Part shown: piece by piece, positions 1 to 64,000 of the stretch | Layout: every line of letters starts with the position of its first letter | Position numbering within the stretch: the first letter of the stretch is position 1 | Assembly (NCBI GenBank): GCA_910579155.1 | Contig: CAJTTS010000002.1 | Span: forward strand, 46,087-110,086 | DNA: 64,000 bases | Direction: 5' to 3' | Origin: an uncultured Oscillospiraceae bacterium | GTDB lineage: Bacteria; Bacillota_A; Clostridia; Oscillospirales; Oscillospiraceae | Notes under the pieces: generated by a model | Database searches by the model: none | Told to the model about the DNA's origin: nothing | Seen by the model: only the letters and a program-made list of their open reading frames with translations | Translations under genes and position numbers: made by a program

Positions 1-1102
1 AAACGGCATCCAAGCTTTCCTTTGGCTTTGTCACTAATATAACATCTACATAAGAAGGAATGCCGCTCATATATGGCCGTAAAAGGTCAAATCTTTCCAT
101 ATGGCGGAGGGAAAAAATTATCACAGCTCGGGAACTGCTCTGCCGCTCTTGAACCACCAACTCTTTCGGCAGAACGTATTGCAAATGCAAATTAGTGAAT
201 ATATCCGCAACATTATATATCCGAAGAACGTTTTTAAAAATCATCGTGGCATCATAATTGGTTTCCGACATGATGTAGTCTAAACATCTTCGCATCTGCA
301 TTCCATTACAAGTCCCTAAATACTCACTATAAGCAAGTCCAAAATTCGACCGTTTCAGCAAAGGATATCTCCTGTTTTTAATTAGCTCATAGGGACTAAA
401 AGCATACTGATTGGTTGCTTGCCATATATCTCCATCAATATCTGTCGTATCGACAAATGTATCCCATGTAAAGCCGCAATCCGAAAAATGCTTCGTGAAC
501 ACAACCTCATTCCGGGCAATCACTTCATCCCGGCTTTGATAACACGGTTGTCCTTCCCAGTATCGTTTAAATTTATAGCTTGTATGCATTTTTTTGCGGA
601 TCACAATAAAATAAGACTGGATATGCGCCGGAAGATATGGATATGGGCACAAATCAGGGCCTATTGCGTGCTTCGCATGTGCGGTCAGCCCCCAGAAATC
701 CACCGGCCGCTTCGCCATCTCATCAAAAACCTCGCGGAACGGATAAAGCGGCCCAAAAAATGAGTCATTGAGCAGCACCAGCTCGTCATATTCGGCAATC
801 TGGTCCCAGCCCAGATAATCGATCATTGCCTCTTTCCACGCGCCTGCGTCAAAGCCTTCATTCTCACGAACCAGCAAATCATGCGTCAATGCCTCCAGGC
901 GCTTTCTACCATCCGCAGTCAGCTTTCCATTCACAACAACCACAAGACGAGTCAAGTTTTCCTTTAAATCCTTCAACAGATATGGAATATAATCATCAAT
1001 TATTCCATCCTTGTCGTAACACATACAAATAGCAAGCCGCCTGACTCCATCCGGCAGCCCCTGCGGATAATACCGGCTCTCCCTCTGCGCTTTCTCGCTC
1101 AT
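1..1102 (-). CDS. Rhamnan synthesis protein F-like glycosyltransferase (RgpF family), 3' end cut by window edge
   Basis: This reading frame starts at an ATG (complement of 1100-1102) and stays open to base 1, so about 367 N-terminal residues are visible and the C-terminus lies outside the window. The translation contains stretches typical of the RgpF family, such as NEGFDAGAWKEAM, LVLLNDSFFGPLYP and DFWGLTAHAKHAIG. Family members act in assembly of rhamnose-containing cell-wall polysaccharides. The ATG overlaps the stop of the upstream methyltransferase fragment (ATGA), so the genes are probably translationally coupled and belong to the rhamnose operon. This stretch is visibly more AT-rich than the genes after about 2 kb, which may reflect transfer of the distal, strain-variable part of the locus. 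The family assignment is firm; the exact sugar linkage is unknown. Confidence 0.85.
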   Translation of the reverse strand, partial: MSEKAQRESRYYPQGLPDGVRRLAICMCYDKDGIIDDYIPYLLKDLKENLTRLVVVVNGKLTADGRKRLEALTHDLLVRENEGFDAGAWKEAMIDYLGWDQIAEYDELVLLNDSFFGPLYPFREVFDEMAKRPVDFWGLTAHAKHAIGPDLCPYPYLPAHIQSYFIVIRKKMHTSYKFKRYWEGQPCYQSRDEVIARNEVVFTKHFSDCGFTWDTFVDTTDIDGDIWQATNQYAFSPYELIKNRRYPLLKRSNFGLAYSEYLGTCNGMQMRRCLDYIMSETNYDATMIFKNVLRIYNVADIFTNLHLQYVLPKELVVQERQSSSRAVIIFSLRHMERFDLLRPYMSGIPSYVDVILVTKPKESLDAV

Positions 1103-1545
1103 GGCCCAGTTTCCTCCCTTTTCAGCAATGCTTTCAGCACATCAAGTATGACACGAGCCGGTTTCGTGATTTTCCAGAAAAACGCGTTGGATATTACATG
1201 GTAGGCATCCTGCGCCTGGGCCAACTGCTGTCTCAACGTTTCACAATGTTGAGTGAAATCATGTTTTTGTAGTTCTAACTGCCTCTCATATGCTGTTTTC
1301 TGCTCTCTCCACCGCATTTCCATATCATTAACGATTTTCTTCCACTCGGCTTCGCTTATACGGATATTTCTCTCATAGTCTTCCACCTGGCGCAACCAAT
1401 CCGCACTCTTTTTGAAATAAATCGCCTGTGGGGCCGCATATGTTGGTCTATAATTTAAGTCATTATAAAACCCTTCTTCGGCAAATAATCGGACCCAATA
1501 TTCCCGTTGCCGTACATTAAAATGCGTCCTTTCAAAAAAAATCAT
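1099..1545 (-). CDS. C-terminal fragment of a frameshifted SAM-dependent methyltransferase
   Basis: This frame opens with MIFFERTHFN and continues the methyltransferase encoded just upstream in another frame. Joined after SSTPDDFF, the two give a continuous SSTPDDFFERTHFNVR, the usual order in polysaccharide-cluster class I methyltransferases. The fragment then has a probable coiled coil (about residues 50-115, rich in E, K, Q and R) and ends with FFWKITKPARVILDVLKALL, a tail often found in surface-polysaccharide methyltransferases and glycosyltransferases. The ATG used here has no convincing ribosome binding site. The frames overlap at a run of eight T on the coding strand (about 1534-1541); seven T would restore one reading frame of about 290 codons. 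It is either a pseudogene, a slippage-expressed gene or a sequencing artefact. Confidence 0.6.
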   Translation of the reverse strand: MIFFERTHFNVRQREYWVRLFAEEGFYNDLNYRPTYAAPQAIYFKKSADWLRQVEDYERNIRISEAEWKKIVNDMEMRWREQKTAYERQLELQKHDFTQHCETLRQQLAQAQDAYHVISNAFFWKITKPARVILDVLKALLKREETGP

Positions 1546-1969
1546 CCGGTGTAGAAGAAAAAATCACACGTTCAGAAAGTGTGCAAAGATTTCGAATCGT
1601 TTTTCTCCCCTCTTCCTCATAGAGATGCTCCAGCATCTCGATAGTAACGACCAGATCATAGCGGCGCGGCAACACCGCCGGAAGCGGATCAGTAACAGAA
1701 CCAACTACGCAATAGGGCCTGATGTCCTCTCGTACCTTTGAGATTGCATATTCAGAAATATCAATCCCATAGGCTTCCACGCCGCGATCACGCAATGCGG
1801 ACACTAAATAGCCCATTGCGCAACCGGCATCCAGCACAGTTTTGGGTTTCAAGTCCTTTACGATGCGGTCCGCAATAGCATCGAAATGCGGAACCCAAGT
1901 AGATGTATCCTCATAGGCAACGGAACCACAATAACTGTGGTAGTATTCATAATTATATAGTTCACTCAT
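1532..1969 (-). CDS. N-terminal catalytic fragment of a frameshifted SAM-dependent methyltransferase
   Basis: This is a class I Rossmann-fold methyltransferase core. The SAM-binding glycine motif VLDAGCAMGYLVSAL is at about residues 45-59, the acidic end of strand 2 is in YGIDIS, and a post-core VVTIEMLEHLYEE segment follows. The frame stops directly after SSTPDDFF at an eight-T run, and the expected continuation is in the next frame (1099-1545). The start ATG (complement of 1967-1969) has a GGGGAG ribosome binding site about 8 bases upstream and lies 6 bases after the ABC ATPase stop. The likely role is methylation of a sugar or glycan terminus in the rhamnan-type polysaccharide, an inference from position. 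The truncated product keeps the SAM-binding part but loses the remaining substrate-binding strands. Confidence 0.7.
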   Translation of the reverse strand: MSELYNYEYYHSYCGSVAYEDTSTWVPHFDAIADRIVKDLKPKTVLDAGCAMGYLVSALRDRGVEAYGIDISEYAISKVREDIRPYCVVGSVTDPLPAVLPRRYDLVVTIEMLEHLYEEEGRKTIRNLCTLSERVIFSSTPDDFF

Positions 1970-1975
1970 TCACTT

Positions 1976-2707
1976 TCACTCCCCACCTTCGCCTAACTGG
2001 TATGCGTCGCACACACGCTGCGCCTCGCCCAGCATTTTCATCTCCCCGTGCTCAAGCCAGAGCACCCGGTCGCACATCGCCCGGACCTGTTCCAGGCTGT
2101 GGGAGACAAATAAGACCGTCGTCCCGCCGCCCATCAACTCCAGCATCCGTTTCTTGCTTTTCTCCTGGAAATCGGCGTCCCCCACAGACAAAACCTCGTC
2201 CACGATCAGAATGTCCGGCCGCACCACCGTGGCCACGGAAAACGCCAGCCGCGCTACCATGCCGGAGGAGTAGTTGCGCAGCGGCACGTCAATAAACTGC
2301 CCCAGCTCGGAGAATTCTACAATCTCCTCATATTTTCCCTTTAAAAACTGCTCCGAAAAGCCCAGAATCGCCCCGTTGAGAAACACGTTCTCCCGGCCCG
2401 TCAAATCAAAGTCAAACCCGCTCCCCAGCTCCAGCATGGGCGCGACCACGCCGTTTACCGCCACGCTGCCCCGGGCAGGCTTCAGGATTCCTGAGATCAC
2501 CTTCAGCAGCGTGGACTTTCCCGCGCCGTTATGCCCGACAATCCCAAGCACTTCACCCTTTCGGACCTCAAAACTCAGGTCCTTCAGCGCCCAGAATTCC
2601 TCATATCGGACCTTACCCTTCAACAGTTGCACAACGTATTCCTTCATGCTCTTCACCCGGTCATAGGTCATCCGGTAGCACAGCGATACATGTTCGGCTC
2701 TTATCAT
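1976..2707 (-). CDS. Polysaccharide ABC exporter ATP-binding protein (Wzt/TagH/RfbB type)
   Basis: This ATPase powers export of an undecaprenyl-linked polysaccharide across the membrane together with the permease encoded upstream. Walker A is GHNGAGKST (residues 58-66), the ABC signature is YSSGMVARLAFSVA, Walker B is ILIVDEVLSVGD, and an H-loop VSHS follows. The start chosen is the ATG at the complement of 2705-2707. A longer frame reaches 2884, but its extra 59 residues are read out of frame through the end of the permease gene and resemble no ABC protein. At 243 residues it consists of the nucleotide-binding domain alone and lacks the C-terminal carbohydrate-binding domain of long Wzt proteins, so any chain-end recognition must come from elsewhere. 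It lies 8 bases after the permease stop. Confidence 0.9.
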   Translation of the reverse strand: MIRAEHVSLCYRMTYDRVKSMKEYVVQLLKGKVRYEEFWALKDLSFEVRKGEVLGIVGHNGAGKSTLLKVISGILKPARGSVAVNGVVAPMLELGSGFDFDLTGRENVFLNGAILGFSEQFLKGKYEEIVEFSELGQFIDVPLRNYSSGMVARLAFSVATVVRPDILIVDEVLSVGDADFQEKSKKRMLELMGGGTTVLFVSHSLEQVRAMCDRVLWLEHGEMKMLGEAQRVCDAYQLGEGGE

Positions 2708-2715
2708 GGCTTCCC

Positions 2716-3513
2716 TCACAGGTTCAGGACAAACTTGTCCTGATTCTTTTTGAATACCGCCGCGCCCACAACCAGCGGTACAAAGGACGCGATCAGGCAC
2801 AGCGCGTAGGCTTTTGGCTCCGGAGAAACCCCCTGGATCAGCACGATCCGGATAAACCGGATGATATGGTACAGCGGATTGCACTTGTAGATGAGCATGA
2901 ATTTTGCCGGGATAATGGTCTCAGGGTAAAAAATCGGAGTGGCGTACATCCACAGCAGGCTGACCACTCCCCACAAAAACTGGGTATCCCGGAAAAACAC
3001 CATCATGGTGGACAGGATCAGCCCGATCCCCAGGCAGAATCCCACCAGGCAAATCAGCCCGATGGGCAGCAGCAGGATGGCGGGCCGAACCGGCGTCCAT
3101 GTCAGCAGCATCACCAGCAGCAGCGGGATCAGCGACATCAACAGGTTGATACCGGAGGACAGCACCCGCGACAGGGGATAGATATACTTGGGCACATAGA
3201 CCTTGGTAATCAGCGAGGCGTTGCCCGTGATGGATTGCAGCGCCATGCCGGTCGATTCGCTGAAAAAATTGAAGCACACAATGCCGGTCAGCAGGTACAG
3301 CGGATAATTGGGAATATCCGATTTGAACAGTGTAGAAAAGACGATATACTGCACCAGCATGGTCAGCAGCGGGTTGAGGAAACTCCATAAAACCCCCAGA
3401 ACCGACCGCTTATATTTACTTTTGAAATCCCGGGAAACCAACTGCCGCAGCAGGTAGCCGTACCTCCGGAACGCATCGATCAGCCGCGTCACGATGTTGC
3501 CTTGCTTTTTCAA
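2716..3513 (-). CDS. Polysaccharide ABC exporter permease (Wzm/TagG type, ABC-2 family)
   Basis: This is a 265-residue integral membrane protein with about six transmembrane segments. The N-terminal cytoplasmic stretch contains VSRDFKSKYKRSVLGVLWSF, which is characteristic of Wzm/TagG ABC-2 permeases exporting O-antigen, teichoic acid or rhamnan chains. The frame begins with TTG (complement of 3511-3513) preceded by GGAGGAG; no better in-frame ATG exists before the conserved N-terminus, so an unusual TTG start is likely. It lies between rfbD and its cognate ATPase in the minus-strand operon. The substrate is probably the rhamnose-containing polymer made by this locus (inference from neighbours). 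Confidence 0.9.
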   Translation of the reverse strand: MKKQGNIVTRLIDAFRRYGYLLRQLVSRDFKSKYKRSVLGVLWSFLNPLLTMLVQYIVFSTLFKSDIPNYPLYLLTGIVCFNFFSESTGMALQSITGNASLITKVYVPKYIYPLSRVLSSGINLLMSLIPLLLVMLLTWTPVRPAILLLPIGLICLVGFCLGIGLILSTMMVFFRDTQFLWGVVSLLWMYATPIFYPETIIPAKFMLIYKCNPLYHIIRFIRIVLIQGVSPEPKAYALCLIASFVPLVVGAAVFKKNQDKFVLNL

Positions 3514-3543
3514 CTTCTCTGTACTCCTCCGTGGGCGCCATAT

Positions 3544-4392
3544 TTACCCGTTACCAATTTCCCGCAAATACCGCTCCAATGCGTCCTGCCAGACGGGAAG
3601 CCGCGCAAATCCCATCCGCTCCAGCTTGTCCTTGCTCAGGCGGGAGTTCAGCGGCCGCACCGCCCGGGCGGGATATTCGCTGGCGGGGATGGCGTTGACG
3701 CGGACATCCTTCCCCGCCCGCCGGAAAATCTCCCGGGCAAACTCCGCCCAAGAGCAGACCCCCTCGTTGGTCGCGTGATACACGCCGTATTTGTCTGTTG
3801 CGACCATATCGCACAGCAGCGGGGCCAGGTCCGCCGTATAGGTGGGGCTTCCAATCTGGTCGCACACCACGTTGACCTCCGTCCTTGTCTCCGACAGGCC
3901 CAGCATTGTGCGGACAAAATTCTTCCCGTTTTTCCCGAACACCCAGGAGATGCGCACAATGAACCATCGCTCCAGAAGCTCCCGTACCGCCTGCTCGCCG
4001 CCAAGCTTCGTCTCCCCATAAACATTGAGCGGCCCCGTGGGGTCCTCCGGCTCGTAGAACCGCTCCCCCGCGCCGGAAAATGCATAGTCCGTGGAGATAT
4101 ACAGCATCTTTGCCCCGATTTCCTTGCAGGCAGCCGCGATGTTCCGGGTGCCGTCCACATTGACCGCCCGGCACCGCTCCGGCTCTTCCTCCGCCTTGTC
4201 CACCGCCGTCCAGGCGGAGCAATGAATCACCGCGTCAGGACAATATTCCGCAATATACTTCCGGGCTGCGGCGGCATCTGTAATATCAAAGTCCTGCCTG
4301 CCTACGCCACTGTGCTCCACGCCGCGCGCGGCCAATACCTTACACACATCGTGGCCCAGTTGCCCGCCGGCCCCCGTCACTAAAATCTTCAT
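3544..4392 (-). CDS. rfbD: dTDP-4-dehydrorhamnose reductase
   Basis: RfbD/RmlD reduces dTDP-4-keto-L-rhamnose to dTDP-L-rhamnose with NAD(P)H, the last step of dTDP-rhamnose synthesis. The 282-residue protein has the N-terminal Rossmann motif TGAGGQLGHDV (residues 6-16), the STDYAFSG segment, and the catalytic YxxxK of extended short-chain dehydrogenases in VYGETKLGGEQ (Tyr125, Lys129). Length is normal for the family. The start ATG has a GGGGG ribosome binding site. It lies in the same operon as rfbC and rfbA, with a glycosyltransferase and a radical SAM gene inserted between them. Assignment is confident from motifs and neighbours. Confidence 0.95.
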   Translation of the reverse strand: MKILVTGAGGQLGHDVCKVLAARGVEHSGVGRQDFDITDAAAARKYIAEYCPDAVIHCSAWTAVDKAEEEPERCRAVNVDGTRNIAAACKEIGAKMLYISTDYAFSGAGERFYEPEDPTGPLNVYGETKLGGEQAVRELLERWFIVRISWVFGKNGKNFVRTMLGLSETRTEVNVVCDQIGSPTYTADLAPLLCDMVATDKYGVYHATNEGVCSWAEFAREIFRRAGKDVRVNAIPASEYPARAVRPLNSRLSKDKLERMGFARLPVWQDALERYLREIGNG

Positions 4393-4402
4393 GGCTTGCC
4401 CC

Positions 4403-5389
4403 CTATATCAAATTCTTCCTATTCAAATCGACGGAAAGCAAAAAGATGCGCTCCGGAAAATAGACCGCCGCCAGTTCAAATACGCTTGCCGACAGGCTGA
4501 ACCGACGGTATTTCCACACCGTCCCCCTTCCGCGCCGCTCCCTCCAATTGCTCTGGCGGGCCAGCATCCATTCCAGCCGCCGGCCGATCTCCTCTTCCAG
4601 CCCTTCCCGGTATGGAAAATGCTTTCCCAGCCACTGAAACCGTTTCACCATGGCGTTGATCCGCACTTCTCCGTAGCTGGCCTTGTCTCGCACCCCCGCC
4701 ATCACGGCGGACTGGTTGCCCCCGTGAATCCGATACCGGATCAGCGGGCGCATCACAGACCGGATCTCTCCCACTTTGGAGCAGCAAAGGGCAATATAGT
4801 GGTCATGCACCATATGCGGGCAGAACGGCGCCGCCGCCTTCGCCGCGCCGCTCCTGACCAGCATGGTGCAACCGGTCACAAAATTGGAGACGAGCAGGTC
4901 CTCCGCCAGCCCATATCCGCTGTGGAACACATGCCGCCTGCGCACCTTGGTGATGCTGTCCGCCCTCTGCCGTCCTTCCCCGTCAATGATGTACATGTCC
5001 GAGCAGGCCAGCAGAGCCCCGCCGGCCTCCAGCTCCTTTTGCAGAACCTCCAGCTTCTCCGGCAGCCACACATCGTCCTGGTCGCAGTAGGCGAAATAGT
5101 CCCCCTCCGCCTCCCGGGTCAGCCGCTCAAAGGTCAGGTTAGAGCCCAGATTCTCCTCATTCCGGTAAATTTCATACGGGAAAGACCGGATACACTCCCG
5201 CACACAGCCCTCGATCTCCTCAAAGGGCGCCGTAGGCGAGCAGTCGTCCCGGATGTAGAGCCGCAGGTTGGGATAGGTCTGCGCCTCCAGCGAATCCAAC
5301 TGCTCCCTCAGCCAGTCCATCCTCGGCTCATAGATCGCCATCAGGATGGAGATCAGCGGCCTACCCTGTTCCTCCATCGCTTCGCTCAC
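4403..5389 (-). CDS. Family 2 glycosyltransferase, probable rhamnosyltransferase
   Basis: The GT-A fold family 2 glycosyltransferase shows an N-terminal strand PLISILMAIYEP, the nucleotide-binding RDDCSP (about residues 48-52) and the metal-binding DQDD motif in YCDQDDVW (residues 103-106). Family members with this architecture commonly transfer rhamnose from dTDP-rhamnose to a growing surface glycan; the specificity here is inferred from the adjoining rfb genes. The frame starts at GTG (complement of 5387-5389), which overlaps the radical SAM stop as GTGA and suggests translational coupling. An ATG four codons later (5377) is an alternative but has no better ribosome binding site. Length (328 residues) is typical. 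Confidence 0.85.
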   Translation of the reverse strand: MSEAMEEQGRPLISILMAIYEPRMDWLREQLDSLEAQTYPNLRLYIRDDCSPTAPFEEIEGCVRECIRSFPYEIYRNEENLGSNLTFERLTREAEGDYFAYCDQDDVWLPEKLEVLQKELEAGGALLACSDMYIIDGEGRQRADSITKVRRRHVFHSGYGLAEDLLVSNFVTGCTMLVRSGAAKAAAPFCPHMVHDHYIALCCSKVGEIRSVMRPLIRYRIHGGNQSAVMAGVRDKASYGEVRINAMVKRFQWLGKHFPYREGLEEEIGRRLEWMLARQSNWRERRGRGTVWKYRRFSLSASVFELAAVYFPERIFLLSVDLNRKNLI

Positions 5390-6414
5390 AGGAATTCACT
5401 GTGGGTCACATCCAGGGACAGGGAATTCAGCGTCCGGTTGAACACATCATTGCGGCACATGGTGGGGCATTTCGAGCAGTCCATGTGTTCGTAGACCTCC
5501 CGCATACGGGCGCTGCGGAAGATGTCCGGCAGCGACGTCTCATCGTCGATCCGCCCCAGGAAATGCTCCGCCTCCTGCCGGTGGTGGAGGCAGGAAAACA
5601 CCTTCGCGTCGGCGGTGATCACCGTGGAGAAAAACATGCCACGGCACTTGTCATAGTCCCGGCTCCCGCCGGTCTTCATCTCCCGGTACTTTTGCAATGA
5701 GGCCCGCACGCCAAATTCCGGCGTCTCATACGTCTCTTTTAACCGCAGATATTCCCCCGTGATATCATACAGGTCGCCGGTAAAGGGCCGGAATTGCGCA
5801 AAATCCGCGCCGCAGTCCCGGACCAGGCGCACAAAGTCCTCCAGCTCCGCCGCGGTGTCCCGGCTGGTCAGGAAGCCCACGCCGAAGCTCACCGGGCTGT
5901 CCAGCTCCGATTTCATCCGGGAAAACAGCTTAATATTTTCCACCGTCTTTTGGAACGCGGCCTCGGGCATTCCATGGGTTTTCAAATACAGCTCCGGGCT
6001 TGCCGCGTCCAGGCTGATGCGGAAGTATTCAAAGTTTTCGCAGATCAGCCGAGCCAACTCTTCCGTCAGCGCCAACCCGTTGGAGTTCAGCCCCAGCTTG
6101 ACGCCGCGTTTTTTTAGCTCGCGCACCGCATAAGTGAACTGGGGGCTGATGAGCGGCTCACCGCCGCCGGACAGGATCACCCCTTTCCCGCCCATGTCCG
6201 CGATACCCGCCACGATCAGGTCCACCTGATGCCGGGACAGCTCCGCGCCGTTCCCGTTTACCCCGCAGCACCCGGGGCACCGGTTATTGCAGCGGTTGGT
6301 CAAATCCAGCTCCGTAACGATCAGGGTCTTATGTCCGTTGAAAAAATAATCCAGCTTGTCCATATACTGCATGATCTTTTCGTCCGCGTTGAAATTATTT
6401 ATGGAGTGCTTCAT
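5386..6414 (-). CDS. Radical SAM/SPASM-type protein within the rhamnose operon
   Basis: The radical SAM cluster motif CNNRCPGC (Cys42, Cys46, Cys49) follows LIVTELDLTNR, and the GGGEPL motif follows ILSG, both standard for radical SAM enzymes that bind a [4Fe-4S] cluster and S-adenosylmethionine. The C-terminal part carries more cysteines (CRGMFFSTVITADAKVFSC and DCSKCPTMC) resembling a SPASM or twitch domain that binds auxiliary Fe-S clusters. Such proteins modify peptides, sugars or cofactors. The gene lies between rfbC and a glycosyltransferase, and its stop overlaps the glycosyltransferase start, so it is clearly part of the polysaccharide operon. No substrate can be deduced; modification of a sugar residue or glycan carrier is only a guess. 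The GAGGAG ribosome binding site supports the ATG. Confidence 0.8.
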   Translation of the reverse strand: MKHSINNFNADEKIMQYMDKLDYFFNGHKTLIVTELDLTNRCNNRCPGCCGVNGNGAELSRHQVDLIVAGIADMGGKGVILSGGGEPLISPQFTYAVRELKKRGVKLGLNSNGLALTEELARLICENFEYFRISLDAASPELYLKTHGMPEAAFQKTVENIKLFSRMKSELDSPVSFGVGFLTSRDTAAELEDFVRLVRDCGADFAQFRPFTGDLYDITGEYLRLKETYETPEFGVRASLQKYREMKTGGSRDYDKCRGMFFSTVITADAKVFSCLHHRQEAEHFLGRIDDETSLPDIFRSARMREVYEHMDCSKCPTMCRNDVFNRTLNSLSLDVTHSEFL

Positions 6415-6428
6415 TTCTTTCTCCTCAA

Positions 6429-6968
6429 TTAAAAATTGATGTCGCTGTCCTTCAAAAAGGGCGCGTTGGTATCCTTCTCAGACAGGATCGGGTCTTTGAC
6501 GCCCCAAACGATTCCTAGCTCAGGGTCGTCCCAGCGGATGCTCCTGTCGTACTTGGGCGCGTAATAATTGTCCGCTTTATACAAAAACTCCACGTCATCC
6601 GTCAGCGTGACAAAGGCGTGGCCAAACCCCCGGGGCAGGAAGAGCATCTTTTTGTTATCGGCGCTCAGCTCCACCATGATCCATTCCTTATAGGTCGGCG
6701 AGTCCCGCCGCAGGTCCACCGCAACGTCCAGCACCGCGCCCCGGACGCAACGGACCAGCTTGCCCTGGGCCACCGGGTTGTTTTGGAAGTGTACGCCCCG
6801 AATCGTTCCTTTTTTCTGGGTATACGAGTGGTTGTCCTGCACAAAATCACAGTCCAGCTCCGGCAGCTTCACCTTGGAATAGCTCTCATAAAACCACCCT
6901 CTGTGGTCGCCAAACACCTGGGGCATGATCTCATAGCATCCGGGCAACTTCGTCTCTGTAACCTTCAT
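6429..6968 (-). CDS. rfbC: dTDP-4-dehydrorhamnose 3,5-epimerase
   Basis: RfbC/RmlC epimerises C3 and C5 of dTDP-4-keto-6-deoxy-D-glucose. The 179-residue cupin protein has GWFYESY near the N-terminus, the catalytic histidine in TIRGVHFQ (His60), the VDLRRDSPTY segment, and LPRGFGHAFVTL, all hallmarks of the family. Length is as expected. The start ATG follows a GGGAG ribosome binding site in a short gap after rfbA. The enzyme acts in the cytoplasm between RfbB and RfbD; RfbB is not encoded in this window. Confidence 0.95.
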   Translation of the reverse strand: MKVTETKLPGCYEIMPQVFGDHRGWFYESYSKVKLPELDCDFVQDNHSYTQKKGTIRGVHFQNNPVAQGKLVRCVRGAVLDVAVDLRRDSPTYKEWIMVELSADNKKMLFLPRGFGHAFVTLTDDVEFLYKADNYYAPKYDRSIRWDDPELGIVWGVKDPILSEKDTNAPFLKDSDINF

Positions 6969-6983
6969 GGCTGATTTCTCCCT

Positions 6984-7859
6984 TTACATAATTTTGCCGC
7001 TGAGAACCCGCTTTAAATGGGCCCCATAGCCGGACCTTCCATACAAAGAGATGGCGTCCTCCAGCATCCGCCCCGTGATCCAGCCGTTGCGGAAGGCAAT
7101 CTCCTCCGGCGCGGAGATCTGGATCCCCTGGCGGGACTCGATTACCCGGACAAACTCCGACGCCTCGCTCAGCGAATCCACCGTTCCCGTATCCATCCAG
7201 GCATATCCGCGGCCAAGGGTAATCACGTTCAGCTTCCCTTCCTCCAGATACATCTGGTTCAGGTCCGTGATCTCCAGCTCCCCACGGGGAGAGGGCTTCA
7301 AGTTCCCCGCCCTCTCACAGACGGTTTGGTCATAGAAATACAGTCCCGTGACGGCATAATTGGATTTTGGGTTTTCCGGCTTCTCCTCAATGGAGACGGC
7401 CCTGCCCGTTTGATCGAGCTCTACCACGCCGAACCGTTCCGGGTCCTCCACATAGTAGCCAAACACCGTGGCGCCCGTCTCCCGCGCCGCCGCATTCCTC
7501 AGGTGGGCGATCAAACCCGCGCCGTAGAAAATGTTATCCCCGAGGATCATGGCGCACCGGTCGCCTCCAATGAACTCCCGGCCCAGGACAAACGCCTGGG
7601 CCAGACCGTCCGGAGCGGGCTGCACCTTGTAGCTCAGCCGAATCCCGAACTGGCTCCCGTCCCCCAGCAGCCGCTCAAAGTTAGGCTGGTCCTGGGGTGT
7701 AGAGATGATCAAAATGTCCCGAATCCCCGCCAGCATCAGCGTGGACAGCGGGTAATAAACCATAGGCTTATCATAGACGGGCAGAAGCTGTTTGCTGGTC
7801 ACCAGCGTCAGCGGGTACAGCCGCGTCCCGCTGCCTCCCGCCAGGATGATCCCCTTCAT
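6984..7859 (-). CDS. rfbA: Glucose-1-phosphate thymidylyltransferase
   Basis: RfbA/RmlA makes dTDP-glucose from dTTP and glucose-1-phosphate, the first step towards dTDP-rhamnose. The N-terminus [18 protein letters not shown] contains the nucleotide-binding signature, followed by [30 protein letters not shown] and AWMDTGT, matching the family closely. The start at 7859 has an AAGGAG ribosome binding site. An in-frame extension to 7889 adds ten residues before the conserved MKGIILAGG start and is rejected. The protein is 291 residues, the usual length. This is the first gene of the minus-strand rhamnose operon, so its promoter should lie in 7860-8298. Confidence 0.95.
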
Positions 7860-8298
7860 GCTGAACTCCTTCTTTCTATCTGACGGCAAAACTGTGCGCC
7901 CGGATCAATACGCGCGCATCTATCCGCCGAACAGGTCCTGCACTTGGAACAATTAAGGGCGGCATTCTGTATTAAAGTATCACAGATTAAAAGTTTTGTA
8001 CTATCATTTAAGCAAAAAACAGGCTACGCTCCATGCCCATCCGAATTTTTGTTATCGTACCATATATACAACGAAATTGCAAGCAACAGGTTTATTTTCG
8101 CCCGACAAAATAAACAGACAAGTAACAAAATTTCCTTACCCGACCGTTTTTTGCTCGAAAACGCTTCCCTTCCGCCCTTTGAAGCTCTGCTTTTTACGAC
8201 TTTTCATCCGCTGTATAACATCAATTTTTTTATTCTGTATCATCATTCCAAATCATTTGGAGCAAGCCGATTCAAGCGGCGCACGCCGTGGTCCGGCC
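7860..8298. other. AT-rich intergenic region upstream of the rhamnose operon
   Basis: This 439-base stretch has no convincing gene. Open frames crossing it have no recognisable protein similarity and no ribosome binding site. It is markedly more AT-rich than its surroundings and must hold the promoter of the rfbA-rgpF operon and the end of the GT4 transcript. I could not find a close match to a -35/-10 pair with standard spacing, and only short imperfect hairpins are visible after the GT4 stop near 8275-8298. Confidence 0.5.
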
Positions 8299-9438
8299 TC
8301 AGGATTTCATGGTCCGAACCGGAACCGGGGCCGGCTTCTCCCCCTCATAACAGGCCATCACCTTGGGCAGCACATACTCCAACGCGTATTGCTCCGCATC
8401 CTCATGGGCACGCAGTCCCAGCGTCCGCCCCAACGCGGGGTCCTCCACCAGGCGCATGATCTGCTCTGCGCAGGTGGCGTCATCCTCCGGAGCAAACAGC
8501 AAGCCCGACTCCCCCTCCCGCAGCAAGTCCACATGCCCCTTTACCCGGCTGGCCACCACAGGCAGCCGCAGGTACATCGCCTCCATAATGTTAAACGGAA
8601 GCCCCTCGCTGCGGCTGGAAGAGACGGCCACGTCCGCGGCGGAATACCACGGCGTCATGTCCGCAATTTGGCCGGGGAAACGGACCCGTCCCGCTACCCC
8701 CAATTCTCCCGCCAGGGCCTTGCACCCGTCCAACAGCTTGCCGTCCCCCGGCAGCAGCAGGTACACACAGGCGGGCAGCAACGCCATGGCCCGCAGCAAA
8801 GTACCCTGGTCCTTGCGGGCGGAGAACTCCGCTCCATAAATCAAAACAAAGGCGTCCGACGGGATTCCCAGCTCCTGCCGCAAAGCCCGTCCCCGGGCGG
8901 GGATCACACCGTCCAGCCGGGAAAAATCCACCCCGATCCCCGGAACCGGATCAACCTCACGCCCCAGCCCCATCCCGCGGGCCACCTCGTAATCCCACCG
9001 GTTCATGGTCAGGATCATATCCGTCTCCGGGGCGGCCAGCCGCTCCGCGCCGGTCAAAACCGCCCGCTTCAGCGCCGGAGTCCGCTCATCGAACAGATAA
9101 CCGTGCACCATATTGACCACGCGGGGCCGGTTGCGCATCCCCTTCACGGCCAGCCGCGTAAAAAAAGCGGCCAGGGAAGTATGGGTCACGATCAGGTCAT
9201 ACCGGTATCTTCGGATCAGCCTGCGCAGCCTGTAGGACGCAACGAAATTTTGCAGCGCGGACATGCGCTTGGTAAACGGAATCGAGAATGCGCATTGCGC
9301 CCCCGGTATATGCTCCGGTGCATCTGCGCAGGCTATATGTACGCTCCAGCCCTTTTCCCGGAAAGCGTTTATGTAAGGGAGATGGAAATTTCTGATGTGG
9401 CGATATACCGACGCCGTGATTAAAACCCGTTTTTCCAT
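8299..9438 (-). CDS. Family 4 glycosyltransferase
   Basis: This is a 379-residue GT-B retaining glycosyltransferase. The N-terminal domain starts RVLITASVYRHIRNFHLPYI, and the C-terminal sugar-nucleotide-binding domain carries the EX7E-like motif in SRSEGLPFNIMEAMYL with VYLLLPGDG and VRFPGQIADM upstream. Such enzymes add sugars to lipid-linked glycans on the cytoplasmic face. The ATG at the complement of 9436-9438 follows a GGAGG ribosome binding site; a frame open to 9684 adds 82 unrelated residues and is rejected. The gene is transcribed away from the divergent sugar transferase gene. The sugar donor and acceptor are unknown. Confidence 0.88.
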   Translation of the reverse strand: MEKRVLITASVYRHIRNFHLPYINAFREKGWSVHIACADAPEHIPGAQCAFSIPFTKRMSALQNFVASYRLRRLIRRYRYDLIVTHTSLAAFFTRLAVKGMRNRPRVVNMVHGYLFDERTPALKRAVLTGAERLAAPETDMILTMNRWDYEVARGMGLGREVDPVPGIGVDFSRLDGVIPARGRALRQELGIPSDAFVLIYGAEFSARKDQGTLLRAMALLPACVYLLLPGDGKLLDGCKALAGELGVAGRVRFPGQIADMTPWYSAADVAVSSSRSEGLPFNIMEAMYLRLPVVASRVKGHVDLLREGESGLLFAPEDDATCAEQIMRLVEDPALGRTLGLRAHEDAEQYALEYVLPKVMACYEGEKPAPVPVRTMKS

Positions 9439-9587
9439 GGAAGCCTCCAAGCCGCGCTCTCCGTATACCCAAGAGCACATTTCACGGCACATTTTCTTGT
9501 CCGACCGGAGCGACCGGAACAGCCCATGTGCCCCGCGGCTATTATAGCATTGATCCGCCCGGCTTTCCATCTGTTTTATCAGGAAAA

Positions 9588-9616
9588 TTGACAACAAAGC
9601 GGAGCATTGGTATAAT
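9588..9616 (+). promoter_or_regulatory. Consensus housekeeping promoter before the polyprenyl sugar transferase
   Basis: TTGACA (9588-9593) and TATAAT (9611-9616) are separated by exactly 17 bases, a perfect match to the sigma-A consensus. It lies about 46 bases upstream of the sugar transferase start and should drive it together with the O-antigen-ligase-like gene. Confidence 0.85.
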
Positions 9617-9662
9617 AGGTGGAAAAACCGCCAGCTTATTTCAGGGAGGGGGCGCCGTCGCC

Positions 9663-11042
9663 ATGATCCGGGAAAATCAAACATTTCTGAACCGGCTGAA
9701 TGTGGCGCTGGACGGCATCCTTATTTTCTCCTCCCTGCTGGCCGCCTATTGGCTGCGGTTCCATGTGCTCCACGGAATTCCTTCCGTCCCGTTCCAGAGC
9801 TATATATTGGCCGGATTGGTACTGGTTCCGGTTCATTTAATGACCTATGCGGTGTTTGGGCTGTATGAATCCTTCCGAAAAAAACGGCTCTACCAGGAGC
9901 TGGAAATGCTTTTCGCCGCCAACGCGCTGGACTTTGCGTTTCTGCTCATGACGCTGTTCCTCACCAGGGATGTGAACTTTTCACGGCTCGCCCTGGGTTT
10001 TTTTACGGGAATCGCAAGCGGGAGCCTGGGGCTGAAACGGATTTTCATGCGGAAGTTTCTCAGCGCCCTGCGCCGCAGCGGGCGCAACCAAAAACACGCG
10101 ATCCTTGTCGGCAGCGGCGCGCTGGCGCAGAAATACGTACAGGAAATACAGCGCAGCCCCGAGCTGGGCTATCAGATTGCCGGGTATGTGTCGAAAAAAA
10201 GTGAATGGAAGGACGTGGAGTGGCTGGGAGATTTCGGACGGCTGTCCTTCGTGCTGGACGCGCGCCACCCGGACGAAGTGGTGGCGGCACTGGATATCGA
10301 CGAATACCAGGAGCTTCCCCATATCATTCAAATGTGCGAAAAAGCGGGCGTTAAGCTCTCCTTGATCCCGTTTTACGCGCAATACATGCCCGCGCATCCG
10401 CAAATCGACTTACTCAACGGCCTGCCCATGATTAACCTGCGCCGGATACCGCTGGACAATTGGGGGAACGCCTTCCTCAAACGCGCGGTAGACATTGTCG
10501 GCTCCCTCCTGCTGATCGTACTGACTTCCCCGCTCATGCTGATTGCCGCCGTAGGGGTCCGGCTCAGCTCCCCGGGGCCCGTCATTTTTAAGCAAAAGCG
10601 GGTCGGGTTGAATAAAAATGTGTTCTATATGTACAAATTCCGTTCCATGCAAGTCAACGACCAGGCGGATACCGGCTGGAGCACCAACCATGACAGCCGC
10701 AAGACGCGGTTCGGCGCCGTTATCCGGAAATATTCCATTGACGAGCTGCCGCAGTTCTTCAACGTGCTGAAAGGGGACATGAGCCTGGTGGGCCCCAGGC
10801 CGGAAATCCCCCACTACGTGGAGCAGTTCAAGGAGGAAATCCCCCTCTACATGGTCAAGCACCAGGTGCGTCCCGGCATTACCGGCTGGGCGCAGGTAAA
10901 CGGCCTGCGGGGAGATACCTCCATTGAGGAGCGCGTTCGCTACGACATCTATTATATCGAAAACTGGACGTTTTTCTTTGATATTAAGATCCTTTTGATG
11001 ACCGTATTCAGGGGGATTGTTAATAAGGAACAATTACATTGA
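9663..11042 (+). CDS. Undecaprenyl-phosphate sugar phosphotransferase (WbaP/WcaJ-like polyprenyl glycosyl-1-phosphate transferase)
   Basis: The protein (459 residues) starts surface glycan synthesis by moving a sugar-1-phosphate from a nucleotide sugar to undecaprenyl phosphate. Four N-terminal transmembrane helices are followed by a CoA-binding-like domain (about residues 130-250, ILVGSGALAQKYVQEI) and the C-terminal bacterial sugar transferase domain with YKFRSM, SIDELPQFFNVLKGDMSLVG and GPRPE. The ATG at 9663 follows an AGGGAGGGGG ribosome binding site; the frame extends upstream to 9528 but would run over the promoter, so the later start is chosen. Length and domain order match long WcaJ/WbaP proteins. 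The downstream ligase-like gene begins 16 bases after the stop. Confidence 0.92.
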   Translation: MIRENQTFLNRLNVALDGILIFSSLLAAYWLRFHVLHGIPSVPFQSYILAGLVLVPVHLMTYAVFGLYESFRKKRLYQELEMLFAANALDFAFLLMTLFLTRDVNFSRLALGFFTGIASGSLGLKRIFMRKFLSALRRSGRNQKHAILVGSGALAQKYVQEIQRSPELGYQIAGYVSKKSEWKDVEWLGDFGRLSFVLDARHPDEVVAALDIDEYQELPHIIQMCEKAGVKLSLIPFYAQYMPAHPQIDLLNGLPMINLRRIPLDNWGNAFLKRAVDIVGSLLLIVLTSPLMLIAAVGVRLSSPGPVIFKQKRVGLNKNVFYMYKFRSMQVNDQADTGWSTNHDSRKTRFGAVIRKYSIDELPQFFNVLKGDMSLVGPRPEIPHYVEQFKEEIPLYMVKHQVRPGITGWAQVNGLRGDTSIEERVRYDIYYIENWTFFFDIKILLMTVFRGIVNKEQLH

Positions 11043-11058
11043 TCTGGAGGTCATACTT

Positions 11059-13536
11059 ATGGCAAAGAAACAGCCTCGCCGGAAGCGCATGGCGCAAAGC
11101 CAGCAGACCCCGCCGGTACAGGATCGGCAGACCCCGCCGGCGCCGCCGGTTCCCACGCCCGTAACGCCCGCGGCCCCGCCGCGCCCCTCTGCGGCTTCCT
11201 CCGCCGCGCCGCCGCTGAAAAAGAACTGGCCCGCCTTGGTTTTGATGGTTGCGCTCTTTCTCCTGATCTGCCTGACCAGCGCTTCTACGATTAAATATAT
11301 CGCGGTGACCGTACTGGTGATCGCAATCGCCGCGATTTTCATCCGCCTCTCCACCCTTCGGGACCGGATGACCCTCCCATTCGCCGCCGTGACCCTGTGG
11401 GTGCTCTTGTCGGGGATCTCCACATTTTACGCCGTCTCCGGCAAGTTTGCGCTCAGCGAGTTTTTGAAGCTCCTGATCGCCTATTGCCTGTTCCTGGCGG
11501 GTATCGCCTTCGCGCGAAAAGGCGCGGATACCGGCCGGACGATTGCCTCCCTCCTGGAGACCTGTTCGGCGCTGGCGGGCCTGTTCAGCATTGACCTGCT
11601 GTCCACCCATTTGCTCAGCACGCCCCTTTTGGGCTTCTTGGGCCTGTTCTCCCCCGATTATGCCAATCTTTCCGGCGTGGAGGCCGGAGTGCGCATGACG
11701 TCCATTTTTGCGAACCCCAATACTTTTGCCGGATTTATTGGGATTGGCGTACTGCTCTCCCTGGGGCTGGCCAACTCCGCCCAGAGGCAGGGGGAACGCC
11801 GCTTCCACCAGGTCTGCCTGTTTGTGAACGCGCTCTCCTTCGTGCTGGCCTTCAGTATGGGCGCAAGCGGTATGATCTGCCTGGCATTCCTCGTGTTCCT
11901 GCTGCTGGAGAGGAAAGAGCGCCGCACCTCCCTCTTAATCCTCATGGTCGAGACGCTGTTTGTGACGCTGCTGGCCACCATCCCCACCTCCCTTACCGGG
12001 TTCGGCGCGTGGAGCGGTTTTCAACCCGTCCCTTTACTTTGTACCGTGGCGGGCGCGCTGCTCCTGTGCGTACTGGACCAATTTGTGGGGCAAAGGACTG
12101 CGGCCGCCTTGGAAAATCACGGCAAGGCCGCGGCCGTGCTGGTCTGCACAATCGTAGCGGCGCTGGGCCTATACGCGGCCCTGGCCGTCAATGTGACGGG
12201 CGGCGTGTCGCTGGACGCGGGCGGCTCGCTGCGCCGCGCGGATTATCCCGCGCCCGGCTCCTATACGCTGGAAGTCCAATCCAGCGGCGGCCTTCACGTC
12301 AAAATTGAGAGCCAGAACCAGCGGGACACCATGATGCACACCAGTACCGTGATCTATGAGGGACCCGCCCCGGACGCCGCCTTCACCGTCCCCGACGACA
12401 GCCTGGTGGTCTATTTCAACTTCTGGACTGAGGCAGAAAACCGCCTGGAGTCGGCAACCTACCGGGGCGCTGCCGGAGAGGGCTCCCTCAAGCTGGGTTA
12501 TAAACTGTTGCCCAACTTTATCTCCAACCGGCTCCAGGGCCTGTTCGCCAACGAGAACGCAATCCAGCGCACCGTCTTCTTCTCGGATGGTATGAAGCTC
12601 TTCCGCCGCAGCCCGGTGTTCGGCCTGGGCATGGGCGCGTTTGAAAATGGGATTTGCAGCGTCCAGTCCTTCTTCTACGAGACAAAATACGCCCACAACC
12701 ACTATATTCAAGCCCTTGTGGAGACCGGCGTAGCAGGGCTGCTCCTGTTTCTGGCCGTGCTGGGTCTGTCCGCAGCCGCCGTTTGGAAGAGCCGCCGCAA
12801 GGAGGACTCCAGCCCGCTGACCGCCGCGCTGGGGGCCGCGCTGGTATTTATGGCCGGCCACGCGTCGGTGGAGGTGGTGTTCTCCTCCTGCTATTACCTG
12901 CCCATGGCTTTGGGGGTATTCGCCCTCATCAGCCTGTGCTGCGGCGACGCCCTGCCCCTGCTGCCCGGCCGGGAGGCCGTCCGCAGCGGGATCGCGTTTA
13001 CCATCGCGGCGCTGCTGGCAATCTTCACGATTCTGCTGTACCTCAATATGCGGGCGCGCGGCCTGGCCGAGGACGACGCCTCCTCCAACCCCATGGGCGA
13101 CCTGCAAACCGCCGCCACGCTGGACCGCTTTGAATGGCCCGACCATATGCTGTCGTATGTGATGTCTTACCGGTATGGCATGGACAAGGTGGAGGACGAC
13201 GGAATCCGGCAACAGGCCGAGCAGTATGCCCAGCGCCTGGCGCAGGTGGATTCCAACAGCATACCGATCTATCTGGCGGAATACTATCTCGCCACAAACC
13301 GGCCGGAGCAAGCCTTTGCTATGATTGAAAAATATGTCTCGTATGTCTCGTCCAATCCGGCTACATGGGAAACCGCATTTCACCTTCTCATGGCTTACGC
13401 CCAGGACACGCCCGAATTCCGGGACGGCACGGCCCGCATCTACCAGATGCTCTCTGATTGGAACGCGCAGAACATGGGGACGATTTCCCTGAGCGAGCAG
13501 ACGACGGCATTTATTCAAAGCATACTGCCGCAATAG
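11059..13536 (+). CDS. O-antigen ligase/polymerase-like membrane protein (Wzy_C family) with N- and C-terminal extensions
   Basis: This 825-residue multi-pass protein starts with a cytoplasmic Pro-rich segment (about residues 1-55, repeated TPP/PAPP). Many transmembrane helices follow, then an extracytoplasmic beta-rich region (about residues 380-500), then the O-antigen ligase/polymerase core segment with SPVFGLGMGAFENG and YAHNHYIQALVETG. The last 150 residues are soluble and helical, with a TPR-like stretch around YYLATNRPEQAFAMIEKYV. It probably polymerises or ligates the surface glycan started by the adjacent sugar transferase (inference from neighbours). The ATG at 11059 follows GGAGG; the frame to 11017 overlaps the previous gene and is rejected. 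Ordinary Wzy and WaaL proteins are about 400-450 residues, so the extensions are unusual. Confidence 0.82.
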   Translation: MAKKQPRRKRMAQSQQTPPVQDRQTPPAPPVPTPVTPAAPPRPSAASSAAPPLKKNWPALVLMVALFLLICLTSASTIKYIAVTVLVIAIAAIFIRLSTLRDRMTLPFAAVTLWVLLSGISTFYAVSGKFALSEFLKLLIAYCLFLAGIAFARKGADTGRTIASLLETCSALAGLFSIDLLSTHLLSTPLLGFLGLFSPDYANLSGVEAGVRMTSIFANPNTFAGFIGIGVLLSLGLANSAQRQGERRFHQVCLFVNALSFVLAFSMGASGMICLAFLVFLLLERKERRTSLLILMVETLFVTLLATIPTSLTGFGAWSGFQPVPLLCTVAGALLLCVLDQFVGQRTAAALENHGKAAAVLVCTIVAALGLYAALAVNVTGGVSLDAGGSLRRADYPAPGSYTLEVQSSGGLHVKIESQNQRDTMMHTSTVIYEGPAPDAAFTVPDDSLVVYFNFWTEAENRLESATYRGAAGEGSLKLGYKLLPNFISNRLQGLFANENAIQRTVFFSDGMKLFRRSPVFGLGMGAFENGICSVQSFFYETKYAHNHYIQALVETGVAGLLLFLAVLGLSAAAVWKSRRKEDSSPLTAALGAALVFMAGHASVEVVFSSCYYLPMALGVFALISLCCGDALPLLPGREAVRSGIAFTIAALLAIFTILLYLNMRARGLAEDDASSNPMGDLQTAATLDRFEWPDHMLSYVMSYRYGMDKVEDDGIRQQAEQYAQRLAQVDSNSIPIYLAEYYLATNRPEQAFAMIEKYVSYVSSNPATWETAFHLLMAYAQDTPEFRDGTARIYQMLSDWNAQNMGTISLSEQTTAFIQSILPQ

Positions 13537-13551
13537 CCGGGACACAGAATA

Positions 13552-13588
13552 AACAAGCCGCTCAGGATAACCTGAGCGGCTTGTTTTT
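13552..13588. terminator. Bidirectional intrinsic terminator
   Basis: A perfect 15-base stem (13552-13566 with 13571-13585) and a 4-base loop are followed by a T run on the plus strand and preceded by an A-rich stretch. It lies between convergent genes (ligase-like gene ending at 13536, crotonase ending at 13594) and should end both transcripts. Confidence 0.9.
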
Positions 13589-13593
13589 CGTCC

Positions 13594-14406
13594 CTACCTG
13601 CCGGCAAACACCGGCTTGCGCTTTTCCAGGAAGGCATCCACCGCTTCGCCGTGGTCCCGGGTCCGGGTCAGGCGGTTGGCCGCCTCCACCTCCTGGGCCA
13701 TACCCGTGTACAGCCCCGGATACATGGTGCGGTTGATCCCCGCCTTGATCTCCGCGTAGGTGAGGGCCGGACCAGCGGCCAGTTTACGGGCCAGCTTGTC
13801 CACCTGGCCGGGCAGCTCCTCCCGGCTCCAGGCGGAGGTGATGAGCCCCCACTGCGCCGCCTCCCTGCCGGTGAACCGCCGTCCGGTCATAAACAGGTCG
13901 GTGGCCCGGGCCGGACCCAGACGCGGGGGCGCCATCACCGAGGCCCCCATATCCGGGGCCAGGGCCACGCCGGAAAAGGCGAACACCATTTTGGCGTCCT
14001 CCTCCGCCAGGGCAAAGTCGCAGGCCAGGGCCAGGCTCATGCCGCCCCCCGCCGCCGCCCCCTCGATCCAGGCGATTACCGGCTTGGAGAGGTTCCGGAT
14101 GGCCAGCACCACCTGGTTCAGCGTCCACATATTGTCCCGGGTGTCCGTCTCCGGCTCCCGGCCCGCCCGGTAGGCCTCCACCCGCTTCTTCATGGAGGTG
14201 ACGTCTCCCCCGGCGCAGAATTTACCCTGCGCCCCCCGGAGGACCACCGCCCTCACCGCCGGGTCCCGGCCCGCCTGCTCCAGGGCGGCGGTGAGCGCCT
14301 TGGCCATGGGGATGGACAGGGCGTTCAGCTTTGCCGGGTCGTTGAGCAGCAGGGTGGCCACACCCTCCTCCACCGCGACTTCCACCAGTTGAGTGCTCTT
14401 CTCCAT
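13594..14406 (-). CDS. Enoyl-CoA hydratase/isomerase family protein (crotonase 1)
   Basis: Crotonase-fold proteins act on acyl-CoA thioesters. The 270-residue product has the oxyanion-hole regions GKFCAGGDV (about residues 61-69) and EGAAAGGGMSLALACD, and a family C-terminus DAFLEKRKPVF. Both glutamates of classical enoyl-CoA hydratases are missing: the equivalents are Ser124 (GGGMS) and about Ser145 (VFAFSGV). It keeps an aspartate in APDMGAS (Asp152), as in isomerase- and PaaG/BadK-type relatives. It may therefore isomerise or otherwise process an acyl-CoA rather than hydrate it (inference). The gene is monocistronic, divergent from the nitronate-monooxygenase operon, and starts at an ATG behind AAAGGA. 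Confidence 0.85.
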   Translation of the reverse strand: MEKSTQLVEVAVEEGVATLLLNDPAKLNALSIPMAKALTAALEQAGRDPAVRAVVLRGAQGKFCAGGDVTSMKKRVEAYRAGREPETDTRDNMWTLNQVVLAIRNLSKPVIAWIEGAAAGGGMSLALACDFALAEEDAKMVFAFSGVALAPDMGASVMAPPRLGPARATDLFMTGRRFTGREAAQWGLITSAWSREELPGQVDKLARKLAAGPALTYAEIKAGINRTMYPGLYTGMAQEVEAANRLTRTRDHGEAVDAFLEKRKPVFAGR

Positions 14407-14425
14407 AACCGATCACATTCCTTTC

Positions 14426-14446
14426 TGCCGCCCGGCGGCATTTTTT
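14426..14446 (+). terminator. Terminator-like hairpin in the crotonase 1 leader
   Basis: TGCCGC pairs with GCGGCA across a three-base loop and is followed by TTTTTT on the plus strand. It lies in the 5' leader of the minus-strand crotonase, pointing the opposite way. It may stop antisense transcription out of the crotonase gene before the next plus-strand promoter. The stem is short. Confidence 0.4.
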
Positions 14447-14557
14447 ATTGTTATTATTTACTATAGCGGGCGGCGGCTGATTTTTCACTGTCAAATCCTA
14501 CAAAAATCAGGGGGGTATCTCTGTTGTCACGGCGTTCGCTTTTTGTAGCAACTGACA

Positions 14558-14586
14558 TTGCAAGAACGGGCGCACCGCTTTACAAT
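14558..14586 (+). promoter_or_regulatory. Probable sigma-A promoter of the nitronate monooxygenase-acyl-CoA dehydrogenase-CoA transferase operon
   Basis: TTGCAA (14558-14563) and TACAAT (14581-14586) are separated by 17 bases, each one or two mismatches from consensus, 59 bases upstream of the start codon at 14645. Confidence 0.65.
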
Positions 14587-14644
14587 AAAGTCAGGCTGAA
14601 TAAATATAGCCCTTTGGGTATCAAGAAATCAGGAGGTAATTGAC

Positions 14645-15616
14645 ATGATCCAGACAAAAATGACCCAGCTCCTCGGCATCCAGCACCCCATTATGCAGGG
14701 CGGCATGCAGCACCTGGGCACCCCGGAGCTGGCTGCGGCCGTGTCCAACGCCGGCGGACTGGGCACCATCAACGTGACGATCTACCCCGAGTTTGAGGAT
14801 TTCCGCGCCGCGGTGCAGAAGATGAAATCCCTCACCGACAAGCCCTTCGCGGTCAACGTGTCCATTCCCCCCGATGTAAACCCCGGCGACAAGACCGGCG
14901 AATACCTGAAGATCTGCTCCGAGGAAGGCGTAAAGATCATCGAGTTGGCCGGCGGCAACCCCGCCCCCTTCGCCCCCGTCATCAAGGGCTACGGCATGAC
15001 CCTGATCGTCAAGATGGCCGCGCTGAAGCACGCCAAGAAGGCCCAGTCCGTGGGCGCCGACATGGTCACCATCGTGGGCTATGAGGTGGCCGGACACCCC
15101 GGCATGGGCGAGCTGAGCAGTTTCGTGCTGGCCGACAAGGTCTCCCACGAGTTGGACATCCCCGTGATGCTGGGCGGCGGCGTGGCCGACGGCTACGGCC
15201 TGGCCGGCGCCCTGAGCCTGGGCTGCGCCGGCGTGGTCATGGGCACCCGCTTTGTGGCCAGCACCGAGGCCGTCATCAGTGACGCCCACAAGCAGTGGAT
15301 CGTGGACCACCAGGAGGGAGACACCACCACCTGCCAGCGCTCCATCCGCAACATGGTCCGCGTGGCCAACACCGCCAGCGCCCAGGCCTGCCTGGAGATG
15401 GAGAAGAAGGGCGCCACCCTCCAGGAGCTGATGGCCGTCATCTCCGGCCGGAACAGCAAGGACGCCTACCAGTCCGGCGAGGTGGAAAAGGGCCTGTTCC
15501 CCGTGGGCCAGACCATCGGCCTGATCCAAGACGTGAAGCCCTGCAAGGAGATCATCGACGAGGTCATGGCCCAGGCCGAGGCGCAGATCGCCCGGGTCAA
15601 CGCCATGCTGAAATAA
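14645..15616 (+). CDS. Nitronate monooxygenase/FabK-like FMN flavoprotein (copy 1)
   Basis: This is a TIM-barrel FMN protein of the nitronate monooxygenase (2-nitropropane dioxygenase-like) family, which also includes FabK enoyl reductases. It shows HPIMQGGMQ near the N-terminus, SNAGGLGTIN, and GYEVAGHPGMGE with the conserved active-site histidine (His151), then GGGVADGYGLAGAL and GVVMGTRF for the FMN phosphate. In an anaerobe, and next to an acyl-CoA dehydrogenase and a CoA-transferase, an oxygen-dependent nitronate oxidation seems unlikely; a flavin-dependent reduction or isomerisation of an enoyl-CoA is an alternative (inference). It is the first gene of a three-gene operon with an AGGAGG ribosome binding site. 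A close paralogue is at 20197-21168. Confidence 0.88.
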   Translation: MIQTKMTQLLGIQHPIMQGGMQHLGTPELAAAVSNAGGLGTINVTIYPEFEDFRAAVQKMKSLTDKPFAVNVSIPPDVNPGDKTGEYLKICSEEGVKIIELAGGNPAPFAPVIKGYGMTLIVKMAALKHAKKAQSVGADMVTIVGYEVAGHPGMGELSSFVLADKVSHELDIPVMLGGGVADGYGLAGALSLGCAGVVMGTRFVASTEAVISDAHKQWIVDHQEGDTTTCQRSIRNMVRVANTASAQACLEMEKKGATLQELMAVISGRNSKDAYQSGEVEKGLFPVGQTIGLIQDVKPCKEIIDEVMAQAEAQIARVNAMLK

Positions 15617-15629
15617 GGAGGAACTCACA

Positions 15630-16781
15630 ATGCACGGACTGATTCACCCCGACGACCAGCAACGCGAGCTGGTGGAAATGGTACGCAATTTCATGAACAA
15701 GGAGATCAAGCCTCACGTGCGGGAATTCGAGGAGGCCGGCGGCTATCCCGACCACCTGGTACAGATGGGCAAGGACATGGGCCTGACCGTTATGCAGGTG
15801 CCCGAGCAGTACGGCGGCCTGGGGCTGAGTACCACCACCACCGCTATGATGCTGGAAGAGGGCTCCAAGGTGGAGAGCACCTACATCTCCATGTTCAACA
15901 TCACCAATATGGGCGCCAAAATCGTCATGTTCGCCGGCAACGAGGAGCAAAAGCAGCGCTATGCCGACATCCTGGCCGACGGCGGTATGTCCTCCTTCTG
16001 CCTCACCGAGCCGGGCGCAGGCTCCGACGCCGCCTCCGTGCGCACCACCGCCACCCGCAAGGGCGACAAGTACATTATCAACGGCAACAAGATGTTTATC
16101 ACCAACGCCACCATCGCCGACGTATTCCTGGTGGTAGCTTCCACCGACCTGAACAAGGGGTATAAGGGCCTGGCCACCTTCATTGTAGAGCGCAACCGCC
16201 CCGGCGTTACCGTGGGCAAGAAGGAGGACAAGCTGGGTATGCGGCTGTCCGTCACCGCCGAGGTGGCCTTCCAGGACGTGGAAATCCCCGCGGAGAACCT
16301 GGTGGGCACCGAGGAAACCGGCTTCGCCAACGCCATGAAGGTACTGGAGCTGTCCCGTCCGTTGGTGGCCGCCTCCTCCGTGGGCTCCTCCCAGCAGGCC
16401 ATCGACATCGCCGTGAAGTACGCCCAGGAGCGGGTCCAGTTCGGCCAGCCCATCTGGAAGTTCCAGGCCGTCCAGATGATGCTGGCGGACATGCAGATGC
16501 GCACCAGCGCCGCCCGCGCCCTGGTCTACAACGCCTGCGCCCTCATCGACGCGGGGCTGCCCTGCTCCAAGGAGGCCGCCATGGCCAAGTGCTACGCCGC
16601 CGACGCCTACCAGAAGAACGCCACCGACGCGGTGCAGATTCTGGGCGGCTACGGCGTGATGAAGGAGTACATGGCCGAGAAGCTGTACCGGGACTCCAAG
16701 GTCACCCAGATCGTGGAGGGCACCAACCAGATCCAGCGCATGGTCATCGCCAAGCAGATGATTAAGGAGAACAAAATTTAA
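15630..16781 (+). CDS. Acyl-CoA dehydrogenase (copy 1)
   Basis: The FAD-dependent dehydrogenase introduces the alpha,beta double bond into an acyl-CoA and passes electrons to an electron-transfer flavoprotein. The 383-residue protein has the usual helical N-domain, middle beta domain (CLTEPGAGSDAASVRTTA, the FAD/substrate signature) and C-terminal helices ending YRDSKVTQIVEGTNQIQR; the probable catalytic glutamate is Glu363. Length fits short- or medium-chain family members. It is 13 bases after the nitronate-monooxygenase gene and 33 bases before a CoA-transferase, so all three are co-transcribed. No ETF genes lie in the window. The acyl substrate is unknown. Confidence 0.93.
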   Translation: MHGLIHPDDQQRELVEMVRNFMNKEIKPHVREFEEAGGYPDHLVQMGKDMGLTVMQVPEQYGGLGLSTTTTAMMLEEGSKVESTYISMFNITNMGAKIVMFAGNEEQKQRYADILADGGMSSFCLTEPGAGSDAASVRTTATRKGDKYIINGNKMFITNATIADVFLVVASTDLNKGYKGLATFIVERNRPGVTVGKKEDKLGMRLSVTAEVAFQDVEIPAENLVGTEETGFANAMKVLELSRPLVAASSVGSSQQAIDIAVKYAQERVQFGQPIWKFQAVQMMLADMQMRTSAARALVYNACALIDAGLPCSKEAAMAKCYAADAYQKNATDAVQILGGYGVMKEYMAEKLYRDSKVTQIVEGTNQIQRMVIAKQMIKENKI

Positions 16782-16814
16782 CTTCACCCATAATCGTGAA
16801 AGGAGCAGACTGCC

Positions 16815-18035
16815 ATGAGAGCTTTGGAAGGAATCCGCGTAGTCGAGCTGGCCACTTACGTGGCGGCGCCCAGCGGCGGGCGCGTGCTGGCCGACTGGGG
16901 CGCGGAGGTCATCAAGGTGGAGAGTCCCAAGATGGACATCTGGCGCAACTACGGCAAGACCTTCGCCGGTCCCGCCAACAACGACGAAAACCCCGTCTTT
17001 GACGTGCCCAACGCCAACAAGAAGAACCTGTGCATGGACCTGAAGAACCCGGAGGCCATGAAGGCGTTCCACAAGCTGCTGGCCACCGCCGACGTGTTCA
17101 TCACCAATAACAGGCCCAAGCCCCTCAAGCGCATGGGCCTGGACTATGAGAGCTTGAAGGCCAAATACCCCCGGCTGGTCTGCGGCTATGTCACCGGCTA
17201 CGGCGAGGAGGGCCCCGACGCCGACGCCCCCGGCTTTGACACCGTGGCCTACTGGGCCAAGAGCGGCTTTATGGCCGATATGCGCATCGACGGTCCCGGC
17301 TCTTACCCCATCTACGCCCCCGGCGGCGTTGGCGACAACAGTTGCGGCACCATGATGGCCGGCGGCATTGCCGCCGCCCTCTTCGCCCGGGAGAAAACCG
17401 GCCGGGGCGACAAGGTGTCCGTCTCCCTGTTCGGCCTGGCCACCTGGGTCATGAGCCTGATGAACACCACCGTACAGCCCCCCTTCAGCTACAAGTACCC
17501 CAAGACCCGCTTCGAGGGCCGCCCCATCACCATCCCCTATGAGTGCGCCGACGGGGAGTGGATCATGATTAACATCATGGAGTGGGAGCGCTACCGGGAC
17601 GCCTTCTTCGCCGCGTTGGACATTCCCGAGGTGGGCGACGATCCCCGCTTCCACACCGCCGCCGAGCTGGGCAAGCTGGAGAACCGGGAGCCCCTGGTGA
17701 AAATCCTGGAGGAGGCCTTCCACAAGTTCCCCTCCGACGTCATCGACCAGCGGCTCACCAAGGCCGACGTGGTCCACAGCAAGCTGGCCCACTTCCGGGA
17801 CGCGGTGGTCAGCGAGCAGGCCAAGGCCAACCACTACGTGGAACACATCACCTGCCCCAGCGGCCAGGACTACTGGCTGGCCAGGCCCTGCGTCCAGTTG
17901 GAGGAGGCGGGCCTGCCCCCCTACGAGCTGGCCCACGCCCTGGGCCAGGATACCCGGGACATCCTCGCCGAGCTGGGCTATACCCAGGAGCAGATCGACC
18001 AGTTGGTGGAGCACGGCGCCGTCAAGGCGAAGTAA
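16815..18035 (+). CDS. Family III CoA-transferase (CaiB/BaiF), paralogue A
   Basis: Family III CoA-transferases move CoA between carboxylic acids through a mixed anhydride on an active-site aspartate. The N-terminus LEGIRVVELATYVAAPSGGR is typical, as are LADWGAEVIKVE and GLDYESLKAKYP. The catalytic aspartate is probably Asp174 in GGVGDNSCGT. The 406-residue length is normal for CaiB, FldA and BaiF-like enzymes. It is the last gene of the 14645-18035 operon and is followed by a strong terminator. Family members serve carnitine, bile acids, oxalate, aryl-lactates and branched hydroxy acids, so the family alone does not give the substrate. Confidence 0.93.
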   Translation: MRALEGIRVVELATYVAAPSGGRVLADWGAEVIKVESPKMDIWRNYGKTFAGPANNDENPVFDVPNANKKNLCMDLKNPEAMKAFHKLLATADVFITNNRPKPLKRMGLDYESLKAKYPRLVCGYVTGYGEEGPDADAPGFDTVAYWAKSGFMADMRIDGPGSYPIYAPGGVGDNSCGTMMAGGIAAALFAREKTGRGDKVSVSLFGLATWVMSLMNTTVQPPFSYKYPKTRFEGRPITIPYECADGEWIMINIMEWERYRDAFFAALDIPEVGDDPRFHTAAELGKLENREPLVKILEEAFHKFPSDVIDQRLTKADVVHSKLAHFRDAVVSEQAKANHYVEHITCPSGQDYWLARPCVQLEEAGLPPYELAHALGQDTRDILAELGYTQEQIDQLVEHGAVKAK

Positions 18036-18078
18036 CTCCCCGCCCCGCAGCAGGGCGCGAAACCAGATAGAAACCGCA

Positions 18079-18115
18079 ACGGCGGCCCGCCTCCCCAAGG
18101 AAGGCGGGCCGCCGT
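18079..18115. terminator. Bidirectional hairpin terminator
   Basis: A 14-base GC-rich stem (18079-18092 with 18102-18115) and 9-base loop are followed by ATCTTTGTTT. It separates convergent CoA-transferase genes A and B. Confidence 0.8.
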
Positions 18116-18142
18116 ATCTTTGTTTGAGCCGGTTTACTTTTC

Positions 18143-19378
18143 TCAGGCGTGCTGCCGGGCGATGTGCTTTTCCAGCATCTCGTCGATTTCCTCCGGGCTG
18201 AACCCCAGCTCGGCCAACACCTCCCTGGTGTGCTCGCCCAGCATGGGGCCCCGCTTCCACTCCGGCAGACCCATGCGCTCGCTGCGCATACTGGGCCGCA
18301 CCAATACGGACTTGTTGCCGTTGGGACAGGTGACCTCGTGGATGAACTCGTTGGCCCAGGCCTGCTCGCTCTTCTCCATGTCGCTGAAATGGGCCATGCG
18401 GTCGTTGACGATGTCCGCCTCGGTGAGCAGCTTGCACCACTCCTCGGCGGTCTTGGTGGCGTATATCTTGGCAAACTCCTCCATGAGGTACTTGCGCACC
18501 TCCGGGTCCCGCTGCTTCTCGCTGGTGCAGAACCTGGGGTCGTTGCCCCACTCGTCCACCCCCAGCACGTGACACAGCTTGGGCCACTGCTCCTCGATCT
18601 TCAGCAGGGTGGTGGTCACCCACTCGCCGTCCTTGGTGCGGAAGGCGGAGGCGGTGGGGGCGCTGTTGTCCCGGCGCTTGGGGAACTTGTTGCCGTAGCG
18701 CTCCTCGGTGGACACGGTCATGATGTGGAAGCACCACAGGGCCGTGCCGTACAGGCTGGAGTACACCCGGTCGCCCAGACCGGTCTGGGTGCGCTTGAAC
18801 AGGGCGGCGGCGATGGCGTAGCACAGGCCCATGGCGGTGATGATGTCGCCGGGGCCGGCGGAGCCGTACACCGGGTAAGAGTCGGGGCCTTCCAGGCTCA
18901 TATCCACGTTGAAACCGCTGCTGGCCCAGAAGGCCACGGTGTCGAAACCGGGGTCGTTGGCCTTGGGTCCCTTCTCCCCAAAGCCGTTCAGGCTGGCGTG
19001 GATCAGCTTGGGATAGCGATCCTTCAGGCTGTCGTAGTCCAGGCCCAGCCGCTTGAGGGCATTGGGCCGGGTGTTGGTGAGGAACACATCGGCGTCGGCC
19101 AGCATGCGGTGGATAGCCTCCATCCCCTCGGGGGTTTTCAGATCCAGCACGATGCCCCGCTTGCCCGCGTTCAGGTTGTCGAACAGGGGATTCTCATCGT
19201 CGGTACAGGGGACAAAAAAGGTCTTGGGGAAGTTGCGGAACATATCCCCCTTGTCCGTCTCAATCTTGACGATCTCGCAGCCCCAGTCGGCCAGCATACG
19301 GCCACAGGAGCTGGCCGCCACCATGGTGGACAGCTCCACCACTTTAATGCCCTCTAAGGGGCGGTAAACCTCCGCCAT
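18143..19378 (-). CDS. Family III CoA-transferase (CaiB/BaiF), paralogue B
   Basis: The 411-residue protein begins YRPLEGIKVVELSTMVAASS and keeps LADWGCEIVKIE, LGLDYDSLKDRYPKL and the probable catalytic aspartate Asp178 in SAGPGDIITAM. It is the last gene of a four-gene minus-strand operon (CoA-transferase C, nitronate monooxygenase 2, crotonase 2, CoA-transferase B). The start ATG follows AGGAGG, which overlaps the stop region of crotonase 2. Like paralogue A it should activate a carboxylic acid by taking CoA from a pathway product. Having two CoA-transferases in one operon suggests two distinct acid/CoA pairs or a two-subunit enzyme (inference). Confidence 0.93.
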   Translation of the reverse strand: MAEVYRPLEGIKVVELSTMVAASSCGRMLADWGCEIVKIETDKGDMFRNFPKTFFVPCTDDENPLFDNLNAGKRGIVLDLKTPEGMEAIHRMLADADVFLTNTRPNALKRLGLDYDSLKDRYPKLIHASLNGFGEKGPKANDPGFDTVAFWASSGFNVDMSLEGPDSYPVYGSAGPGDIITAMGLCYAIAAALFKRTQTGLGDRVYSSLYGTALWCFHIMTVSTEERYGNKFPKRRDNSAPTASAFRTKDGEWVTTTLLKIEEQWPKLCHVLGVDEWGNDPRFCTSEKQRDPEVRKYLMEEFAKIYATKTAEEWCKLLTEADIVNDRMAHFSDMEKSEQAWANEFIHEVTCPNGNKSVLVRPSMRSERMGLPEWKRGPMLGEHTREVLAELGFSPEEIDEMLEKHIARQHA

Positions 19379-19390
19379 CGTCTCTACCTC

Positions 19391-20182
19391 CTAGGGTTTT
19401 TTGTTGTACTCGGGGGTGCGGCGCTCCAGGAACGCATTCACCGCCTCGGTGAAATCGGGCTGGCGGCCGCACCAGGCGATCTCCAGGGCCTCGGTGGCGA
19501 AGTAGTCGGCCATGCGGTCATAGAAGAAGCGGTTGATGACCCGCTTCTGGGCGCTGTGGGCATCGCCGGACTTGGAGGCCAGCTTGGCGGCCAGGGCATA
19601 GGTGGTCTCGGCCAGCTTGCCCTCCTCGGCCAGCACGGTGGCCAGCCCCATCTTCACGCATTCCTCGCCCCGGCAGGCCTCTCCGGTCATCATCAGCAGC
19701 TTCGCCTTGTCCGGGCCCACCAGGCGTATCAGGTTGTAGATGCTGCCCGTGTCGCCGCTCAGGCCCAGGTTGACAAAGGCCATGGTCATTTTGCTGCTGG
19801 GGGCCACCACCCGGAAATCGCAGGCCAGGGCACAGCTCAGGCCCGCTCCGGTGGCCACGCCGTTAATCATGGCGATGACCGGCTTGGGGCAGTCCCGGAT
19901 GGCGGCGGGCATGATGGACACGCTCTGGATCTGGTTGGGGTCCAGGTACGTCCCGCTGTCGATCAGCATCTTGAAGCGCTTGATGTCCCCGCCGGCAGAG
20001 AAGTGCTTGCCCGCGCCGGTGATGACGATGGCCCCCACGTCGTTCCGGGCCCCCAGCGTGGCCATGGCGTCGGCGATCTCGCCATAGCTCTCCCGGGCAA
20101 AGGCGTTGCTGACCTCCGGACGGTTGATGGTGACGGTAGCGACGCGGTCCTTCACGTCCACCAGGATGGTCTGATAATTCAT
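19391..20182 (-). CDS. Enoyl-CoA hydratase/isomerase family protein (crotonase 2)
   Basis: The 263-residue crotonase-fold protein has INRPEVSNAF, the oxyanion-hole motif HFSAGGDIKRF, INGVATGAGLSCALACDF and a C-terminal NAFLERRTPEY. The two catalytic glutamates of true enoyl-CoA hydratases are replaced (Ser116 in GAGLS and a non-acidic residue in MAFVNLG), while Asp144 in LSGDTGS is kept, as in crotonase 1. Isomerase, dehalogenase-like or hydrolase-type chemistry is therefore as likely as hydration. The ATG at 20182 is preferred over the in-frame GTG at 20188 because AAGGAGG then has normal spacing (about 9 bases). Its stop lies 12 bases before CoA-transferase B. Confidence 0.87.
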   Translation of the reverse strand: MNYQTILVDVKDRVATVTINRPEVSNAFARESYGEIADAMATLGARNDVGAIVITGAGKHFSAGGDIKRFKMLIDSGTYLDPNQIQSVSIMPAAIRDCPKPVIAMINGVATGAGLSCALACDFRVVAPSSKMTMAFVNLGLSGDTGSIYNLIRLVGPDKAKLLMMTGEACRGEECVKMGLATVLAEEGKLAETTYALAAKLASKSGDAHSAQKRVINRFFYDRMADYFATEALEIAWCGRQPDFTEAVNAFLERRTPEYNKKP

Positions 20183-20196
20183 GTCCACGTTCCTCC

Positions 20197-21168
20197 TTAG
20201 CTGATCTGGGCCTGGACCCCGGCGATGGCGGCCTCGGCCTCGGCAATGATGTCATCCATGAGCTTGGCCACCGGCCGCACGTCGTTGATGAGACCCATGG
20301 CCGGGCTGGCAGCGAAAAGTCCGCCGTCCACGTTGCCGTCCTGGTAGCACTGGCGGCTGATGCGCCCGGCGATGACGGTCATCAGCTCTTTCAAGGTGGT
20401 GCCCCGCTTCTCCATCTCTGCGGTGAGCTTGGCGGCCATGTTGTTGGACACCCGGATGGCGTTGTGGATAGACTTCTGGACGATGATGGTATCCTTCTCG
20501 CCGTGGTTCAAAATCCAATTTTTGTGGTTGTCGCTGATGGGGCACTCATCGGTGGCCACAAAGCGGGTACCCATCACCACACCGGAGGCCCCCAGGGCCA
20601 GCGCCGCGGCCAGGCCCTTGCCGTCGGCCACGCCGCCCGCGGCCAACACGGGGCAGCCGCACTCGGCGGCCACCCGGTTGGCGATGACGAAGGTGCCGAT
20701 ACCGTCCAGGCTGGGATGGCCCGCCACCTCGTAGCCCGCGATGGTAATCACGTCGGCCCCCTTCTCCCACATCCGCTTGGCCACATGGGAGTTGGGGCTC
20801 TTGTGGATGATTTTGATGCCGGCCTGCTTGCAGGCGGGCATGAACTCGCTGGGGTCGGCCCCGGCGAACTCAATGGCAGCCACGTTGTGCCTGGCGCACA
20901 CGTCGATGTACTTCATGATCTCCGGGCCCTTGGTCAGGTCGGGCACCAGGGAGATGTTGACGATGAACGGCTTGTCAGTCAGGTCCTTCATCTCCTTCAC
21001 GCCGTCGTCAAAGGCTTCGGCGCTGTCCCAGCAGGTGACGTTGATGGTGCCCATGCCGCCGGCGTTGGACACCAGGGAGGCAAATTTGGGCCAGCCGATG
21101 TTTTGCATACCGCCTTGAACAATGGGCTTTTCGATCCCGAACATCTCGGTAAATTTGGTTTGAATCAC
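20197..21168 (-). CDS. Nitronate monooxygenase/FabK-like FMN flavoprotein (copy 2)
   Basis: This paralogue of the 14645 gene has the same length (323 residues) and the same landmarks: KPIVQGGMQ, SNAGGMGTINVT, GYEVAGHPSLDG with active-site His151 at the same position, AAGGVADGKGLAAAL and GVVMGTRFVA. The start codon is GTG (complement of 21166-21168) behind GAGGAGG. Each copy is in an operon with CaiB-type CoA-transferases and beta-oxidation-like enzymes, so the flavoprotein probably works on a CoA thioester or its precursor rather than on nitroalkanes (inference). It is the second gene of the minus-strand operon. Confidence 0.88.
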   Translation of the reverse strand: MIQTKFTEMFGIEKPIVQGGMQNIGWPKFASLVSNAGGMGTINVTCWDSAEAFDDGVKEMKDLTDKPFIVNISLVPDLTKGPEIMKYIDVCARHNVAAIEFAGADPSEFMPACKQAGIKIIHKSPNSHVAKRMWEKGADVITIAGYEVAGHPSLDGIGTFVIANRVAAECGCPVLAAGGVADGKGLAAALALGASGVVMGTRFVATDECPISDNHKNWILNHGEKDTIIVQKSIHNAIRVSNNMAAKLTAEMEKRGTTLKELMTVIAGRISRQCYQDGNVDGGLFAASPAMGLINDVRPVAKLMDDIIAEAEAAIAGVQAQIS

Positions 21169-21203
21169 GTCTGTTCCTCCTCAAAACTTATTGATCCCGG
21201 CAA

Positions 21204-22370
21204 TCACTCAATACCGAACTCCCGGAACACCTTTTCGTTGTCCTCGCCGATGGCGTGGGCCCGCTCGGCGCCGGGCTCCTCCACGCTGCCCATCTTCACC
21301 GGGGGTTGGGCCAGGGTGATGGAGTCCCCGTTGGGGTAGGTGATGGGGGACATGAAGTTGTTGGCCAGGGCCTGCTCGCTCTGATGGTTGTCCTGGAAGT
21401 GGGCCAGCTCACTGGCGATGATGTCCGCGTCCTCCAACTTCTTCACCAGGTCGTCCGCGTCCATCTTGGCCACGCAGCCCTCGAAATACCTGATACAGTC
21501 CTCCCGGTTTTTGGGGTCAAAGGTGGCCTGCTTGGTGCAGTAGCGGGGATCGTCGATGATCTCCTCCGCCCCCACCGCGTGGCAGAACGCCCTCCAGTAC
21601 CGCTCGTACTCGTTGACCACGGGGAGCACCCAGCGGTTGTCCCGGGTCTTGTAGGGCACGCCCATGGGGCCGCCCTGGTAGCGCCCGCGGGGCCACTTGT
21701 AGCCGAACTGGGTGCCGGTGGACATGATGCTGAACATCCACATGGCCGCGCCGTGGAGGGAGATGGACACATAGTCCCCCTTGCCCGTCCTGGTCCGGCC
21801 CAGCAAGGCGGTGCCAATGGCCCCGGCCAGCACGGTGCCGCAGATGAGGTCGCCGAAGCCCATGGGCAGATAGGTGGGGTAGGCGCCGGGGGCATCCACC
21901 ATCATGTCCTGGATGAAGCCGCCGGTGGCGAACATGGCGATGGCGTCAAAGCCGGGGAAATCCACCTTGGGACCCTTCTCTCCGTAGCCCAGCAGCACCG
22001 CGTAGATCAGCTTGGGGTACTTCTCCTTCAGGGAGTCGTAGTCCAGCCCCATTTTCTTCAAGGCCTTGGGGCGGTTGTTGCTCAAAAACACGTCCGCCTT
22101 GGCCAGCAGCTTGTGGAATTTCTCCAGATCGGCGGGCTCCCGCAGGTTGAGCATTACCGCGTCCTTGCCGCCGTTCAGGGTGTCGTAAATGGGATTTTCC
22201 TCATCGCTGGCCGGGCAGAACAGGGTGGGGCCGAATTTGCGCTCCACATCGCCCGCCGGGGCCTCGACCTTGATGACCCGGGCGCCCTGGGTTGCCAGGA
22301 TGCGGCCGCAGGACGGCGCGGCGATGTAGGTAGACAGCTCGACCACAGTGATCCCTTCCAGTGGTTTCAT
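21204..22370 (-). CDS. Family III CoA-transferase (CaiB/BaiF), paralogue C
   Basis: The 388-residue protein begins MKPLEGITVVELSTYIAAPS and retains GARVIKVEAPAGD, KKMGLDYDSLKEKYPKL and the probable catalytic aspartate Asp174 in MGFGDLICGT. Its C-terminus is shorter than in paralogues A, B and D and lacks their shared LAELGY-type tail. It is the first gene of the minus-strand operon ending with CoA-transferase B, behind a GAGGAA ribosome binding site. By sequence it looks nearer to paralogue A than to B or D in the N-terminal third (NNRPKxLKxMGLDY). Confidence 0.93.
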   Translation of the reverse strand: MKPLEGITVVELSTYIAAPSCGRILATQGARVIKVEAPAGDVERKFGPTLFCPASDEENPIYDTLNGGKDAVMLNLREPADLEKFHKLLAKADVFLSNNRPKALKKMGLDYDSLKEKYPKLIYAVLLGYGEKGPKVDFPGFDAIAMFATGGFIQDMMVDAPGAYPTYLPMGFGDLICGTVLAGAIGTALLGRTRTGKGDYVSISLHGAAMWMFSIMSTGTQFGYKWPRGRYQGGPMGVPYKTRDNRWVLPVVNEYERYWRAFCHAVGAEEIIDDPRYCTKQATFDPKNREDCIRYFEGCVAKMDADDLVKKLEDADIIASELAHFQDNHQSEQALANNFMSPITYPNGDSITLAQPPVKMGSVEEPGAERAHAIGEDNEKVFREFGIE

Positions 22371-22697
22371 AGGTGGGTTCCTCCTTTAATCATGAGTGAT
22401 AGGCATCATGGTGTCATGATTAGTTTAACAAAGAACACAGGGCCGCCCAAGGGCATTTGCTCCAAAACCACTTTCCTTTCTCTCAAGGGCAAATGTGCAA
22501 AATGACCACACATCTTGGGGGCCCGTCAAAGAATCTGTGGTCATTGCCTACAAGATTCCACCGGAATACGGCCAGGTTTTTTTGGACAAAACACAGGTGA
22601 GCATGGTGTCCGTTTTCGTTAAACTAGACACAATACTGAGGTATGCTCGGCTTTGTGTCAAGAAATCCTGATAGATTGAGAAAGGACGTGTTCCGCA
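22371..22697. promoter_or_regulatory. Divergent regulatory region with a perfect 10-base inverted repeat
   Basis: This 327-base gap separates two divergent transcripts (CoA-transferase C on minus, acyl-CoA synthetase on plus) and must hold both promoters. It contains the inverted repeat AATGACCACA (22501-22510) and TGTGGTCATT (22536-22545), 25 bases apart, a plausible operator. The near-repeats AAGGGCATTTGC and AAGGGCAAATGTGC are just upstream. A weak -35/-10 candidate for the plus-strand gene is TTAAAC (22619-22624) and TATGCT (22642-22647) with 17-base spacing. The core AATGACCA recurs before the flavin reductase gene at 32140-32147. Confidence 0.5.
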
Positions 22698-24257
22698 ATG
22701 AAGGATGTGAATTCTCTGTTCCGGGGGAGCACGGGCTTCGGCCAGGTCATTGACCGCTCTGTGGCGGAGTATCCGGACCGTGTTGCCATTGTCTGCGGGG
22801 AGACCCGGCTGACCTACCGGGAGCTGGGGGAGCAGGCGGCCCGTTTCGCCCTGGCGCTGGAACGGGACGGCGTTCGCCCCGGGGACCCGGTGGCCGTCAT
22901 CTCCCGGAACTGCGCCGAATTCCTGGTGGCTGAGTTCGCCATTCTCAAGCTGGGCGCGGTGGTAGTGAAGATCAACTGGCGCTTCTCCCCGGACGAGGTT
23001 CAATACCTGTTTGACCTCAACCAAATCCACCACGTCGTAGCCCGGTACGAGCGCAAGGACTGGGCCCACACGGTATGGGAACGCAATCACGGCCACATCA
23101 AATTCTACCTGCTCAACCCGGACCACGACGGGCGCTCCCCCTTTGAAAAGACCCTGGACCAGTTCCCCTCCGCCCAGGGCTTCACCCCCCGGGAGGTTGA
23201 CCTGGACGCCCCGGCCTTCCGGGTCCACACCAGCGGCACCACCGGCAAGCCCAAGTGCGCGCTCCACACCCACGGCAGAATGCTGGAGGAGCTGCGAAGC
23301 TGCCTGTCCGTGCTGGCCTTCGCCCCCGGGGAGGTCTACCAGATCGTCAGCCAGCTCTTCCACATCTCCAGTATGGGCGCCTACATGACCCTGGCCACCG
23401 GGGGCACCCTGGTGCTCATGTCCCGGTTTGAGCCGACGGAATATCTGGAATCCCTGGAGCGGGAAAAGGTCACCGGCATCGGCATCATCCCGGTGGTGCT
23501 CAAGCGGCTGCTGGAGCATCCCGATCTGGCAAAGTACGACCTGTCTCACCTGAAGTTCCTCAACTACTCCACCTGCCCCATGTCTCCCGCCCTGCTGGAC
23601 GAGGCCATGCGCAAGCTGAGCTGCGACTTCTATCAGCCCTACGGCATGACGGAGATGGCCTCCATCCTCACTGTCCTGTCCCCGGAGGCCCACCACATCA
23701 ACGGCGGCAAATATCTGTCCTCGGTGGGAAAACCCATTCCGGGAGCCCAAATCCGCATCGAGGCCCCCGACGGCTCCCCCTGCGCCCCCGGCGAAACCGG
23801 CGAAATCGTGGCCCGGGGCCCCGGCCAGATGGTCGGCTACTACAAGGCCGCACCGGAACTGAATGCCCGCGCCCTGCGGAACGGCTGGTATCACACCGGG
23901 GACATCGGTCGGCTGGACGAGGAGGGCTACCTCTATGTCAGTGGCCGCAAGGACGATATGATTATCTCCGGCGGGGAGAATATCTACCCCAAGGAGATCA
24001 TGGACGTCATCATGGAGCTCACCGACGACGTGGCCGAGGCTGCGGTGTACGGTGTGCCCGACGACGACTGGGGCGAACGGGTAAAGGCCAGCGTGGTCCT
24101 TCTGCCGGGCAGCACCCTGACCACGGAAAAGCTCCGGGAATACTGCAAATCCTGCATGCCCCGCTATAAGGTCCCCAAGGAGATTGAATTCCTGGAGGAG
24201 CTGCCCAAAAACTCCACCGGAAAGGTCGTCATTCAGGCGTTAAAAGACCGGTCCTGA
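22698..24257 (+). CDS. Acyl-CoA synthetase (AMP-forming, class I adenylate-forming family)
   Basis: The enzyme activates a carboxylic acid to its CoA thioester with ATP through an acyl-adenylate. The 519-residue protein has the P-loop-like motif HTSGTTGKPK (residues 177-186), the A5 motif YQPYGMTE, the A7 motif WYHTGDIG, the A8 hinge GRKDDMIISGGENIYPKEI and the catalytic lysine in NSTGKVVI (Lys509). It resembles CaiC/FadD-type ligases in size and order. It starts a two-gene plus-strand operon with crotonase 3, behind an AAAGGA ribosome binding site. It may provide initial CoA activation, with the CoA-transferases recycling CoA later (inference). Confidence 0.93.
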   Translation: MKDVNSLFRGSTGFGQVIDRSVAEYPDRVAIVCGETRLTYRELGEQAARFALALERDGVRPGDPVAVISRNCAEFLVAEFAILKLGAVVVKINWRFSPDEVQYLFDLNQIHHVVARYERKDWAHTVWERNHGHIKFYLLNPDHDGRSPFEKTLDQFPSAQGFTPREVDLDAPAFRVHTSGTTGKPKCALHTHGRMLEELRSCLSVLAFAPGEVYQIVSQLFHISSMGAYMTLATGGTLVLMSRFEPTEYLESLEREKVTGIGIIPVVLKRLLEHPDLAKYDLSHLKFLNYSTCPMSPALLDEAMRKLSCDFYQPYGMTEMASILTVLSPEAHHINGGKYLSSVGKPIPGAQIRIEAPDGSPCAPGETGEIVARGPGQMVGYYKAAPELNARALRNGWYHTGDIGRLDEEGYLYVSGRKDDMIISGGENIYPKEIMDVIMELTDDVAEAAVYGVPDDDWGERVKASVVLLPGSTLTTEKLREYCKSCMPRYKVPKEIEFLEELPKNSTGKVVIQALKDRS

Positions 24258-24302
24258 CCATGACCGGCCCCACACTACAATATAAAAAGGAGCGTCATTC
24301 AC

Positions 24303-25079
24303 ATGGAACTGCAAAACTTCAAGTGGGAGCTTGACTCCAACGGCGTGGGCGTGCTTACCGCCAACCGGCCCGAGAAGCTCAACGCCATGAACGACCTGTC
24401 CTGGCGGGAGCTCAACGAGTTCTTCACCTGGGCGGACATCGCCGACGAGGTAAAGGTGGTGATCCTCACCGGCGCGGGGAACAAGGCCTTTATCGCCGGG
24501 GCCGACCTCAACTCCCTGGCCCTGAAAAAGTCCACTGACTGCCTGGGCGGCGCTGGTCAGAAAGCGCTGAACAAAATCGAGCAGTGCTCCAAACCCGTTA
24601 TCGCCGCGGTGAACGGCTTCGCCTTCGGCGGCGGCTGCGAGACCGCCATCGCCTGCGACTTCCGCGTGGTATCCGACAACGCCATGTTCGCCCTGCCGGA
24701 AACCGGGCTGGGCATCCTCCCCGGCGCGGGCGGCACCCAGCGGCTGGTCCATCTCATCGGCCTGGGCCGGGCCAAGGATGTGATTCTCCTGGGCCGGAAA
24801 ATCGGCGGGCCCGAGGCGGCGCAGATTGGTCTGGCCACCAAGTGCGTCCCTCAGGCGGAACTCATGGCGGAGGCCAAAAAGATGGCCTCCAAGCTGCTGG
24901 CCAAGGGCCCCGTTGCCATCCGCATCGCCAAGCAGGTGGTGCAGAGCGCGGCCACCGGCCAGGGGACGGGTATGCTGGCCGAGATGCTGGCCCTGAGCGT
25001 CCTGTGCTCCACCGAGGACAAGGCCGAGGGCGTGGGTTCCTTCCTGGAGAAACGCGCCCCGGAGTACAAAGGAAAATAA
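24303..25079 (+). CDS. Enoyl-CoA hydratase (crotonase 3, canonical)
   Basis: This 258-residue crotonase keeps both catalytic glutamates of classical enoyl-CoA hydratases, Glu113 in AFGGGCETAIACD and Glu133 in FALPETGLGILPGAGGTQRL, plus the oxyanion-hole AFIAGADL. It should hydrate trans-2-enoyl-CoA to 3-hydroxyacyl-CoA. It follows the acyl-CoA synthetase by 45 bases behind AAAAAGGAG and is co-transcribed with it; a terminator lies 5 bases after its stop. It is the only crotonase of the three here with an intact hydratase active site. No 3-hydroxyacyl-CoA dehydrogenase or thiolase was found in the window. Confidence 0.93.
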   Translation: MELQNFKWELDSNGVGVLTANRPEKLNAMNDLSWRELNEFFTWADIADEVKVVILTGAGNKAFIAGADLNSLALKKSTDCLGGAGQKALNKIEQCSKPVIAAVNGFAFGGGCETAIACDFRVVSDNAMFALPETGLGILPGAGGTQRLVHLIGLGRAKDVILLGRKIGGPEAAQIGLATKCVPQAELMAEAKKMASKLLAKGPVAIRIAKQVVQSAATGQGTGMLAEMLALSVLCSTEDKAEGVGSFLEKRAPEYKGK

Positions 25080-25083
25080 AAGG

Positions 25084-25120
25084 CGGCCCGGCCCACGGGA
25101 AAATCCCATGGGCCGGGCCG
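25084..25120. terminator. Bidirectional GC-rich terminator
   Basis: A 12-base stem (25084-25095 with 25109-25120), extended inside by GGG/CCC around an AAAAT loop, is followed by TTTGGTTT. It separates crotonase 3 from the convergent PucR-type regulator. Confidence 0.8.
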
Positions 25121-25138
25121 TTTGGTTTCAACGCCGGA

Positions 25139-26749
25139 TCACTCTCCCACCAGCTCGTGCTCCTCCGCCTCTCCGCGGTCGGAGTTGGTCAAAAAGATGT
25201 CGGGGTTCAACAGCTCCAGAATCTTGAAGGAGATGAGCAGCCGCAGCCGTACATCCGGGTCGTCCAGATCCATATTCAGCGTCTCCCGGATGCGGGCGAT
25301 ACGGTAGATGACGCTGTTGCGGTGCATGTACAGCAGCTTCGCCGTCTGAGAGATGTTCCGCTCGTTGATGAGGTAGGTCCGCAGCAGGTAGAGATTGCTG
25401 TTTTTGTAGTTGTTGGCGTCCATGAACAGGGCCAGCTTCTGCACATACATTTTCTCCAGCGGGAAATGCTGGCTGTAGCTGTCGATCATGTGGTAGATAT
25501 AGGCGTCCCTGTAGTAAAACATGTTCCGGGCCGGGTTCAGCCGTCTGCCGTAGGTCATGGCCACCACCGCCTGCTTATAGGCAATGGTCACGTTGGCGCA
25601 ACCGGACAGGGTGGAGCTGAACGCGGCGTAGGCTTTGCACACCGGCAGCAGCTCAAAAAGCTTCTGCCGCCGCTCCGCCCAGGTCTCCTGCTGCCGCAGG
25701 GAATTCTCCCCCAGATTGAACAGGACCACCAACACCTCCTGGTAGATGGTGGCGATGGGCCGACCGCAGCTGTTGCGCACCCGCATCCGCATGTATTGGG
25801 CCTGCTCCATGGTAAAATCCTGGAAGGACACCACGCACAGGCGGTAGGCATCCTCCTCCTTCAACCCCAGCACAACGCCCCGGTCGCGCATGTACTCCTC
25901 GCCCTTGTCCGGATTTTCAATCAGGTCGGCCAGACAGCGGTCGGTCCGCCCGGACCGGCGCCGGCTGGCGTCCGCCCAGTGGGCAATATACGCCTCCAAC
26001 CGGTTGGCCAACACCTGATACAGGTCCGCCATCCCCCGGCTGGGCACGCTGGCCGTGTAGTAGAGGCTCATCACATATTGTATCCGCTGGGCTACTACAA
26101 AGGTCTTGAGGATGAAAGGGATATTCATGTAATTGGGCGGGGACACGAAGGTGGGCTTGGTGTAGACCATGGCGTTTTTGATGTAGTCCATCCGCACCAA
26201 ATCGTCGGTAAACTCCTTGGCGAAAAAGCCCTGGCGGACGACGCGTTCCAGCTTCTCGTTGGGCGGCGTCACCCCTTTGGTGTAGGCCAGGACATTATAA
26301 GAGGCGTCCCACATCAGGAAAAAGTTGTTTTCAAACACCGGCGCGCTCAGATCCACCAGTTCCTGCATACTCTTGCCCCGCAGAATCGCCTCTTCCAGCC
26401 GCCGCTCCCAGTCGTTCAGACGGTGGAACAGGTCCAGCAGGTCATTCATCAGCTCCGCCAGGCAGACGCCCTCCCGGGTGACGGCGAACACGTGAGCCCC
26501 GCGCAGCGCCGAGCGCTTCTCCACCCCGTCGCCGCCTACGCAGACGAAGGCCACCCGCTCCGCTCCTTCCAGCTTGGCGCGGCGCAGTTGGCCAGCCGTA
26601 CACACATACAGGGTGTCTGGAACCAACACTTCTCCCTTTCCGCTCAGCAGGCGGACCTCGGCAAAGGACTGATCCACGTCCTGGCCGGGACGGTATTGCG
26701 CGTCATAGGCCGCAAGGCGGTCCTGGATCATGTGGATAGTCAGCTTCAT
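25139..26749 (-). CDS. PucR-type transcriptional regulator (CdaR/PucR C-terminal helix-turn-helix)
   Basis: The 536-residue protein ends in the PucR/CdaR-type helix-turn-helix: LRTYLINERNISQTAKLLY followed by MHRNSVIYRIARI and the downstream DPDVRLRLLISFKILE. The rest is a long sensory region with no recognised ligand domain. Family members are usually activators that respond to a small molecule and control a neighbouring catabolic cluster, so this is the most likely regulator of the surrounding acyl-CoA genes (inference). The ATG at 26749 with AAAGGAGA is preferred over the TTG at 26767. The gene is divergent from the GntP-like permease operon. Confidence 0.85.
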   Translation of the reverse strand: MKLTIHMIQDRLAAYDAQYRPGQDVDQSFAEVRLLSGKGEVLVPDTLYVCTAGQLRRAKLEGAERVAFVCVGGDGVEKRSALRGAHVFAVTREGVCLAELMNDLLDLFHRLNDWERRLEEAILRGKSMQELVDLSAPVFENNFFLMWDASYNVLAYTKGVTPPNEKLERVVRQGFFAKEFTDDLVRMDYIKNAMVYTKPTFVSPPNYMNIPFILKTFVVAQRIQYVMSLYYTASVPSRGMADLYQVLANRLEAYIAHWADASRRRSGRTDRCLADLIENPDKGEEYMRDRGVVLGLKEEDAYRLCVVSFQDFTMEQAQYMRMRVRNSCGRPIATIYQEVLVVLFNLGENSLRQQETWAERRQKLFELLPVCKAYAAFSSTLSGCANVTIAYKQAVVAMTYGRRLNPARNMFYYRDAYIYHMIDSYSQHFPLEKMYVQKLALFMDANNYKNSNLYLLRTYLINERNISQTAKLLYMHRNSVIYRIARIRETLNMDLDDPDVRLRLLISFKILELLNPDIFLTNSDRGEAEEHELVGE

Positions 26750-27093
26750 TGCCGTCTCCTTTCCCAATTATATATCATAGGTTGATTGTACAGCAACTTC
26801 GACAAAAATGCAACCACCCTTTCGCGCCTCCTCCGTGGTTCCTGTGCGTGGATTTTGAGCACTACCGCACCGCCGTTATCACGGTATAGAAAAAATTTCT
26901 TGGACACTTTGAACAAAAAAGCAAAGCCGGTCTCGGGCCGTTTTTTGTGACCAAAGCCGTAGGCTATTGAAATGGACGCTGCTATGATAAAAAAGTAACT
27001 AAAAGGGCCGAAGGGAGGGCAATGCTCGTTACATGAATTAAAGTTCGATCCCTAGTGTAGAGAAATGCAGAAATTTGAAGGGAGATGTGTCAC
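26750..27093. promoter_or_regulatory. Divergent intergenic region between PucR regulator and permease operon
   Basis: This 344-base gap has no gene. It should hold the regulator promoter and that of the permease-acyl-CoA dehydrogenase-MaoC operon. A weak plus-strand candidate is TAGGCT (26960-26965) with TATGAT (26983-26988), 17 bases apart. The sequence around 26880-27000 is AT-rich. No clear palindromic operator was found. Confidence 0.4.
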
Positions 27094-28419
27094 TTGAGTC
27101 CTGAAATCCTCAGTTTGATCGGTATCGTTGTCGGTGTGGCCGTATTCATTGTCGTGTCGTTTATGGGCTTTGATATTAAGGTCGTCGCCCTGCTGGCTGC
27201 CGCCATCGTGGCCTTGATGAGCGGCTTGAACCCCTATCAGGCCCTGACCGAATTCTTTATGCCCGGCGCGGCCGGCGCTGTGGGCAGCTACTTCATGCTG
27301 TTCACCTTCAGCGCCATCTTCGCCCGTATTATCGGCGAATCCGGCGCCGCCGCCTCCATCGCGTTCAAAATCACCCGGCTGGCCCGGACCGCCAAGAGCA
27401 TCGAGACCCAGCGCTTCCTGGCCGTCCTCACCCTGCCCCTGGTCAACGCCATCATCACCATGGGCGGCGTGAATGTGTTCGTGGTCACCTTCATCATGGT
27501 GGGCCTGGCCCGCCCGCTGTTCAAAGAGCTGGATATTCCCTGGTGGCTGTACACCTGTAACAGTCTGGGTTCCTCCACCTTCACCATCGGCATGATGCCC
27601 GGTTCTCCCCAGATGCAGAACCTGATCCCCATGGAGACCTTCGGCACCCAGCCCACCGCGTCGCCCGTGCTGGGCATCCTGTGCGCCTGCCTGACCATGG
27701 GCCTGGGCTCCTGCTACATCATGTACCAGGTCCGCCGCACCTCCAAGAAGGGCGAGGGCTTCATGCCCACCGGCGAGGTTATCGACAAGGAAAACCTAAC
27801 CGCCCCCAACATCGAGGAGATGCCCCTGTGGAAGGCCCTGCTCCCCATGGTCGTCCTGCTCATCGTCCTTAACGGCTTCAAGATGCCCGCCCCCATCTCC
27901 CTGCTCATCGCCATTATCGTGGCCTACCTGCTCTATGATCCCCGCAAGCTCAACATCAAGAAGCTGATCACCGACGGCATGACCGCCGGCCTGATCCCCC
28001 TGTTCGGCCTGGCCTGCGCCACCGGCTTCGGCAAGGTGGTCTCCAACGTCAGCGGCTTCACCACCATCACCAACTCCCTGGAGGTTCTGGGCACCGGCGC
28101 GTTCTCCATCGTCATCATCATGAACGTGTGCTCCGGCATCTGCGGCTCCGCCTCCTCCGGCGAAAAGATCGCCCTGGACGCTTTCGGCGACCGCTTCATC
28201 GCCAGCGGCATCCCCGGCGACCAGCTACACCGCCTGATCGCCATGTCCTCCACCGGCCTGGACACCCTGCCCCACAGCGCGGGTATCGTTACCGCCCTCA
28301 CCGTGTCCAAGCTGACCCACAAGCAGGCCTACATCAACAACTTCGTCCTGTCCGTGCTGCTGCCCATCATCATGTCCTTCCTGGCCGCCGGCCTCATCAG
28401 CATGGGCTTCTACTTCTGA
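27094..28419 (+). CDS. GntP-like carboxylate permease (copy 1)
   Basis: The roughly 441-residue polytopic membrane protein has about 11-12 hydrophobic segments, and its sequence looks most like GntP/citrate-type ion-transporter superfamily permeases, which take up organic acids with protons. Notable are repeated small-residue re-entrant-like segments (SLGSSTFTIGMMPGSPQMQN and CSGICGSASSGEKIAL). The first ATG of the frame (27085) abuts the ribosome binding site; a TTG at 27094 has GGGAG at the right distance and gives the natural N-terminus SPEILSLIGIVVG. It probably imports the acid substrate of this cluster (inference). The acyl-CoA dehydrogenase follows 75 bases later. Family placement is moderate, since I matched by eye. 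Confidence 0.75.
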   Translation: MSPEILSLIGIVVGVAVFIVVSFMGFDIKVVALLAAAIVALMSGLNPYQALTEFFMPGAAGAVGSYFMLFTFSAIFARIIGESGAAASIAFKITRLARTAKSIETQRFLAVLTLPLVNAIITMGGVNVFVVTFIMVGLARPLFKELDIPWWLYTCNSLGSSTFTIGMMPGSPQMQNLIPMETFGTQPTASPVLGILCACLTMGLGSCYIMYQVRRTSKKGEGFMPTGEVIDKENLTAPNIEEMPLWKALLPMVVLLIVLNGFKMPAPISLLIAIIVAYLLYDPRKLNIKKLITDGMTAGLIPLFGLACATGFGKVVSNVSGFTTITNSLEVLGTGAFSIVIIMNVCSGICGSASSGEKIALDAFGDRFIASGIPGDQLHRLIAMSSTGLDTLPHSAGIVTALTVSKLTHKQAYINNFVLSVLLPIIMSFLAAGLISMGFYF

Positions 28420-28494
28420 GCCCGCTGAACCGGCGAATCCCAGCCTTCCCGTCCCTTCCCACTGTGGTTAACATTTAACAAGGAGGAACTCATC

Positions 28495-29712
28495 ATGCTT
28501 GATCTAAACGGCACCGGTCTCATCATGACCGAGGAGGAGAAGGATATCGTGGCCATGGTCCACGACTTCGTTCTCAAGGAAGTACGCCCCACCGCCGCCG
28601 AGTACGACCGTACCGGCGAGCTGAACTGGGACGCCTACAACAAAGCTTTTGAGATGGGCCTGATTTGCGCCGATCTGCCTGCCGAGTACGGCGGCCAGGG
28701 TATGAGCGCCGTCACCGGCGCCTGGATCCGCGAGGAGCTGATGTATGGCGACGCCGGCTTCGGCCTCACCTGCGGCACCAACAACCTGGGCATCAAGCCC
28801 GTGCTCATCGCCGGCACCGAGGAGCAGAAAAAGTGGTGCGTGGAAACCCTGATGAGCGACAAGCCCGGCCGCGACCCCCGCTGGCCCAAGAAGCGCAGCG
28901 GCTTCGCCGCCTTCGCCCTCACCGAGCCGGACGCCGGCTCCGACGCGGGCGCGTGCCGCACCACCGCCGAGAAGACCGCCGACGGCAGCGAGTATGTCCT
29001 GAATGGCCGCAAGTGCTTTATTACCAACGCCTGCTACGCCGATTTCATGTGCGTGGTGGCCTCCGTGGACCGCAGCTTGGGTTACAAAGGCCTGACCATG
29101 TTCCTGGTGGACGCCCACCTGCCCGGCGTGTCCATCGGCAAGCACGAGGACAAAATGGGCATCCGCCAGTCCGCCACCTGCGACGTCCTGTTTGAGGACG
29201 TGCATATCCCCGCCTCCGCCATCATCGGCAAGGAGGGCGAGGGCTTCAAGATCGCTATGAAGACCCTGGAGCAGGGCCGCGCCGGTGTGGGCAGCGGCTG
29301 TGTGGGCATCATGCGGTCCATCCTGGAGGAGGCCGCCAAGTACGCCCAGGTCCGCGTCACCATGGGCAAGCCCATCTATAAGCAGCAGGCCATCTCCGCC
29401 AAGCTGGCCGACATGCAGATCGCCATCGAGACCAGCCGCGCCATCGGCATGAAGGTGGCCGCCCTGCTGGATGCCGGCGATCCCGGTGCCGCCGCGCTGG
29501 GCCCCATCGCCAAGTGCTACTGCTCCGACGCGCTCAACCGCGTGGCCACCGAGGGCGTGCAGATTCTGGGCGGTTACGGCTACATGCGCGACTACCCCAT
29601 GGAGAAGTATATGCGCGACGCCAAGATCTTCCAGATCTTCGAGGGCACCAACGAGATCCAGCGCGTGGTTATCAGCGGCGACGTGATCCGCAAGTACAAG
29701 GTAAACAAGTAA
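28495..29712 (+). CDS. Acyl-CoA dehydrogenase (copy 2)
   Basis: The 405-residue flavoprotein has the acyl-CoA dehydrogenase signature FALTEPDAGSDAGACRTTA, the C-terminal ILGGYGYMRDYPMEKYMRDA and the probable catalytic glutamate Glu383 in FEGTNEIQR. Relative to copy 1 it has an insertion after the N-terminal domain (around SDKPGRDPRWPKKRSG), so it is not a recent duplicate and probably uses another acyl-CoA. It starts behind AAGGAGG and is in an operon with the permease and a MaoC-type hydratase. Electrons presumably go to an ETF not encoded in this window. Confidence 0.93.
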   Translation: MLDLNGTGLIMTEEEKDIVAMVHDFVLKEVRPTAAEYDRTGELNWDAYNKAFEMGLICADLPAEYGGQGMSAVTGAWIREELMYGDAGFGLTCGTNNLGIKPVLIAGTEEQKKWCVETLMSDKPGRDPRWPKKRSGFAAFALTEPDAGSDAGACRTTAEKTADGSEYVLNGRKCFITNACYADFMCVVASVDRSLGYKGLTMFLVDAHLPGVSIGKHEDKMGIRQSATCDVLFEDVHIPASAIIGKEGEGFKIAMKTLEQGRAGVGSGCVGIMRSILEEAAKYAQVRVTMGKPIYKQQAISAKLADMQIAIETSRAIGMKVAALLDAGDPGAAALGPIAKCYCSDALNRVATEGVQILGGYGYMRDYPMEKYMRDAKIFQIFEGTNEIQRVVISGDVIRKYKVNK

Positions 29713-29723
29713 GTCATCCAATA

Positions 29724-29758
29724 CAAAGGCCCCGTCCCCCAAAGGGGCGGGGCCTTTG
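29724..29758 (+). terminator. Hairpin between acyl-CoA dehydrogenase 2 and MaoC genes
   Basis: An 11-base stem (29724-29734 with 29748-29758), extended by CCCC/GGGG, lies 12 bases after the dehydrogenase stop. No T run follows, and the next ribosome binding site is about 10 bases away. It may be a partial terminator or an mRNA-stabilising hairpin rather than a full stop. Confidence 0.5.
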
Positions 29759-29779
29759 CCATGATAAGGAGGTTACAAA

Positions 29780-30643
29780 ATGCTGGATCAATCCGCGGTG
29801 GGCCTGTCCACCACCCAAAAATTTGCCTACACCTGGCGGGACATCATCCTCTACAACCTGAGCGTGGGCGCTCAACAGAAGGAATTGGAGTACGTCTACG
29901 AACAGGGGCTCAAGGCGGTCCCGGCCTTCGGCGTCATTCCCTGCCTGGCCACCTTCGGCACCAAGGACCCCCACGGGGATCAACCCCTGATGCCCACCAG
30001 CAAGGTGGAGGGCTTGAAAAAAGAGGGCACCCTCCACATGGATCACAAGCTGGTCATCCACCGGCCCATCCCCGTGGAGGGGGAACTGACCATCGAAAAG
30101 GTCATCAAAAACGTCTACGACCGGGGCGCCGGCAAGGGGGCCAAGATCGACGTGGAAATCGTCGCCAAGGATGCGGACGGCGAGGCCATCTTCACCAACA
30201 CCATGGGCTATCTCAACCGCTACGCTGGCGGCTTCGGCGGGGAAAAGCCCCCCGCCTCCTCCGTGTCCATCCCCGAGGGGGAGCCCAAATTCGTCGCGGA
30301 GGACGGCTATCCCATGAACGCCCCCCTGCTCTACCGGCTCACCGGGGACACCTTCCCCCTCCACGCCGACCCGGAGTTCGCCAAGCGCAGCGGCTTCGAC
30401 CGCCCCATCGTCCACGGGCTGTGCAGCCTGGGCTACGCCTGCCGTCTGCTCATCGGCATCCTGTTCCCCGGCCAGCCGGAGCGCCTGACCTCCCTGGAGG
30501 TGCAATTCCGCAATGTGGCCATGCCCGGCGACCGCTTCGCCCTCCAAATTTGGGAGGAGGCGGAGGCCGCCGCCCTGTTCCGCATGGTGCGCATCGGCGA
30601 CGGGAAGGCCATCCTGGACAAAGGCCGCGTCTGCTGGGCATGA
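29780..30643 (+). CDS. MaoC-family 3-hydroxyacyl-CoA dehydratase (hydratase 2)
   Basis: This 287-residue double hot-dog protein resembles the hydratase-2 domain of eukaryotic multifunctional enzyme 2. The N-terminal half is a MaoC-like hot dog without catalytic residues. The C-terminal half has the hydratase-2 motif YRLTGDTFPLHADPEFA (Asp190, His195) followed by GFDRPIVHGLCSLG. It would hydrate 2-enoyl-CoA to (R)-3-hydroxyacyl-CoA, or act in reverse, complementing crotonase 3, which is expected to make the (S) product. It starts behind AAGGAGG. Its stereochemistry hints that the cluster may treat branched or steroid-like acyl chains (weak inference). Confidence 0.88.
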   Translation: MLDQSAVGLSTTQKFAYTWRDIILYNLSVGAQQKELEYVYEQGLKAVPAFGVIPCLATFGTKDPHGDQPLMPTSKVEGLKKEGTLHMDHKLVIHRPIPVEGELTIEKVIKNVYDRGAGKGAKIDVEIVAKDADGEAIFTNTMGYLNRYAGGFGGEKPPASSVSIPEGEPKFVAEDGYPMNAPLLYRLTGDTFPLHADPEFAKRSGFDRPIVHGLCSLGYACRLLIGILFPGQPERLTSLEVQFRNVAMPGDRFALQIWEEAEAAALFRMVRIGDGKAILDKGRVCWA

Positions 30644-30667
30644 GCCCTCCCCCTCACGGCACAGCAA

Positions 30668-30701
30668 AACAGGCGGACCGGAGATATCCAGTCCGCCTGT
30701 T
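30668..30701. terminator. Bidirectional terminator between MaoC gene and CoA-transferase D
   Basis: An 11-base perfect stem (30668-30678 with 30691-30701) and 12-base loop are followed by TCTCTTG on the plus strand, between convergent genes. Confidence 0.8.
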
Positions 30702-30736
30702 CTCTTGCCGGTTCAAACCAGTTCCACGCGGGAAGC

Positions 30737-31981
30737 TCAGTCGTGCTGGCGCACCGCGCCGGAGGCCAGCATGGCCTCGATCTCGGCCGGGCCGTAGCCC
30801 AGCTCCTTCAGGACTGCCTTGGTGTGCTCGCCCAGCATGGGGGCGGGCCGGAACTCAGGCAGGCCCATGCGGTCGCTGCGCAGGCAGCTTCGCACCAGCT
30901 CCGCCGACTTGCCGTTGGGGTACTCCATGTGATAGATGAAGTCGTTTGCCTGGGCCTGGGGGTCCTTCAGGATGTCGCCGTAGCTGTAAAGAATCTCGCA
31001 GCACAAATCCTCTTTGTCGAACAGGGCCTTCCACTCCTCCGCCGTCTTGGTGAGGAAAATGCCCTCCAACCGCTTTATCACCGGGCCGCTGACAGCCGGG
31101 TCGTTGAACTTGGCGCGGGTGGCATATCGGGGGTCGCCGATCATGTCCTCCACGCCCATGATGCGGTAGAAGGTATCCGCATCCCCCCGGGCAAAGTTGA
31201 CGATCTGGGGCATGAACCACCGGCCATCGCTGCACTTGTAGGGCGCGCCGAAGGGACTGGAGCTCTCCCGGCGCTTGGGCAGGTTAAAACCGTACTGCGC
31301 GCCGCTGACCAGGATGTTGGCCAGCCATACAGCGGTGCCGTACAGGCTGAGGGACACCCGGTCGCCCTGGCCGGTGGCCCGGGCGCTGAGCACGGCGGAC
31401 ACGGTGGCGGCCATCAGGCCCATGGCGCAGGTCACATCGCCAAAGCCCATAGGCATGTACACGGGATAGGTGTCCGGGCTGTCTCCGTACACCGCCTGGC
31501 TGTACATAAAGCCGCCCCTGGCCCAAAACGCGGTGTTGTCATAGCCGGGGCGGTGGGCCTCCTCGCCCTGCTCACCGTAGCCGTTCATCTGGGCCATGAC
31601 CAGCTTGGGGAATTTGGCGTGGAGGGTATCATAGTCCAGGCCGCTCTTCCGCAGCGCCTCGGAGCGCAGATTGGTGAGGAACACATCCGCGTCCGCCAGC
31701 AGGCGGTACATCACCTCCCGGCCCTCGGCGGTCCCGGTATCCAGGCTGATGGCCCGCTTGTTGGCGTTGAGGTTGTCAAACAGCGGATCAAAATCATCGT
31801 CGGTAGGGGCTCCGATGCCCATGGGCCACTTGCGGAAGTTGTCGCCTCCCTTGGTGTTCTCCACCTTGATGACATCCGCGCCCCAGTCGGCCATCATGCG
31901 ACCGCAGCTTGCCGCCGCCACCATGAGGGACAGCTCCACTACTTTCACGCCCTGCAAGGGTTTATACTGCTCCATCGTCAT
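30737..31981 (-). CDS. Family III CoA-transferase (CaiB/BaiF), paralogue D
   Basis: The protein (414 residues from the ATG at 31981) begins YKPLQGVKVVELSLMVAAAS with MADWGADVIKVEN, SGLDYDTLHAKFPKL and the probable catalytic aspartate Asp182 in MGFGDVTCAM. Its C-terminus (MLGEHTKAVLKELGYGPAEI) is close to that of paralogue B. Three in-frame starts (GTG 31987, ATG 31981, ATG 31975) are possible; 31981 best fits GAGAGG. It stands alone on the minus strand, divergent from the flavin reductase operon. It is the fourth CoA-transferase of this family within 16 kb, all with the catalytic aspartate. Confidence 0.92.
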   Translation of the reverse strand: MTMEQYKPLQGVKVVELSLMVAAASCGRMMADWGADVIKVENTKGGDNFRKWPMGIGAPTDDDFDPLFDNLNANKRAISLDTGTAEGREVMYRLLADADVFLTNLRSEALRKSGLDYDTLHAKFPKLVMAQMNGYGEQGEEAHRPGYDNTAFWARGGFMYSQAVYGDSPDTYPVYMPMGFGDVTCAMGLMAATVSAVLSARATGQGDRVSLSLYGTAVWLANILVSGAQYGFNLPKRRESSSPFGAPYKCSDGRWFMPQIVNFARGDADTFYRIMGVEDMIGDPRYATRAKFNDPAVSGPVIKRLEGIFLTKTAEEWKALFDKEDLCCEILYSYGDILKDPQAQANDFIYHMEYPNGKSAELVRSCLRSDRMGLPEFRPAPMLGEHTKAVLKELGYGPAEIEAMLASGAVRQHD

Positions 31982-32130
31982 ACACACCTCTCTTCCGCCT
32001 GACGGCGGATGTTTTGTAGTTCGGGTTTCCAGCCCGAAAGGTCAAACTGCTACAGCGTGATGATACCACCTTTTCACCCCAGAAGCACCGTTGCATGATA
32101 CAAAAAGGGGCCCGCGGCAGATGGGTCCCG

Positions 32131-32148
32131 CTGGTCTATAATGACCAG
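32131..32148. promoter_or_regulatory. Palindrome embracing a TATAAT element, candidate operator
   Basis: CTGGTC and GACCAG flank TATAAT symmetrically between the divergent CoA-transferase D and flavin reductase genes. The right arm belongs to AATGACCA (32140-32147), which also forms the inverted repeat at 22501-22545. A second TATAAT (32214-32219), with a poor -35 (TATTCA, 32191-32196) 17 bases upstream, is nearer the flavin reductase start. Confidence 0.4.
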
Positions 32149-32254
32149 GAGAACCGGCGTCTCCTCCGGCCCTTTTTGTAGAAAACGAACTATTCACGTC
32201 CCGGCATTTCCCCTATAATAAAACTCAGAAAACCATACCAAAGGAGGAGTTGTC

Positions 32255-32950
32255 ATGCATTATTCCCCCCTGACCGAGGAGTGCCCCCTGGCCCTCAGCC
32301 CCTTTAAGGCCTGCGTGGCCCCCCGGCCCATCGGCTGGATCTCCACTGTGAGCCGGGACGGCGTGGACAATCTGGCCCCCTTCAGCCAGTTCCAAAACCT
32401 GTCCTACGACCCCCCCATGGTGATGATCGCCTGCAATCAGGGCGGCGACGAGCCGGACAATGTGTTCCGCAAGGACACGGTGGTGAACATCGAATCCACC
32501 GGCGCATTCTGCTACAATGCGGTTCCCTGGAACCTGCGGAAGCAGATGAACATCACCGGCGCGGGCGTGCCGCCCCAGGAGGACGAATTCGAGATGGCCG
32601 GGCTTCACAAGGCCCCCTGTCTGCGCATCCCCTGCAAGCGGGTGGCGGAGTCTCCCATCCAGTTTGAGTGCGAGTATATGCAGACCATCCGCATCCCCGG
32701 CTCTACTCCCGGCGGCAAGGGCACGGTGGACCTCATCATCGGCCGGGTGGTGGAAATCCATGTGTCCGACGACGTAATCCTGCCCGGCGGAAAGCTGGAC
32801 TATCAAAAGCTCCGCCTCATCGGTCGGGCGGGCTACTGGGACTACGGCGTGATGGAGGACACCTTCACCATGAAGGTGCCCGGCGTCAGCGCCGCCCGTA
32901 TGGCCGCCATGGAGGGCCGCCGCCCCGATGAGCGGGATCAGGAGCAGTAA
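32255..32950 (+). CDS. Flavin reductase-like FMN-binding split-barrel protein
   Basis: The 231-residue protein has the flavin reductase-like fold: CVAPRPIGWISTVSRDGVDN with the adjoining LAPFSQFQNLSYDPPMVMI, then the FRKDTVVNIES region and a conserved IIGRVVEIHV strand. Members bind FMN and either supply reduced flavin or act as reductases. It is the first gene of a plus-strand operon with a permease and an amidohydrolase, behind AAAGGAGGAG. It may support the flavoproteins of the cluster, or carry out a reductive step itself (inference). Length is typical for the DIM6/NTAB-type family. Confidence 0.85.
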   Translation: MHYSPLTEECPLALSPFKACVAPRPIGWISTVSRDGVDNLAPFSQFQNLSYDPPMVMIACNQGGDEPDNVFRKDTVVNIESTGAFCYNAVPWNLRKQMNITGAGVPPQEDEFEMAGLHKAPCLRIPCKRVAESPIQFECEYMQTIRIPGSTPGGKGTVDLIIGRVVEIHVSDDVILPGGKLDYQKLRLIGRAGYWDYGVMEDTFTMKVPGVSAARMAAMEGRRPDERDQEQ

Positions 32951-32995
32951 TCACCCCCTTGCGCGTCTTTATCAACTGAAACAGGAGGCTGATCC

Positions 32996-34300
32996 ATGGT
33001 CAGTTTCATCGGCATTATTCTGGGCCTGGCCCTCTTCATCGTCTTGGCCTTTCGCGGCCACAACCTGGTGCTCTCCGCCCTGGCCAGCGCCTGCGTCATG
33101 TTCCTGCTCTCCGGCATCAATCCTATGGACGGGCTCATGGACCTCTATCTGCCTGGGCTGGCCGGGTTTATCCGGGACTATTTCCTGCTCTTCCTCTTCG
33201 GCACCCTGCTGGGCCGCCTGATGAGCGACGGGGGCAGTGCCAAACGCATCGCCCTGTCGCTGGCCAGACTCATCGCCAAAAGCAAAACGAACCAGAAATT
33301 TTTCTGCGTGCTGCTGGTGCCCACCCTCTATTTCGCACTGACCTATGCGGGTATTTCCGGGTTCGTGGTGGTCTTTACGGTACTGCCCATCGCCAAGGAC
33401 CTGTTTGAGCAGACGGACACCCCCTGGCGGCTGTACTGCTGCGGCGGTGCGCAGACCATCAGCTCGGCGGTGCTGACCGGCTCCCTCCAGGCCAGCAATG
33501 TCTACGCGGCCAACGTGTGCGGCACCTCTATCACCGCCGCGCCGCTGCTGTCCGTCATCGCCACCGCGGTGTTCCTGCTGGTGAGCCTGGCCATGCTGCG
33601 CTTCACCGCCGCCCGGGTAGAGCGCTCCGGCGAAGGCTTTCTCCCCTCCGGCGCGGGCATCCGGCAGGCCCAGGTAGACGAGGGATTGCCGGAGGAGCGC
33701 CTGCCCCAACTGCTGCCCAGCCTGCTGCCCCTGGGAGTCATTCTGTTTCTGGCCGCCGGACTGGGGTGGGACGTGGTGACGGCGCTGCTTCTGGGCTGCC
33801 TGCTCACCATCGCCGTATGCCGGAAAAACCTGCTCCCCATCCTGAAGCAATCTTTGTCCCTGGGCGCATCGGCCTCCTTCGGCCCCACCGTCAACGTGGC
33901 GGCCACCTATGCCATCGGCGCGGCCATCAAAGGGCTGGCGGGCTTCGCCTTTTTCGAAAGCCTCCTCAGCCGTCTGCCCGATATGGCCCAGGGCGCCGGT
34001 CTGGGAATGCTGGCCGCATTCATCATGGCCTCGGTAACCGCCCCCATCCCCGCCTTTGGGCAACAGATGCTGTCCCATTTCAGCAACGCCGGACTCAGCG
34101 CCGCCATGGCCCACCGGATGATGCTGGTCACCTCTTTTACCAGCATGGCCCCGCACAACGCGGGCATCTCCAACGCCGCCGCCATGTTGCATCTGCCCTA
34201 TGGCAGTTGCTTGAAGATATATATAATCTATACCTACATCCCCGGCATCTGCGCTTTCTTGGCCTGCCTCGCGGCCATCGCTCTGGGCGTCGCCGGCTGA
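32996..34300 (+). CDS. GntP-like carboxylate permease (copy 2)
   Basis: The 434-residue polytopic membrane protein has the same layout as the permease at 27094 (N-terminal SFIGIILGLALFIVLAF, then the GINPMDGLMDLYLPGLAGFI segment that parallels GLNPYQALTEFFMPGAAGAV in copy 1). The two are therefore paralogues of the same GntP/citrate-type superfamily. It probably imports a second organic acid or the same acid under other conditions. The ATG follows CAGGAGG and it is co-transcribed with the flavin reductase-like and amidohydrolase genes. Confidence 0.75.
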   Translation: MVSFIGIILGLALFIVLAFRGHNLVLSALASACVMFLLSGINPMDGLMDLYLPGLAGFIRDYFLLFLFGTLLGRLMSDGGSAKRIALSLARLIAKSKTNQKFFCVLLVPTLYFALTYAGISGFVVVFTVLPIAKDLFEQTDTPWRLYCCGGAQTISSAVLTGSLQASNVYAANVCGTSITAAPLLSVIATAVFLLVSLAMLRFTAARVERSGEGFLPSGAGIRQAQVDEGLPEERLPQLLPSLLPLGVILFLAAGLGWDVVTALLLGCLLTIAVCRKNLLPILKQSLSLGASASFGPTVNVAATYAIGAAIKGLAGFAFFESLLSRLPDMAQGAGLGMLAAFIMASVTAPIPAFGQQMLSHFSNAGLSAAMAHRMMLVTSFTSMAPHNAGISNAAAMLHLPYGSCLKIYIIYTYIPGICAFLACLAAIALGVAG

Positions 34301-34316
34301 AAGGGAGTGTTTTCAC

Positions 34317-35117
34317 ATGACCATTGATTTTCACACCCATTGCTACCCCGATCACCTGGCCGCTACCGCTCTGGGCAAATGGAAGGGCACCGGCGACGTG
34401 GTTTTGCCGGACGGCACCCTGAACGCCCTGCTGTCCGACCTGGACGCCGCCGGCATCCGGCGGGCGGTAGTGCTCAACGTGGCCCACAGGCCCCACAGTA
34501 CCCACGACGTCAACGACTTTGCCGCCGCCATCCAGCGGACCCACCCGGACCGCCTGCGCTGCTTCGGCTCCGTCCACCCGGACGCCCCGGACGCCATGGA
34601 GGAGCTGTTGCGCATCAAGGAGCTGGGACTGTGCGGCGTAAAGCTCCACCCCATGTTTCAGGGATTTGACCCCATGGCGGAGCGCTATTTCCCCCTCTAC
34701 CGGGAGATGGGCCGCATGGGCCTGCCCGTGGTCTTTCACTGCGGCAGGCATCCCAATTTCACCACCGTCCTGCAGCCAGTCCAGATGGCGGCCATCCTGC
34801 CCCAGTTTGAGGGCGCTCCCGTCATCGGCGCGCACCTGTGCGGGCTCCAGGGTGAGACGGACCAACTGGAGCTGCTGGCCTCCTTGCCCGTCTACGTGGA
34901 CTTTGGCTTCTGCGCCCGGTATTTTGATCCGGACACGCTGCGCTCGATCCTGGAGCGTCTGGATGAGGACCGCATTCTGTTTGGCAGCGACACCCCCTGG
35001 GATACCGTCGCCCACGAGCTGGAGGCGTTGCGTAGCGTCGGCCTGCCTCAGCGAAAGCTGAACAAGATATTGTTTGAGAACGCAGCCCGTCTACTGGACT
35101 GGCCAGACGGTTTGTAG
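34317..35117 (+). CDS. Amidohydrolase family protein (metal-dependent TIM barrel)
   Basis: The 266-residue protein starts TIDFHTHCYPD, giving the first HxH metal ligands (His6, His8). It continues with VKLHPMFQGFD, FHCGRHPNF and ends with LFGSDTPWD, where the aspartate is the usual last ligand. This is the amidohydrolase-2 pattern seen in decarboxylases, lactone hydrolases and related hydrolases. It follows the permease by 16 bases. A hydrolase or decarboxylase acting on the imported compound before CoA activation is plausible but unproven. Confidence 0.83.
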   Translation: MTIDFHTHCYPDHLAATALGKWKGTGDVVLPDGTLNALLSDLDAAGIRRAVVLNVAHRPHSTHDVNDFAAAIQRTHPDRLRCFGSVHPDAPDAMEELLRIKELGLCGVKLHPMFQGFDPMAERYFPLYREMGRMGLPVVFHCGRHPNFTTVLQPVQMAAILPQFEGAPVIGAHLCGLQGETDQLELLASLPVYVDFGFCARYFDPDTLRSILERLDEDRILFGSDTPWDTVAHELEALRSVGLPQRKLNKILFENAARLLDWPDGL

Positions 35118-35211
35118 GCCGACTTTTCCTCTCGTAAATCCCAACGTAAAAAGGCTCGGGGCAGTCTGCGGCGTCTTGCCGCCTTTGCCCGCCGGGGTTC
35201 AAACCTCCATA

Positions 35212-35478
35212 TCAAAGGCATAGCGCCGCCTCATATGCAGCCCGAACCTCATGGCCCGCCGCCGTGCGGTTGGCCCGGGCAAAGCTCGCCTTTCGTGTGG
35301 GACACACGTTCTTGACCATCTGGCCGCCCACGGAGCCGGCCTGACGGCTGGTCAGGTCGCCGTTGTAGCCCTGCTTCAGGTTGACGCCGACCTCGTTGGC
35401 CGCCTCCATCTTGAACTTGTCCATGGCCTCGCGGGCGCCGGGAACGACCAGACGGTTAGAATTATTGGTGTTAGACAT
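35212..35478 (-). CDS. Alpha/beta-type small acid-soluble spore protein
   Basis: The 88-residue protein has the SASP core NRLVVPGAREAMDKFKMEAA followed by NEVGVNLKQGYNGDLTSRQAG and SVGGQMVK, including the germination-protease cleavage region around the EVGV stretch. SASPs coat spore DNA and protect it. The last 32 residues (from NVCPTRKASF) depart from the usual short basic tail and contain two cysteines, suggesting an altered C-terminus or a past frameshift. It is monocistronic with AAAGGAG and a sigma-G-like promoter upstream. It shows that the organism belongs to a spore-forming lineage. Confidence 0.92.
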   Translation of the reverse strand: MSNTNNSNRLVVPGAREAMDKFKMEAANEVGVNLKQGYNGDLTSRQAGSVGGQMVKNVCPTRKASFARANRTAAGHEVRAAYEAALCL

Positions 35479-35545
35479 ATCCTTGTTCTCCTTTTTTGAA
35501 TCTTGGTTGGTTGTTTGTTTCTCTGTCGGATCGGGAATCCGAGCA

Positions 35546-35574
35546 TAGTTTGAGCCATCCGGATTTTTATATGC
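35546..35574 (-). promoter_or_regulatory. Sigma-G/sigma-F-like promoter of the spore protein gene
   Basis: On the minus strand, GCATA (35574-35570) and CAAACTA (35552-35546) are 17 bases apart, close to the forespore sigma-G consensus (GHATR and CATACTA). It lies 67 bases upstream of the SASP start codon, consistent with late forespore expression. Confidence 0.65.
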
Positions 35575-35609
35575 GGTTGTTTTTCTGGTAAGTTTAGGTT
35601 ATCAAAATT

Positions 35610-35648
35610 AAATACCGGACCCGAGGGGAACCATCGGGTCCGGTATTT
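35610..35648 (-). terminator. Intrinsic terminator after the sigma/anti-sigma operon
   Basis: A perfect 15-base stem (35610-35624 with 35634-35648) with a 9-base loop lies 4 bases after the DUF4179-like gene stop. T-rich sequence follows in the minus direction. Confidence 0.9.
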
Positions 35649-35652
35649 TAAA

Positions 35653-36634
35653 TTATTCGGCGGCGGACAGCCCTTTCAGAGGAAAATAATCTTCCCCCAC
35701 GTAGATGCCCTCGATCTGCTCCGCCTCCACCGGTTTCCGGAAGTTCCACACCAGCACCTTCCGCTCGGTTTCCGTGCCATAGGTGCCGTAGTTGCCCTGG
35801 CCGCCCTCCCAGGGCGCTTCCACCAGCGTGCCGTCCGCCAGCTTAACGCTGACATCGACGCCGGCATACCGGGGCCACACTACTTCATCCTTGAAAATGA
35901 CGGACAAGCCCAGATTGGAGATCCGCACCTCCTCCGCCTGGAGCGCGGAACTCAGCTCTGCGTCCGCAATGAGGCTGGGTAAGGGTTTGACCTCCACCGG
36001 GAACGTCACCCCTTCGGTATTTTCCCAGAGACATTGATACCCGGAAGCCGGACCGCCGCTCAAGTCAAACAGCCTTACTTCCGAACCCGACAAATCGTCC
36101 GCCATTACCTGGCCCCAACTGGTAATCGCCAGCAGGGCGGTTTTTGTTTCTTCGTCGTAATCCAAGCACATACCGCCCATGACAAATCCTGTGACACCCT
36201 CGCCCGTGTCCTTTCTGGGAACATCCACCAGACCGTGCGCGCTTCCGAACTGGTTCCGTTCTAACTCACTGAGCCGGTTACCTTCCAAATCTCTGGCCTC
36301 CACATAGGCCCGGACGGTGAAGTCGTCCGCCAAGACGGACATCACCCGGAACTCGATGCCGTCAATCACATACGCCTCGCCTTCCTGCTCCCGGGCGTAA
36401 GGCGCGAACCCGCCCAAGGCCTCTGCCAGCATTTCCCGCAGCCCGGGAGACGCGGCGAACGCCGTCCCCGCCAGCAGCACGCATGCCACTGCCGCGGCCA
36501 GTACTGTTTTTACCGCGCCCAGCCCGCGTTTTTTCGCCTTTGACGGCAAACCATCCAGCGCCGCCTGCACGCGCTCGTCAAATCCTTCCGGCACCATACA
36601 TTCCTCCTTGTCGGCCATTGCCTTCAGCATTTTG

Positions 36635-36648
<14 letters not shown>
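35653..36648 (-). CDS. DUF4179-type membrane protein, probable anti-sigma factor
   Basis: The 331-residue protein has a cytoplasmic N-terminus (about 45 residues, MEQFDKMLKAMADKEE), one transmembrane helix (AVKTVLAAAVACVLLAGTAF) and a long extracytoplasmic domain resembling DUF4179. This topology and its position directly after an ECF sigma gene fit a membrane anti-sigma factor that holds the sigma until an envelope signal arrives. The start ATG (36648) lies inside the sigma gene, a 14-base overlap, with AGGAGGG at proper spacing. An in-frame extension to 36663 is rejected. It is the last gene of the operon. Confidence 0.8.
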
Positions 36649-38692
<2,044 letters not shown>

Positions 38693-38822
38693 GCGCGGAG
38701 CCACAGCGAGCAGCAGGCTAAGGCCGAGCCGAAATAAAAGCGGCCAAGCGCGACAACGCCGCAATAAAAACCCCACCGGATTGGCGTCCCCTTGACAGGG
38801 GTATCTACGGCTCGGAGAAGCA

Positions 38823-38858
38823 CCCCGGCAGGAATCACGCTGAGATTTCCTGCCGGGG
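38823..38858 (+). terminator. Terminator downstream of gdhA
   Basis: A 12-base perfect stem (38823-38834 with 38847-38858) with a 12-base loop is followed by GCTTACTTTGT. The 130 bases between gdhA and this hairpin contain nothing recognisable. Confidence 0.75.
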
Positions 38859-38874
38859 GCTTACTTTGTCTTGC

Positions 38875-39262
38875 GGAATATCCCTGCCAATGAAGCCATC
38901 GGTACCGGAGGCCGTATCCCGCAGCTTCTGGATGGCCCCATCCCGATCCGTCACATCGGCGGTTGCTACGGCTATGGCATGGGGCAATCCCGTCGTATCA
39001 ACTATAACGTGACGTTTGATTCCGGATACTTTTTCCCTGCGTCATAACCTTTTTCTGCCGCTGTATCCGCATTCTGTACGCTCTGTGCGTCAACAATTCC
39101 AAAGGTTGTCTTATCCCGCCCCAAGTCTTCATTCCGTATCTGTTTCACCAGTTTTTGCAGTACTTTGTCCAGAACACTGGCCCCGTTTCGTCCTTCTCCA
39201 ACCATACGCGGAAGTGGTAATACACACTCTGCCATTTTGGAGCGATTCCAGGCATAGATCAA
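38875..39262 (-). pseudogene. Decayed IS5-type transposase remnant
   Basis: Three minus-strand pieces in different frames together read like an IS5-family DDE transposase: WQSVYYHFRVWLEKDE (about 39190-39240), then FGIVDAQSVQNADTAAEKGY and DAGKK (frame ending at 39002), then GIKRHVIVDTTGLPHAIAVA and TADVTDRDGAI (about 38910-39020). At least two frameshifts separate them. The N-terminal and C-terminal thirds and the terminal inverted repeats are missing. It cannot encode an active transposase and marks an old insertion between gdhA and the exonuclease gene. Confidence 0.8.
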
Positions 39263-39265
39263 ATC

Positions 39266-39291
39266 AAGCCCCCGCCGTGAGGCGGGGGCTT
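39266..39291 (-). terminator. Hairpin terminator downstream of the exonuclease gene
   Basis: An 11-base GC-rich stem (39266-39276 with 39281-39291) and 4-base loop lies 18 bases after the exonuclease stop. The minus-strand downstream sequence is TGATTTGAT. It also borders the transposase remnant. Confidence 0.75.
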
Positions 39292-39309
39292 TCGTATACG
39301 TTTTGCAGG

Positions 39310-40296
39310 CTACGGCTCCTCGCGGCGCTTCCCGGCGGACGCCCCGGCCCTTTTACGCCGCCGCTTGCCCGCTCCCCTGCATATGTGGACCCGCCCCTCC
39401 AGCGCTGCGGCGTATTCCAGCTTCAGCTCCGGAGTAATGCCGGGGACGGACCACCGCCCCGACCACCGGCCGTCCTCCCCTTGGGCCAGGGCCATGCGGC
39501 ATAAAAACCGCCCGTGCTCCGGGCAGGTGAACGCCGCGTAATACTGCTCCGCCGCCCCCGCTTCCGTCGCGGGGGTAAACCACCGGGCCACACCGTATCT
39601 CTGCCCGCACAGAGGACAGGCAGGGTTCCGGCTACCCTTGGCGTTAAGCACATCTTCCGGCGTGGGCAGCGGCCCCACCCTCTGTCCGGGTTGCTTGGGA
39701 AAGGGCAGCGGCGACATGCGCAGGGCCAGCCTCCGGCGGCGGGGCGGGGCAGGCTCCGGCTTGTAGTCCAAATCCTCCCGGCTGATCCAGGCGCTGAGCA
39801 GCGCGGTGTACATGGCGTCGTTCACGGCGCTGTGATAGTCAAAGACGTCGGGAATCCCGCAGTATTCCGCCGCCCGCCACAGGGCGATCTGCCGGTCGGC
39901 GCCCACCGCGTGGCTGAACGCCCGCTGGAAATCGTACACCGTCTCCGCCTGGAAGGGGGCCAGCCCCCAGTATTTACAATTCTCGTTTAGCGCCTCCACG
40001 TCTCCCGTGCCCCACCCGGCGAACGCCGTCTCCCCGGCACACCAGGCCCGGAAGGCCTCCACCGCCCCGGGAAAGCGGATATGGGACGACCGGAACGCCT
40101 TTCCCTCCGGCAGCTTTTTGGCCCCCAGGTCAAATTTCTTGTGTACTGTGGGCCGGATGCAGGCGTTGAACACGCCTACGATGGGGCCGCCCAGCCGCTC
40201 GATGCGCACCGCGCCGATTTGGAGGATCTCGTTCAGCGGCTTTTTGTCATATCCACGGTTCCACTCCAGATCCAAAACGATCATATCCTGCGTCAC
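39310..40296 (-). CDS. DEDDh 3'-5' exonuclease-like protein with a C-terminal cysteine-rich extension
   Basis: The N-terminal domain (about residues 1-175) is a DnaQ-like exonuclease with all acidic residues: Asp9 and Glu11 in VLDLEWN, Asp99 in GTGDVEALN, His155 and Asp160 in DYHSAVNDAMYTALL. It resembles KapD/RNase-T-like exonucleases of Firmicutes. The C-terminal half has a basic linker followed by a zinc-ribbon-like pair CPLCG and CPEHGRFLC, then a very basic tail (GKRRRKRAGASAGKRR), which suggests nucleic acid binding. The start is GTG 40296 or ATG 40284. The gene is monocistronic. Substrate (DNA or RNA) is unknown. Confidence 0.83.
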   Translation of the reverse strand: MTQDMIVLDLEWNRGYDKKPLNEILQIGAVRIERLGGPIVGVFNACIRPTVHKKFDLGAKKLPEGKAFRSSHIRFPGAVEAFRAWCAGETAFAGWGTGDVEALNENCKYWGLAPFQAETVYDFQRAFSHAVGADRQIALWRAAEYCGIPDVFDYHSAVNDAMYTALLSAWISREDLDYKPEPAPPRRRRLALRMSPLPFPKQPGQRVGPLPTPEDVLNAKGSRNPACPLCGQRYGVARWFTPATEAGAAEQYYAAFTCPEHGRFLCRMALAQGEDGRWSGRWSVPGITPELKLEYAAALEGRVHICRGAGKRRRKRAGASAGKRREEP

Positions 40297-40396
40297 TTCA
40301 CTTCTCTATGTCGATTTGCCTTCTATTGTATTGAAATATTCCTCCCCCGTCAAGGGCCAAAAACCGGGAGAGACCGCCGCCTCTCCCGGTTTTGCA

Positions 40397-41254
40397 TTAC
40401 AGCCCGCCGTACAGCCGCTCCAGGAATTCCCGGGCCGCCACGGCGTTTTCGTTGCTGGTGTTCTCCAGGGTGGCCTGGACGTAGGGCTTGCGCTCCTTCA
40501 TAAACCGCAGGATCGGGCCATAGTCCATCTCCCCCGTCCCGGCGGCGGTGCTGCGCAGCTCGGCCCCGTCCCGGACAAAATCCTTCAGGTGGACCACCGT
40601 CACGTGCTCGCCCAGCTTGTCGATGGCGTCCCCGATGACCTGCTCCTTCCGGTCCGCGTTTCCGGTATACAGCAGGTTCACCGGGTCCAGGATGATGCGC
40701 AGGTTGGGGCTTTTGATGGCGTCCAGCACCTTCACCGCCCGGTCCGCGTCGTACACGATGTGCTTCCACACCGGCTCGATGGCCATGGACACTCCCCAGT
40801 GCTCCGCCCGCTCCACCACCGGGGCCAGCCCCCGGATAAAGGCGTCCAGCGCCTCCTCGGAGTGGGTGTTGGCGTCCATTTTGTATTCCGGATTGGGGGC
40901 CCCCGTCTCGGTGCCCACCACGCCCGCCCCCATCAGGGCCGCCGCCCGGAGATGGCCGTAATACCGGCTCTGGATATCCCGCAGCTTATCCGGATCCGGG
41001 TGGGCCAGGTTCAGGTAGCAGCCCAGCACTGCGATGTCCAGCCCGTGCCCGGCGAACACCCGCCTGGTGTGGGCCGCCAGCCCCTCGGTGAGGGCGCAGT
41101 TGTCGAAGGTCACGCCCTTGATGACCTTGGAGAGGGCCAGATGAACGCAGGAAAACCCCTCCTCCCGGGCCTTTTCCGCCCGTGCCTCCATGGTCTGGAG
41201 CTCCGGGGCCAGCCCGGCATTCACGTCGTGCAGTCTGATTCCGATTTGCATCAT
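40397..41254 (-). CDS. Sugar phosphate isomerase/epimerase-like TIM-barrel protein
   Basis: The 285-residue protein belongs to the xylose-isomerase-like TIM-barrel family (AP endonuclease 2 fold). Landmarks are MQIGIRLHD, a metal-site region around IEPVWKHIVYD, LRIILDPVNLLY and TVVHLKDFVRDG. It is the last gene of the kdu operon and probably isomerises or epimerises a uronic acid or related sugar (inference from neighbours). Two adjacent ATG codons (41254 and 41251) follow GGAGGAA; the first is chosen. The frame to 41377 runs over the preceding terminator and gene end and is rejected. Confidence 0.83.
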   Translation of the reverse strand: MMQIGIRLHDVNAGLAPELQTMEARAEKAREEGFSCVHLALSKVIKGVTFDNCALTEGLAAHTRRVFAGHGLDIAVLGCYLNLAHPDPDKLRDIQSRYYGHLRAAALMGAGVVGTETGAPNPEYKMDANTHSEEALDAFIRGLAPVVERAEHWGVSMAIEPVWKHIVYDADRAVKVLDAIKSPNLRIILDPVNLLYTGNADRKEQVIGDAIDKLGEHVTVVHLKDFVRDGAELRSTAAGTGEMDYGPILRFMKERKPYVQATLENTSNENAVAAREFLERLYGGL

Positions 41255-41271
41255 ATTCGATTCCTCCAACA

Positions 41272-41305
41272 AAAATTGGGGCACAGGAAGCTGTACCCCA
41301 ATTTT
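41272..41305 (-). terminator. Strong hairpin between the esterase and isomerase genes
   Basis: A 10-base stem (41272-41281 with 41296-41305), extended by ACAG/CTGT around a GAAG loop, is followed on the minus strand by T-rich sequence. It lies 8 bases after the esterase stop and 18 before the isomerase start, so it may lower isomerase expression or end the operon. Confidence 0.8.
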
Positions 41306-41313
41306 CAGCATAT

Positions 41314-42093
41314 TTACGGCGTATACCCAAACCGCCGGTTGAGCCAGGTCTTGCACAATCCCACCCACGCCCGGCACGCCAGGTCGGGGGTCTCCACCTC
41401 CTGGGTACAGGTGGAAATACCGTGGGCCCCGCTGCCGAACAGGTGGTACTCAAAGGGCACCCCGCGCCGCCTCAGCTCCACCGCCAACCGCAGGCTGTTC
41501 TCCGGCGGCACGCTGGCATCCTCTCCGCCGTGCCACAGGAAGGTGGGCGGAAAATCCGCCGTCACCCGGTCCCAAAGGTGCATTTTCTCCCGCAGGGCCG
41601 GGTCGCCGCCGGACACCAGCTCCGCCGACTCCTCATGGGCGAACTCTTTGGTGCTGACCACCGGGTAGCACAGCACCAGCGCGTCCGGCCTTGCCCCCGC
41701 AGGCAGGGCCAGCTTCCGGTCGTTCCAGAACGCCCCCAGGCTGGCCGCTAGGTGCCCCCCGGCGGAGAAACCCAGCACGGCGATCTTGTCCGGCTCGATG
41801 CGCCATTCCTCATGACGCTCCCGCAGCAGGCGCACCGTTTCCGCCAGCTCCCAAAGGGGGCGGCACTCCCCCGCCCGTTCCGCACAGGAATACTCCAGGA
41901 TGAACACCTGGTATCCCATGGAAAGGAACTCGAAGGCGGGCGGGTCCTTCTCCCGGGGGGACCGCCAACGGTAGGCCCCGCCCGGGCAGATCACCAGGGC
42001 AGGGCGCGTTTTGTGGGCGGCCAGCGTGTCGTAATCGTCCTGGAGATACCCCGTTACCGGGGCCTCCAGCGCCTGAAAGGAAACGATTCTCAT
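41314..42093 (-). CDS. Alpha/beta hydrolase, probable carbohydrate acetylesterase
   Basis: The 259-residue alpha/beta hydrolase has the oxyanion-hole strand VICPGGAYRWRS, the nucleophile elbow GFSAGGHLAAS, an acid residue in WHGGEDASVPP and the histidine in GSGAHGIS. It has no signal peptide. Its place in a pectin operon suggests cytoplasmic removal of acetyl groups from imported oligogalacturonides (inference). Its ATG overlaps the stop of the upstream dehydrogenase (ATGA). The frame continues upstream to 42465 inside that dehydrogenase, which is a shadow and is not used. Confidence 0.85.
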   Translation of the reverse strand: MRIVSFQALEAPVTGYLQDDYDTLAAHKTRPALVICPGGAYRWRSPREKDPPAFEFLSMGYQVFILEYSCAERAGECRPLWELAETVRLLRERHEEWRIEPDKIAVLGFSAGGHLAASLGAFWNDRKLALPAGARPDALVLCYPVVSTKEFAHEESAELVSGGDPALREKMHLWDRVTADFPPTFLWHGGEDASVPPENSLRLAVELRRRGVPFEYHLFGSGAHGISTCTQEVETPDLACRAWVGLCKTWLNRRFGYTP

Positions 42094-42896
42094 TCCCCGG
42101 AGGGCTGCTTGCCGATATAGGCCAGGATGCCGCCGTCCACGTACAGGATGTGGCCGTTGACAAAGTCGGAGGCGGAGGAGGCCAGGAACACCGCCGGGCC
42201 GCCCAGGTCGGAGGCCTCGCCCCAGCGGTTGGCCGGGGTCTTGGCCAGGATGAACTGGTCGAAGGGGTGCTTGGAGCCGTCTGGCTGGACCTCCCGCAGC
42301 GGCGCGGTCTGGGGGGTGGCGATATAGCCTGGGCCGATGCCGTTGCACTGGATGTTGTACTGGCCGTACTCGCTGGCGATGTTCTTCGTCAGCATCTTCA
42401 GGCCGCCCTTGGCCGCAGCGTAGGCCGACACGGTCTCCCGGCCCAGCTCGCTCATCATGGAGCAAATGTTGATGATCTTGCCGCCGCCCTTCTTCATCAT
42501 GCCGGGGATCACGGCCTTGGCCACGATGAAGGGGGCGTTCAGGTCCACGTCGATGACCTGCCGGAACTGGGCCGCAGTCATCTCCAGCATGGGGATGCGC
42601 TTGATGATGCCCGCGTTGTTCACCAGAATGTCGATGACGCCCACATCAGCCTCCACCTTGGCCACCAGCTCGTTAACCGCGTCCTCGTTGGTCACGTCGC
42701 AGACATAGCCGTGGGCCTCAATGCCCGCCTCTTTGTAGGCAGCGGCCCCCTTGTCCACCAGCTCCTGCTTGATGTCGTTAAACACGATAGTGGCGCCCGC
42801 GCCCGCCATGGCGGAGGCGATGGCGAAGCCGATGCCGTAGGACGCGCCGGTGACCAGGGCCACCTTGCCCTTCAAGCTAAAAGCGTTCATATCCAT
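42090..42896 (-). CDS. kduD: Short-chain dehydrogenase, KduD/gluconate 5-dehydrogenase-like
   Basis: The 268-residue SDR has the cofactor motif TGASYGIGFAIA (residues 17-28), NNAGI, and the catalytic serine and YAAAK in SAYAAAKGG. Closest families are 2-dehydro-3-deoxy-D-gluconate 5-dehydrogenase (KduD) and gluconate 5-dehydrogenase; next to kduI the KduD role, reducing 2,5-diketo-3-deoxygluconate to KDG, is the natural reading. The gene lies 64 bases after kduI. The symbol is tentative because the two families are hard to separate by eye. Confidence 0.82.
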   Translation of the reverse strand: MDMNAFSLKGKVALVTGASYGIGFAIASAMAGAGATIVFNDIKQELVDKGAAAYKEAGIEAHGYVCDVTNEDAVNELVAKVEADVGVIDILVNNAGIIKRIPMLEMTAAQFRQVIDVDLNAPFIVAKAVIPGMMKKGGGKIINICSMMSELGRETVSAYAAAKGGLKMLTKNIASEYGQYNIQCNGIGPGYIATPQTAPLREVQPDGSKHPFDQFILAKTPANRWGEASDLGGPAVFLASSASDFVNGHILYVDGGILAYIGKQPSGE

Positions 42897-42960
42897 AGTA
42901 ATTCGTTCTCCTCTCGTGATTAAAATCTGTGCCGTACCCCGCGGTTGGCGCGGGTTGCGG

Positions 42961-43803
42961 TCACTTTAGATCGGTGGGCTTCAAATTGTCCATATCATCA
43001 AAGGCCTGGTTCTCGCCGCCCATGGCCCAGATGAAGGTATAGTTGGCGGTGCCGCACCCGCTGTGGATGGACCAGGAGGGGGAGATCACCGCGTCGAAAT
43101 TCTTCATGACCAGATGCCGGGTCTCCTCTGGCCGGCCCATCAGGTGGAGCACCACCTGATCCTGGGGAATCTCGAAGTAGGTGTACACCTCCATGCGGCG
43201 CTCGTGGGTGTGGCTGGGCATGGTGTTCCACACGCTGCCCTTGGATAATTGGGTCAGCCCCATGGACAATTGGCAGGTCTCCAGCACGTCGGGGTGGATG
43301 AACTGGTTGATGACCCGCTGGTTGGCCTGGTCGGACTCGCCGCAGGGGCGGTGGTTGGCGTTGTCCATGGTGAGCAGAGTGGTCTTGCACACCTTGTGGG
43401 CGGGGGTCGAGGCCAGATAGAACCTGGAAGGGTTGGAGCCGTCCAAACTGCCGAAGGAGACCTCCTTTGCCCCCTTGGAGAGATACAGGCAGTCCTCGTA
43501 CCCCAGGTCATAGCGCGTGCCGTCCACCTGGACGAAGCCCTTGCCCCCCAGGTTGAACACCCCGGCCTCCCGGCGCTCCAGGAAAAAGTTTGTGCCGAAG
43601 TTGGCCCACACGTCGATGCCCTTGTCGATAGGCACCGTTTCCTTCACTGGCATAATGCCCATGACCACCATGCGGTCCACATGGGAGTAGGTGGCCTTCA
43701 CCGTGTCCGGTTCATACAGGTCCGTAATGAGGAACTCGTCCCGAAGCTCCTGAGTGGTGTACCGCCTGACGTCCTTGGGGCCGGCGGAATAACGGATATC
43801 CAT
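42961..43803 (-). CDS. kduI: 5-dehydro-4-deoxy-D-glucuronate isomerase
   Basis: KduI converts the product released from unsaturated oligogalacturonides into 2,5-diketo-3-deoxygluconate. The 280-residue cupin protein matches the family along its length: RYSAGPKDVRRYTTQELR, RMVVMGIMPV, VFNLGGKG and QFIHPDVLETCQLSMGLT. The zinc ligands are His198, His200 and Glu205 (SHTHERRME) and His247 (SIHSGCG), matching the E. coli positions with a two-residue shift. The gene lies 17 bases after an MsmX/UgpC-type ATPase. Confidence 0.97.
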   Translation of the reverse strand: MDIRYSAGPKDVRRYTTQELRDEFLITDLYEPDTVKATYSHVDRMVVMGIMPVKETVPIDKGIDVWANFGTNFFLERREAGVFNLGGKGFVQVDGTRYDLGYEDCLYLSKGAKEVSFGSLDGSNPSRFYLASTPAHKVCKTTLLTMDNANHRPCGESDQANQRVINQFIHPDVLETCQLSMGLTQLSKGSVWNTMPSHTHERRMEVYTYFEIPQDQVVLHLMGRPEETRHLVMKNFDAVISPSWSIHSGCGTANYTFIWAMGGENQAFDDMDNLKPTDLK

Positions 43804-43820
43804 AATCGTTCTGTTCTCCT

Positions 43821-44924
<1,104 letters not shown>

Positions 44925-45001
44925 AGTCTTCGTCTCCTTACACATGGATTTCCGGCTCGCGCGAGCACCCGCGGAGCTTGCCTGGTTCCTTGATTCCCAT
45001 A

Positions 45002-45030
45002 TGGACAAAACGGATCAGATGCGGTATAAT
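45002..45030 (+). promoter_or_regulatory. Sigma-A promoter of the AraC regulator
   Basis: TGGACA (45002-45007) and TATAAT (45025-45030) are 17 bases apart, one mismatch from consensus, 39 bases before the start codon. It lies in the 144-base gap between the divergent ATPase and AraC genes. Confidence 0.75.
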
Positions 45031-45068
45031 TCATATACTTGAACAATACTGATACGGAGGGGCTCCCC

Positions 45069-45845
45069 ATGAACAGCGTCATCTATGCAGGCAAGCACGC
45101 CCTCACCTGGACCGTCTCCCGCCATGTCCACCGGGCCTGGGAGCTGATTTACTGTACCGGCGGCAGTGGTGAAATGGTCTTTGAGGACCGCACCCTGTCC
45201 TACAGCGTCCATGACGTGGCCGTCATTCCGCCCATGATCCCCCACTCCAACCAGAGCGAGGAGGGCTTTACCAACATCCACATAAATCTGATGGACGCCG
45301 CTCTGCCCACCGCCGAGCCGCTCGTCATCAGGGCCGACTCCAACGGCTTCCTGCTGGACGCGTTCAAAGCCGCATTCTACTACTACTCGGAGGCCGCCGC
45401 AGGCCGGGCGCTGCTGCCCATCTACGGCCAGCTTATCACGGCCTTCTTCACCACCTACCAGCCCTTCCGGCGGCATAGCGAGGTGATCCAGCAGATCGAG
45501 GACAACATTCTCCACCACTATCCGGACTGCTCCTACGACCTGAACGCCTACCTCGGCTCCCTCCCCTTCAACACGGAGTATCTGAAGAAGATGTTCAAGA
45601 AGGAGACGGGCCTGACGCCCCTGCAATATCTGACGGGCAAACGCCTGGAGAACGCCGCCAGCACCTTGTCCACCTTCTATGGGAAGGGCAACGTCTCGGA
45701 GACGGCGCGGCTGTGCGGTTTTTCCGATCCGCTTTATTTCTCCCGGCTGTTCAAGAAGAGGTACGGCGTCTCTCCCCGGAGCTACACGGGCGAGGAGGCC
45801 GCCGCCAAGGCGCAGGACCCGGACAGCATGAAGATTATGCTCTGA
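45069..45845 (+). CDS. AraC-family transcriptional regulator
   Basis: The 258-residue protein has an N-terminal cupin-like sensor (HRAWELIYCTGGSGEMVFED, IPPMIPHSN) and two C-terminal helix-turn-helix units (AYLGSLPFNTEYLKKMFKKE and SETARLCGFSDPLYFSRLFK), the standard AraC/XylS layout. It probably senses a pectin breakdown product and activates the flanking operons (inference). The ATG at 45069 lies behind GGAGG; a TTG at 45039 has no such site. Its last 11 bases overlap the 3' end of the convergent GH105 gene, so the two transcripts must overlap. Confidence 0.9.
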   Translation: MNSVIYAGKHALTWTVSRHVHRAWELIYCTGGSGEMVFEDRTLSYSVHDVAVIPPMIPHSNQSEEGFTNIHINLMDAALPTAEPLVIRADSNGFLLDAFKAAFYYYSEAAAGRALLPIYGQLITAFFTTYQPFRRHSEVIQQIEDNILHHYPDCSYDLNAYLGSLPFNTEYLKKMFKKETGLTPLQYLTGKRLENAASTLSTFYGKGNVSETARLCGFSDPLYFSRLFKKRYGVSPRSYTGEEAAAKAQDPDSMKIML

Positions 45846-46965
45846 GCCGCTTGACCTCCGTATAGGCCAGCACAAAGGGGGCCACGCCCTTGGCGTCGTT
45901 GGCCACCACCGGCTCGGAGATGTAGTACTCATAGGAGCCGTCCCTCCGGCGGTTGTTCTCCGGGCCCAGCCCGGCCACCAGGCAGATGCCGCCCAGGTCC
46001 AGCCCGGTTTCCGTAAAGGTCAGATACTTTTCCATGATGCCGTCGAAGGTCTTTTGGCCTTTGGCGGCATATGCTTTGTCCAGAACGCCCAGCCGGGCGC
46101 CCTTCAGCATGGCGTAGGCCATCATGGCGCTGCCGCTGGTTTCCAGGTAGTTGCCCTCGCGTGGGCCCTGGTCGGGCACCTGCCAGTACAGGCCGGTCTC
46201 TCCGTCCACGTAGCGGTCAATGGAGGCCATCAGCTCGGCGAAAATGACGCGCAGGCTGTCCCGGTCCTCCCCCCCGGGCAGGATGTCCAGCAGGTCGGCC
46301 AGCGCCACGGCAAACCACCCCAGGGACCGCAGCCAGAAGTTTTTGGAGCACCCGGTGTCCTGATCCGCCCAAAAGGCGGTTTTGGAGGCGTCGTAGCCGT
46401 GGAAGTACAATCCCTTCTTCTCCGAGAACATCCTGGTCCGCACGTTTTTGATCTGCCCCACGGTGTCGGAGTAATCCCCGCCGCCGAAGTGCTTCTCATA
46501 GAGAGCGTAAAACGGCTGGGCCATATAAATGCCGTCCAGCCACACCTGGTTTGGGTAGATGGCCTTGTGCCAGAAGTTCCCCTCCCAGGTGCGGGGCTGC
46601 TCGGCAAGCCGCCCCCGGAGGAAATCCGCCGCCTTGCGGTATTTCTCCTCCCCGGTGCGCTCATAAAGGGCGAACAGCACCCGGCCCTCGTTGATGTCGT
46701 CCAGGTTGGCGGCGTCGGGCTTGAAGGTGCGGATGGAGCCGTCCTCCCCGACAAAGTGGTCGGCGACGGCTTTCACAAAGTCGAAATAACGCCGGTCTCC
46801 TGTGAGGCCTTCCATCTCCGTCAGGGCGGTGAGCATACAGCCGTCGATGTAGTTCCAGGAGGCGGGCTTGCCCTCCCGGATTTTCTCCATGTTCCACGCC
46901 GTCCGCTCCGGGGTGGACTCCTCCACCAGTTGCAAGACATAGTTGTCGATTTTTTGATAATCCAT
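45835..46965 (-). CDS. Unsaturated rhamnogalacturonyl/glucuronyl hydrolase (GH105)
   Basis: The 376-residue (alpha/alpha)6-barrel enzyme matches YteR/YesR-type GH105 hydrolases, which remove the terminal unsaturated uronic acid from lyase-generated pectin oligosaccharides. Markers are WNYIDGCM, PNQVWLDGIYMAQPF with the catalytic aspartate Asp144 (Asp143 in YteR), and WLRSLGWFAVAL. It has no signal peptide, so it works in the cytoplasm on imported oligosaccharides. Its ATG overlaps the stop of the GH28 gene by one base, so the two are translationally coupled. Confidence 0.93.
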   Translation of the reverse strand: MDYQKIDNYVLQLVEESTPERTAWNMEKIREGKPASWNYIDGCMLTALTEMEGLTGDRRYFDFVKAVADHFVGEDGSIRTFKPDAANLDDINEGRVLFALYERTGEEKYRKAADFLRGRLAEQPRTWEGNFWHKAIYPNQVWLDGIYMAQPFYALYEKHFGGGDYSDTVGQIKNVRTRMFSEKKGLYFHGYDASKTAFWADQDTGCSKNFWLRSLGWFAVALADLLDILPGGEDRDSLRVIFAELMASIDRYVDGETGLYWQVPDQGPREGNYLETSGSAMMAYAMLKGARLGVLDKAYAAKGQKTFDGIMEKYLTFTETGLDLGGICLVAGLGPENNRRRDGSYEYYISEPVVANDAKGVAPFVLAYTEVKRLRA

Positions 46966-48533
46966 CAGTCTTCCTCAAAATTCTCGGTCTCCACCGACTC
47001 ATAGTGGTCGGCCACCAGGGCCTTCCCCTCCACGCCGTGGAGCTTCACGTTTTTCACGCGGATGGTCCTCACGTTATCCAGGTACAGGCCCAGGCGGCAC
47101 TGCTCCTGGTTCTGATTCTTCATAGAGGGCATGCCGGGCTTGGCGTCGTCGGCGAAGGACACGCTGATGTTTTCCATCGCAACCTCGCCGATGGGGCTCT
47201 CAGGCAGACCGTCGATGTAGCAGGCGGCCACCTCCGCGCCGGTGCACTCCATGTTCCGGAAGGCAAAGGAGCCCAGGTGGGGCGTCCGGTCGTCCACCGG
47301 CAGCGGGTCCCGGCACCAGACGTATTCCTCATACCGGTCCGGGTCACAGCAGTTGTACCACATGTTGATGACGATGGGCGTAAGCACCTTATCCATGCGG
47401 ATGCCATCGAACAGCACGTTGTCGATGACGCTGTCCTTCCCCCGCCCCCGGCGGGTCTTGATGCGCAACCCCCGGTCGGTGGCGCGGAAGTAACACTTTG
47501 TCACGCTGAGGTTGCGGATGCCCGCAGCCAGCTCGCTGCCCAGGGTCACCGCCCCGTGGCCGAACTCCATCAGACAGTTGCGGATGGTGTGGTGGTCGGC
47601 GGGGGTCTTGTACTTCAGCGCCATATCCAGCTTGCCCGCCTTCACCGCGATACAGTCGTCCCCCACGGAGAACTTGCAGCCGATGATATCCACCCCGTCG
47701 CAGCTCTCCGGGTCCACGCCGTCGGTGTTGGGGCTGACCTTGGGCGCGGTGACAAAGCAGTCCAGCATGGCAAAGCGCTGGGAGAACAGCGGGTGGATGT
47801 GCCATGCGGGGCCGTTCTTTACGGTCACCCCGTGGATGGCCACGTCCTTGCACCGGTTCATCAGGATCACATGGGGCCGGGCGGCGGGGAAGCTCTTGAA
47901 ATCCCCCCACCAGTCGCCGTTTTGCCCGTTGCCGTCGATGACGCCCTCGCCCACAATGGCGATGTCCTCGGCGTAGGACGCCTGGAGCAGGGACTGGTAG
48001 GCGGGGATCTCCACTCCCTCGAAGCTGCTCTGGGGGACGGAATCCCCCGTCGCCGGGTCCACGGTAAAGCTGGGGATGATGGGGTAGCGGGCCCGGTCAG
48101 TGGAGCCCAGGATAACGGCCTCCTTGTCCAGGTCCAACGTGATGTGGCTTTTCAGGGACAGGGGCAGCGTGAGATAGGTCCCCGCCGGGAACCACAGCCG
48201 CCCCCCCTCGGGCAGGAAGCTGATGGCCGCCTGGAGGGCGGCGGTGTCCTCGTGGACCCCGTCCCCCACCGCGCCGAACTCCTTTACGTTTACACAGCAG
48301 GTCTCCGGCCCGGTGACCAGTTGAATCCGCTCTTCCCCGCCGCCGTCAAAGCTAACGGTGACGTCGTACTTGCTGTCGGGCTTCAGGCCGTGCAGCGAAA
48401 ATACGTTGGTATCGCGCCGGAGCCGGCGCTCTCCGTCCAGCAGGACGGTGTACCCGCCTTGGGCGTAATAGGGCGTATTGCCCTCCAGCTCCAGGCAGGC
48501 GGAGCTGCTTCCACAGTAGAGAATTTGTATCAT
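46965..48533 (-). CDS. Polygalacturonase-like glycoside hydrolase (GH28)
   Basis: The 522-residue right-handed beta-helix protein has the GH28 catalytic motifs in order: SPNTDGVDPESC (Asp271), VGDDCIAVKAG (291-293), EFGHGAVTLGSE (325-327) and LRIKT (357-360). A small N-terminal beta domain (about 1-80, fibronectin III-like) precedes the helix, as in exo-acting PehX and YteP-neighbour enzymes. No signal peptide is visible, so it should cut oligogalacturonides or rhamnogalacturonan pieces inside the cell. It precedes GH105 and follows a small membrane protein gene by 15 bases. Confidence 0.93.
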   Translation of the reverse strand: MIQILYCGSSSACLELEGNTPYYAQGGYTVLLDGERRLRRDTNVFSLHGLKPDSKYDVTVSFDGGGEERIQLVTGPETCCVNVKEFGAVGDGVHEDTAALQAAISFLPEGGRLWFPAGTYLTLPLSLKSHITLDLDKEAVILGSTDRARYPIIPSFTVDPATGDSVPQSSFEGVEIPAYQSLLQASYAEDIAIVGEGVIDGNGQNGDWWGDFKSFPAARPHVILMNRCKDVAIHGVTVKNGPAWHIHPLFSQRFAMLDCFVTAPKVSPNTDGVDPESCDGVDIIGCKFSVGDDCIAVKAGKLDMALKYKTPADHHTIRNCLMEFGHGAVTLGSELAAGIRNLSVTKCYFRATDRGLRIKTRRGRGKDSVIDNVLFDGIRMDKVLTPIVINMWYNCCDPDRYEEYVWCRDPLPVDDRTPHLGSFAFRNMECTGAEVAACYIDGLPESPIGEVAMENISVSFADDAKPGMPSMKNQNQEQCRLGLYLDNVRTIRVKNVKLHGVEGKALVADHYESVETENFEED

Positions 48534-48548
48534 GATTGAAAACCTCGA

Positions 48549-49184
48549 TCAGGCAGGCCTTTTCGCCGCGCTATGAACCATCCGGCTGATCGTCCGCTTC
48601 ATCTGGATGAGCAACAGGTCGATCCCCAGGCAGAACGCCCCGAACAGGACGGGTTCCACCCCCAGGGGCACGGTGTCCGTCGGTCCGGTGACGGCGATGA
48701 TGGCCAGGTTGATGACATTATACAGGGTCCAGACCAAAAACAGGATCACATAGCCGTATAAGATGTTGAGAAACAGCCCGGAATAGCTCTTCCGGGTCAC
48801 CATCATCCACCGGGCGTTCTCCCCTTTGGTCTTCTCGAAGAAGCGGAGCACCGGGTTGGTCAGCAGGTCGGTGACCACGCCCAAGGCAAAGCCGGTGACC
48901 ACCAGCAGATCCAGCTCGCTGCTCAGGAAGCCGCCCAGCCCCCACAGGAAGAAATAGCACACCGCTCCGGCAAACCAGGCCTTGATGAAAAGCATCTTCA
49001 CCCAGTCGGCGATCTTCATTTTGGGCCCTGAGCGGTAGGCGCGCAGCTCCTCCTCGGACACCGTCGGCGAGTTCTCCTCATTGGCGGTGACCAAATCGTT
49101 CACCGCATCGATTTTCAGCTTATAATAGTCCGACTGCCTCTCGATTTCCGGCTTTTGCGGCTGATTTCTATGTTTTTTGCTCAT
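48549..49184 (-). CDS. Small membrane protein of unknown function (four predicted helices)
   Basis: The 211-residue protein has a charged N-terminal tail (about 60 residues) and about four hydrophobic helices: WFAGAVCYFFLWGLGGFL, LDLLVVTGFALGVVTDLL, LNILYGYVILFLVWTLYNVI and VEPVLFGAFCLGIDLLLIQM. I recognise no family. It lies between the GH28 gene and another membrane protein in the pectin transporter operon, with its own GGAGA ribosome binding site. It could be an accessory transporter or membrane-organising protein; there is no sequence evidence for a particular role. Confidence 0.75.
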   Translation of the reverse strand: MSKKHRNQPQKPEIERQSDYYKLKIDAVNDLVTANEENSPTVSEEELRAYRSGPKMKIADWVKMLFIKAWFAGAVCYFFLWGLGGFLSSELDLLVVTGFALGVVTDLLTNPVLRFFEKTKGENARWMMVTRKSYSGLFLNILYGYVILFLVWTLYNVINLAIIAVTGPTDTVPLGVEPVLFGAFCLGIDLLLIQMKRTISRMVHSAAKRPA

Positions 49185-49204
49185 GAAGTCTCCTATTTGG
49201 CAGT

Positions 49205-49231
49205 TGGGAGGCCCGGACGTCGGGCCTCCCA
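49205..49231 (-). other. Stem-loop between two membrane protein genes
   Basis: An 11-base perfect stem (49205-49215 with 49221-49231) and 5-base loop lacks a T run on either side. It may attenuate transcription into the GH28/GH105 end of the operon or stabilise the upstream mRNA. Confidence 0.6.
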
Positions 49232-49283
49232 GATCCTGTCATCCGGTCGTTTTGATCCGCCGCCGGCGGGCCTGGGGCGCACC

Positions 49284-49853
49284 TTACGCCTCGCTGGAGA
49301 TGTCGATGGCCTCCATGCTGCCGTTGTCCCCCACGTCGATGGAGGTCTTGATCTTCCGCAGCCACTTGGAATACACCGGCAGCAACAAGGTGAGCGCGAT
49401 ACCCACCACCAGGATGATGATGTGGATGCGCAGATACTGCTGGGCGTAGGCGATATAAATGGTCTCATTGGTCACCGTGATGGGGTTGTCCGAGTAGAAC
49501 ACCGCCTGTACGATGGCGTTGAGGTAATACGCGTCTGCGAAGATGACGGCGCCCAGCATGGCAAGCAGCAGCACCAGCATGGGGACGTTGGTCTTCTTCC
49601 GGTAGGGGAACGCGTTGAGGAAGCACATGAAGGACAGCATGGAGAACAGCATGGCGGCAAAACCCGCCAGGCCCATCCCCGTACCTTGGATGCGGGCGGT
49701 GGTGTCCGAGATGTACATCAGGTTCAGGGAGTAGAACACGAAGGCGATCACCAGCACCGCCAGGGGGATCATCTGGGGCCGGCGCTTGATGGCCACGAGG
49801 AATTTACGCCAAGCCTCTTTCAGCCCGCCGCTCTGCTTCTTTTCCACCATCAT
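49284..49853 (-). CDS. Small membrane protein of unknown function (four predicted helices)
   Basis: The 189-residue protein has a short basic N-terminus and about four hydrophobic helices: MIPLAVLVIAFVFYSLNLMY, LAGFAAMLFSMLSFMCFL, VPMLVLLLAMLGAVIFADAY and IHIIILVVGIALTLLLPVYS. I recognise no family. Its ATG overlaps the stop of the ABC ATPase gene (ATGA), so it is translationally coupled to the ATPase, which argues for a shared complex with the importer. The C-terminal tail ends with an acidic segment. Confidence 0.75.
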   Translation of the reverse strand: MMVEKKQSGGLKEAWRKFLVAIKRRPQMIPLAVLVIAFVFYSLNLMYISDTTARIQGTGMGLAGFAAMLFSMLSFMCFLNAFPYRKKTNVPMLVLLLAMLGAVIFADAYYLNAIVQAVFYSDNPITVTNETIYIAYAQQYLRIHIIILVVGIALTLLLPVYSKWLRKIKTSIDVGDNGSMEAIDISSEA

Positions 49854-50926
49854 CCACCCCCCTTGATCGCATTGGTGGTCTCCTTGTCGAAGAAGTGCTT
49901 CCGGTCGAAGGTAAAGGACGCGGCGTCCCCCACCTTGTAGTCCCGCCAGCCCTTCAGCTTGGCGGAGATTCTGACGCCCTTGGCGCCGCCGATGTGGCCG
50001 TGGACCAGAGTGTTCATGCCCAGGTTCTCATTGGAGCTGACGGTGACGGGCACATCCGTACCCTCCACGATGTTCTCCGGGCGGACGCCCAGGGTAATCT
50101 CCTTGTTGTTGTAGGCCCGCAGGGTGTGCTTTTCCTCTTCGGTCAAACTCACCTGAAAGCCCTCGCCCACCAGCTTGCCGCCATCCACCCGCACGTCATA
50201 GAAATTCATGGGCGGCAGGCCGATGAAGCTGGCCACGAACACGTTGGCCGGGGAGTCGTACAGCTCCAGGGGCGTGCCCACCTGCTGCACGTGGCCCATG
50301 GACATGCACACGATGCGGTCGGCCAGAGTCAGCGCCTCGGTCTGGTCGTGGGTAACATACAGCATGGTAGCCTGCAACCTCTTGTGGAGCAGCAGAATTT
50401 CCCGCCGGGTGGCGCCGCGCAGCTTGGCATCCAGGTTGGACAGCGGCTCGTCGAACAAAAACACCTTGGGGTTGCGCACGATGGAGCGGCCCATGGCCAC
50501 CCGCTGGCGCTGTCCGCCGGACAACTGGGCGGGTTTTTTGTTCAACTGGCTGGTCAGACCCAGGATTTCCGCCGCGGCCAGCACCTTCTTGTGGATGACG
50601 TTGGGGTTCTCCTTGCGCAGGGTCAGGGAGAACGCCATATTTTCATAGATAGTCATATGGCCGTACAGGGCGTAGCTCTGGAACACCATGGCCATATCCC
50701 GGTCCTTGGCGGGGGTGGCGGTGATGTCCTTGCCGTCCAGCAGCAGCTTGCCCGCGGAGATGTCCTCCAGGCCGGCCACCATGCGCAGGGTGGTGGACTT
50801 GCCGCAGCCGGAGGGACCCACCAGCACGATGAGCTCGCCGTCCTTCACGTCCAGATTGAAGTCAAAGACCGCCTGCACGTTGTTGTCGTATATCTTGTCG
50901 ATATGCTGCAAGTTCAGTGTTGCCAT
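49850..50926 (-). CDS. ugpC: Sugar ABC importer ATPase, MsmX/UgpC type (copy 2)
   Basis: The 358-residue ATPase has Walker A GPSGCGKST (residues 37-45), Q-loop MVFQSYALYG, signature LSGGQRQRVAMGRS, Walker B VFLFDEPLSNLDAKL and a C-terminal TOBE-like region. It shares domain layout with the copy at 43821 but differs throughout, so it is not a recent duplicate. It is in the same operon as the substrate-binding lipoprotein and permeases and should be their dedicated motor. The ATG follows AAGGAGG. Confidence 0.93.
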   Translation of the reverse strand: MATLNLQHIDKIYDNNVQAVFDFNLDVKDGELIVLVGPSGCGKSTTLRMVAGLEDISAGKLLLDGKDITATPAKDRDMAMVFQSYALYGHMTIYENMAFSLTLRKENPNVIHKKVLAAAEILGLTSQLNKKPAQLSGGQRQRVAMGRSIVRNPKVFLFDEPLSNLDAKLRGATRREILLLHKRLQATMLYVTHDQTEALTLADRIVCMSMGHVQQVGTPLELYDSPANVFVASFIGLPPMNFYDVRVDGGKLVGEGFQVSLTEEEKHTLRAYNNKEITLGVRPENIVEGTDVPVTVSSNENLGMNTLVHGHIGGAKGVRISAKLKGWRDYKVGDAASFTFDRKHFFDKETTNAIKGGG

Positions 50927-50938
50927 GTCTTCGCCTCC

Positions 50939-51430
50939 TTATGCGCCCTGAGTCCCGAGGGACTTCAGATGCGCCTCCAGCTCGCCGCACCGGATGAAGT
51001 TCACCACGGCGGACCCGATCAGACAGCCTGCGGACACCGCCAGGTAAATCAGAATCCGGGTAAACTGAGCGTCCTGCATCACCACTACGGACGCGCCGTT
51101 GACGATGGTGGTGGCGCCGTGGGCCTGCGTGGGGATGATGAAAATGCGCACGATCTGCGCCAAGCCGATGACGGCCAGCACATAGGAATAATTTCGCTTG
51201 TAGTTCTTCACGCCCTCGGAGGCCAGGAACACCGCCAGCATGAAGACCAGGTTATAGACAATGGAGATGCCGATGAGATAATTATAATAGTAGGTATCCA
51301 CGTCGGATTTGTAGAGGCTCACGAAATAGAACACATTGAACAGGATGCCCAAGTAGGCCAGGTTGGCGGACATGGAGTTCTTGATAAAGCGCATCCGGTC
51401 CCGTTGTATCGTACGCTCTTCCGTGGTCAT
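50939..51430 (-). CDS. Small membrane protein of unknown function (four predicted helices)
   Basis: The 163-residue protein has about four hydrophobic helices: NLAYLGILFNVFYFVSLY, YLIGISIVYNLVFMLAVFLA, YSYVLAVIGLAQIVRIFIIP and ILIYLAVSAGCLIGSAVVNF. I recognise no family. The ATG at 51430 overlaps the stop of the preceding membrane protein gene (ATGA); a longer frame to 51520 lies inside that gene and is rejected. The pair lies between the solute-binding protein and the ATPase of a sugar importer. Confidence 0.75.
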   Translation of the reverse strand: MTTEERTIQRDRMRFIKNSMSANLAYLGILFNVFYFVSLYKSDVDTYYYNYLIGISIVYNLVFMLAVFLASEGVKNYKRNYSYVLAVIGLAQIVRIFIIPTQAHGATTIVNGASVVVMQDAQFTRILIYLAVSAGCLIGSAVVNFIRCGELEAHLKSLGTQGA

Positions 51431-52017
51431 CCCGCAGCCCTCCTTCCCTCTCCCACCAGCGCGGCCTCGTCCTTCATCAGGCGCACCTTCCAAACCGCGT
51501 TGGCGATGAGCAGCGCGCACACCGCCAGCAGCAGGCCGAACACCAGATAATGCGCGTCAAACCAGAAGGTGGACTCGGTGTACAGCGTGCCCCACATCTC
51601 GGCGTGCTCCTTCAGCGCGGAGAAATCCACCTGGAGGAACTGGGCCTTGAAAATCTCGATGTAGGTGTGGGCGAACCAGGCGTTGTACACGCCGCCCGCC
51701 ACAAACAGGCCGGTGGCCACATAGTTTCCGATGTAGTATCTTCTGCGGCAGTGGGTATTGGTGAGGAACAGCAACGCCCCCAGCAGAATCTGCACGATGC
51801 TCAGCATCAGGAACATGCGGTTGAACTCCTGCATGTTGTAGTAGACGATGGAGCCGGGCACATCGGTCTGAGTCAAGTTGTTGGGGTTCCTCATGGTATC
51901 GTAGAGGCTATCATACAGATCGGTCATGATCCCGAGCGTATAGAGGAAAAAGATCGCGCTCACAATGATAGCCGCCATACAAAGGATTTTCTGCGCGGTC
52001 ATTTGCTTTTTATACAT
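51427..52017 (-). CDS. Small membrane protein of unknown function (four predicted helices)
   Basis: The 196-residue protein has about four hydrophobic helices: KILCMAAIIVSAIFFLYTLG, MFLMLSIVQILLGALLFLTN, YIGNYVATGLFVAGGVYNAW and YLVFGLLLAVCALLIANAVW. I recognise no family. It is the first of a translationally coupled pair with 50939-51430 and follows the solute-binding protein after a 130-base gap that holds a stem-loop. A GGAGG ribosome binding site precedes the ATG. A partner in the pectin oligosaccharide importer is suggested only by position. Confidence 0.75.
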   Translation of the reverse strand: MYKKQMTAQKILCMAAIIVSAIFFLYTLGIMTDLYDSLYDTMRNPNNLTQTDVPGSIVYYNMQEFNRMFLMLSIVQILLGALLFLTNTHCRRRYYIGNYVATGLFVAGGVYNAWFAHTYIEIFKAQFLQVDFSALKEHAEMWGTLYTESTFWFDAHYLVFGLLLAVCALLIANAVWKVRLMKDEAALVGEGRRAAG

Positions 52018-52054
52018 GACGACCTCCTCCCAGGAAAATCAGGTCCTCCCCGCC

Positions 52055-52076
52055 CCGGGGAGCGGACGCTCCCCGG
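52055..52076 (-). other. GC-rich stem-loop downstream of the solute-binding protein gene
   Basis: CCGGGGAGCG and CGCTCCCCGG (52055-52064, 52067-52076) form a 10-base stem with a very tight loop and no T run. Such hairpins after binding-protein genes often stabilise the upstream mRNA and raise its product relative to later genes. Confidence 0.55.
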
Positions 52077-52148
52077 AACGGGCGAAGGCCGGAATGGTTA
52101 CGTTGGCTGTGACGCCGGTCTTATCTCAGCCCAGGGTGTGGGGCTGTC

Positions 52149-54302
52149 TCACTTCAAGGTCTCGTAGTAAGCGATGTCCTTCTGCCATGCGCCCTCTTGG
52201 ATAGCCAGGTACTGCTTGCCGGACCAGGCGTTGACCACGGTGTCCACGGCGCTGGCGGCGTCTTGGATGGCCGCGTCGGTGTAACCGTTGGCAATCAGGC
52301 CGAGGAGCATATTGTCGCCGTCCTTCTGCTGATTGAACTTCGTGCTCAGGTCGGTATAGCCGGCCAGGTTGGAATTCTCCACGCTGGTGGTGGGCAGGAC
52401 GGTGGGCACGATGGTGTACCAGGGGTTGCTGGCCATGCCCAGCTCAGGGTGCTTGATGGTGCCCAGGCCGATGGCGGTGGAGATGTAGCCCGCGCCCTCG
52501 CGGCCCACGTCATGGGTACACTGGTACTCGAAGGCCTGGCTCTTCATGAAGGACAGGGTGGAGCCCAGATACCAGCGGGCGTAGTTGGTGTAGTTGCCGT
52601 TGGCGCCCAGGTCCGGGTTCCACAGCTCCTCGCGGCAGGCGTCGGAAATCTGGGGCATTTCCCTGCCGTTAAACATAAAGGTCTCGCTGGAGCGCCAAGA
52701 CTCGGGGCCATAGCTCATGAGGATCTGGCCCTCCTCGGAATAGGCAAAGTCGATGAGGGCCAAGGCAGCGTTCAGCTTGTTCTCGTCGCTGCCCACGCCA
52801 GCCACGGAGATGCCCCAGCCGTCGGTCTTGACGGAGCGCCAAGACTCGGTGAAGCGCATATACACGCCGTTCTCGTCGGTGCCGTCGTACCAGCGGGCCA
52901 CGGGGATCATGGCGGCCATGTACTTCTCGCCCTCCTGGAGCTTAGTGGCATTCATGAGGGTCTGGGTCTGGTTATAGTCGTAGTGCATGAAGCCAAGGTC
53001 GTTCTCCAGGTAGGTGGCGGAGCTCTCCGCGGACTTGTCGAGGAAGGCCTTGGAGATCAGCCCCTCCTCCGCCATGGCGTGCATCCGCTCCATGGCGACA
53101 TAGGTAGCCTCTTCCATACGGGCGTCGTGCAAGGTGTTGTCGCTGTCCACGTACAGCCACTCGTTGCGGGACTCCAGGCCGCGCACGCCGAACAGGGTGC
53201 CGGCGAAGCGGAACATATCCACGCGGCGCTGGTTGTTGTCGTCCTCACGGGTGAAGAGGCCCTGGACCACGTTCCCGCCGTTGAGGGTCTGGGGGTTGGC
53301 CACCACGCAGCGCAGCAGGGCCACTAGCTCGTCGGCGTCCCAGGCGGCGTTCTGGCCAATAAACAGGTTGGCGCGGTCGGTGCCGTAGTAGCCGTTGTAG
53401 GCCTCGTCGATGTAGGTACGCAGCATGTTGACGGCGTCCACGCCGCTCATGGAGCCGGCGGCGTTCATCTTATCGATGATGTTGCCGGCGGCATCATAGT
53501 CCTTGGCGACCTTCTCGGTGCCGGAGCCGTCCAGCTTGACCACGTCGATCTCCACCTTGCCGGAGGTGGGCATATAGGGCTGATAGCTGGGGGTAGCGGT
53601 GTTGTTGCTGGCGTCGGCGGTGAACTCGCCCTCACCGTTGAGCAGCTTCTCCACCCAGTCGGCGCGCATCAGGGGCATACGCTCGATGTCGTCCACGCCG
53701 TCAAAATAGGGGCTGAAGTAGATGGCGCCGGTGGAGGTGTCGCCGGTGATGGCCATGCGCACAATGGGGTTGGCGTCCAGATAGGCCTTGAAGTTGGGCA
53801 TCTTATCCAGATATGCGCCGATGTTCACGATGGTGCCGGCCACGCCGTTCTCGTTCAGCTTGGTGGCGGTGCCGCTGACCATATCCACATCGCCCAGGCG
53901 CTCTTTCCAGAAGTCGAACTCATTGCTGGCGCTGTTGCCCTGGTACTTGTCCTCGAACACCACGTCCAGCTTATCCTGGACGGCCACCCAGGTGGGCTTC
54001 AGCTCACCGGTGTGGTAGGTATTGCCGTCGGCCAGGGTGACGCCGTTGCCGGCGGTCTCCGCGTCAAAGGAGATGCCGGTCTTGGTGCTGTTGTAGCCGG
54101 TGGCCATGCGCAGCACGGTGCCGGGGGCGTAGGTCAGGGTGTTGTCCGCAGGGTTGTCGCTGGGTGTGTCGGCGCCTTCCTGGCTGTTCTGCGCGGGGGC
54201 CTGGGACTGTTCCACGTTGATGCTGGGGCCGCAGCCGGACAGCAGGGCGGCAGTCATAACGATTGCCAGGAACATTGCGATGAGAGACTTATATTTTTTC
54301 AT
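52149..54302 (-). CDS. Extracellular solute-binding lipoprotein of a carbohydrate ABC importer
   Basis: The 717-residue protein has a lipoprotein signal peptide ending in the lipobox LLSGC (Cys24), then an acidic, low-complexity linker and a long family-1-like solute-binding domain (for example MLRTYIDEAYNGYYGTD and LIDFAYSEEGQILMSYG). It resembles the large LplA/YtcQ-type binding proteins that partner with LplB/LplC permeases, and is longer than the usual 450-560 residues. It should capture oligogalacturonides or rhamnogalacturonan oligosaccharides outside the cell (inference from the enzymes nearby). AAGGAGG precedes the ATG; the permeases lie just upstream. Confidence 0.92.
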   Translation of the reverse strand: MKKYKSLIAMFLAIVMTAALLSGCGPSINVEQSQAPAQNSQEGADTPSDNPADNTLTYAPGTVLRMATGYNSTKTGISFDAETAGNGVTLADGNTYHTGELKPTWVAVQDKLDVVFEDKYQGNSASNEFDFWKERLGDVDMVSGTATKLNENGVAGTIVNIGAYLDKMPNFKAYLDANPIVRMAITGDTSTGAIYFSPYFDGVDDIERMPLMRADWVEKLLNGEGEFTADASNNTATPSYQPYMPTSGKVEIDVVKLDGSGTEKVAKDYDAAGNIIDKMNAAGSMSGVDAVNMLRTYIDEAYNGYYGTDRANLFIGQNAAWDADELVALLRCVVANPQTLNGGNVVQGLFTREDDNNQRRVDMFRFAGTLFGVRGLESRNEWLYVDSDNTLHDARMEEATYVAMERMHAMAEEGLISKAFLDKSAESSATYLENDLGFMHYDYNQTQTLMNATKLQEGEKYMAAMIPVARWYDGTDENGVYMRFTESWRSVKTDGWGISVAGVGSDENKLNAALALIDFAYSEEGQILMSYGPESWRSSETFMFNGREMPQISDACREELWNPDLGANGNYTNYARWYLGSTLSFMKSQAFEYQCTHDVGREGAGYISTAIGLGTIKHPELGMASNPWYTIVPTVLPTTSVENSNLAGYTDLSTKFNQQKDGDNMLLGLIANGYTDAAIQDAASAVDTVVNAWSGKQYLAIQEGAWQKDIAYYETLK

Positions 54303-54366
54303 GATGTCCTCCTTAAAAATTTGATTGGGAATGTGTGGATTTTTGTTTAAGGAAGTCTGCGCTTCA

Positions 54367-55257
54367 TTACTCCTTCACGCCGCCGACGTTGACGCCCTTG
54401 GCGAAATATTTCTGGATGAAGGGGTAGATGATGAGGATGGGGACGATGGAGCAGACGATCAGCGCGTAGATCACGGAATCGGCGGCGAACGCCTCGTTCC
54501 AGCCCGCGATCACTTCCGGATCGGTGTACTGCTCCAGGCGGAGCCGGATGAACACTTGCAGGGGGTGCTCGTTTTGGTTGGAGATCATCTGCCGGGCCCA
54601 GAAGTAGCCGTTCCAGCGGGAGATGGCGAAAAACAGGGCCACGGTGGCGATGGTGGACTTGCTCATGGGGATGTACACCTTGCTGAGCACCTGGAACTCG
54701 GAAGCGCCGTCCACGATGGCGGCCTCCTCGATCTCGGAGGGCACTCCCTCGAAAGCGTTGCGCAGCAGGATGATGTTCATGGCCGCCATGCCCATGGCGA
54801 TGACCACCAGCCACTTGTCGTCCTGGATGCCCACGGCGTTGAACACGTCCCGGGTGGCCAGGTAGTTCAGGTACTGGGGCACGATGCCCGCAGAGAACCA
54901 CATGGTGAACACCAGGAAGAAGTTGAAGAACTTCCGGAACAGCAGGCGGCGCTTGGACAGGGCGTAAGCGCCCAGGATGGCCGTCAGCATGGCCCACAGC
55001 GTGCCGTACAGGGTGATGAACAGGGTGTTGGAGTAGGCGTTCCAGAACATGTTGTCGCTGAACATCCGGGCGAAGGCGTCAAACTGCAAATCCTTGGGGA
55101 AGAGCACGATGGTACCGTACTCCACGGCGGACCGGCCACTGAGGGAGGCGGAGACGGCGTACACGAAGGGATACAGGCAGCACAGGGCGAACACGGTGAG
55201 CAGGGTGTAGCTGATGATCTTGAAGATCAGCTCGGAGATCTCAAGTTTTCTTTTCAT
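54367..55257 (-). CDS. Carbohydrate ABC importer permease (LplC/YtcP type)
   Basis: The 296-residue permease has six hydrophobic segments and the EAA coupling loop EEAAIVDGASEFQVLSKVYI with PMSKSTIATVALFF following. It resembles LplC/YtcP-type permeases and pairs with the 55271 permease. It lies 13 bases after that gene and 64 bases before the binding protein gene. Function: inner half of the pectin oligosaccharide channel (inference). Confidence 0.93.
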   Translation of the reverse strand: MKRKLEISELIFKIISYTLLTVFALCCLYPFVYAVSASLSGRSAVEYGTIVLFPKDLQFDAFARMFSDNMFWNAYSNTLFITLYGTLWAMLTAILGAYALSKRRLLFRKFFNFFLVFTMWFSAGIVPQYLNYLATRDVFNAVGIQDDKWLVVIAMGMAAMNIILLRNAFEGVPSEIEEAAIVDGASEFQVLSKVYIPMSKSTIATVALFFAISRWNGYFWARQMISNQNEHPLQVFIRLRLEQYTDPEVIAGWNEAFAADSVIYALIVCSIVPILIIYPFIQKYFAKGVNVGGVKE

Positions 55258-55270
55258 GTGGCCCCTCCCG

Positions 55271-56326
55271 TCAGTACAGCGAGGTGTTGGACGCCTTGCG
55301 CGCGATGGTGTTGGCTCCGATCACCAGCAGCATGCCGATGACGTTGTTCATCATCTCGGCCGCGGCGGCGACGCCGGTGCCCGCGCCGGTGCCCAGGCCC
55401 TGCCGGTAGGCGAAGGTGGACACCACGTCGGCGGTGACGTAGGTGTTGGTGTTGTACAGCAGCAGCACCTTCTCATACCCGATGTTCAGCAGGGAGCCGA
55501 TCCGGGTGATGAGCATGATGACGATGGTGGACAGGATGCTGGGCAGCACCACGTACCGCATCTGGGCCATCTTGTCCGCGCCGTCGATCTGGGCCGCCTC
55601 GTAGCTGGTGGGCGAGATGGCGATGATGGCGGCGAAGAAGACGATGCTGTCGTAGCCCGCGCCCTCCCAGATGCCGCTGATCTGATAGATGGAGCGGAAA
55701 AAGGACGGGTTGTTCAGCAATCCCGCGTTTGCCACCTCGTGGCTGATAAGCCCCATCCCCTCCATCGCCTGGCTGACGATGCCCATACCGGTGGTAAGGG
55801 AGCCCTGCTTCACCAGCATGGTGACCAGGGACGTCATAACCACGGTGGACATGAACTTGGGCAGGTAGGTCAGCACCTGATAGACGCTCCGGGCGGCGTT
55901 GGAACGGATCTCATTGAAGAACAGCGCCAGGATGATGGGGATCGGGAAGCCGAAGCACAGCCCGTAAAAGCTGAGGATGAACGTGTTGCGCATCGCCCTC
56001 CAGAAATCAGTGGAAAGGGTGTCCCCGCCCACCAGCAGCCGTTTGAAGTACGAAAAGCCGGAAAACAACTGCTCTGAGACAGGTATCACGTTATCTGACA
56101 CTTTGAAGCAGCCCAGCAGCTCGTACATGGGGAAATAGCGCCAGAACAGGAATACCAGCAGCATGGGCACCAGCATCAGATACAGCCGCCAGTCCTTCAG
56201 AATGGTGACGCCCACATGACGCCAGTAGTGCTTTTCCACGTCGTCCCGAACGGCTTGCTCCGGACTTACTCGGTAGACTTGCGCTTCTTTGTCATACTCG
56301 AGGAAATCCGCTGCCCTAACTTTCAT
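55271..56326 (-). CDS. Carbohydrate ABC importer permease (LplB type)
   Basis: The 351-residue permease has a cytoplasmic N-terminal extension of about 45 residues, six hydrophobic segments and the EAA loop SYEAAQIDGADKMAQMRYVV. The sequence DWRLYLMLVPMLLVFLFWRY near the first helix is typical of LplB/YteP-type permeases for complex plant oligosaccharides. It pairs with 54367-55257. AAGGAGG lies before the start. Confidence 0.93.
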   Translation of the reverse strand: MKVRAADFLEYDKEAQVYRVSPEQAVRDDVEKHYWRHVGVTILKDWRLYLMLVPMLLVFLFWRYFPMYELLGCFKVSDNVIPVSEQLFSGFSYFKRLLVGGDTLSTDFWRAMRNTFILSFYGLCFGFPIPIILALFFNEIRSNAARSVYQVLTYLPKFMSTVVMTSLVTMLVKQGSLTTGMGIVSQAMEGMGLISHEVANAGLLNNPSFFRSIYQISGIWEGAGYDSIVFFAAIIAISPTSYEAAQIDGADKMAQMRYVVLPSILSTIVIMLITRIGSLLNIGYEKVLLLYNTNTYVTADVVSTFAYRQGLGTGAGTGVAAAAEMMNNVIGMLLVIGANTIARKASNTSLY

Positions 56327-56343
56327 AGTTTACCTCCTCCTTT

Positions 56344-56907
56344 TTATTCCTTCTCCGCGTGGACGCGGAGAAGGTAATGTTTTTGATCCTCATAGACACC
56401 GTCCAGCTTTCGCGCTATCCAGATGATCACAAAAGTAAAGAGCAGGGAGAGGCTGTCTGTGGTGAAAAAGCCCGCCACGTTTTCCAGCCCGGCGCCCAGG
56501 ACCAGCGCTACGGCGGCTCTCCCCGCCTGCATCAGCAGTTGGACCAGGATGGGGAATACCAGGGCCAGATTCCCTGTACGCACCCGTTCCTTTCCGCACA
56601 GCTTCAGCAAAAGGACCGCCAGCACGGACACCGCGTTGCCCGCGCAGTAGATAACAAATTGCGTTCCGGTGCCCCCGGAGAAGTAGCAGAAGACCAACCC
56701 GGCCACCACCGCGTGGATGACCCCCCAGGGACCCCAGCGCATATAGACGACGGCGGCGATGGGGGCCGCCAGGGACACGGTAAAGGGCTGCCCCGGGAAC
56801 CACCAGTTGGCCGCCCGGACGATGATGAACTCGAAAATGGCCAGGGCCAGGGCCATCAGGCCAAGGTCAATGGCCCGGTATTCCTTCCACGTAAGCTGCC
56901 TTTTCAT
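56344..56907 (-). CDS. Multi-pass membrane protein, ECF S-component-like
   Basis: The 187-residue protein has about five to six hydrophobic segments, with AAPIAAVVYMRWGPWGVIHA and FVIYCAGNAVSVLAVLLLKL, which resembles the size and feel of substrate-binding S components of energy-coupling factor transporters. I cannot confirm the family by eye. It is the first gene of the importer operon, 17 bases before the LplB-type permease. The ATG at 56907 with GGAGG is chosen; the frame to 57024 adds residues with no ribosome binding site. Function unknown. Confidence 0.7.
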   Translation of the reverse strand: MKRQLTWKEYRAIDLGLMALALAIFEFIIVRAANWWFPGQPFTVSLAAPIAAVVYMRWGPWGVIHAVVAGLVFCYFSGGTGTQFVIYCAGNAVSVLAVLLLKLCGKERVRTGNLALVFPILVQLLMQAGRAAVALVLGAGLENVAGFFTTDSLSLLFTFVIIWIARKLDGVYEDQKHYLLRVHAEKE

Positions 56908-57230
56908 TGAAAACCTCCATCCGTTCCCGTCCCGTATCTGTACAAATTGGATTTCATCGCAAAGCCAGGACGTTTCTGAAATCCTGGAACAGCCACAGGA
57001 AGAAGCTGATTCGGCTCCTCGCACAAAAAAACGCGGTCATTTTTGTGCATACTGCTTGCATTCCGACCATTTTAACCCGGCATTATTATACAATGTCGTT
57101 AGTCCCTGTGTATATAGAGAAAACAATCCAATTTATGCACAAAATAGATTTCCTGTCATTTTGCCTATGGGCATATCCGGAATTGGGGTTTATAATGTAT
57201 TTATCCTAATTGGAAAGAGAGGCCGTCCCC
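56908..57230. promoter_or_regulatory. Divergent promoter region between the importer operon and the pectin methylesterase operon
   Basis: This AT-rich 323-base gap has no gene. For the plus strand, TGGGCA (57168-57173) and TATAAT (57191-57196) are 17 bases apart and lie 34 bases before the methylesterase ATG. For the minus strand, TATAAT (57090-57085) has only a weak -35 (TACACA, 16-base spacing). It is the natural place for the AraC regulator or another pectin-responsive regulator to bind. Confidence 0.55.
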
Positions 57231-58118
57231 ATGATCCTCACCCATCCCGGGCAGGACCTGCAAGCGGTTCTGTCCAAGGCCCCGCCCGGCGCCACCATCC
57301 GGCTGGAGGCGGGGGAATACCGAGCCAAAGCCGCCGTTTTCACCCCCGGCCTGACCCTGGTGGGAGCGGGGGCGGACCGCACCCGCATCGTCTGGGACGA
57401 CTACGCCAAAAAGCCGGACAGCAAAGGTGTAGAATACAACACCTTCCGCACCTGGACCCTGGCGGTGTGCGCCGACGGCGTCACCCTGCGGGACCTGTCG
57501 GTGGTCAACGGCGCCCTCCGTCCCGAGGACAAGGGCCAGGAGGTGGCCCTCACCGTCTACGGCGACCGGTTTACCATGGAGCGCTGCCGCCTGACCTCCA
57601 CCCAGGACACCCTGTTCCTGGGCCCTCTGCCCGACGACCTCATCCAGCGCTACGACGATTTCCTGCCCCACTGGCTGCGGCCGTCCAAGTCCTGCGCCCA
57701 GCGCTTTACCGACTGCCTCATCGAGGGGACGGTGGACTTCATCTTCGGGTGCGGCGAGGCGGTATTTGACCGCTGCGAGATCCGCTCCCTGGTGGATGCC
57801 CGGGGCGTGGGCTACGCCGCCGCACCCGCCCACGAGCCCCGCCAGCGCCATGGCTTCCTGTTCCGGGACTGCCGCTTCACAGCCGAGGAGGGCGTCGCCC
57901 CCGGCTCCGTCTACCTGGCCCGGCCCTGGCGGGATTACGGCCTGTGCGCATTCCAGGGCTGTTCCTATGAGGGCCACATCTCCCCCCTGGGCTTCGACAA
58001 ATGGAACGACACCCGCCGGGACCGGACCGCCCGTTTTTACGAGGACCCGCCCGTGGCGGGCCGGGTTCCCTGGGTCCGGGCCCCGCAGTCCGTCCCTCTG
58101 GCCTCGGCCGCGACCTAA
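57231..58118 (+). CDS. Pectin methylesterase (CE8), apparently cytoplasmic
   Basis: Pectinesterases remove methyl esters from galacturonan. The 295-residue beta-helix protein has the family motifs STQDTLFLG (Gln125, Asp126), GTVDFIFGCG (catalytic Asp169) and LARPWRDYG (Arg231). The ATG at 57231 follows AGAGAGG; a TTG at 57210 lies before that ribosome binding site and is rejected. There is no signal peptide, so it should act on imported methylated oligogalacturonides, unlike secreted plant-cell-wall pectinesterases. It starts the plus-strand operon with uxaA and uxaB. Confidence 0.92.
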   Translation: MILTHPGQDLQAVLSKAPPGATIRLEAGEYRAKAAVFTPGLTLVGAGADRTRIVWDDYAKKPDSKGVEYNTFRTWTLAVCADGVTLRDLSVVNGALRPEDKGQEVALTVYGDRFTMERCRLTSTQDTLFLGPLPDDLIQRYDDFLPHWLRPSKSCAQRFTDCLIEGTVDFIFGCGEAVFDRCEIRSLVDARGVGYAAAPAHEPRQRHGFLFRDCRFTAEEGVAPGSVYLARPWRDYGLCAFQGCSYEGHISPLGFDKWNDTRRDRTARFYEDPPVAGRVPWVRAPQSVPLASAAT

Positions 58119-58173
58119 ACTCATCCGCTATGCCAACGTTATTTAAATAAGGAAAGGAGAACACGCGCTGCTT

Positions 58174-59655
58174 ATGAAACACTTCATCAAGATCCACCCC
58201 AGCGATCTGGTGGCGGTGGCCCTGACCCCGCTGGCCTCCGGCTCCGCCCTCCAGGTAGACGGCCAGTCCGTCACCCTCCTGGAGGACATCCCCCAAGGGC
58301 ACAAGTTCGCCCTGTCCCCCATCCCGGCGGGCAGCCCCGTCATCAAGTACGGCGCGCCCATCGGCGTGGCCAAGGAGGACATCCCCGCAGGCGGCTGGGT
58401 CCACGTCCACAACGTGAAGACCGGCCTGGGCGACGTGCTGGACTACACCTACCAGCCCCAGGGCTCTTCCCTGGCCCCCACCGGGGAACGCACCTTCCAG
58501 GGTTACCGCCGGGCGGACGGCCGGGCGGCGGTGCGCAACGAGATCTGGATCATTCCCACCGTGGGCTGCGTCAACGACGTGGCCCGGGCCATCGAGCGGC
58601 GGGCGCAAACGTTCAAAACCGGCGCCATCGACGGTATTTTCGCTTTCCCCCACCCCTACGGCTGCTCCCAGATGGGGGACGACCAGGAGAACACCCGGAA
58701 GGTGCTGGCCGACCTCATCAACCACCCCAACGCCGGCAGCGTGCTGGTGCTTGGCCTGGGGTGTGAGAACAGCAACATCGACGTGCTCAAGCCCTACATC
58801 GGCCAGTGGGACGAGAACCGGGTGAAGTTCCTGGTGTGCCAGGAGTCCGACGACGAGGTGGAGGACGCGCTGGCCCTGATTGAGGAACTGGCGAAATACG
58901 CGGGCAGCTTCCACCGGGAGCCCATCCCCTGCTCCGAACTGGTGGTCGGCATGAAGTGCGGCGGGTCGGACGGCCTGTCCGGCATCACCGCCAACCCCAC
59001 CGTGGGCGCGTTCTCCGACCTGCTGATTTCCAAGGGCGGCACCACCATTCTCACCGAGGTGCCCGAGATGTTCGGCGCGGAAACGCTGCTGATGAACCGC
59101 TGCGAGAACGAGGCGCTCTTTGAGGACACGGTGGGCCTCATCAACGGCTTCAAGAACTACTTCACCAGCCACAACCAGACCATCTACGAGAACCCCTCCC
59201 CCGGCAACAAGAAGGGCGGCATCTCCACCCTGGAGGACAAGTCCCTGGGCTGCACCCAGAAGTCGGGCAGCGCCCCGGTGTCCGGGGTGCTCTCCTACGG
59301 CGAGCCGGTCAAGACCCGGGGGCTGAACCTGCTCAGCGCCCCCGGCAACGACCTGGTGGCCTCCACCGCCCTGGCGGCGTCCGGCTGCCACATCGTGCTG
59401 TTCACCACCGGCCGGGGCACGCCCTTCGCCTCCCCGGTGCCCACGGTGAAGATTTCCAGCAACTCCGCCCTGGCGGGGAAGAAAAAGAACTGGATCGATT
59501 TCAACTGCGGCGTGCTGGTGGAGGACGGCACCGTGGCCGAGCTGGGCGAGAAGCTCTTCGAGTATGTGCTGGAGGTGGCCTCCGGCAAGGAGGTCAAGGC
59601 TGAACAGGCCGGCTTCCACGACCTGGCCATCTTCAAGCAGGGGGTTACGCTGTAA
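58174..59655 (+). CDS. uxaA: Altronate dehydratase
   Basis: UxaA dehydrates D-altronate to 2-keto-3-deoxygluconate in galacturonate catabolism. The 493-residue protein has an N-terminal SAF-like domain (about 1-90, with GGWVHVHNVKTGLGD) and the large C-terminal altronate hydrolase domain (GYRRADGRAAVRNEIWIIPT, PHPYGCSQMGDD, SDGLSGITANPTVG, KISSNSALA). Length and order match UxaA. The gene follows the pectin methylesterase by 55 bases and precedes uxaB. No uxaC (uronate isomerase) or KDG kinase/aldolase gene is in the window. Confidence 0.96.
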   Translation: MKHFIKIHPSDLVAVALTPLASGSALQVDGQSVTLLEDIPQGHKFALSPIPAGSPVIKYGAPIGVAKEDIPAGGWVHVHNVKTGLGDVLDYTYQPQGSSLAPTGERTFQGYRRADGRAAVRNEIWIIPTVGCVNDVARAIERRAQTFKTGAIDGIFAFPHPYGCSQMGDDQENTRKVLADLINHPNAGSVLVLGLGCENSNIDVLKPYIGQWDENRVKFLVCQESDDEVEDALALIEELAKYAGSFHREPIPCSELVVGMKCGGSDGLSGITANPTVGAFSDLLISKGGTTILTEVPEMFGAETLLMNRCENEALFEDTVGLINGFKNYFTSHNQTIYENPSPGNKKGGISTLEDKSLGCTQKSGSAPVSGVLSYGEPVKTRGLNLLSAPGNDLVASTALAASGCHIVLFTTGRGTPFASPVPTVKISSNSALAGKKKNWIDFNCGVLVEDGTVAELGEKLFEYVLEVASGKEVKAEQAGFHDLAIFKQGVTL

Positions 59656-59714
59656 GCTGTTCCTTAGGCAAAGACCACATTTTAAAATAACAATATGGAA
59701 GGCAGGAGATCGTG

Positions 59715-61208
59715 ATGAATCAATTGAACTACCAGGTCCTGAAGGAGTCCGGCTACCAAGGCTATGTGCTGGAGAGCGCCCCGGAAAAGGTGCTCCAGTT
59801 CGGCGAGGGCAATTTCCTGCGCGCCTTTGTGAACTACTGGTTCGACGTGTCCAACGAGAAGGCGGGCTGGAACGGCAAGTGCGTCCTGGTCCAGCCCATC
59901 GCCCCCGGCCTGGCCAAGCTCATCAACGAGCAGGAGGGCCTGTACACCCTCTATCTGCGCGGTCGGGAGAACGGCGAGAAGGTGGACCGCAAGCGGGTGA
60001 TCTCCTCCGTGTCCCGCTGCCTGAACCCCTATGAGAAGGCGGATTTCGACGCCATGATGGACGTGGCCGTCTCCAACGACCTGGAGTACGTGGTGTCCAA
60101 CACCACCGAGGCGGGCATCGTCTACGACCCCGCTTGCCAGTTGGGCGACACCCCCGCCTCCTCCTTCCCCGGCAAGCTGACCCAGGTGCTCTACAAGCGC
60201 TGGCAGGCGGGCAGGGGCGGCCTGGTCATCCTGTCCTGTGAGCTCATCGACAACAACGGCAAGGAGCTGCTCAAGTGCGTCAACCAGTACGTGGACCAGT
60301 GGAAGCTGGAGGACGGCTTCAAGAAGTACGTCAACGAGGAGTGCACCTTCTGCTCCACCCTGGTGGACCGTATCGTCCCCGGCCGGGTGAAGGACCCCGC
60401 CGAGGCCGCCAGGATGGAGGAGGCCAACGGCTACCACGACGAGCTCATCGACGTGGGCGAGATCTTCGGCGTGTGGAACATCGAGGGTCCCGCGTGGCTG
60501 GAGGAGAAGCTGCCCTTCAAGGCGGCGGGCCTCAACTGCCCTGTGGTGCCCGACGTAACCCCGTACAAAAAGCGCAAGGTGCGCATCCTCAACGGCGCCC
60601 ACACCGGCTTTGTGCTGGGGGCGTACCTGGCGGGCTTCGACATCGTCCGGGACTGCATGCAGGACGACACGGTGCGCGGCTTCATGAACAAGATGCTCAA
60701 CGAGGAGGTTATCCCCACCCTGCCCCTGGACAAGAAGGATCTGGACCAGTTCGCCGCCGCCGTGCAGGACCGGTTCAACAACCCCTTCGTGGACCACGAG
60801 CTGATGAGCATCTCCCTGAACTCCACCTCCAAGTGGCGCGCCCGGAACATGCCCTCCTTCCTGGAGTATATTGAGAAAACCGGGAAGCTGCCCCCCTGCC
60901 TCACCGCGTCCTTCGCGTGCTATATCGCCTTTTTCTCCAGCGACATCCAGGAGCTGAACGACAAGGGTCTGGTGTGCAGGCGTCCCAAGGGGAACGAGTA
61001 CGTCTGTTCCGACGACCGCTGGGTGCTGGAGTTCTACCACGCGCACAAGGACGATGGCCCGGCGGAGCTGGCCCGCGCCGTCATGACCAACGAGCGCATG
61101 TGGGGCCAGGACCTGACCCGGGTCCCCGGCTTCGAGGCCGCCGTGGCGGATTGCCTGGGCAAGATCCGCACCTTGGGCGCCCTCGCGGTGATGAAAGAGC
61201 TGGTGTAA
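59715..61208 (+). CDS. uxaB: Tagaturonate reductase (altronate oxidoreductase)
   Basis: UxaB reduces D-tagaturonate to D-altronate with NADH. The 497-residue mannitol-dehydrogenase-family protein has the N-terminal VLQFGEGNFLRAFVNYWFD, VVSNTTEAGI, LSCELIDNNG and KVRILNGAHTGFVLGAYLAG, which are UxaB-like rather than fructuronate reductase-like. The ATG at 59715 fits the AGGAG ribosome binding site better than the GTG at 59712. It is the last gene of the operon, 59 bases after uxaA. Confidence 0.95.
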   Translation: MNQLNYQVLKESGYQGYVLESAPEKVLQFGEGNFLRAFVNYWFDVSNEKAGWNGKCVLVQPIAPGLAKLINEQEGLYTLYLRGRENGEKVDRKRVISSVSRCLNPYEKADFDAMMDVAVSNDLEYVVSNTTEAGIVYDPACQLGDTPASSFPGKLTQVLYKRWQAGRGGLVILSCELIDNNGKELLKCVNQYVDQWKLEDGFKKYVNEECTFCSTLVDRIVPGRVKDPAEAARMEEANGYHDELIDVGEIFGVWNIEGPAWLEEKLPFKAAGLNCPVVPDVTPYKKRKVRILNGAHTGFVLGAYLAGFDIVRDCMQDDTVRGFMNKMLNEEVIPTLPLDKKDLDQFAAAVQDRFNNPFVDHELMSISLNSTSKWRARNMPSFLEYIEKTGKLPPCLTASFACYIAFFSSDIQELNDKGLVCRRPKGNEYVCSDDRWVLEFYHAHKDDGPAELARAVMTNERMWGQDLTRVPGFEAAVADCLGKIRTLGALAVMKELV

Positions 61209-61333
61209 CCCGCAAGGCGCATATCCACGCTCCAGGCCGGCCTGCGCCCGGCTCTGGGCGGGGCGGCGCAACCCCTTTCCCACACGCCGTCCAGAAAACA
61301 TAAAAGGTTTTAATTTCCTCTGAGCTCTTTCCA

Positions 61334-61365
61334 CAAAGAGGCGCGCTGCAAAGCGCGCCTCTTTG
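61334..61365 (+). terminator. Terminator of the pectinesterase-uxaA-uxaB operon
   Basis: A perfect 14-base stem (61334-61347 with 61352-61365) and a GCAA tetraloop lie about 125 bases after uxaB. The sequence after it is TCATGC, so the T run is poor. Confidence 0.75.
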
Positions 61366-61489
61366 TCATGCTCCGACGGCTCCTTTTCGACTACCCGGCG
61401 CATTTTTTGGCGCGGAGCGTCATATTGCACAGAACGACCCCTGGTATTTTCACCAAAATTCGTGCAACGAGACTGGATAATTTTCCATC

Positions 61490-61586
61490 TTGTAGAAATC
61501 AAAGTTTTGGAGTATTCTTAAAGTAATTAATTTAATAAATCCTATGGAGCAGGGGGATCCCCCTGCCTGCCGCCACAGGGCGGCAG
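61490..61586 (+). promoter_or_regulatory. Promoter and two-hairpin leader of the NitT/TauT-type importer operon
   Basis: In this otherwise empty 460-base gap, TTGTAG (61490-61495) and TATTCT (61513-61518) are a weak promoter with 17-base spacing. The transcript would start with an 18-base perfect palindrome (61549-61566, centred on GGATCC), which folds into a hairpin. A second stem, CTGCCGCC with GGCGGCAG (61567-61574, 61579-61586), abuts it. No known riboswitch motif was recognised. The permease start codon lies about 80 bases downstream. Confidence 0.5.
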
Positions 61587-61668
61587 CTCACAGCCACCAT
61601 TCGCCCGGCTCCTCTCCACCACCGCACACAAATAATCATTCGCAGAAAAGAGTAAAGGAAGGTGTCAC

Positions 61669-62499
61669 ATGAGTAAAACAAAACAGGCAAAAAGACCTCT
61701 GACCCAGGCGGAAAAGCGGAACAAAACGATCAACCGCCTGTGGCTGCTGCTGTCGCTGACGGTGGCGCTGGTGGTGCTGTATCTGCTGTCCATCGGCGAG
61801 AAAACAGCCCGCAGTTTCCCGTTTCTCATCTCAATCCAGGGCAGGGATTCCGTGCTCCAGGGCCTTAAAACCATGATCGAGCGCGACGCCCTGTGGAGCG
61901 ACTTCGCCAGCAGCATGATCTCCGTGGCGATGGGCTTCGGCCTGGGCTTCGTCACCTCCCTTCCCATGGCCTTCCTCATGGCCTGGTATACCCCGGTGCG
62001 CAAGATCATCGAGCCCTGGATCAACTTCATCCGCAACATCCCCGCCCTGGCCTACGCGCCTCTGGTGGTGCTCATGCTGGGCGTGGGCCGCACCCCCTCG
62101 GTGGTGCTGATCTGGATCTGCACCTTCATGACCATGTGCATCACCATCTTCCACGGCATCCGCAATATCGACAGCACCCTGGTCAAGGCGGCCAAGGTGC
62201 TGGGGGCCAACGACGTGGACATCTTCTTCCGTATCACCCTGCCCGCCACGGTGCCCTTTATTCTCACCGCCGTGCGCCTGGGCCTGAGCGCGGGCCTGAC
62301 CACATTGCTGGCTGCGGAGTCCACCGGTGCGCGGGCTGGTCTGGGCATGAGAATCCGCACCCTCCAGGGCACCTTTGAGACCAATGCCATGCTGGGTTAC
62401 ATCATCATCATCGGTATCATCGGAACACTGCTGAACATCTTCGTGGACTTCATCGAAAGGAGGCTGACCTCATGGCAGGAGAAGCGGGAAGAGGCGTAA
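61669..62499 (+). CDS. NitT/TauT-type ABC importer permease (SsuC/TauC-like)
   Basis: The 276-residue permease has a basic N-terminal tail, about six hydrophobic segments and the EAA loop VKAAKVLGANDVDIFFRITL. It belongs to the family that imports nitrate, sulfonates, taurine, thiamine precursors or similar small molecules. It overlaps the ATPase gene by 28 bases. AAAGGAAGG precedes the ATG. Confidence 0.92.
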   Translation: MSKTKQAKRPLTQAEKRNKTINRLWLLLSLTVALVVLYLLSIGEKTARSFPFLISIQGRDSVLQGLKTMIERDALWSDFASSMISVAMGFGLGFVTSLPMAFLMAWYTPVRKIIEPWINFIRNIPALAYAPLVVLMLGVGRTPSVVLIWICTFMTMCITIFHGIRNIDSTLVKAAKVLGANDVDIFFRITLPATVPFILTAVRLGLSAGLTTLLAAESTGARAGLGMRIRTLQGTFETNAMLGYIIIIGIIGTLLNIFVDFIERRLTSWQEKREEA

Positions 62500-63266
62500 A
62501 AATCCAAATCAAGAACGTCAAGAAGGAATACCACGGCGACCACGGCACCACCGTGGCCCTCAACGGCGTCAATTTGGATATCAAGGAGAACGAGTTTGTC
62601 TGTGTGGTAGGCCCCTCCGGCTGCGGTAAGTCCACGCTGCTGAACATCCTGGCAGGCCTTCACGAGGCCACCTCCGGCGAATGCTACCTGGACGGCGAGA
62701 TCATCAAGGGCACCGATGTGAAGCGGGGTGTTGTGTTCCAGCAGTACGCCCTGTTCCCCTGGCAGACCGTCATTCAGAACGTTATGTTCGGCCCCCAGAT
62801 GAAGCGCCTGCCCAAGGCAGAGTGCGAGGCCATCGCCCGCAAGTACATCAAGATGGTGGGGCTGGAGGACTTCGAGGACTCCTTCCCCAAGGAGCTGTCC
62901 GGCGGCATGAAGCAGCGGGTGGCCATCGCCCGTGCCTATGCCAACAACCCCGAGGTATTGCTCATGGACGAGCCCTTCGGTGCGCTGGATGCCCAGACCC
63001 GGGCCCAGCTCCAGACCGAGCTTCTGAAAACCTGGGAGGAGGAAAAGAAGACCTGCTTCTTCATCACCCACGACGTGGACGAAGCCGTGCTGCTGGCCCA
63101 GCGGGTGGTCATCATGTCCGCCCGCCCCGGACGCATCAAGCGCATTGTGGACATCGACATCCCCTATCCCCGGGACCAGGGTACCAAGAGCGATCCGCGG
63201 TTTATGGAGCTGAAGGCCGAGATCTGGAACGAGGTCTATCAGGAGTATCTGGAGGTACGCAAGTAA
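62472..63266 (+). CDS. NitT/TauT-type ABC importer ATPase (SsuB/TauB-like)
   Basis: The 264-residue ATPase has Walker A GPSGCGKST (residues 47-55), Q-loop VVFQQYALFPWQTV, signature LSGGMKQRVAIARA, Walker B VLLMDEPFGALDAQT and the H-loop ITHDVDEAVLLAQ. These are typical for SsuB/TauB/NrtD-like subunits. The start lies inside the permease gene, a 28-base overlap with coupled translation, behind GGAAAGGAGG. Confidence 0.95.
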   Translation: MAGEAGRGVKIQIKNVKKEYHGDHGTTVALNGVNLDIKENEFVCVVGPSGCGKSTLLNILAGLHEATSGECYLDGEIIKGTDVKRGVVFQQYALFPWQTVIQNVMFGPQMKRLPKAECEAIARKYIKMVGLEDFEDSFPKELSGGMKQRVAIARAYANNPEVLLMDEPFGALDAQTRAQLQTELLKTWEEEKKTCFFITHDVDEAVLLAQRVVIMSARPGRIKRIVDIDIPYPRDQGTKSDPRFMELKAEIWNEVYQEYLEVRK

Positions 63267-63335
63267 AGCTGTGCCTGACCGTGTCTCACGGTTGACATAC
63301 AGGCAGTCTCAAACAAATTCAAGGAGGAAAATGAA

Positions 63336-64000
63336 ATGAAGAAACTCACCGCCCTGCTGCTGGCCCTGGTCATGTCGCTGTCCCTGGTGGCCTGCGGCGG
63401 CAACGCCGACCAGAACAGCCAGCCCCCGGCCAGCGAGCCTGTCGCCCCTGCCAGCGAGCCTGCGGCTCCCGAGGGCACGCCCGAGCCTGCCGGTCCCGAG
63501 CCCATCACCCTGAACATCGCATATATGCCCAACTACGCCTCCCTCTGGGGCGTGCTGTCCGCTGAGAATCAGGGCTACTTTGCTGAGGAGGGCATTACCA
63601 TTAACCTGGCGGAGTTCCCCGACGGCCCCTCTGAGGTGGCCGCTATGGAGAGCGGCGAGATCGACCTGGCCTACATCGGCAAGGGCGCCCACCGTCTGTG
63701 CATCCTGGGCAGCGCCGTCATCTTTGCCCCCAGCTCCGTCCACACCGTGGATAAAGTGGTGTGCATGCCCGACAGCGGCATCAAGAGCGTGGAGGATCTG
63801 AAGGGCAAGACCATCGCCTTCAACTCCGGCTCCTCCTCCGAGACCACCTTCGACAACGCCCTGACCGTGGGCGGCCTGACCCGGGAGGATGTGGACCCCT
63901 ACGACATGGGCATTGACTACATGGTTCCCGCCGCCGTGTCCGGCGACATTGACGCCGCCGTGTGCTGGAACCCCTACTCCGGCCAGATTCTCCAGCAGGT
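63336..64000 (+). CDS. NitT/TauT-type substrate-binding lipoprotein, 3' end cut by window edge
   Basis: The visible 221 residues begin with a lipoprotein signal peptide and lipobox LSLVAC (Cys20), then a Pro/Glu/Ala-rich linker and an SsuA/TauA/ThiY-like domain starting NIAYMPNYASLWGVLSAENQ, with GYFAEEGI, SGEIDLAYIG and SVEDLKGKTIAFNSGS. The family binds small sulfonates, nitrate, thiamine precursors or other compounds; the ligand cannot be read from the sequence. The ATG follows AAGGAGG; an ATG 5 bases earlier hits a stop after one codon. It is the third gene of the importer operon. Confidence 0.92.
   Translation, partial: MKKLTALLLALVMSLSLVACGGNADQNSQPPASEPVAPASEPAAPEGTPEPAGPEPITLNIAYMPNYASLWGVLSAENQGYFAEEGITINLAEFPDGPSEVAAMESGEIDLAYIGKGAHRLCILGSAVIFAPSSVHTVDKVVCMPDSGIKSVEDLKGKTIAFNSGSSSETTFDNALTVGGLTREDVDPYDMGIDYMVPAAVSGDIDAAVCWNPYSGQILQQ

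Follow-up and report, generated by a model that had tools for sequence, protein, structure and literature searches.

The window, a 64 kb stretch of DNA, contains an island of 18 genes at 13594-35117 (Table 1), of which 17 are non-regulator genes and one encodes a PucR-type regulator. Matches to Pfam and NCBIfam assign them to four class III CoA-transferases, three crotonases, two NMO-family flavoproteins, two acyl-CoA dehydrogenases, one acyl-CoA synthetase, one double-hotdog MaoC hydratase, one flavin reductase, two weakly matching GntP-family permeases, one Amidohydro_2 protein and the regulator. Families that act on CoA esters account for 11 of the 18 genes, or 13 if both flavoproteins are counted. 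A preliminary description of the locus had listed these same families and had stated that thiolase and 3-hydroxyacyl-CoA dehydrogenase are lacking; every listed family is indeed present, and neither missing enzyme turned up among the 18 island ORFs in the Pfam/NCBIfam scans. Five rival ORFs in other frames (22548-23894, 28504-29742, 29714-30667, 29761-30939 and 30743-32002) have no family match. Of the flanking genes, those that could be named are exopolysaccharide genes to the left and, to the right, pectin genes together with those for a spore protein and glutamate dehydrogenase; several further flanking ORFs were unscanned or without a family match. Since the nameable neighbours are of these kinds, the clustering within the island goes beyond chance. 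An SDR at 42090, outside the island, is a gluconate 5-dehydrogenase of the pectin locus. The host is a spore-forming bacterium.

Table 1 Genes and promoter elements of the island, in window coordinates.
Feature	Position	Strand	Description
ECH-1	13594..14406	-	crotonase fold, PaaG/isomerase type, without hydratase Glu pair
Promoter element, ECH-1	14460..14505	-	TTTTGT-N34-TATAGT
Promoter element, NMO-1 operon	14541..14586	+	TTTTGT-N34-TACAAT
NMO-1	14645..15616	+	FMN TIM-barrel oxidoreductase, PA1024/FabK type
ACAD-1	15630..16781	+	acyl-CoA dehydrogenase/reductase, catalytic Glu (EGTNQIQR)
CoAT-1	16815..18035	+	class III CoA-transferase
CoAT-2	18143..19378	-	class III CoA-transferase
ECH-2	19391..20188	-	crotonase fold, isomerase type; Asp in SGDTG, without hydratase Glu pair
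NMO-2	20197..21168	-	PA1024/FabK-type flavoprotein
CoAT-3	21204..22370	-	class III CoA-transferase
Promoter element, CoAT-3 operon	22422..22467	-	TTTTGG-N34-TAAACT
Promoter element, ACS operon	22580..22625	+	TTTTGG-N34-TAAACT
ACS	22698..24257	+	AMP-forming acyl-CoA synthetase
ECH-3	24303..25079	+	crotonase, both hydratase glutamates present
PucR/CdaR-type regulator	25139..26767	-	GGDEF_2 + HTH_30
Promoter element, GntP-a operon	26943..26988	+	TTTTGT-N34-TATGAT
GntP-a	27085..28419	+	GntP family permease, weak match
ACAD-2	28495..29712	+	acyl-CoA dehydrogenase
MaoC	29780..30643	+	MFE-2 type hydratase 2
CoAT-4	30737..31987	-	class III CoA-transferase
Promoter element, CoAT-4	32060..32105	-	TTTTGT-N34-TATCAT
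Promoter element, flavin reductase operon	32174..32219	+	TTTTGT-N34-TATAAT
Flavin reductase	32255..32950	+	FMN split-barrel flavin reductase family protein
GntP-b	32996..34300	+	permease
Amidohydro_2	34317..35117	+	decarboxylase/hydrolase fold

Is there a common thread in the control of these genes? Seven of the eight transcription units share one promoter pattern, TTTTG[GT]-N34-TANNNT, in which the last six positions are the -10 hexamer and the spacing is exactly 34 nt; the PucR gene is the exception. This pattern, whose TTTTG[GT]-N34 motif was defined post hoc after inspection of the sequence, occurs eight times in the 64 kb, seven of them at island promoters. A stricter joint promoter pattern found no match, and the consensus outside TTTTG[GT] and TANNNT is therefore loose. 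Because all seven non-regulator units have the same architecture, the eight transcription units do not look like a chance assortment, and we read them, with about even confidence, as one regulon, for which the embedded PucR-type regulator is probably the switch. The window further holds six pairs of inverted ACAAAAA/TTTTTGT repeats, three of them in intergenic regions of the island. They were considered as terminators or structured leaders, but folding was inconsistent (z -3.7, -1.6 and +0.4) and their fixed 34-nt spacing to the -10 hexamer explains them better.

All four CoA-transferases match PF02515 with 265-297 bits against a cut-off of 23.3, and all carry the Asp of the PGFD/PGYD motif, the catalytic residue of class III enzymes; CoAT-2 and CoAT-3 share one operon, an arrangement of interest in view of the heteromeric class III transferases of the benzylsuccinate/bbu type, in which a pair of subunits works only jointly. 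Other assignments of the preliminary description need refinement. The three crotonases are there, but in alignment with ECH-3, which has both hydratase glutamates, ECH-1 and ECH-2 lack this pair and look like isomerases rather than hydratases. The two organic acid permeases do fall into the GntP family, but with matches barely above the Pfam cut-off (22.6 and 24.8 against 22.5 bits); they are 28% identical to each other.

The two flavoproteins had been called nitronate-monooxygenase-like. They belong to this family, but they are nearer to PA1024 and FabK than to true nitronate monooxygenases. Their best solved relative is PA1024 (entry 6e2a, titled NADH:quinone reductase; by VIA-align for NMO-2), and with 231.3 and 218.1 bits they stay below the NCBIfam cut-off of 453.1 for the FabK enoyl-ACP reductase II model TIGR03151. 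While the title of 6e2a would suit ordinary nitronate-detoxifying or quinone-reducing enzymes standing outside the acyl-CoA route, we consider this improbable: NMO-2 lies inside an operon between CoAT-3 and ECH-2, with gaps of 35 and 8 nt, ACAD-1 starts 13 nt after NMO-1, and the family members ScdK and IpdC act on steroid C/D-ring CoA esters (PMC13101464, accessible text), a link made here through the family name given in that text. Proteins named for Enterocloster citroniae share 74% identity with NMO-2, and MaoC is 75% identical to its orthologue in Pseudoflavonifractor phocaeensis. A seeming MaoC-NMO fusion (P0217) was discounted as a likely chimera of assembly, since by eye its C-terminal stretch resembles IMP dehydrogenase.

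Relatives in other genomes bear on whether the operons belong together. Homologues on contigs of equal size (482602 bases for P0025/P0173/P0265, 43181 for P0084/P0148 and 9528 for P0130/P0250) point to a preserved linkage of NMO-2, MaoC and the amidohydrolase gene, an inference that covers these three genes; the lists for NMO-2 and the amidohydrolase have one contig size in common, which alone is within chance. The best 80 of 87 ACS loci are remote (24-41% identity) and mostly titled Burkholderiales or betaproteobacteria, and no named Bacillota appeared in searches of three and six genomes reached through ACS loci. Searching 20 further genomes with NMO-2 yielded betaproteobacterial relatives of at best 38-41% identity. 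By tblastn, a homologue of a crotonase or of the ligase is present in seven of ten such neighbourhoods of 13-20 kb, a class III CoA-transferase in none; these are ten of the 11 best-scoring places, G027:C149 being omitted for its 5 kb contig. Nor was this transferase found in 33 mostly short NMO neighbourhoods, plasmid loci included. Such relatives without the cassette would be expected if independent small acyl-CoA operons had merely gathered in one hotspot, as would the alternating direction of the units and the duplicated families (47% identity for both CoAT-1/CoAT-3 and CoAT-2/CoAT-4, 51% for NMO-1/NMO-2). The identical 34-nt promoter geometry at 7 of 7 non-regulator units and the apparent NMO-2/MaoC/amidohydrolase linkage speak against such a gathering, to which we assign little probability.

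Several described systems share parts of this inventory. Carnitine (cai) clusters of anaerobic gut bacteria combine class III CoA-transferases with an acyl-CoA-dehydrogenase family enzyme. A match to the carnitine pathway had been denied from the outset, rightly so: the CaiB, CaiA and CaiD equivalog cut-offs are all missed (PRK03525 at most 146 against 413; PRK03354 at most 222 against 540; PRK03580 150 against 500 for ECH-3 and not among the best 25 for ECH-1 and ECH-2). Among the matches listed, which for crotonases and ligase are the 25 best, no island protein reaches a curated NCBIfam cut-off, including those of the carnitine, oxalate, glutarate and cyclohexanecarboxylate models. The gamma-butyrobetaine (bbu) system, likewise from gut anaerobes, shows the same pairing of class III CoA-transferases with a member of the acyl-CoA dehydrogenase family (PMC8364193, accessible text). 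The island differs from bbu and cai in having many more enzymes and scores far under the cai equivalog cut-offs, and no betaine transporter was found in it.

The bad-ali cluster for cyclohexanecarboxylate resembles the island in its ligase-crotonase operon, acyl-CoA dehydrogenase, divergent promoters and single regulator, but its regulator BadR is a repressor and the enzymes named in the accessible text include no CoA-transferase or NMO-family enzyme (PMC9795900). Counterparts of BadH and BadI were not found: no SDR occurs among the island ORFs, and the BadI model does not appear in the listed top 25 of 72-73 crotonase models. The cyclohexanecarbonyl-CoA dehydrogenase equivalogs are likewise out of reach (NF043006 at most 330 against 650; TIGR03207 at most 200 against 575). 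In the accessible parts of the sources, steroid C/D-ring degradation similarly employs CoA esters, an NMO-family flavoprotein (ScdK/IpdC), crotonases and acyl-CoA dehydrogenases, but its hosts are aerobic, and neither its IpdAB-type ring hydrolase nor its thiolases or SDR-type dehydrogenases were found in the island (PMC13101464, PMC8399759, PMC6429209). The thn operon for anaerobic naphthalene degradation brings together acyl-CoA dehydrogenases and a CoA-transferase whose substrate is the CoA ester of a cyclic dicarboxylate; its ThnP is a family I transferase in contrast to class III here, and the word nitropropane is absent from the paper (PMC11659651).

Among published clusters, Scaffold 1013 comes closest; it belongs to a Clostridiaceae bin from a methanogenic culture that degrades naphthalene, and the function of the cluster is itself unproven (PMC6164631). 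Compared by annotation, the cluster as given in the accessible text and Table 3 shares with the island two '2-nitropropane dioxygenase'/FabK-like flavoproteins of 321 and 315 aa, two class III CoA-transferases, a PaaG-like isomerase of 262 aa, a pair of short crotonase ORFs and an H+/gluconate symporter of 444 aa that is of the GntP kind. The authors likewise rejected the nitropropane name, and one of their flavoproteins has its best match in Clostridium citroniae. Scaffold 1013 differs in carrying a thiolase together with 3-hydroxybutyryl-CoA dehydrogenase, of which Table 3 gives one and the Figure 6 legend two; no counterparts of these turned up among the ORFs scanned in 13594-35117. Conversely, the acyl-CoA dehydrogenases, MaoC, ligase, amidohydrolase and PucR of the island are missing from its Table 3. 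A review on anaerobic PAH degradation cites that paper, its accessible text containing neither nitropropane nor nitronate (PMC12016498). We found no published description of the island itself in the open PubMed Central subset. The idea of an undescribed route for a branched, cyclic or aromatic acid is supported in part: the operons appear to form one unit, by the promoter architecture at 7 of 7 units and the inferred linkage of three genes, and none of the listed matches passes a curated NCBIfam cut-off. The substrate class is a conjecture, and 'undescribed' has to be qualified by this related cluster.

What might the island do? We regard it, on an even balance, as one regulon that serves to convert an organic acid, or a family of related acids, by a CoA-dependent route without need of oxygen. 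The promoter element is a pattern read directly from the DNA; for the protein that binds it, as for all enzyme activities and the substrate, we infer the following. Seven weak promoters would be switched on jointly by a ligand-activated regulator that binds TTTTG[GT] upstream of them, the embedded PucR being the likeliest candidate. The acid would enter through the GntP-type permeases, which probably export the product too. Judging from their families, the AMP-forming ligase would prime a CoA cycle in which the four class III transferases take CoA off acyl-CoA products and load it onto acids as they enter. ACAD-1 and ACAD-2 would dehydrogenate or reduce acyl-CoA, ECH-3 and MaoC hydrate or dehydrate it, and ECH-1 and ECH-2 shift double bonds. 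NMO-1 and NMO-2 may make or reduce a double bond in a ring or at a remote position, in the manner of ScdK/IpdC with CoA esters of the steroid C/D rings, and, more speculatively, the Amidohydro_2 enzyme might trim the acid by decarboxylation or lactone opening.

Most likely, then, the island would remodel a cyclic or branched acid as its CoA ester, with CoA recycled by the four transferases; a cyclic or branched substrate seems more likely than a straight chain. Because thiolase and 3-hydroxyacyl-CoA dehydrogenase were not found in the island, we favour a mainly reductive acid-in/acid-out remodelling over full beta-oxidation. ACS and ECH-3 would equally fit ordinary beta-oxidation with these two enzymes encoded elsewhere, and it is possible, if less probable, that one regulon serves complete oxidative degradation, its early steps on a cyclic or branched acid feeding a housekeeping thiolase and dehydrogenase. 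ACS followed by ECH-3 is reminiscent of the aliA-badK order in the breakdown of cyclohexanecarboxylate (PMC9795900, accessible text), and the related Scaffold 1013 has both enzyme types; against this stand their absence from the island ORFs and the four CoA-transferases, which suggest several acid/CoA exchanges and not terminal cleavage. A bolder and rather tentative proposal is an unreported anaerobic pathway of gut-type Oscillospiraceae: a cyclic acid (alicyclic or hydroaromatic, perhaps plant-derived) would be remodelled as CoA esters with the help of PA1024/FabK-type ring acyl-CoA reductases or dehydrogenases, which would be to anaerobes what ScdK/IpdC are to aerobes, and a PucR-type activator would control the pathway at the rigid TTTTG[GT]-N34 site. 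Quinate or shikimate as substrate is a guess, with no supporting paper found in the open PubMed Central subset. With the regulon reading, generic acyl-CoA annotations become testable as one unit, all seven promoters being expected to respond together to one acid. This would help settle the role of misnamed 'nitronate monooxygenases' in anaerobes, and conversions of cyclic dietary acids that lack an explanation so far may prove to involve gut-type bacteria.

Relatives were also sought on mobile elements. Two scans of viral contigs returned none, and 299 plasmid records match NMO-2, all below 60% identity and with a maximum of 41.4% among the 25 matches listed. Three plasmid neighbourhoods were opened, too few to give a rate: acyl-CoA genes are abundant around the NMO gene in Bradyrhizobium, a thiolase and a two-subunit CoA-transferase lie 3.5-7 kb from it in Sphingomonas, and in Rhodococcus it adjoins an amidohydrolase gene, with a ligase and a crotonase 3.5-6 kb away.

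The island of 18 genes is a putative catabolic acyl-CoA cluster. Every gene that the preliminary description had named was recovered there by an ORF listing combined with family scans. Eleven of the 18 encode CoA-transferases, crotonases, acyl-CoA dehydrogenases, an acyl-CoA ligase or a MaoC hydratase, and two more encode flavoproteins of the NMO family, bringing this set to 13. Split by direction and spacing, the genes fall into eight transcription units, listed below together with neighboring features; the G+C content of the window is about 60%.

Features of the island and its surroundings. ECH, crotonase; NMO, PA1024/FabK-type flavoprotein; ACAD, acyl-CoA dehydrogenase; CoAT, class III CoA-transferase; ACS, AMP-forming acyl-CoA synthetase (ligase); GntP, permease. 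Gaps follow the gene order as written.
Feature	Position	Strand	Details
Terminator-like hairpin	13551-13586		left of island
Island	13594-35117		18 genes
Unit ECH-1		-	
Unit NMO-1, ACAD-1, CoAT-1		+	gaps 13, 33 nt
Unit CoAT-3, NMO-2, ECH-2, CoAT-2		-	gaps 35, 8, 12 nt
Inverted repeat AATGACCACACAT/ATCTGTGGTCATT	22501-22545		13 nt, 92% complementary, between CoAT-3 and ACS
Unit ACS, ECH-3		+	gap 45 nt
Unit PucR		-	
Unit GntP-a, ACAD-2, MaoC		+	gaps 75, 67 nt
Unit CoAT-4		-	
Palindrome CTGGTC TATAAT GACCAG	32131-32148		within long inverted repeat between CoAT-4 and flavin reductase gene
Unit flavin reductase, GntP-b, amidohydrolase		+	gaps 45, 16 nt
Small acid-soluble spore protein gene	35212-35478	-	alpha/beta-type; PF00269, 88.9 bits
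Glutamate dehydrogenase ORF	36902-38692	+	596 aa
Pectin/hexuronate catabolic locus	42090-61208		
Mannitol-dehydrogenase-family gene	59712-61208		
Eighth element match	61405-61450	+	between mannitol-dehydrogenase-family and permease genes
TauC/SaoP-like ABC permease gene	61669-62499		

What might tie these units together is a common promoter element. Inverted arms are present in all four divergent intergenic regions of the island, and at each of the seven promoters other than that of the regulator gene PucR TTTTG[GT] ends exactly 34 nt ahead of a TANNNT hexamer, reading from the arm towards the gene. On both strands of the window TTTTG[GT]-N34-TANNNT has eight matches, seven of which are the island promoters, while control spacings from 10 to 80 except 34 give a mean of 0.83 and a maximum of 4 over the same length. 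Within 13501-35200 the difference is sharper still: spacing 34 has seven matches, and the other spacings average 0.19 and never exceed 2. Dinucleotide shuffles of the four intergenic regions (n=5000) never produced more than three matches at their best spacing. Widening the first half to any 6-mer with one free position, still followed by TANNNT, gave no more than 4 matches in 200 shuffles compared with the 7 observed; this partly meets the concern that the motif emerged from inspection of the sequence. The 123 other records (1.54 Mb, partly overlapping) show no enrichment at spacing 34, where 7 matches compare with a mean of 9.2. A consensus promoter scan was passed by only two of the seven promoters, those of NMO-1 and ECH-1. 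The element would be placed near -50, a common binding position of activators. On these sequence patterns we read the seven units together as one putative regulon. The eighth match may be chance, or else a further regulon member such as an uptake system.

The candidate binding protein of the element is PucR, because its gene is central in the island. PucR has a promoter of its own, TTGCAT-17-TACAAT, which was spotted by eye and called by no tool. The separate inverted repeat between CoAT-3 and ACS is possibly the site of a second regulator; this intergenic region is the one with the variant TTTTGG sites.

Which chemistry could such a cluster serve? The nearest published cluster found is Scaffold 1013 from a methanogenic naphthalene culture; its authors had themselves questioned whether the nitropropane name applies and suggested that the function is reduction of arylcarboxyl-CoA (PMC6164631). 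Compared with Scaffold 1013, the island adds two acyl-CoA dehydrogenases, MaoC, the ligase, the amidohydrolase and the flavin reductase. It also has two further transferases and one further permease, along with PucR and the promoter code. Scaffold 1013 has a thiolase, whereas a search of the island found neither a thiolase nor a 3-hydroxyacyl-CoA dehydrogenase. Since these two enzymes were not found and four CoA-transferases are present, we favor an acid-in/acid-out remodelling with recycling of CoA. The main rival is a full degradation that would draw on enzymes encoded off the island, and its strongest argument is the thiolase of Scaffold 1013. Acid-in/acid-out remodelling remains our preferred mechanism.

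Relatives elsewhere hint indirectly at a linkage of NMO-2, MaoC and the amidohydrolase. Among the 120 MaoC matches listed are proteins from Pseudoflavonifractor phocaeensis (75%), a Lachnospiraceae MAG (65%), two Oscillospiraceae MAGs (55-56%) and a Deltaproteobacteria MAG (40%), and NMO-2 has a relative in Enterocloster citroniae (74%). As a proxy for linkage, equal sizes of the longest contigs were compared across the three protein searches (at least 3000 bases for NMO-2 and MaoC). NMO-2 and MaoC relatives have five sizes in common (3616, 13133, 43181, 48782 and 482602), MaoC and amidohydrolase relatives four (9528, 24649, 35240 and 482602), and NMO-2 and amidohydrolase relatives one (482602); after a 5% jitter of sizes about 0.2 are expected per comparison, with a maximum of 3. 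Of these shared sizes, 3616 bases is the one most likely to have arisen by chance; were it genuine, NMO and MaoC would lie within 3.6 kb of each other there versus 8.6 kb apart in the island, which would argue for function over inherited order. Two observations count against linkage: E. citroniae is absent from the names on the MaoC matches listed, few of which are named, and among betaproteobacterial NMO relatives the cassette is absent, with a class III CoA-transferase in none of ten neighborhoods. A crotonase or ligase homologue occurs in seven of these ten.

To the left, the island is flanked by rhamnose and exopolysaccharide genes. On its right it directly adjoins the small acid-soluble spore protein gene, which makes a spore former of the Bacillota the most likely host; we infer that this host is Oscillospiraceae-like and probably gut-associated. 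Further rightward follows glutamate dehydrogenase, whose family model starts only at residue 154, so that the ORF is either extended at its N terminus by about 150 residues or has a miscalled start. Beyond it, the pectin/hexuronate locus encodes gluconate 5-dehydrogenase, KduI, GH88, GH28, pectinesterase, members of the altronate/galactarate dehydratase and mannitol-dehydrogenase families, and parts of ABC transporters.
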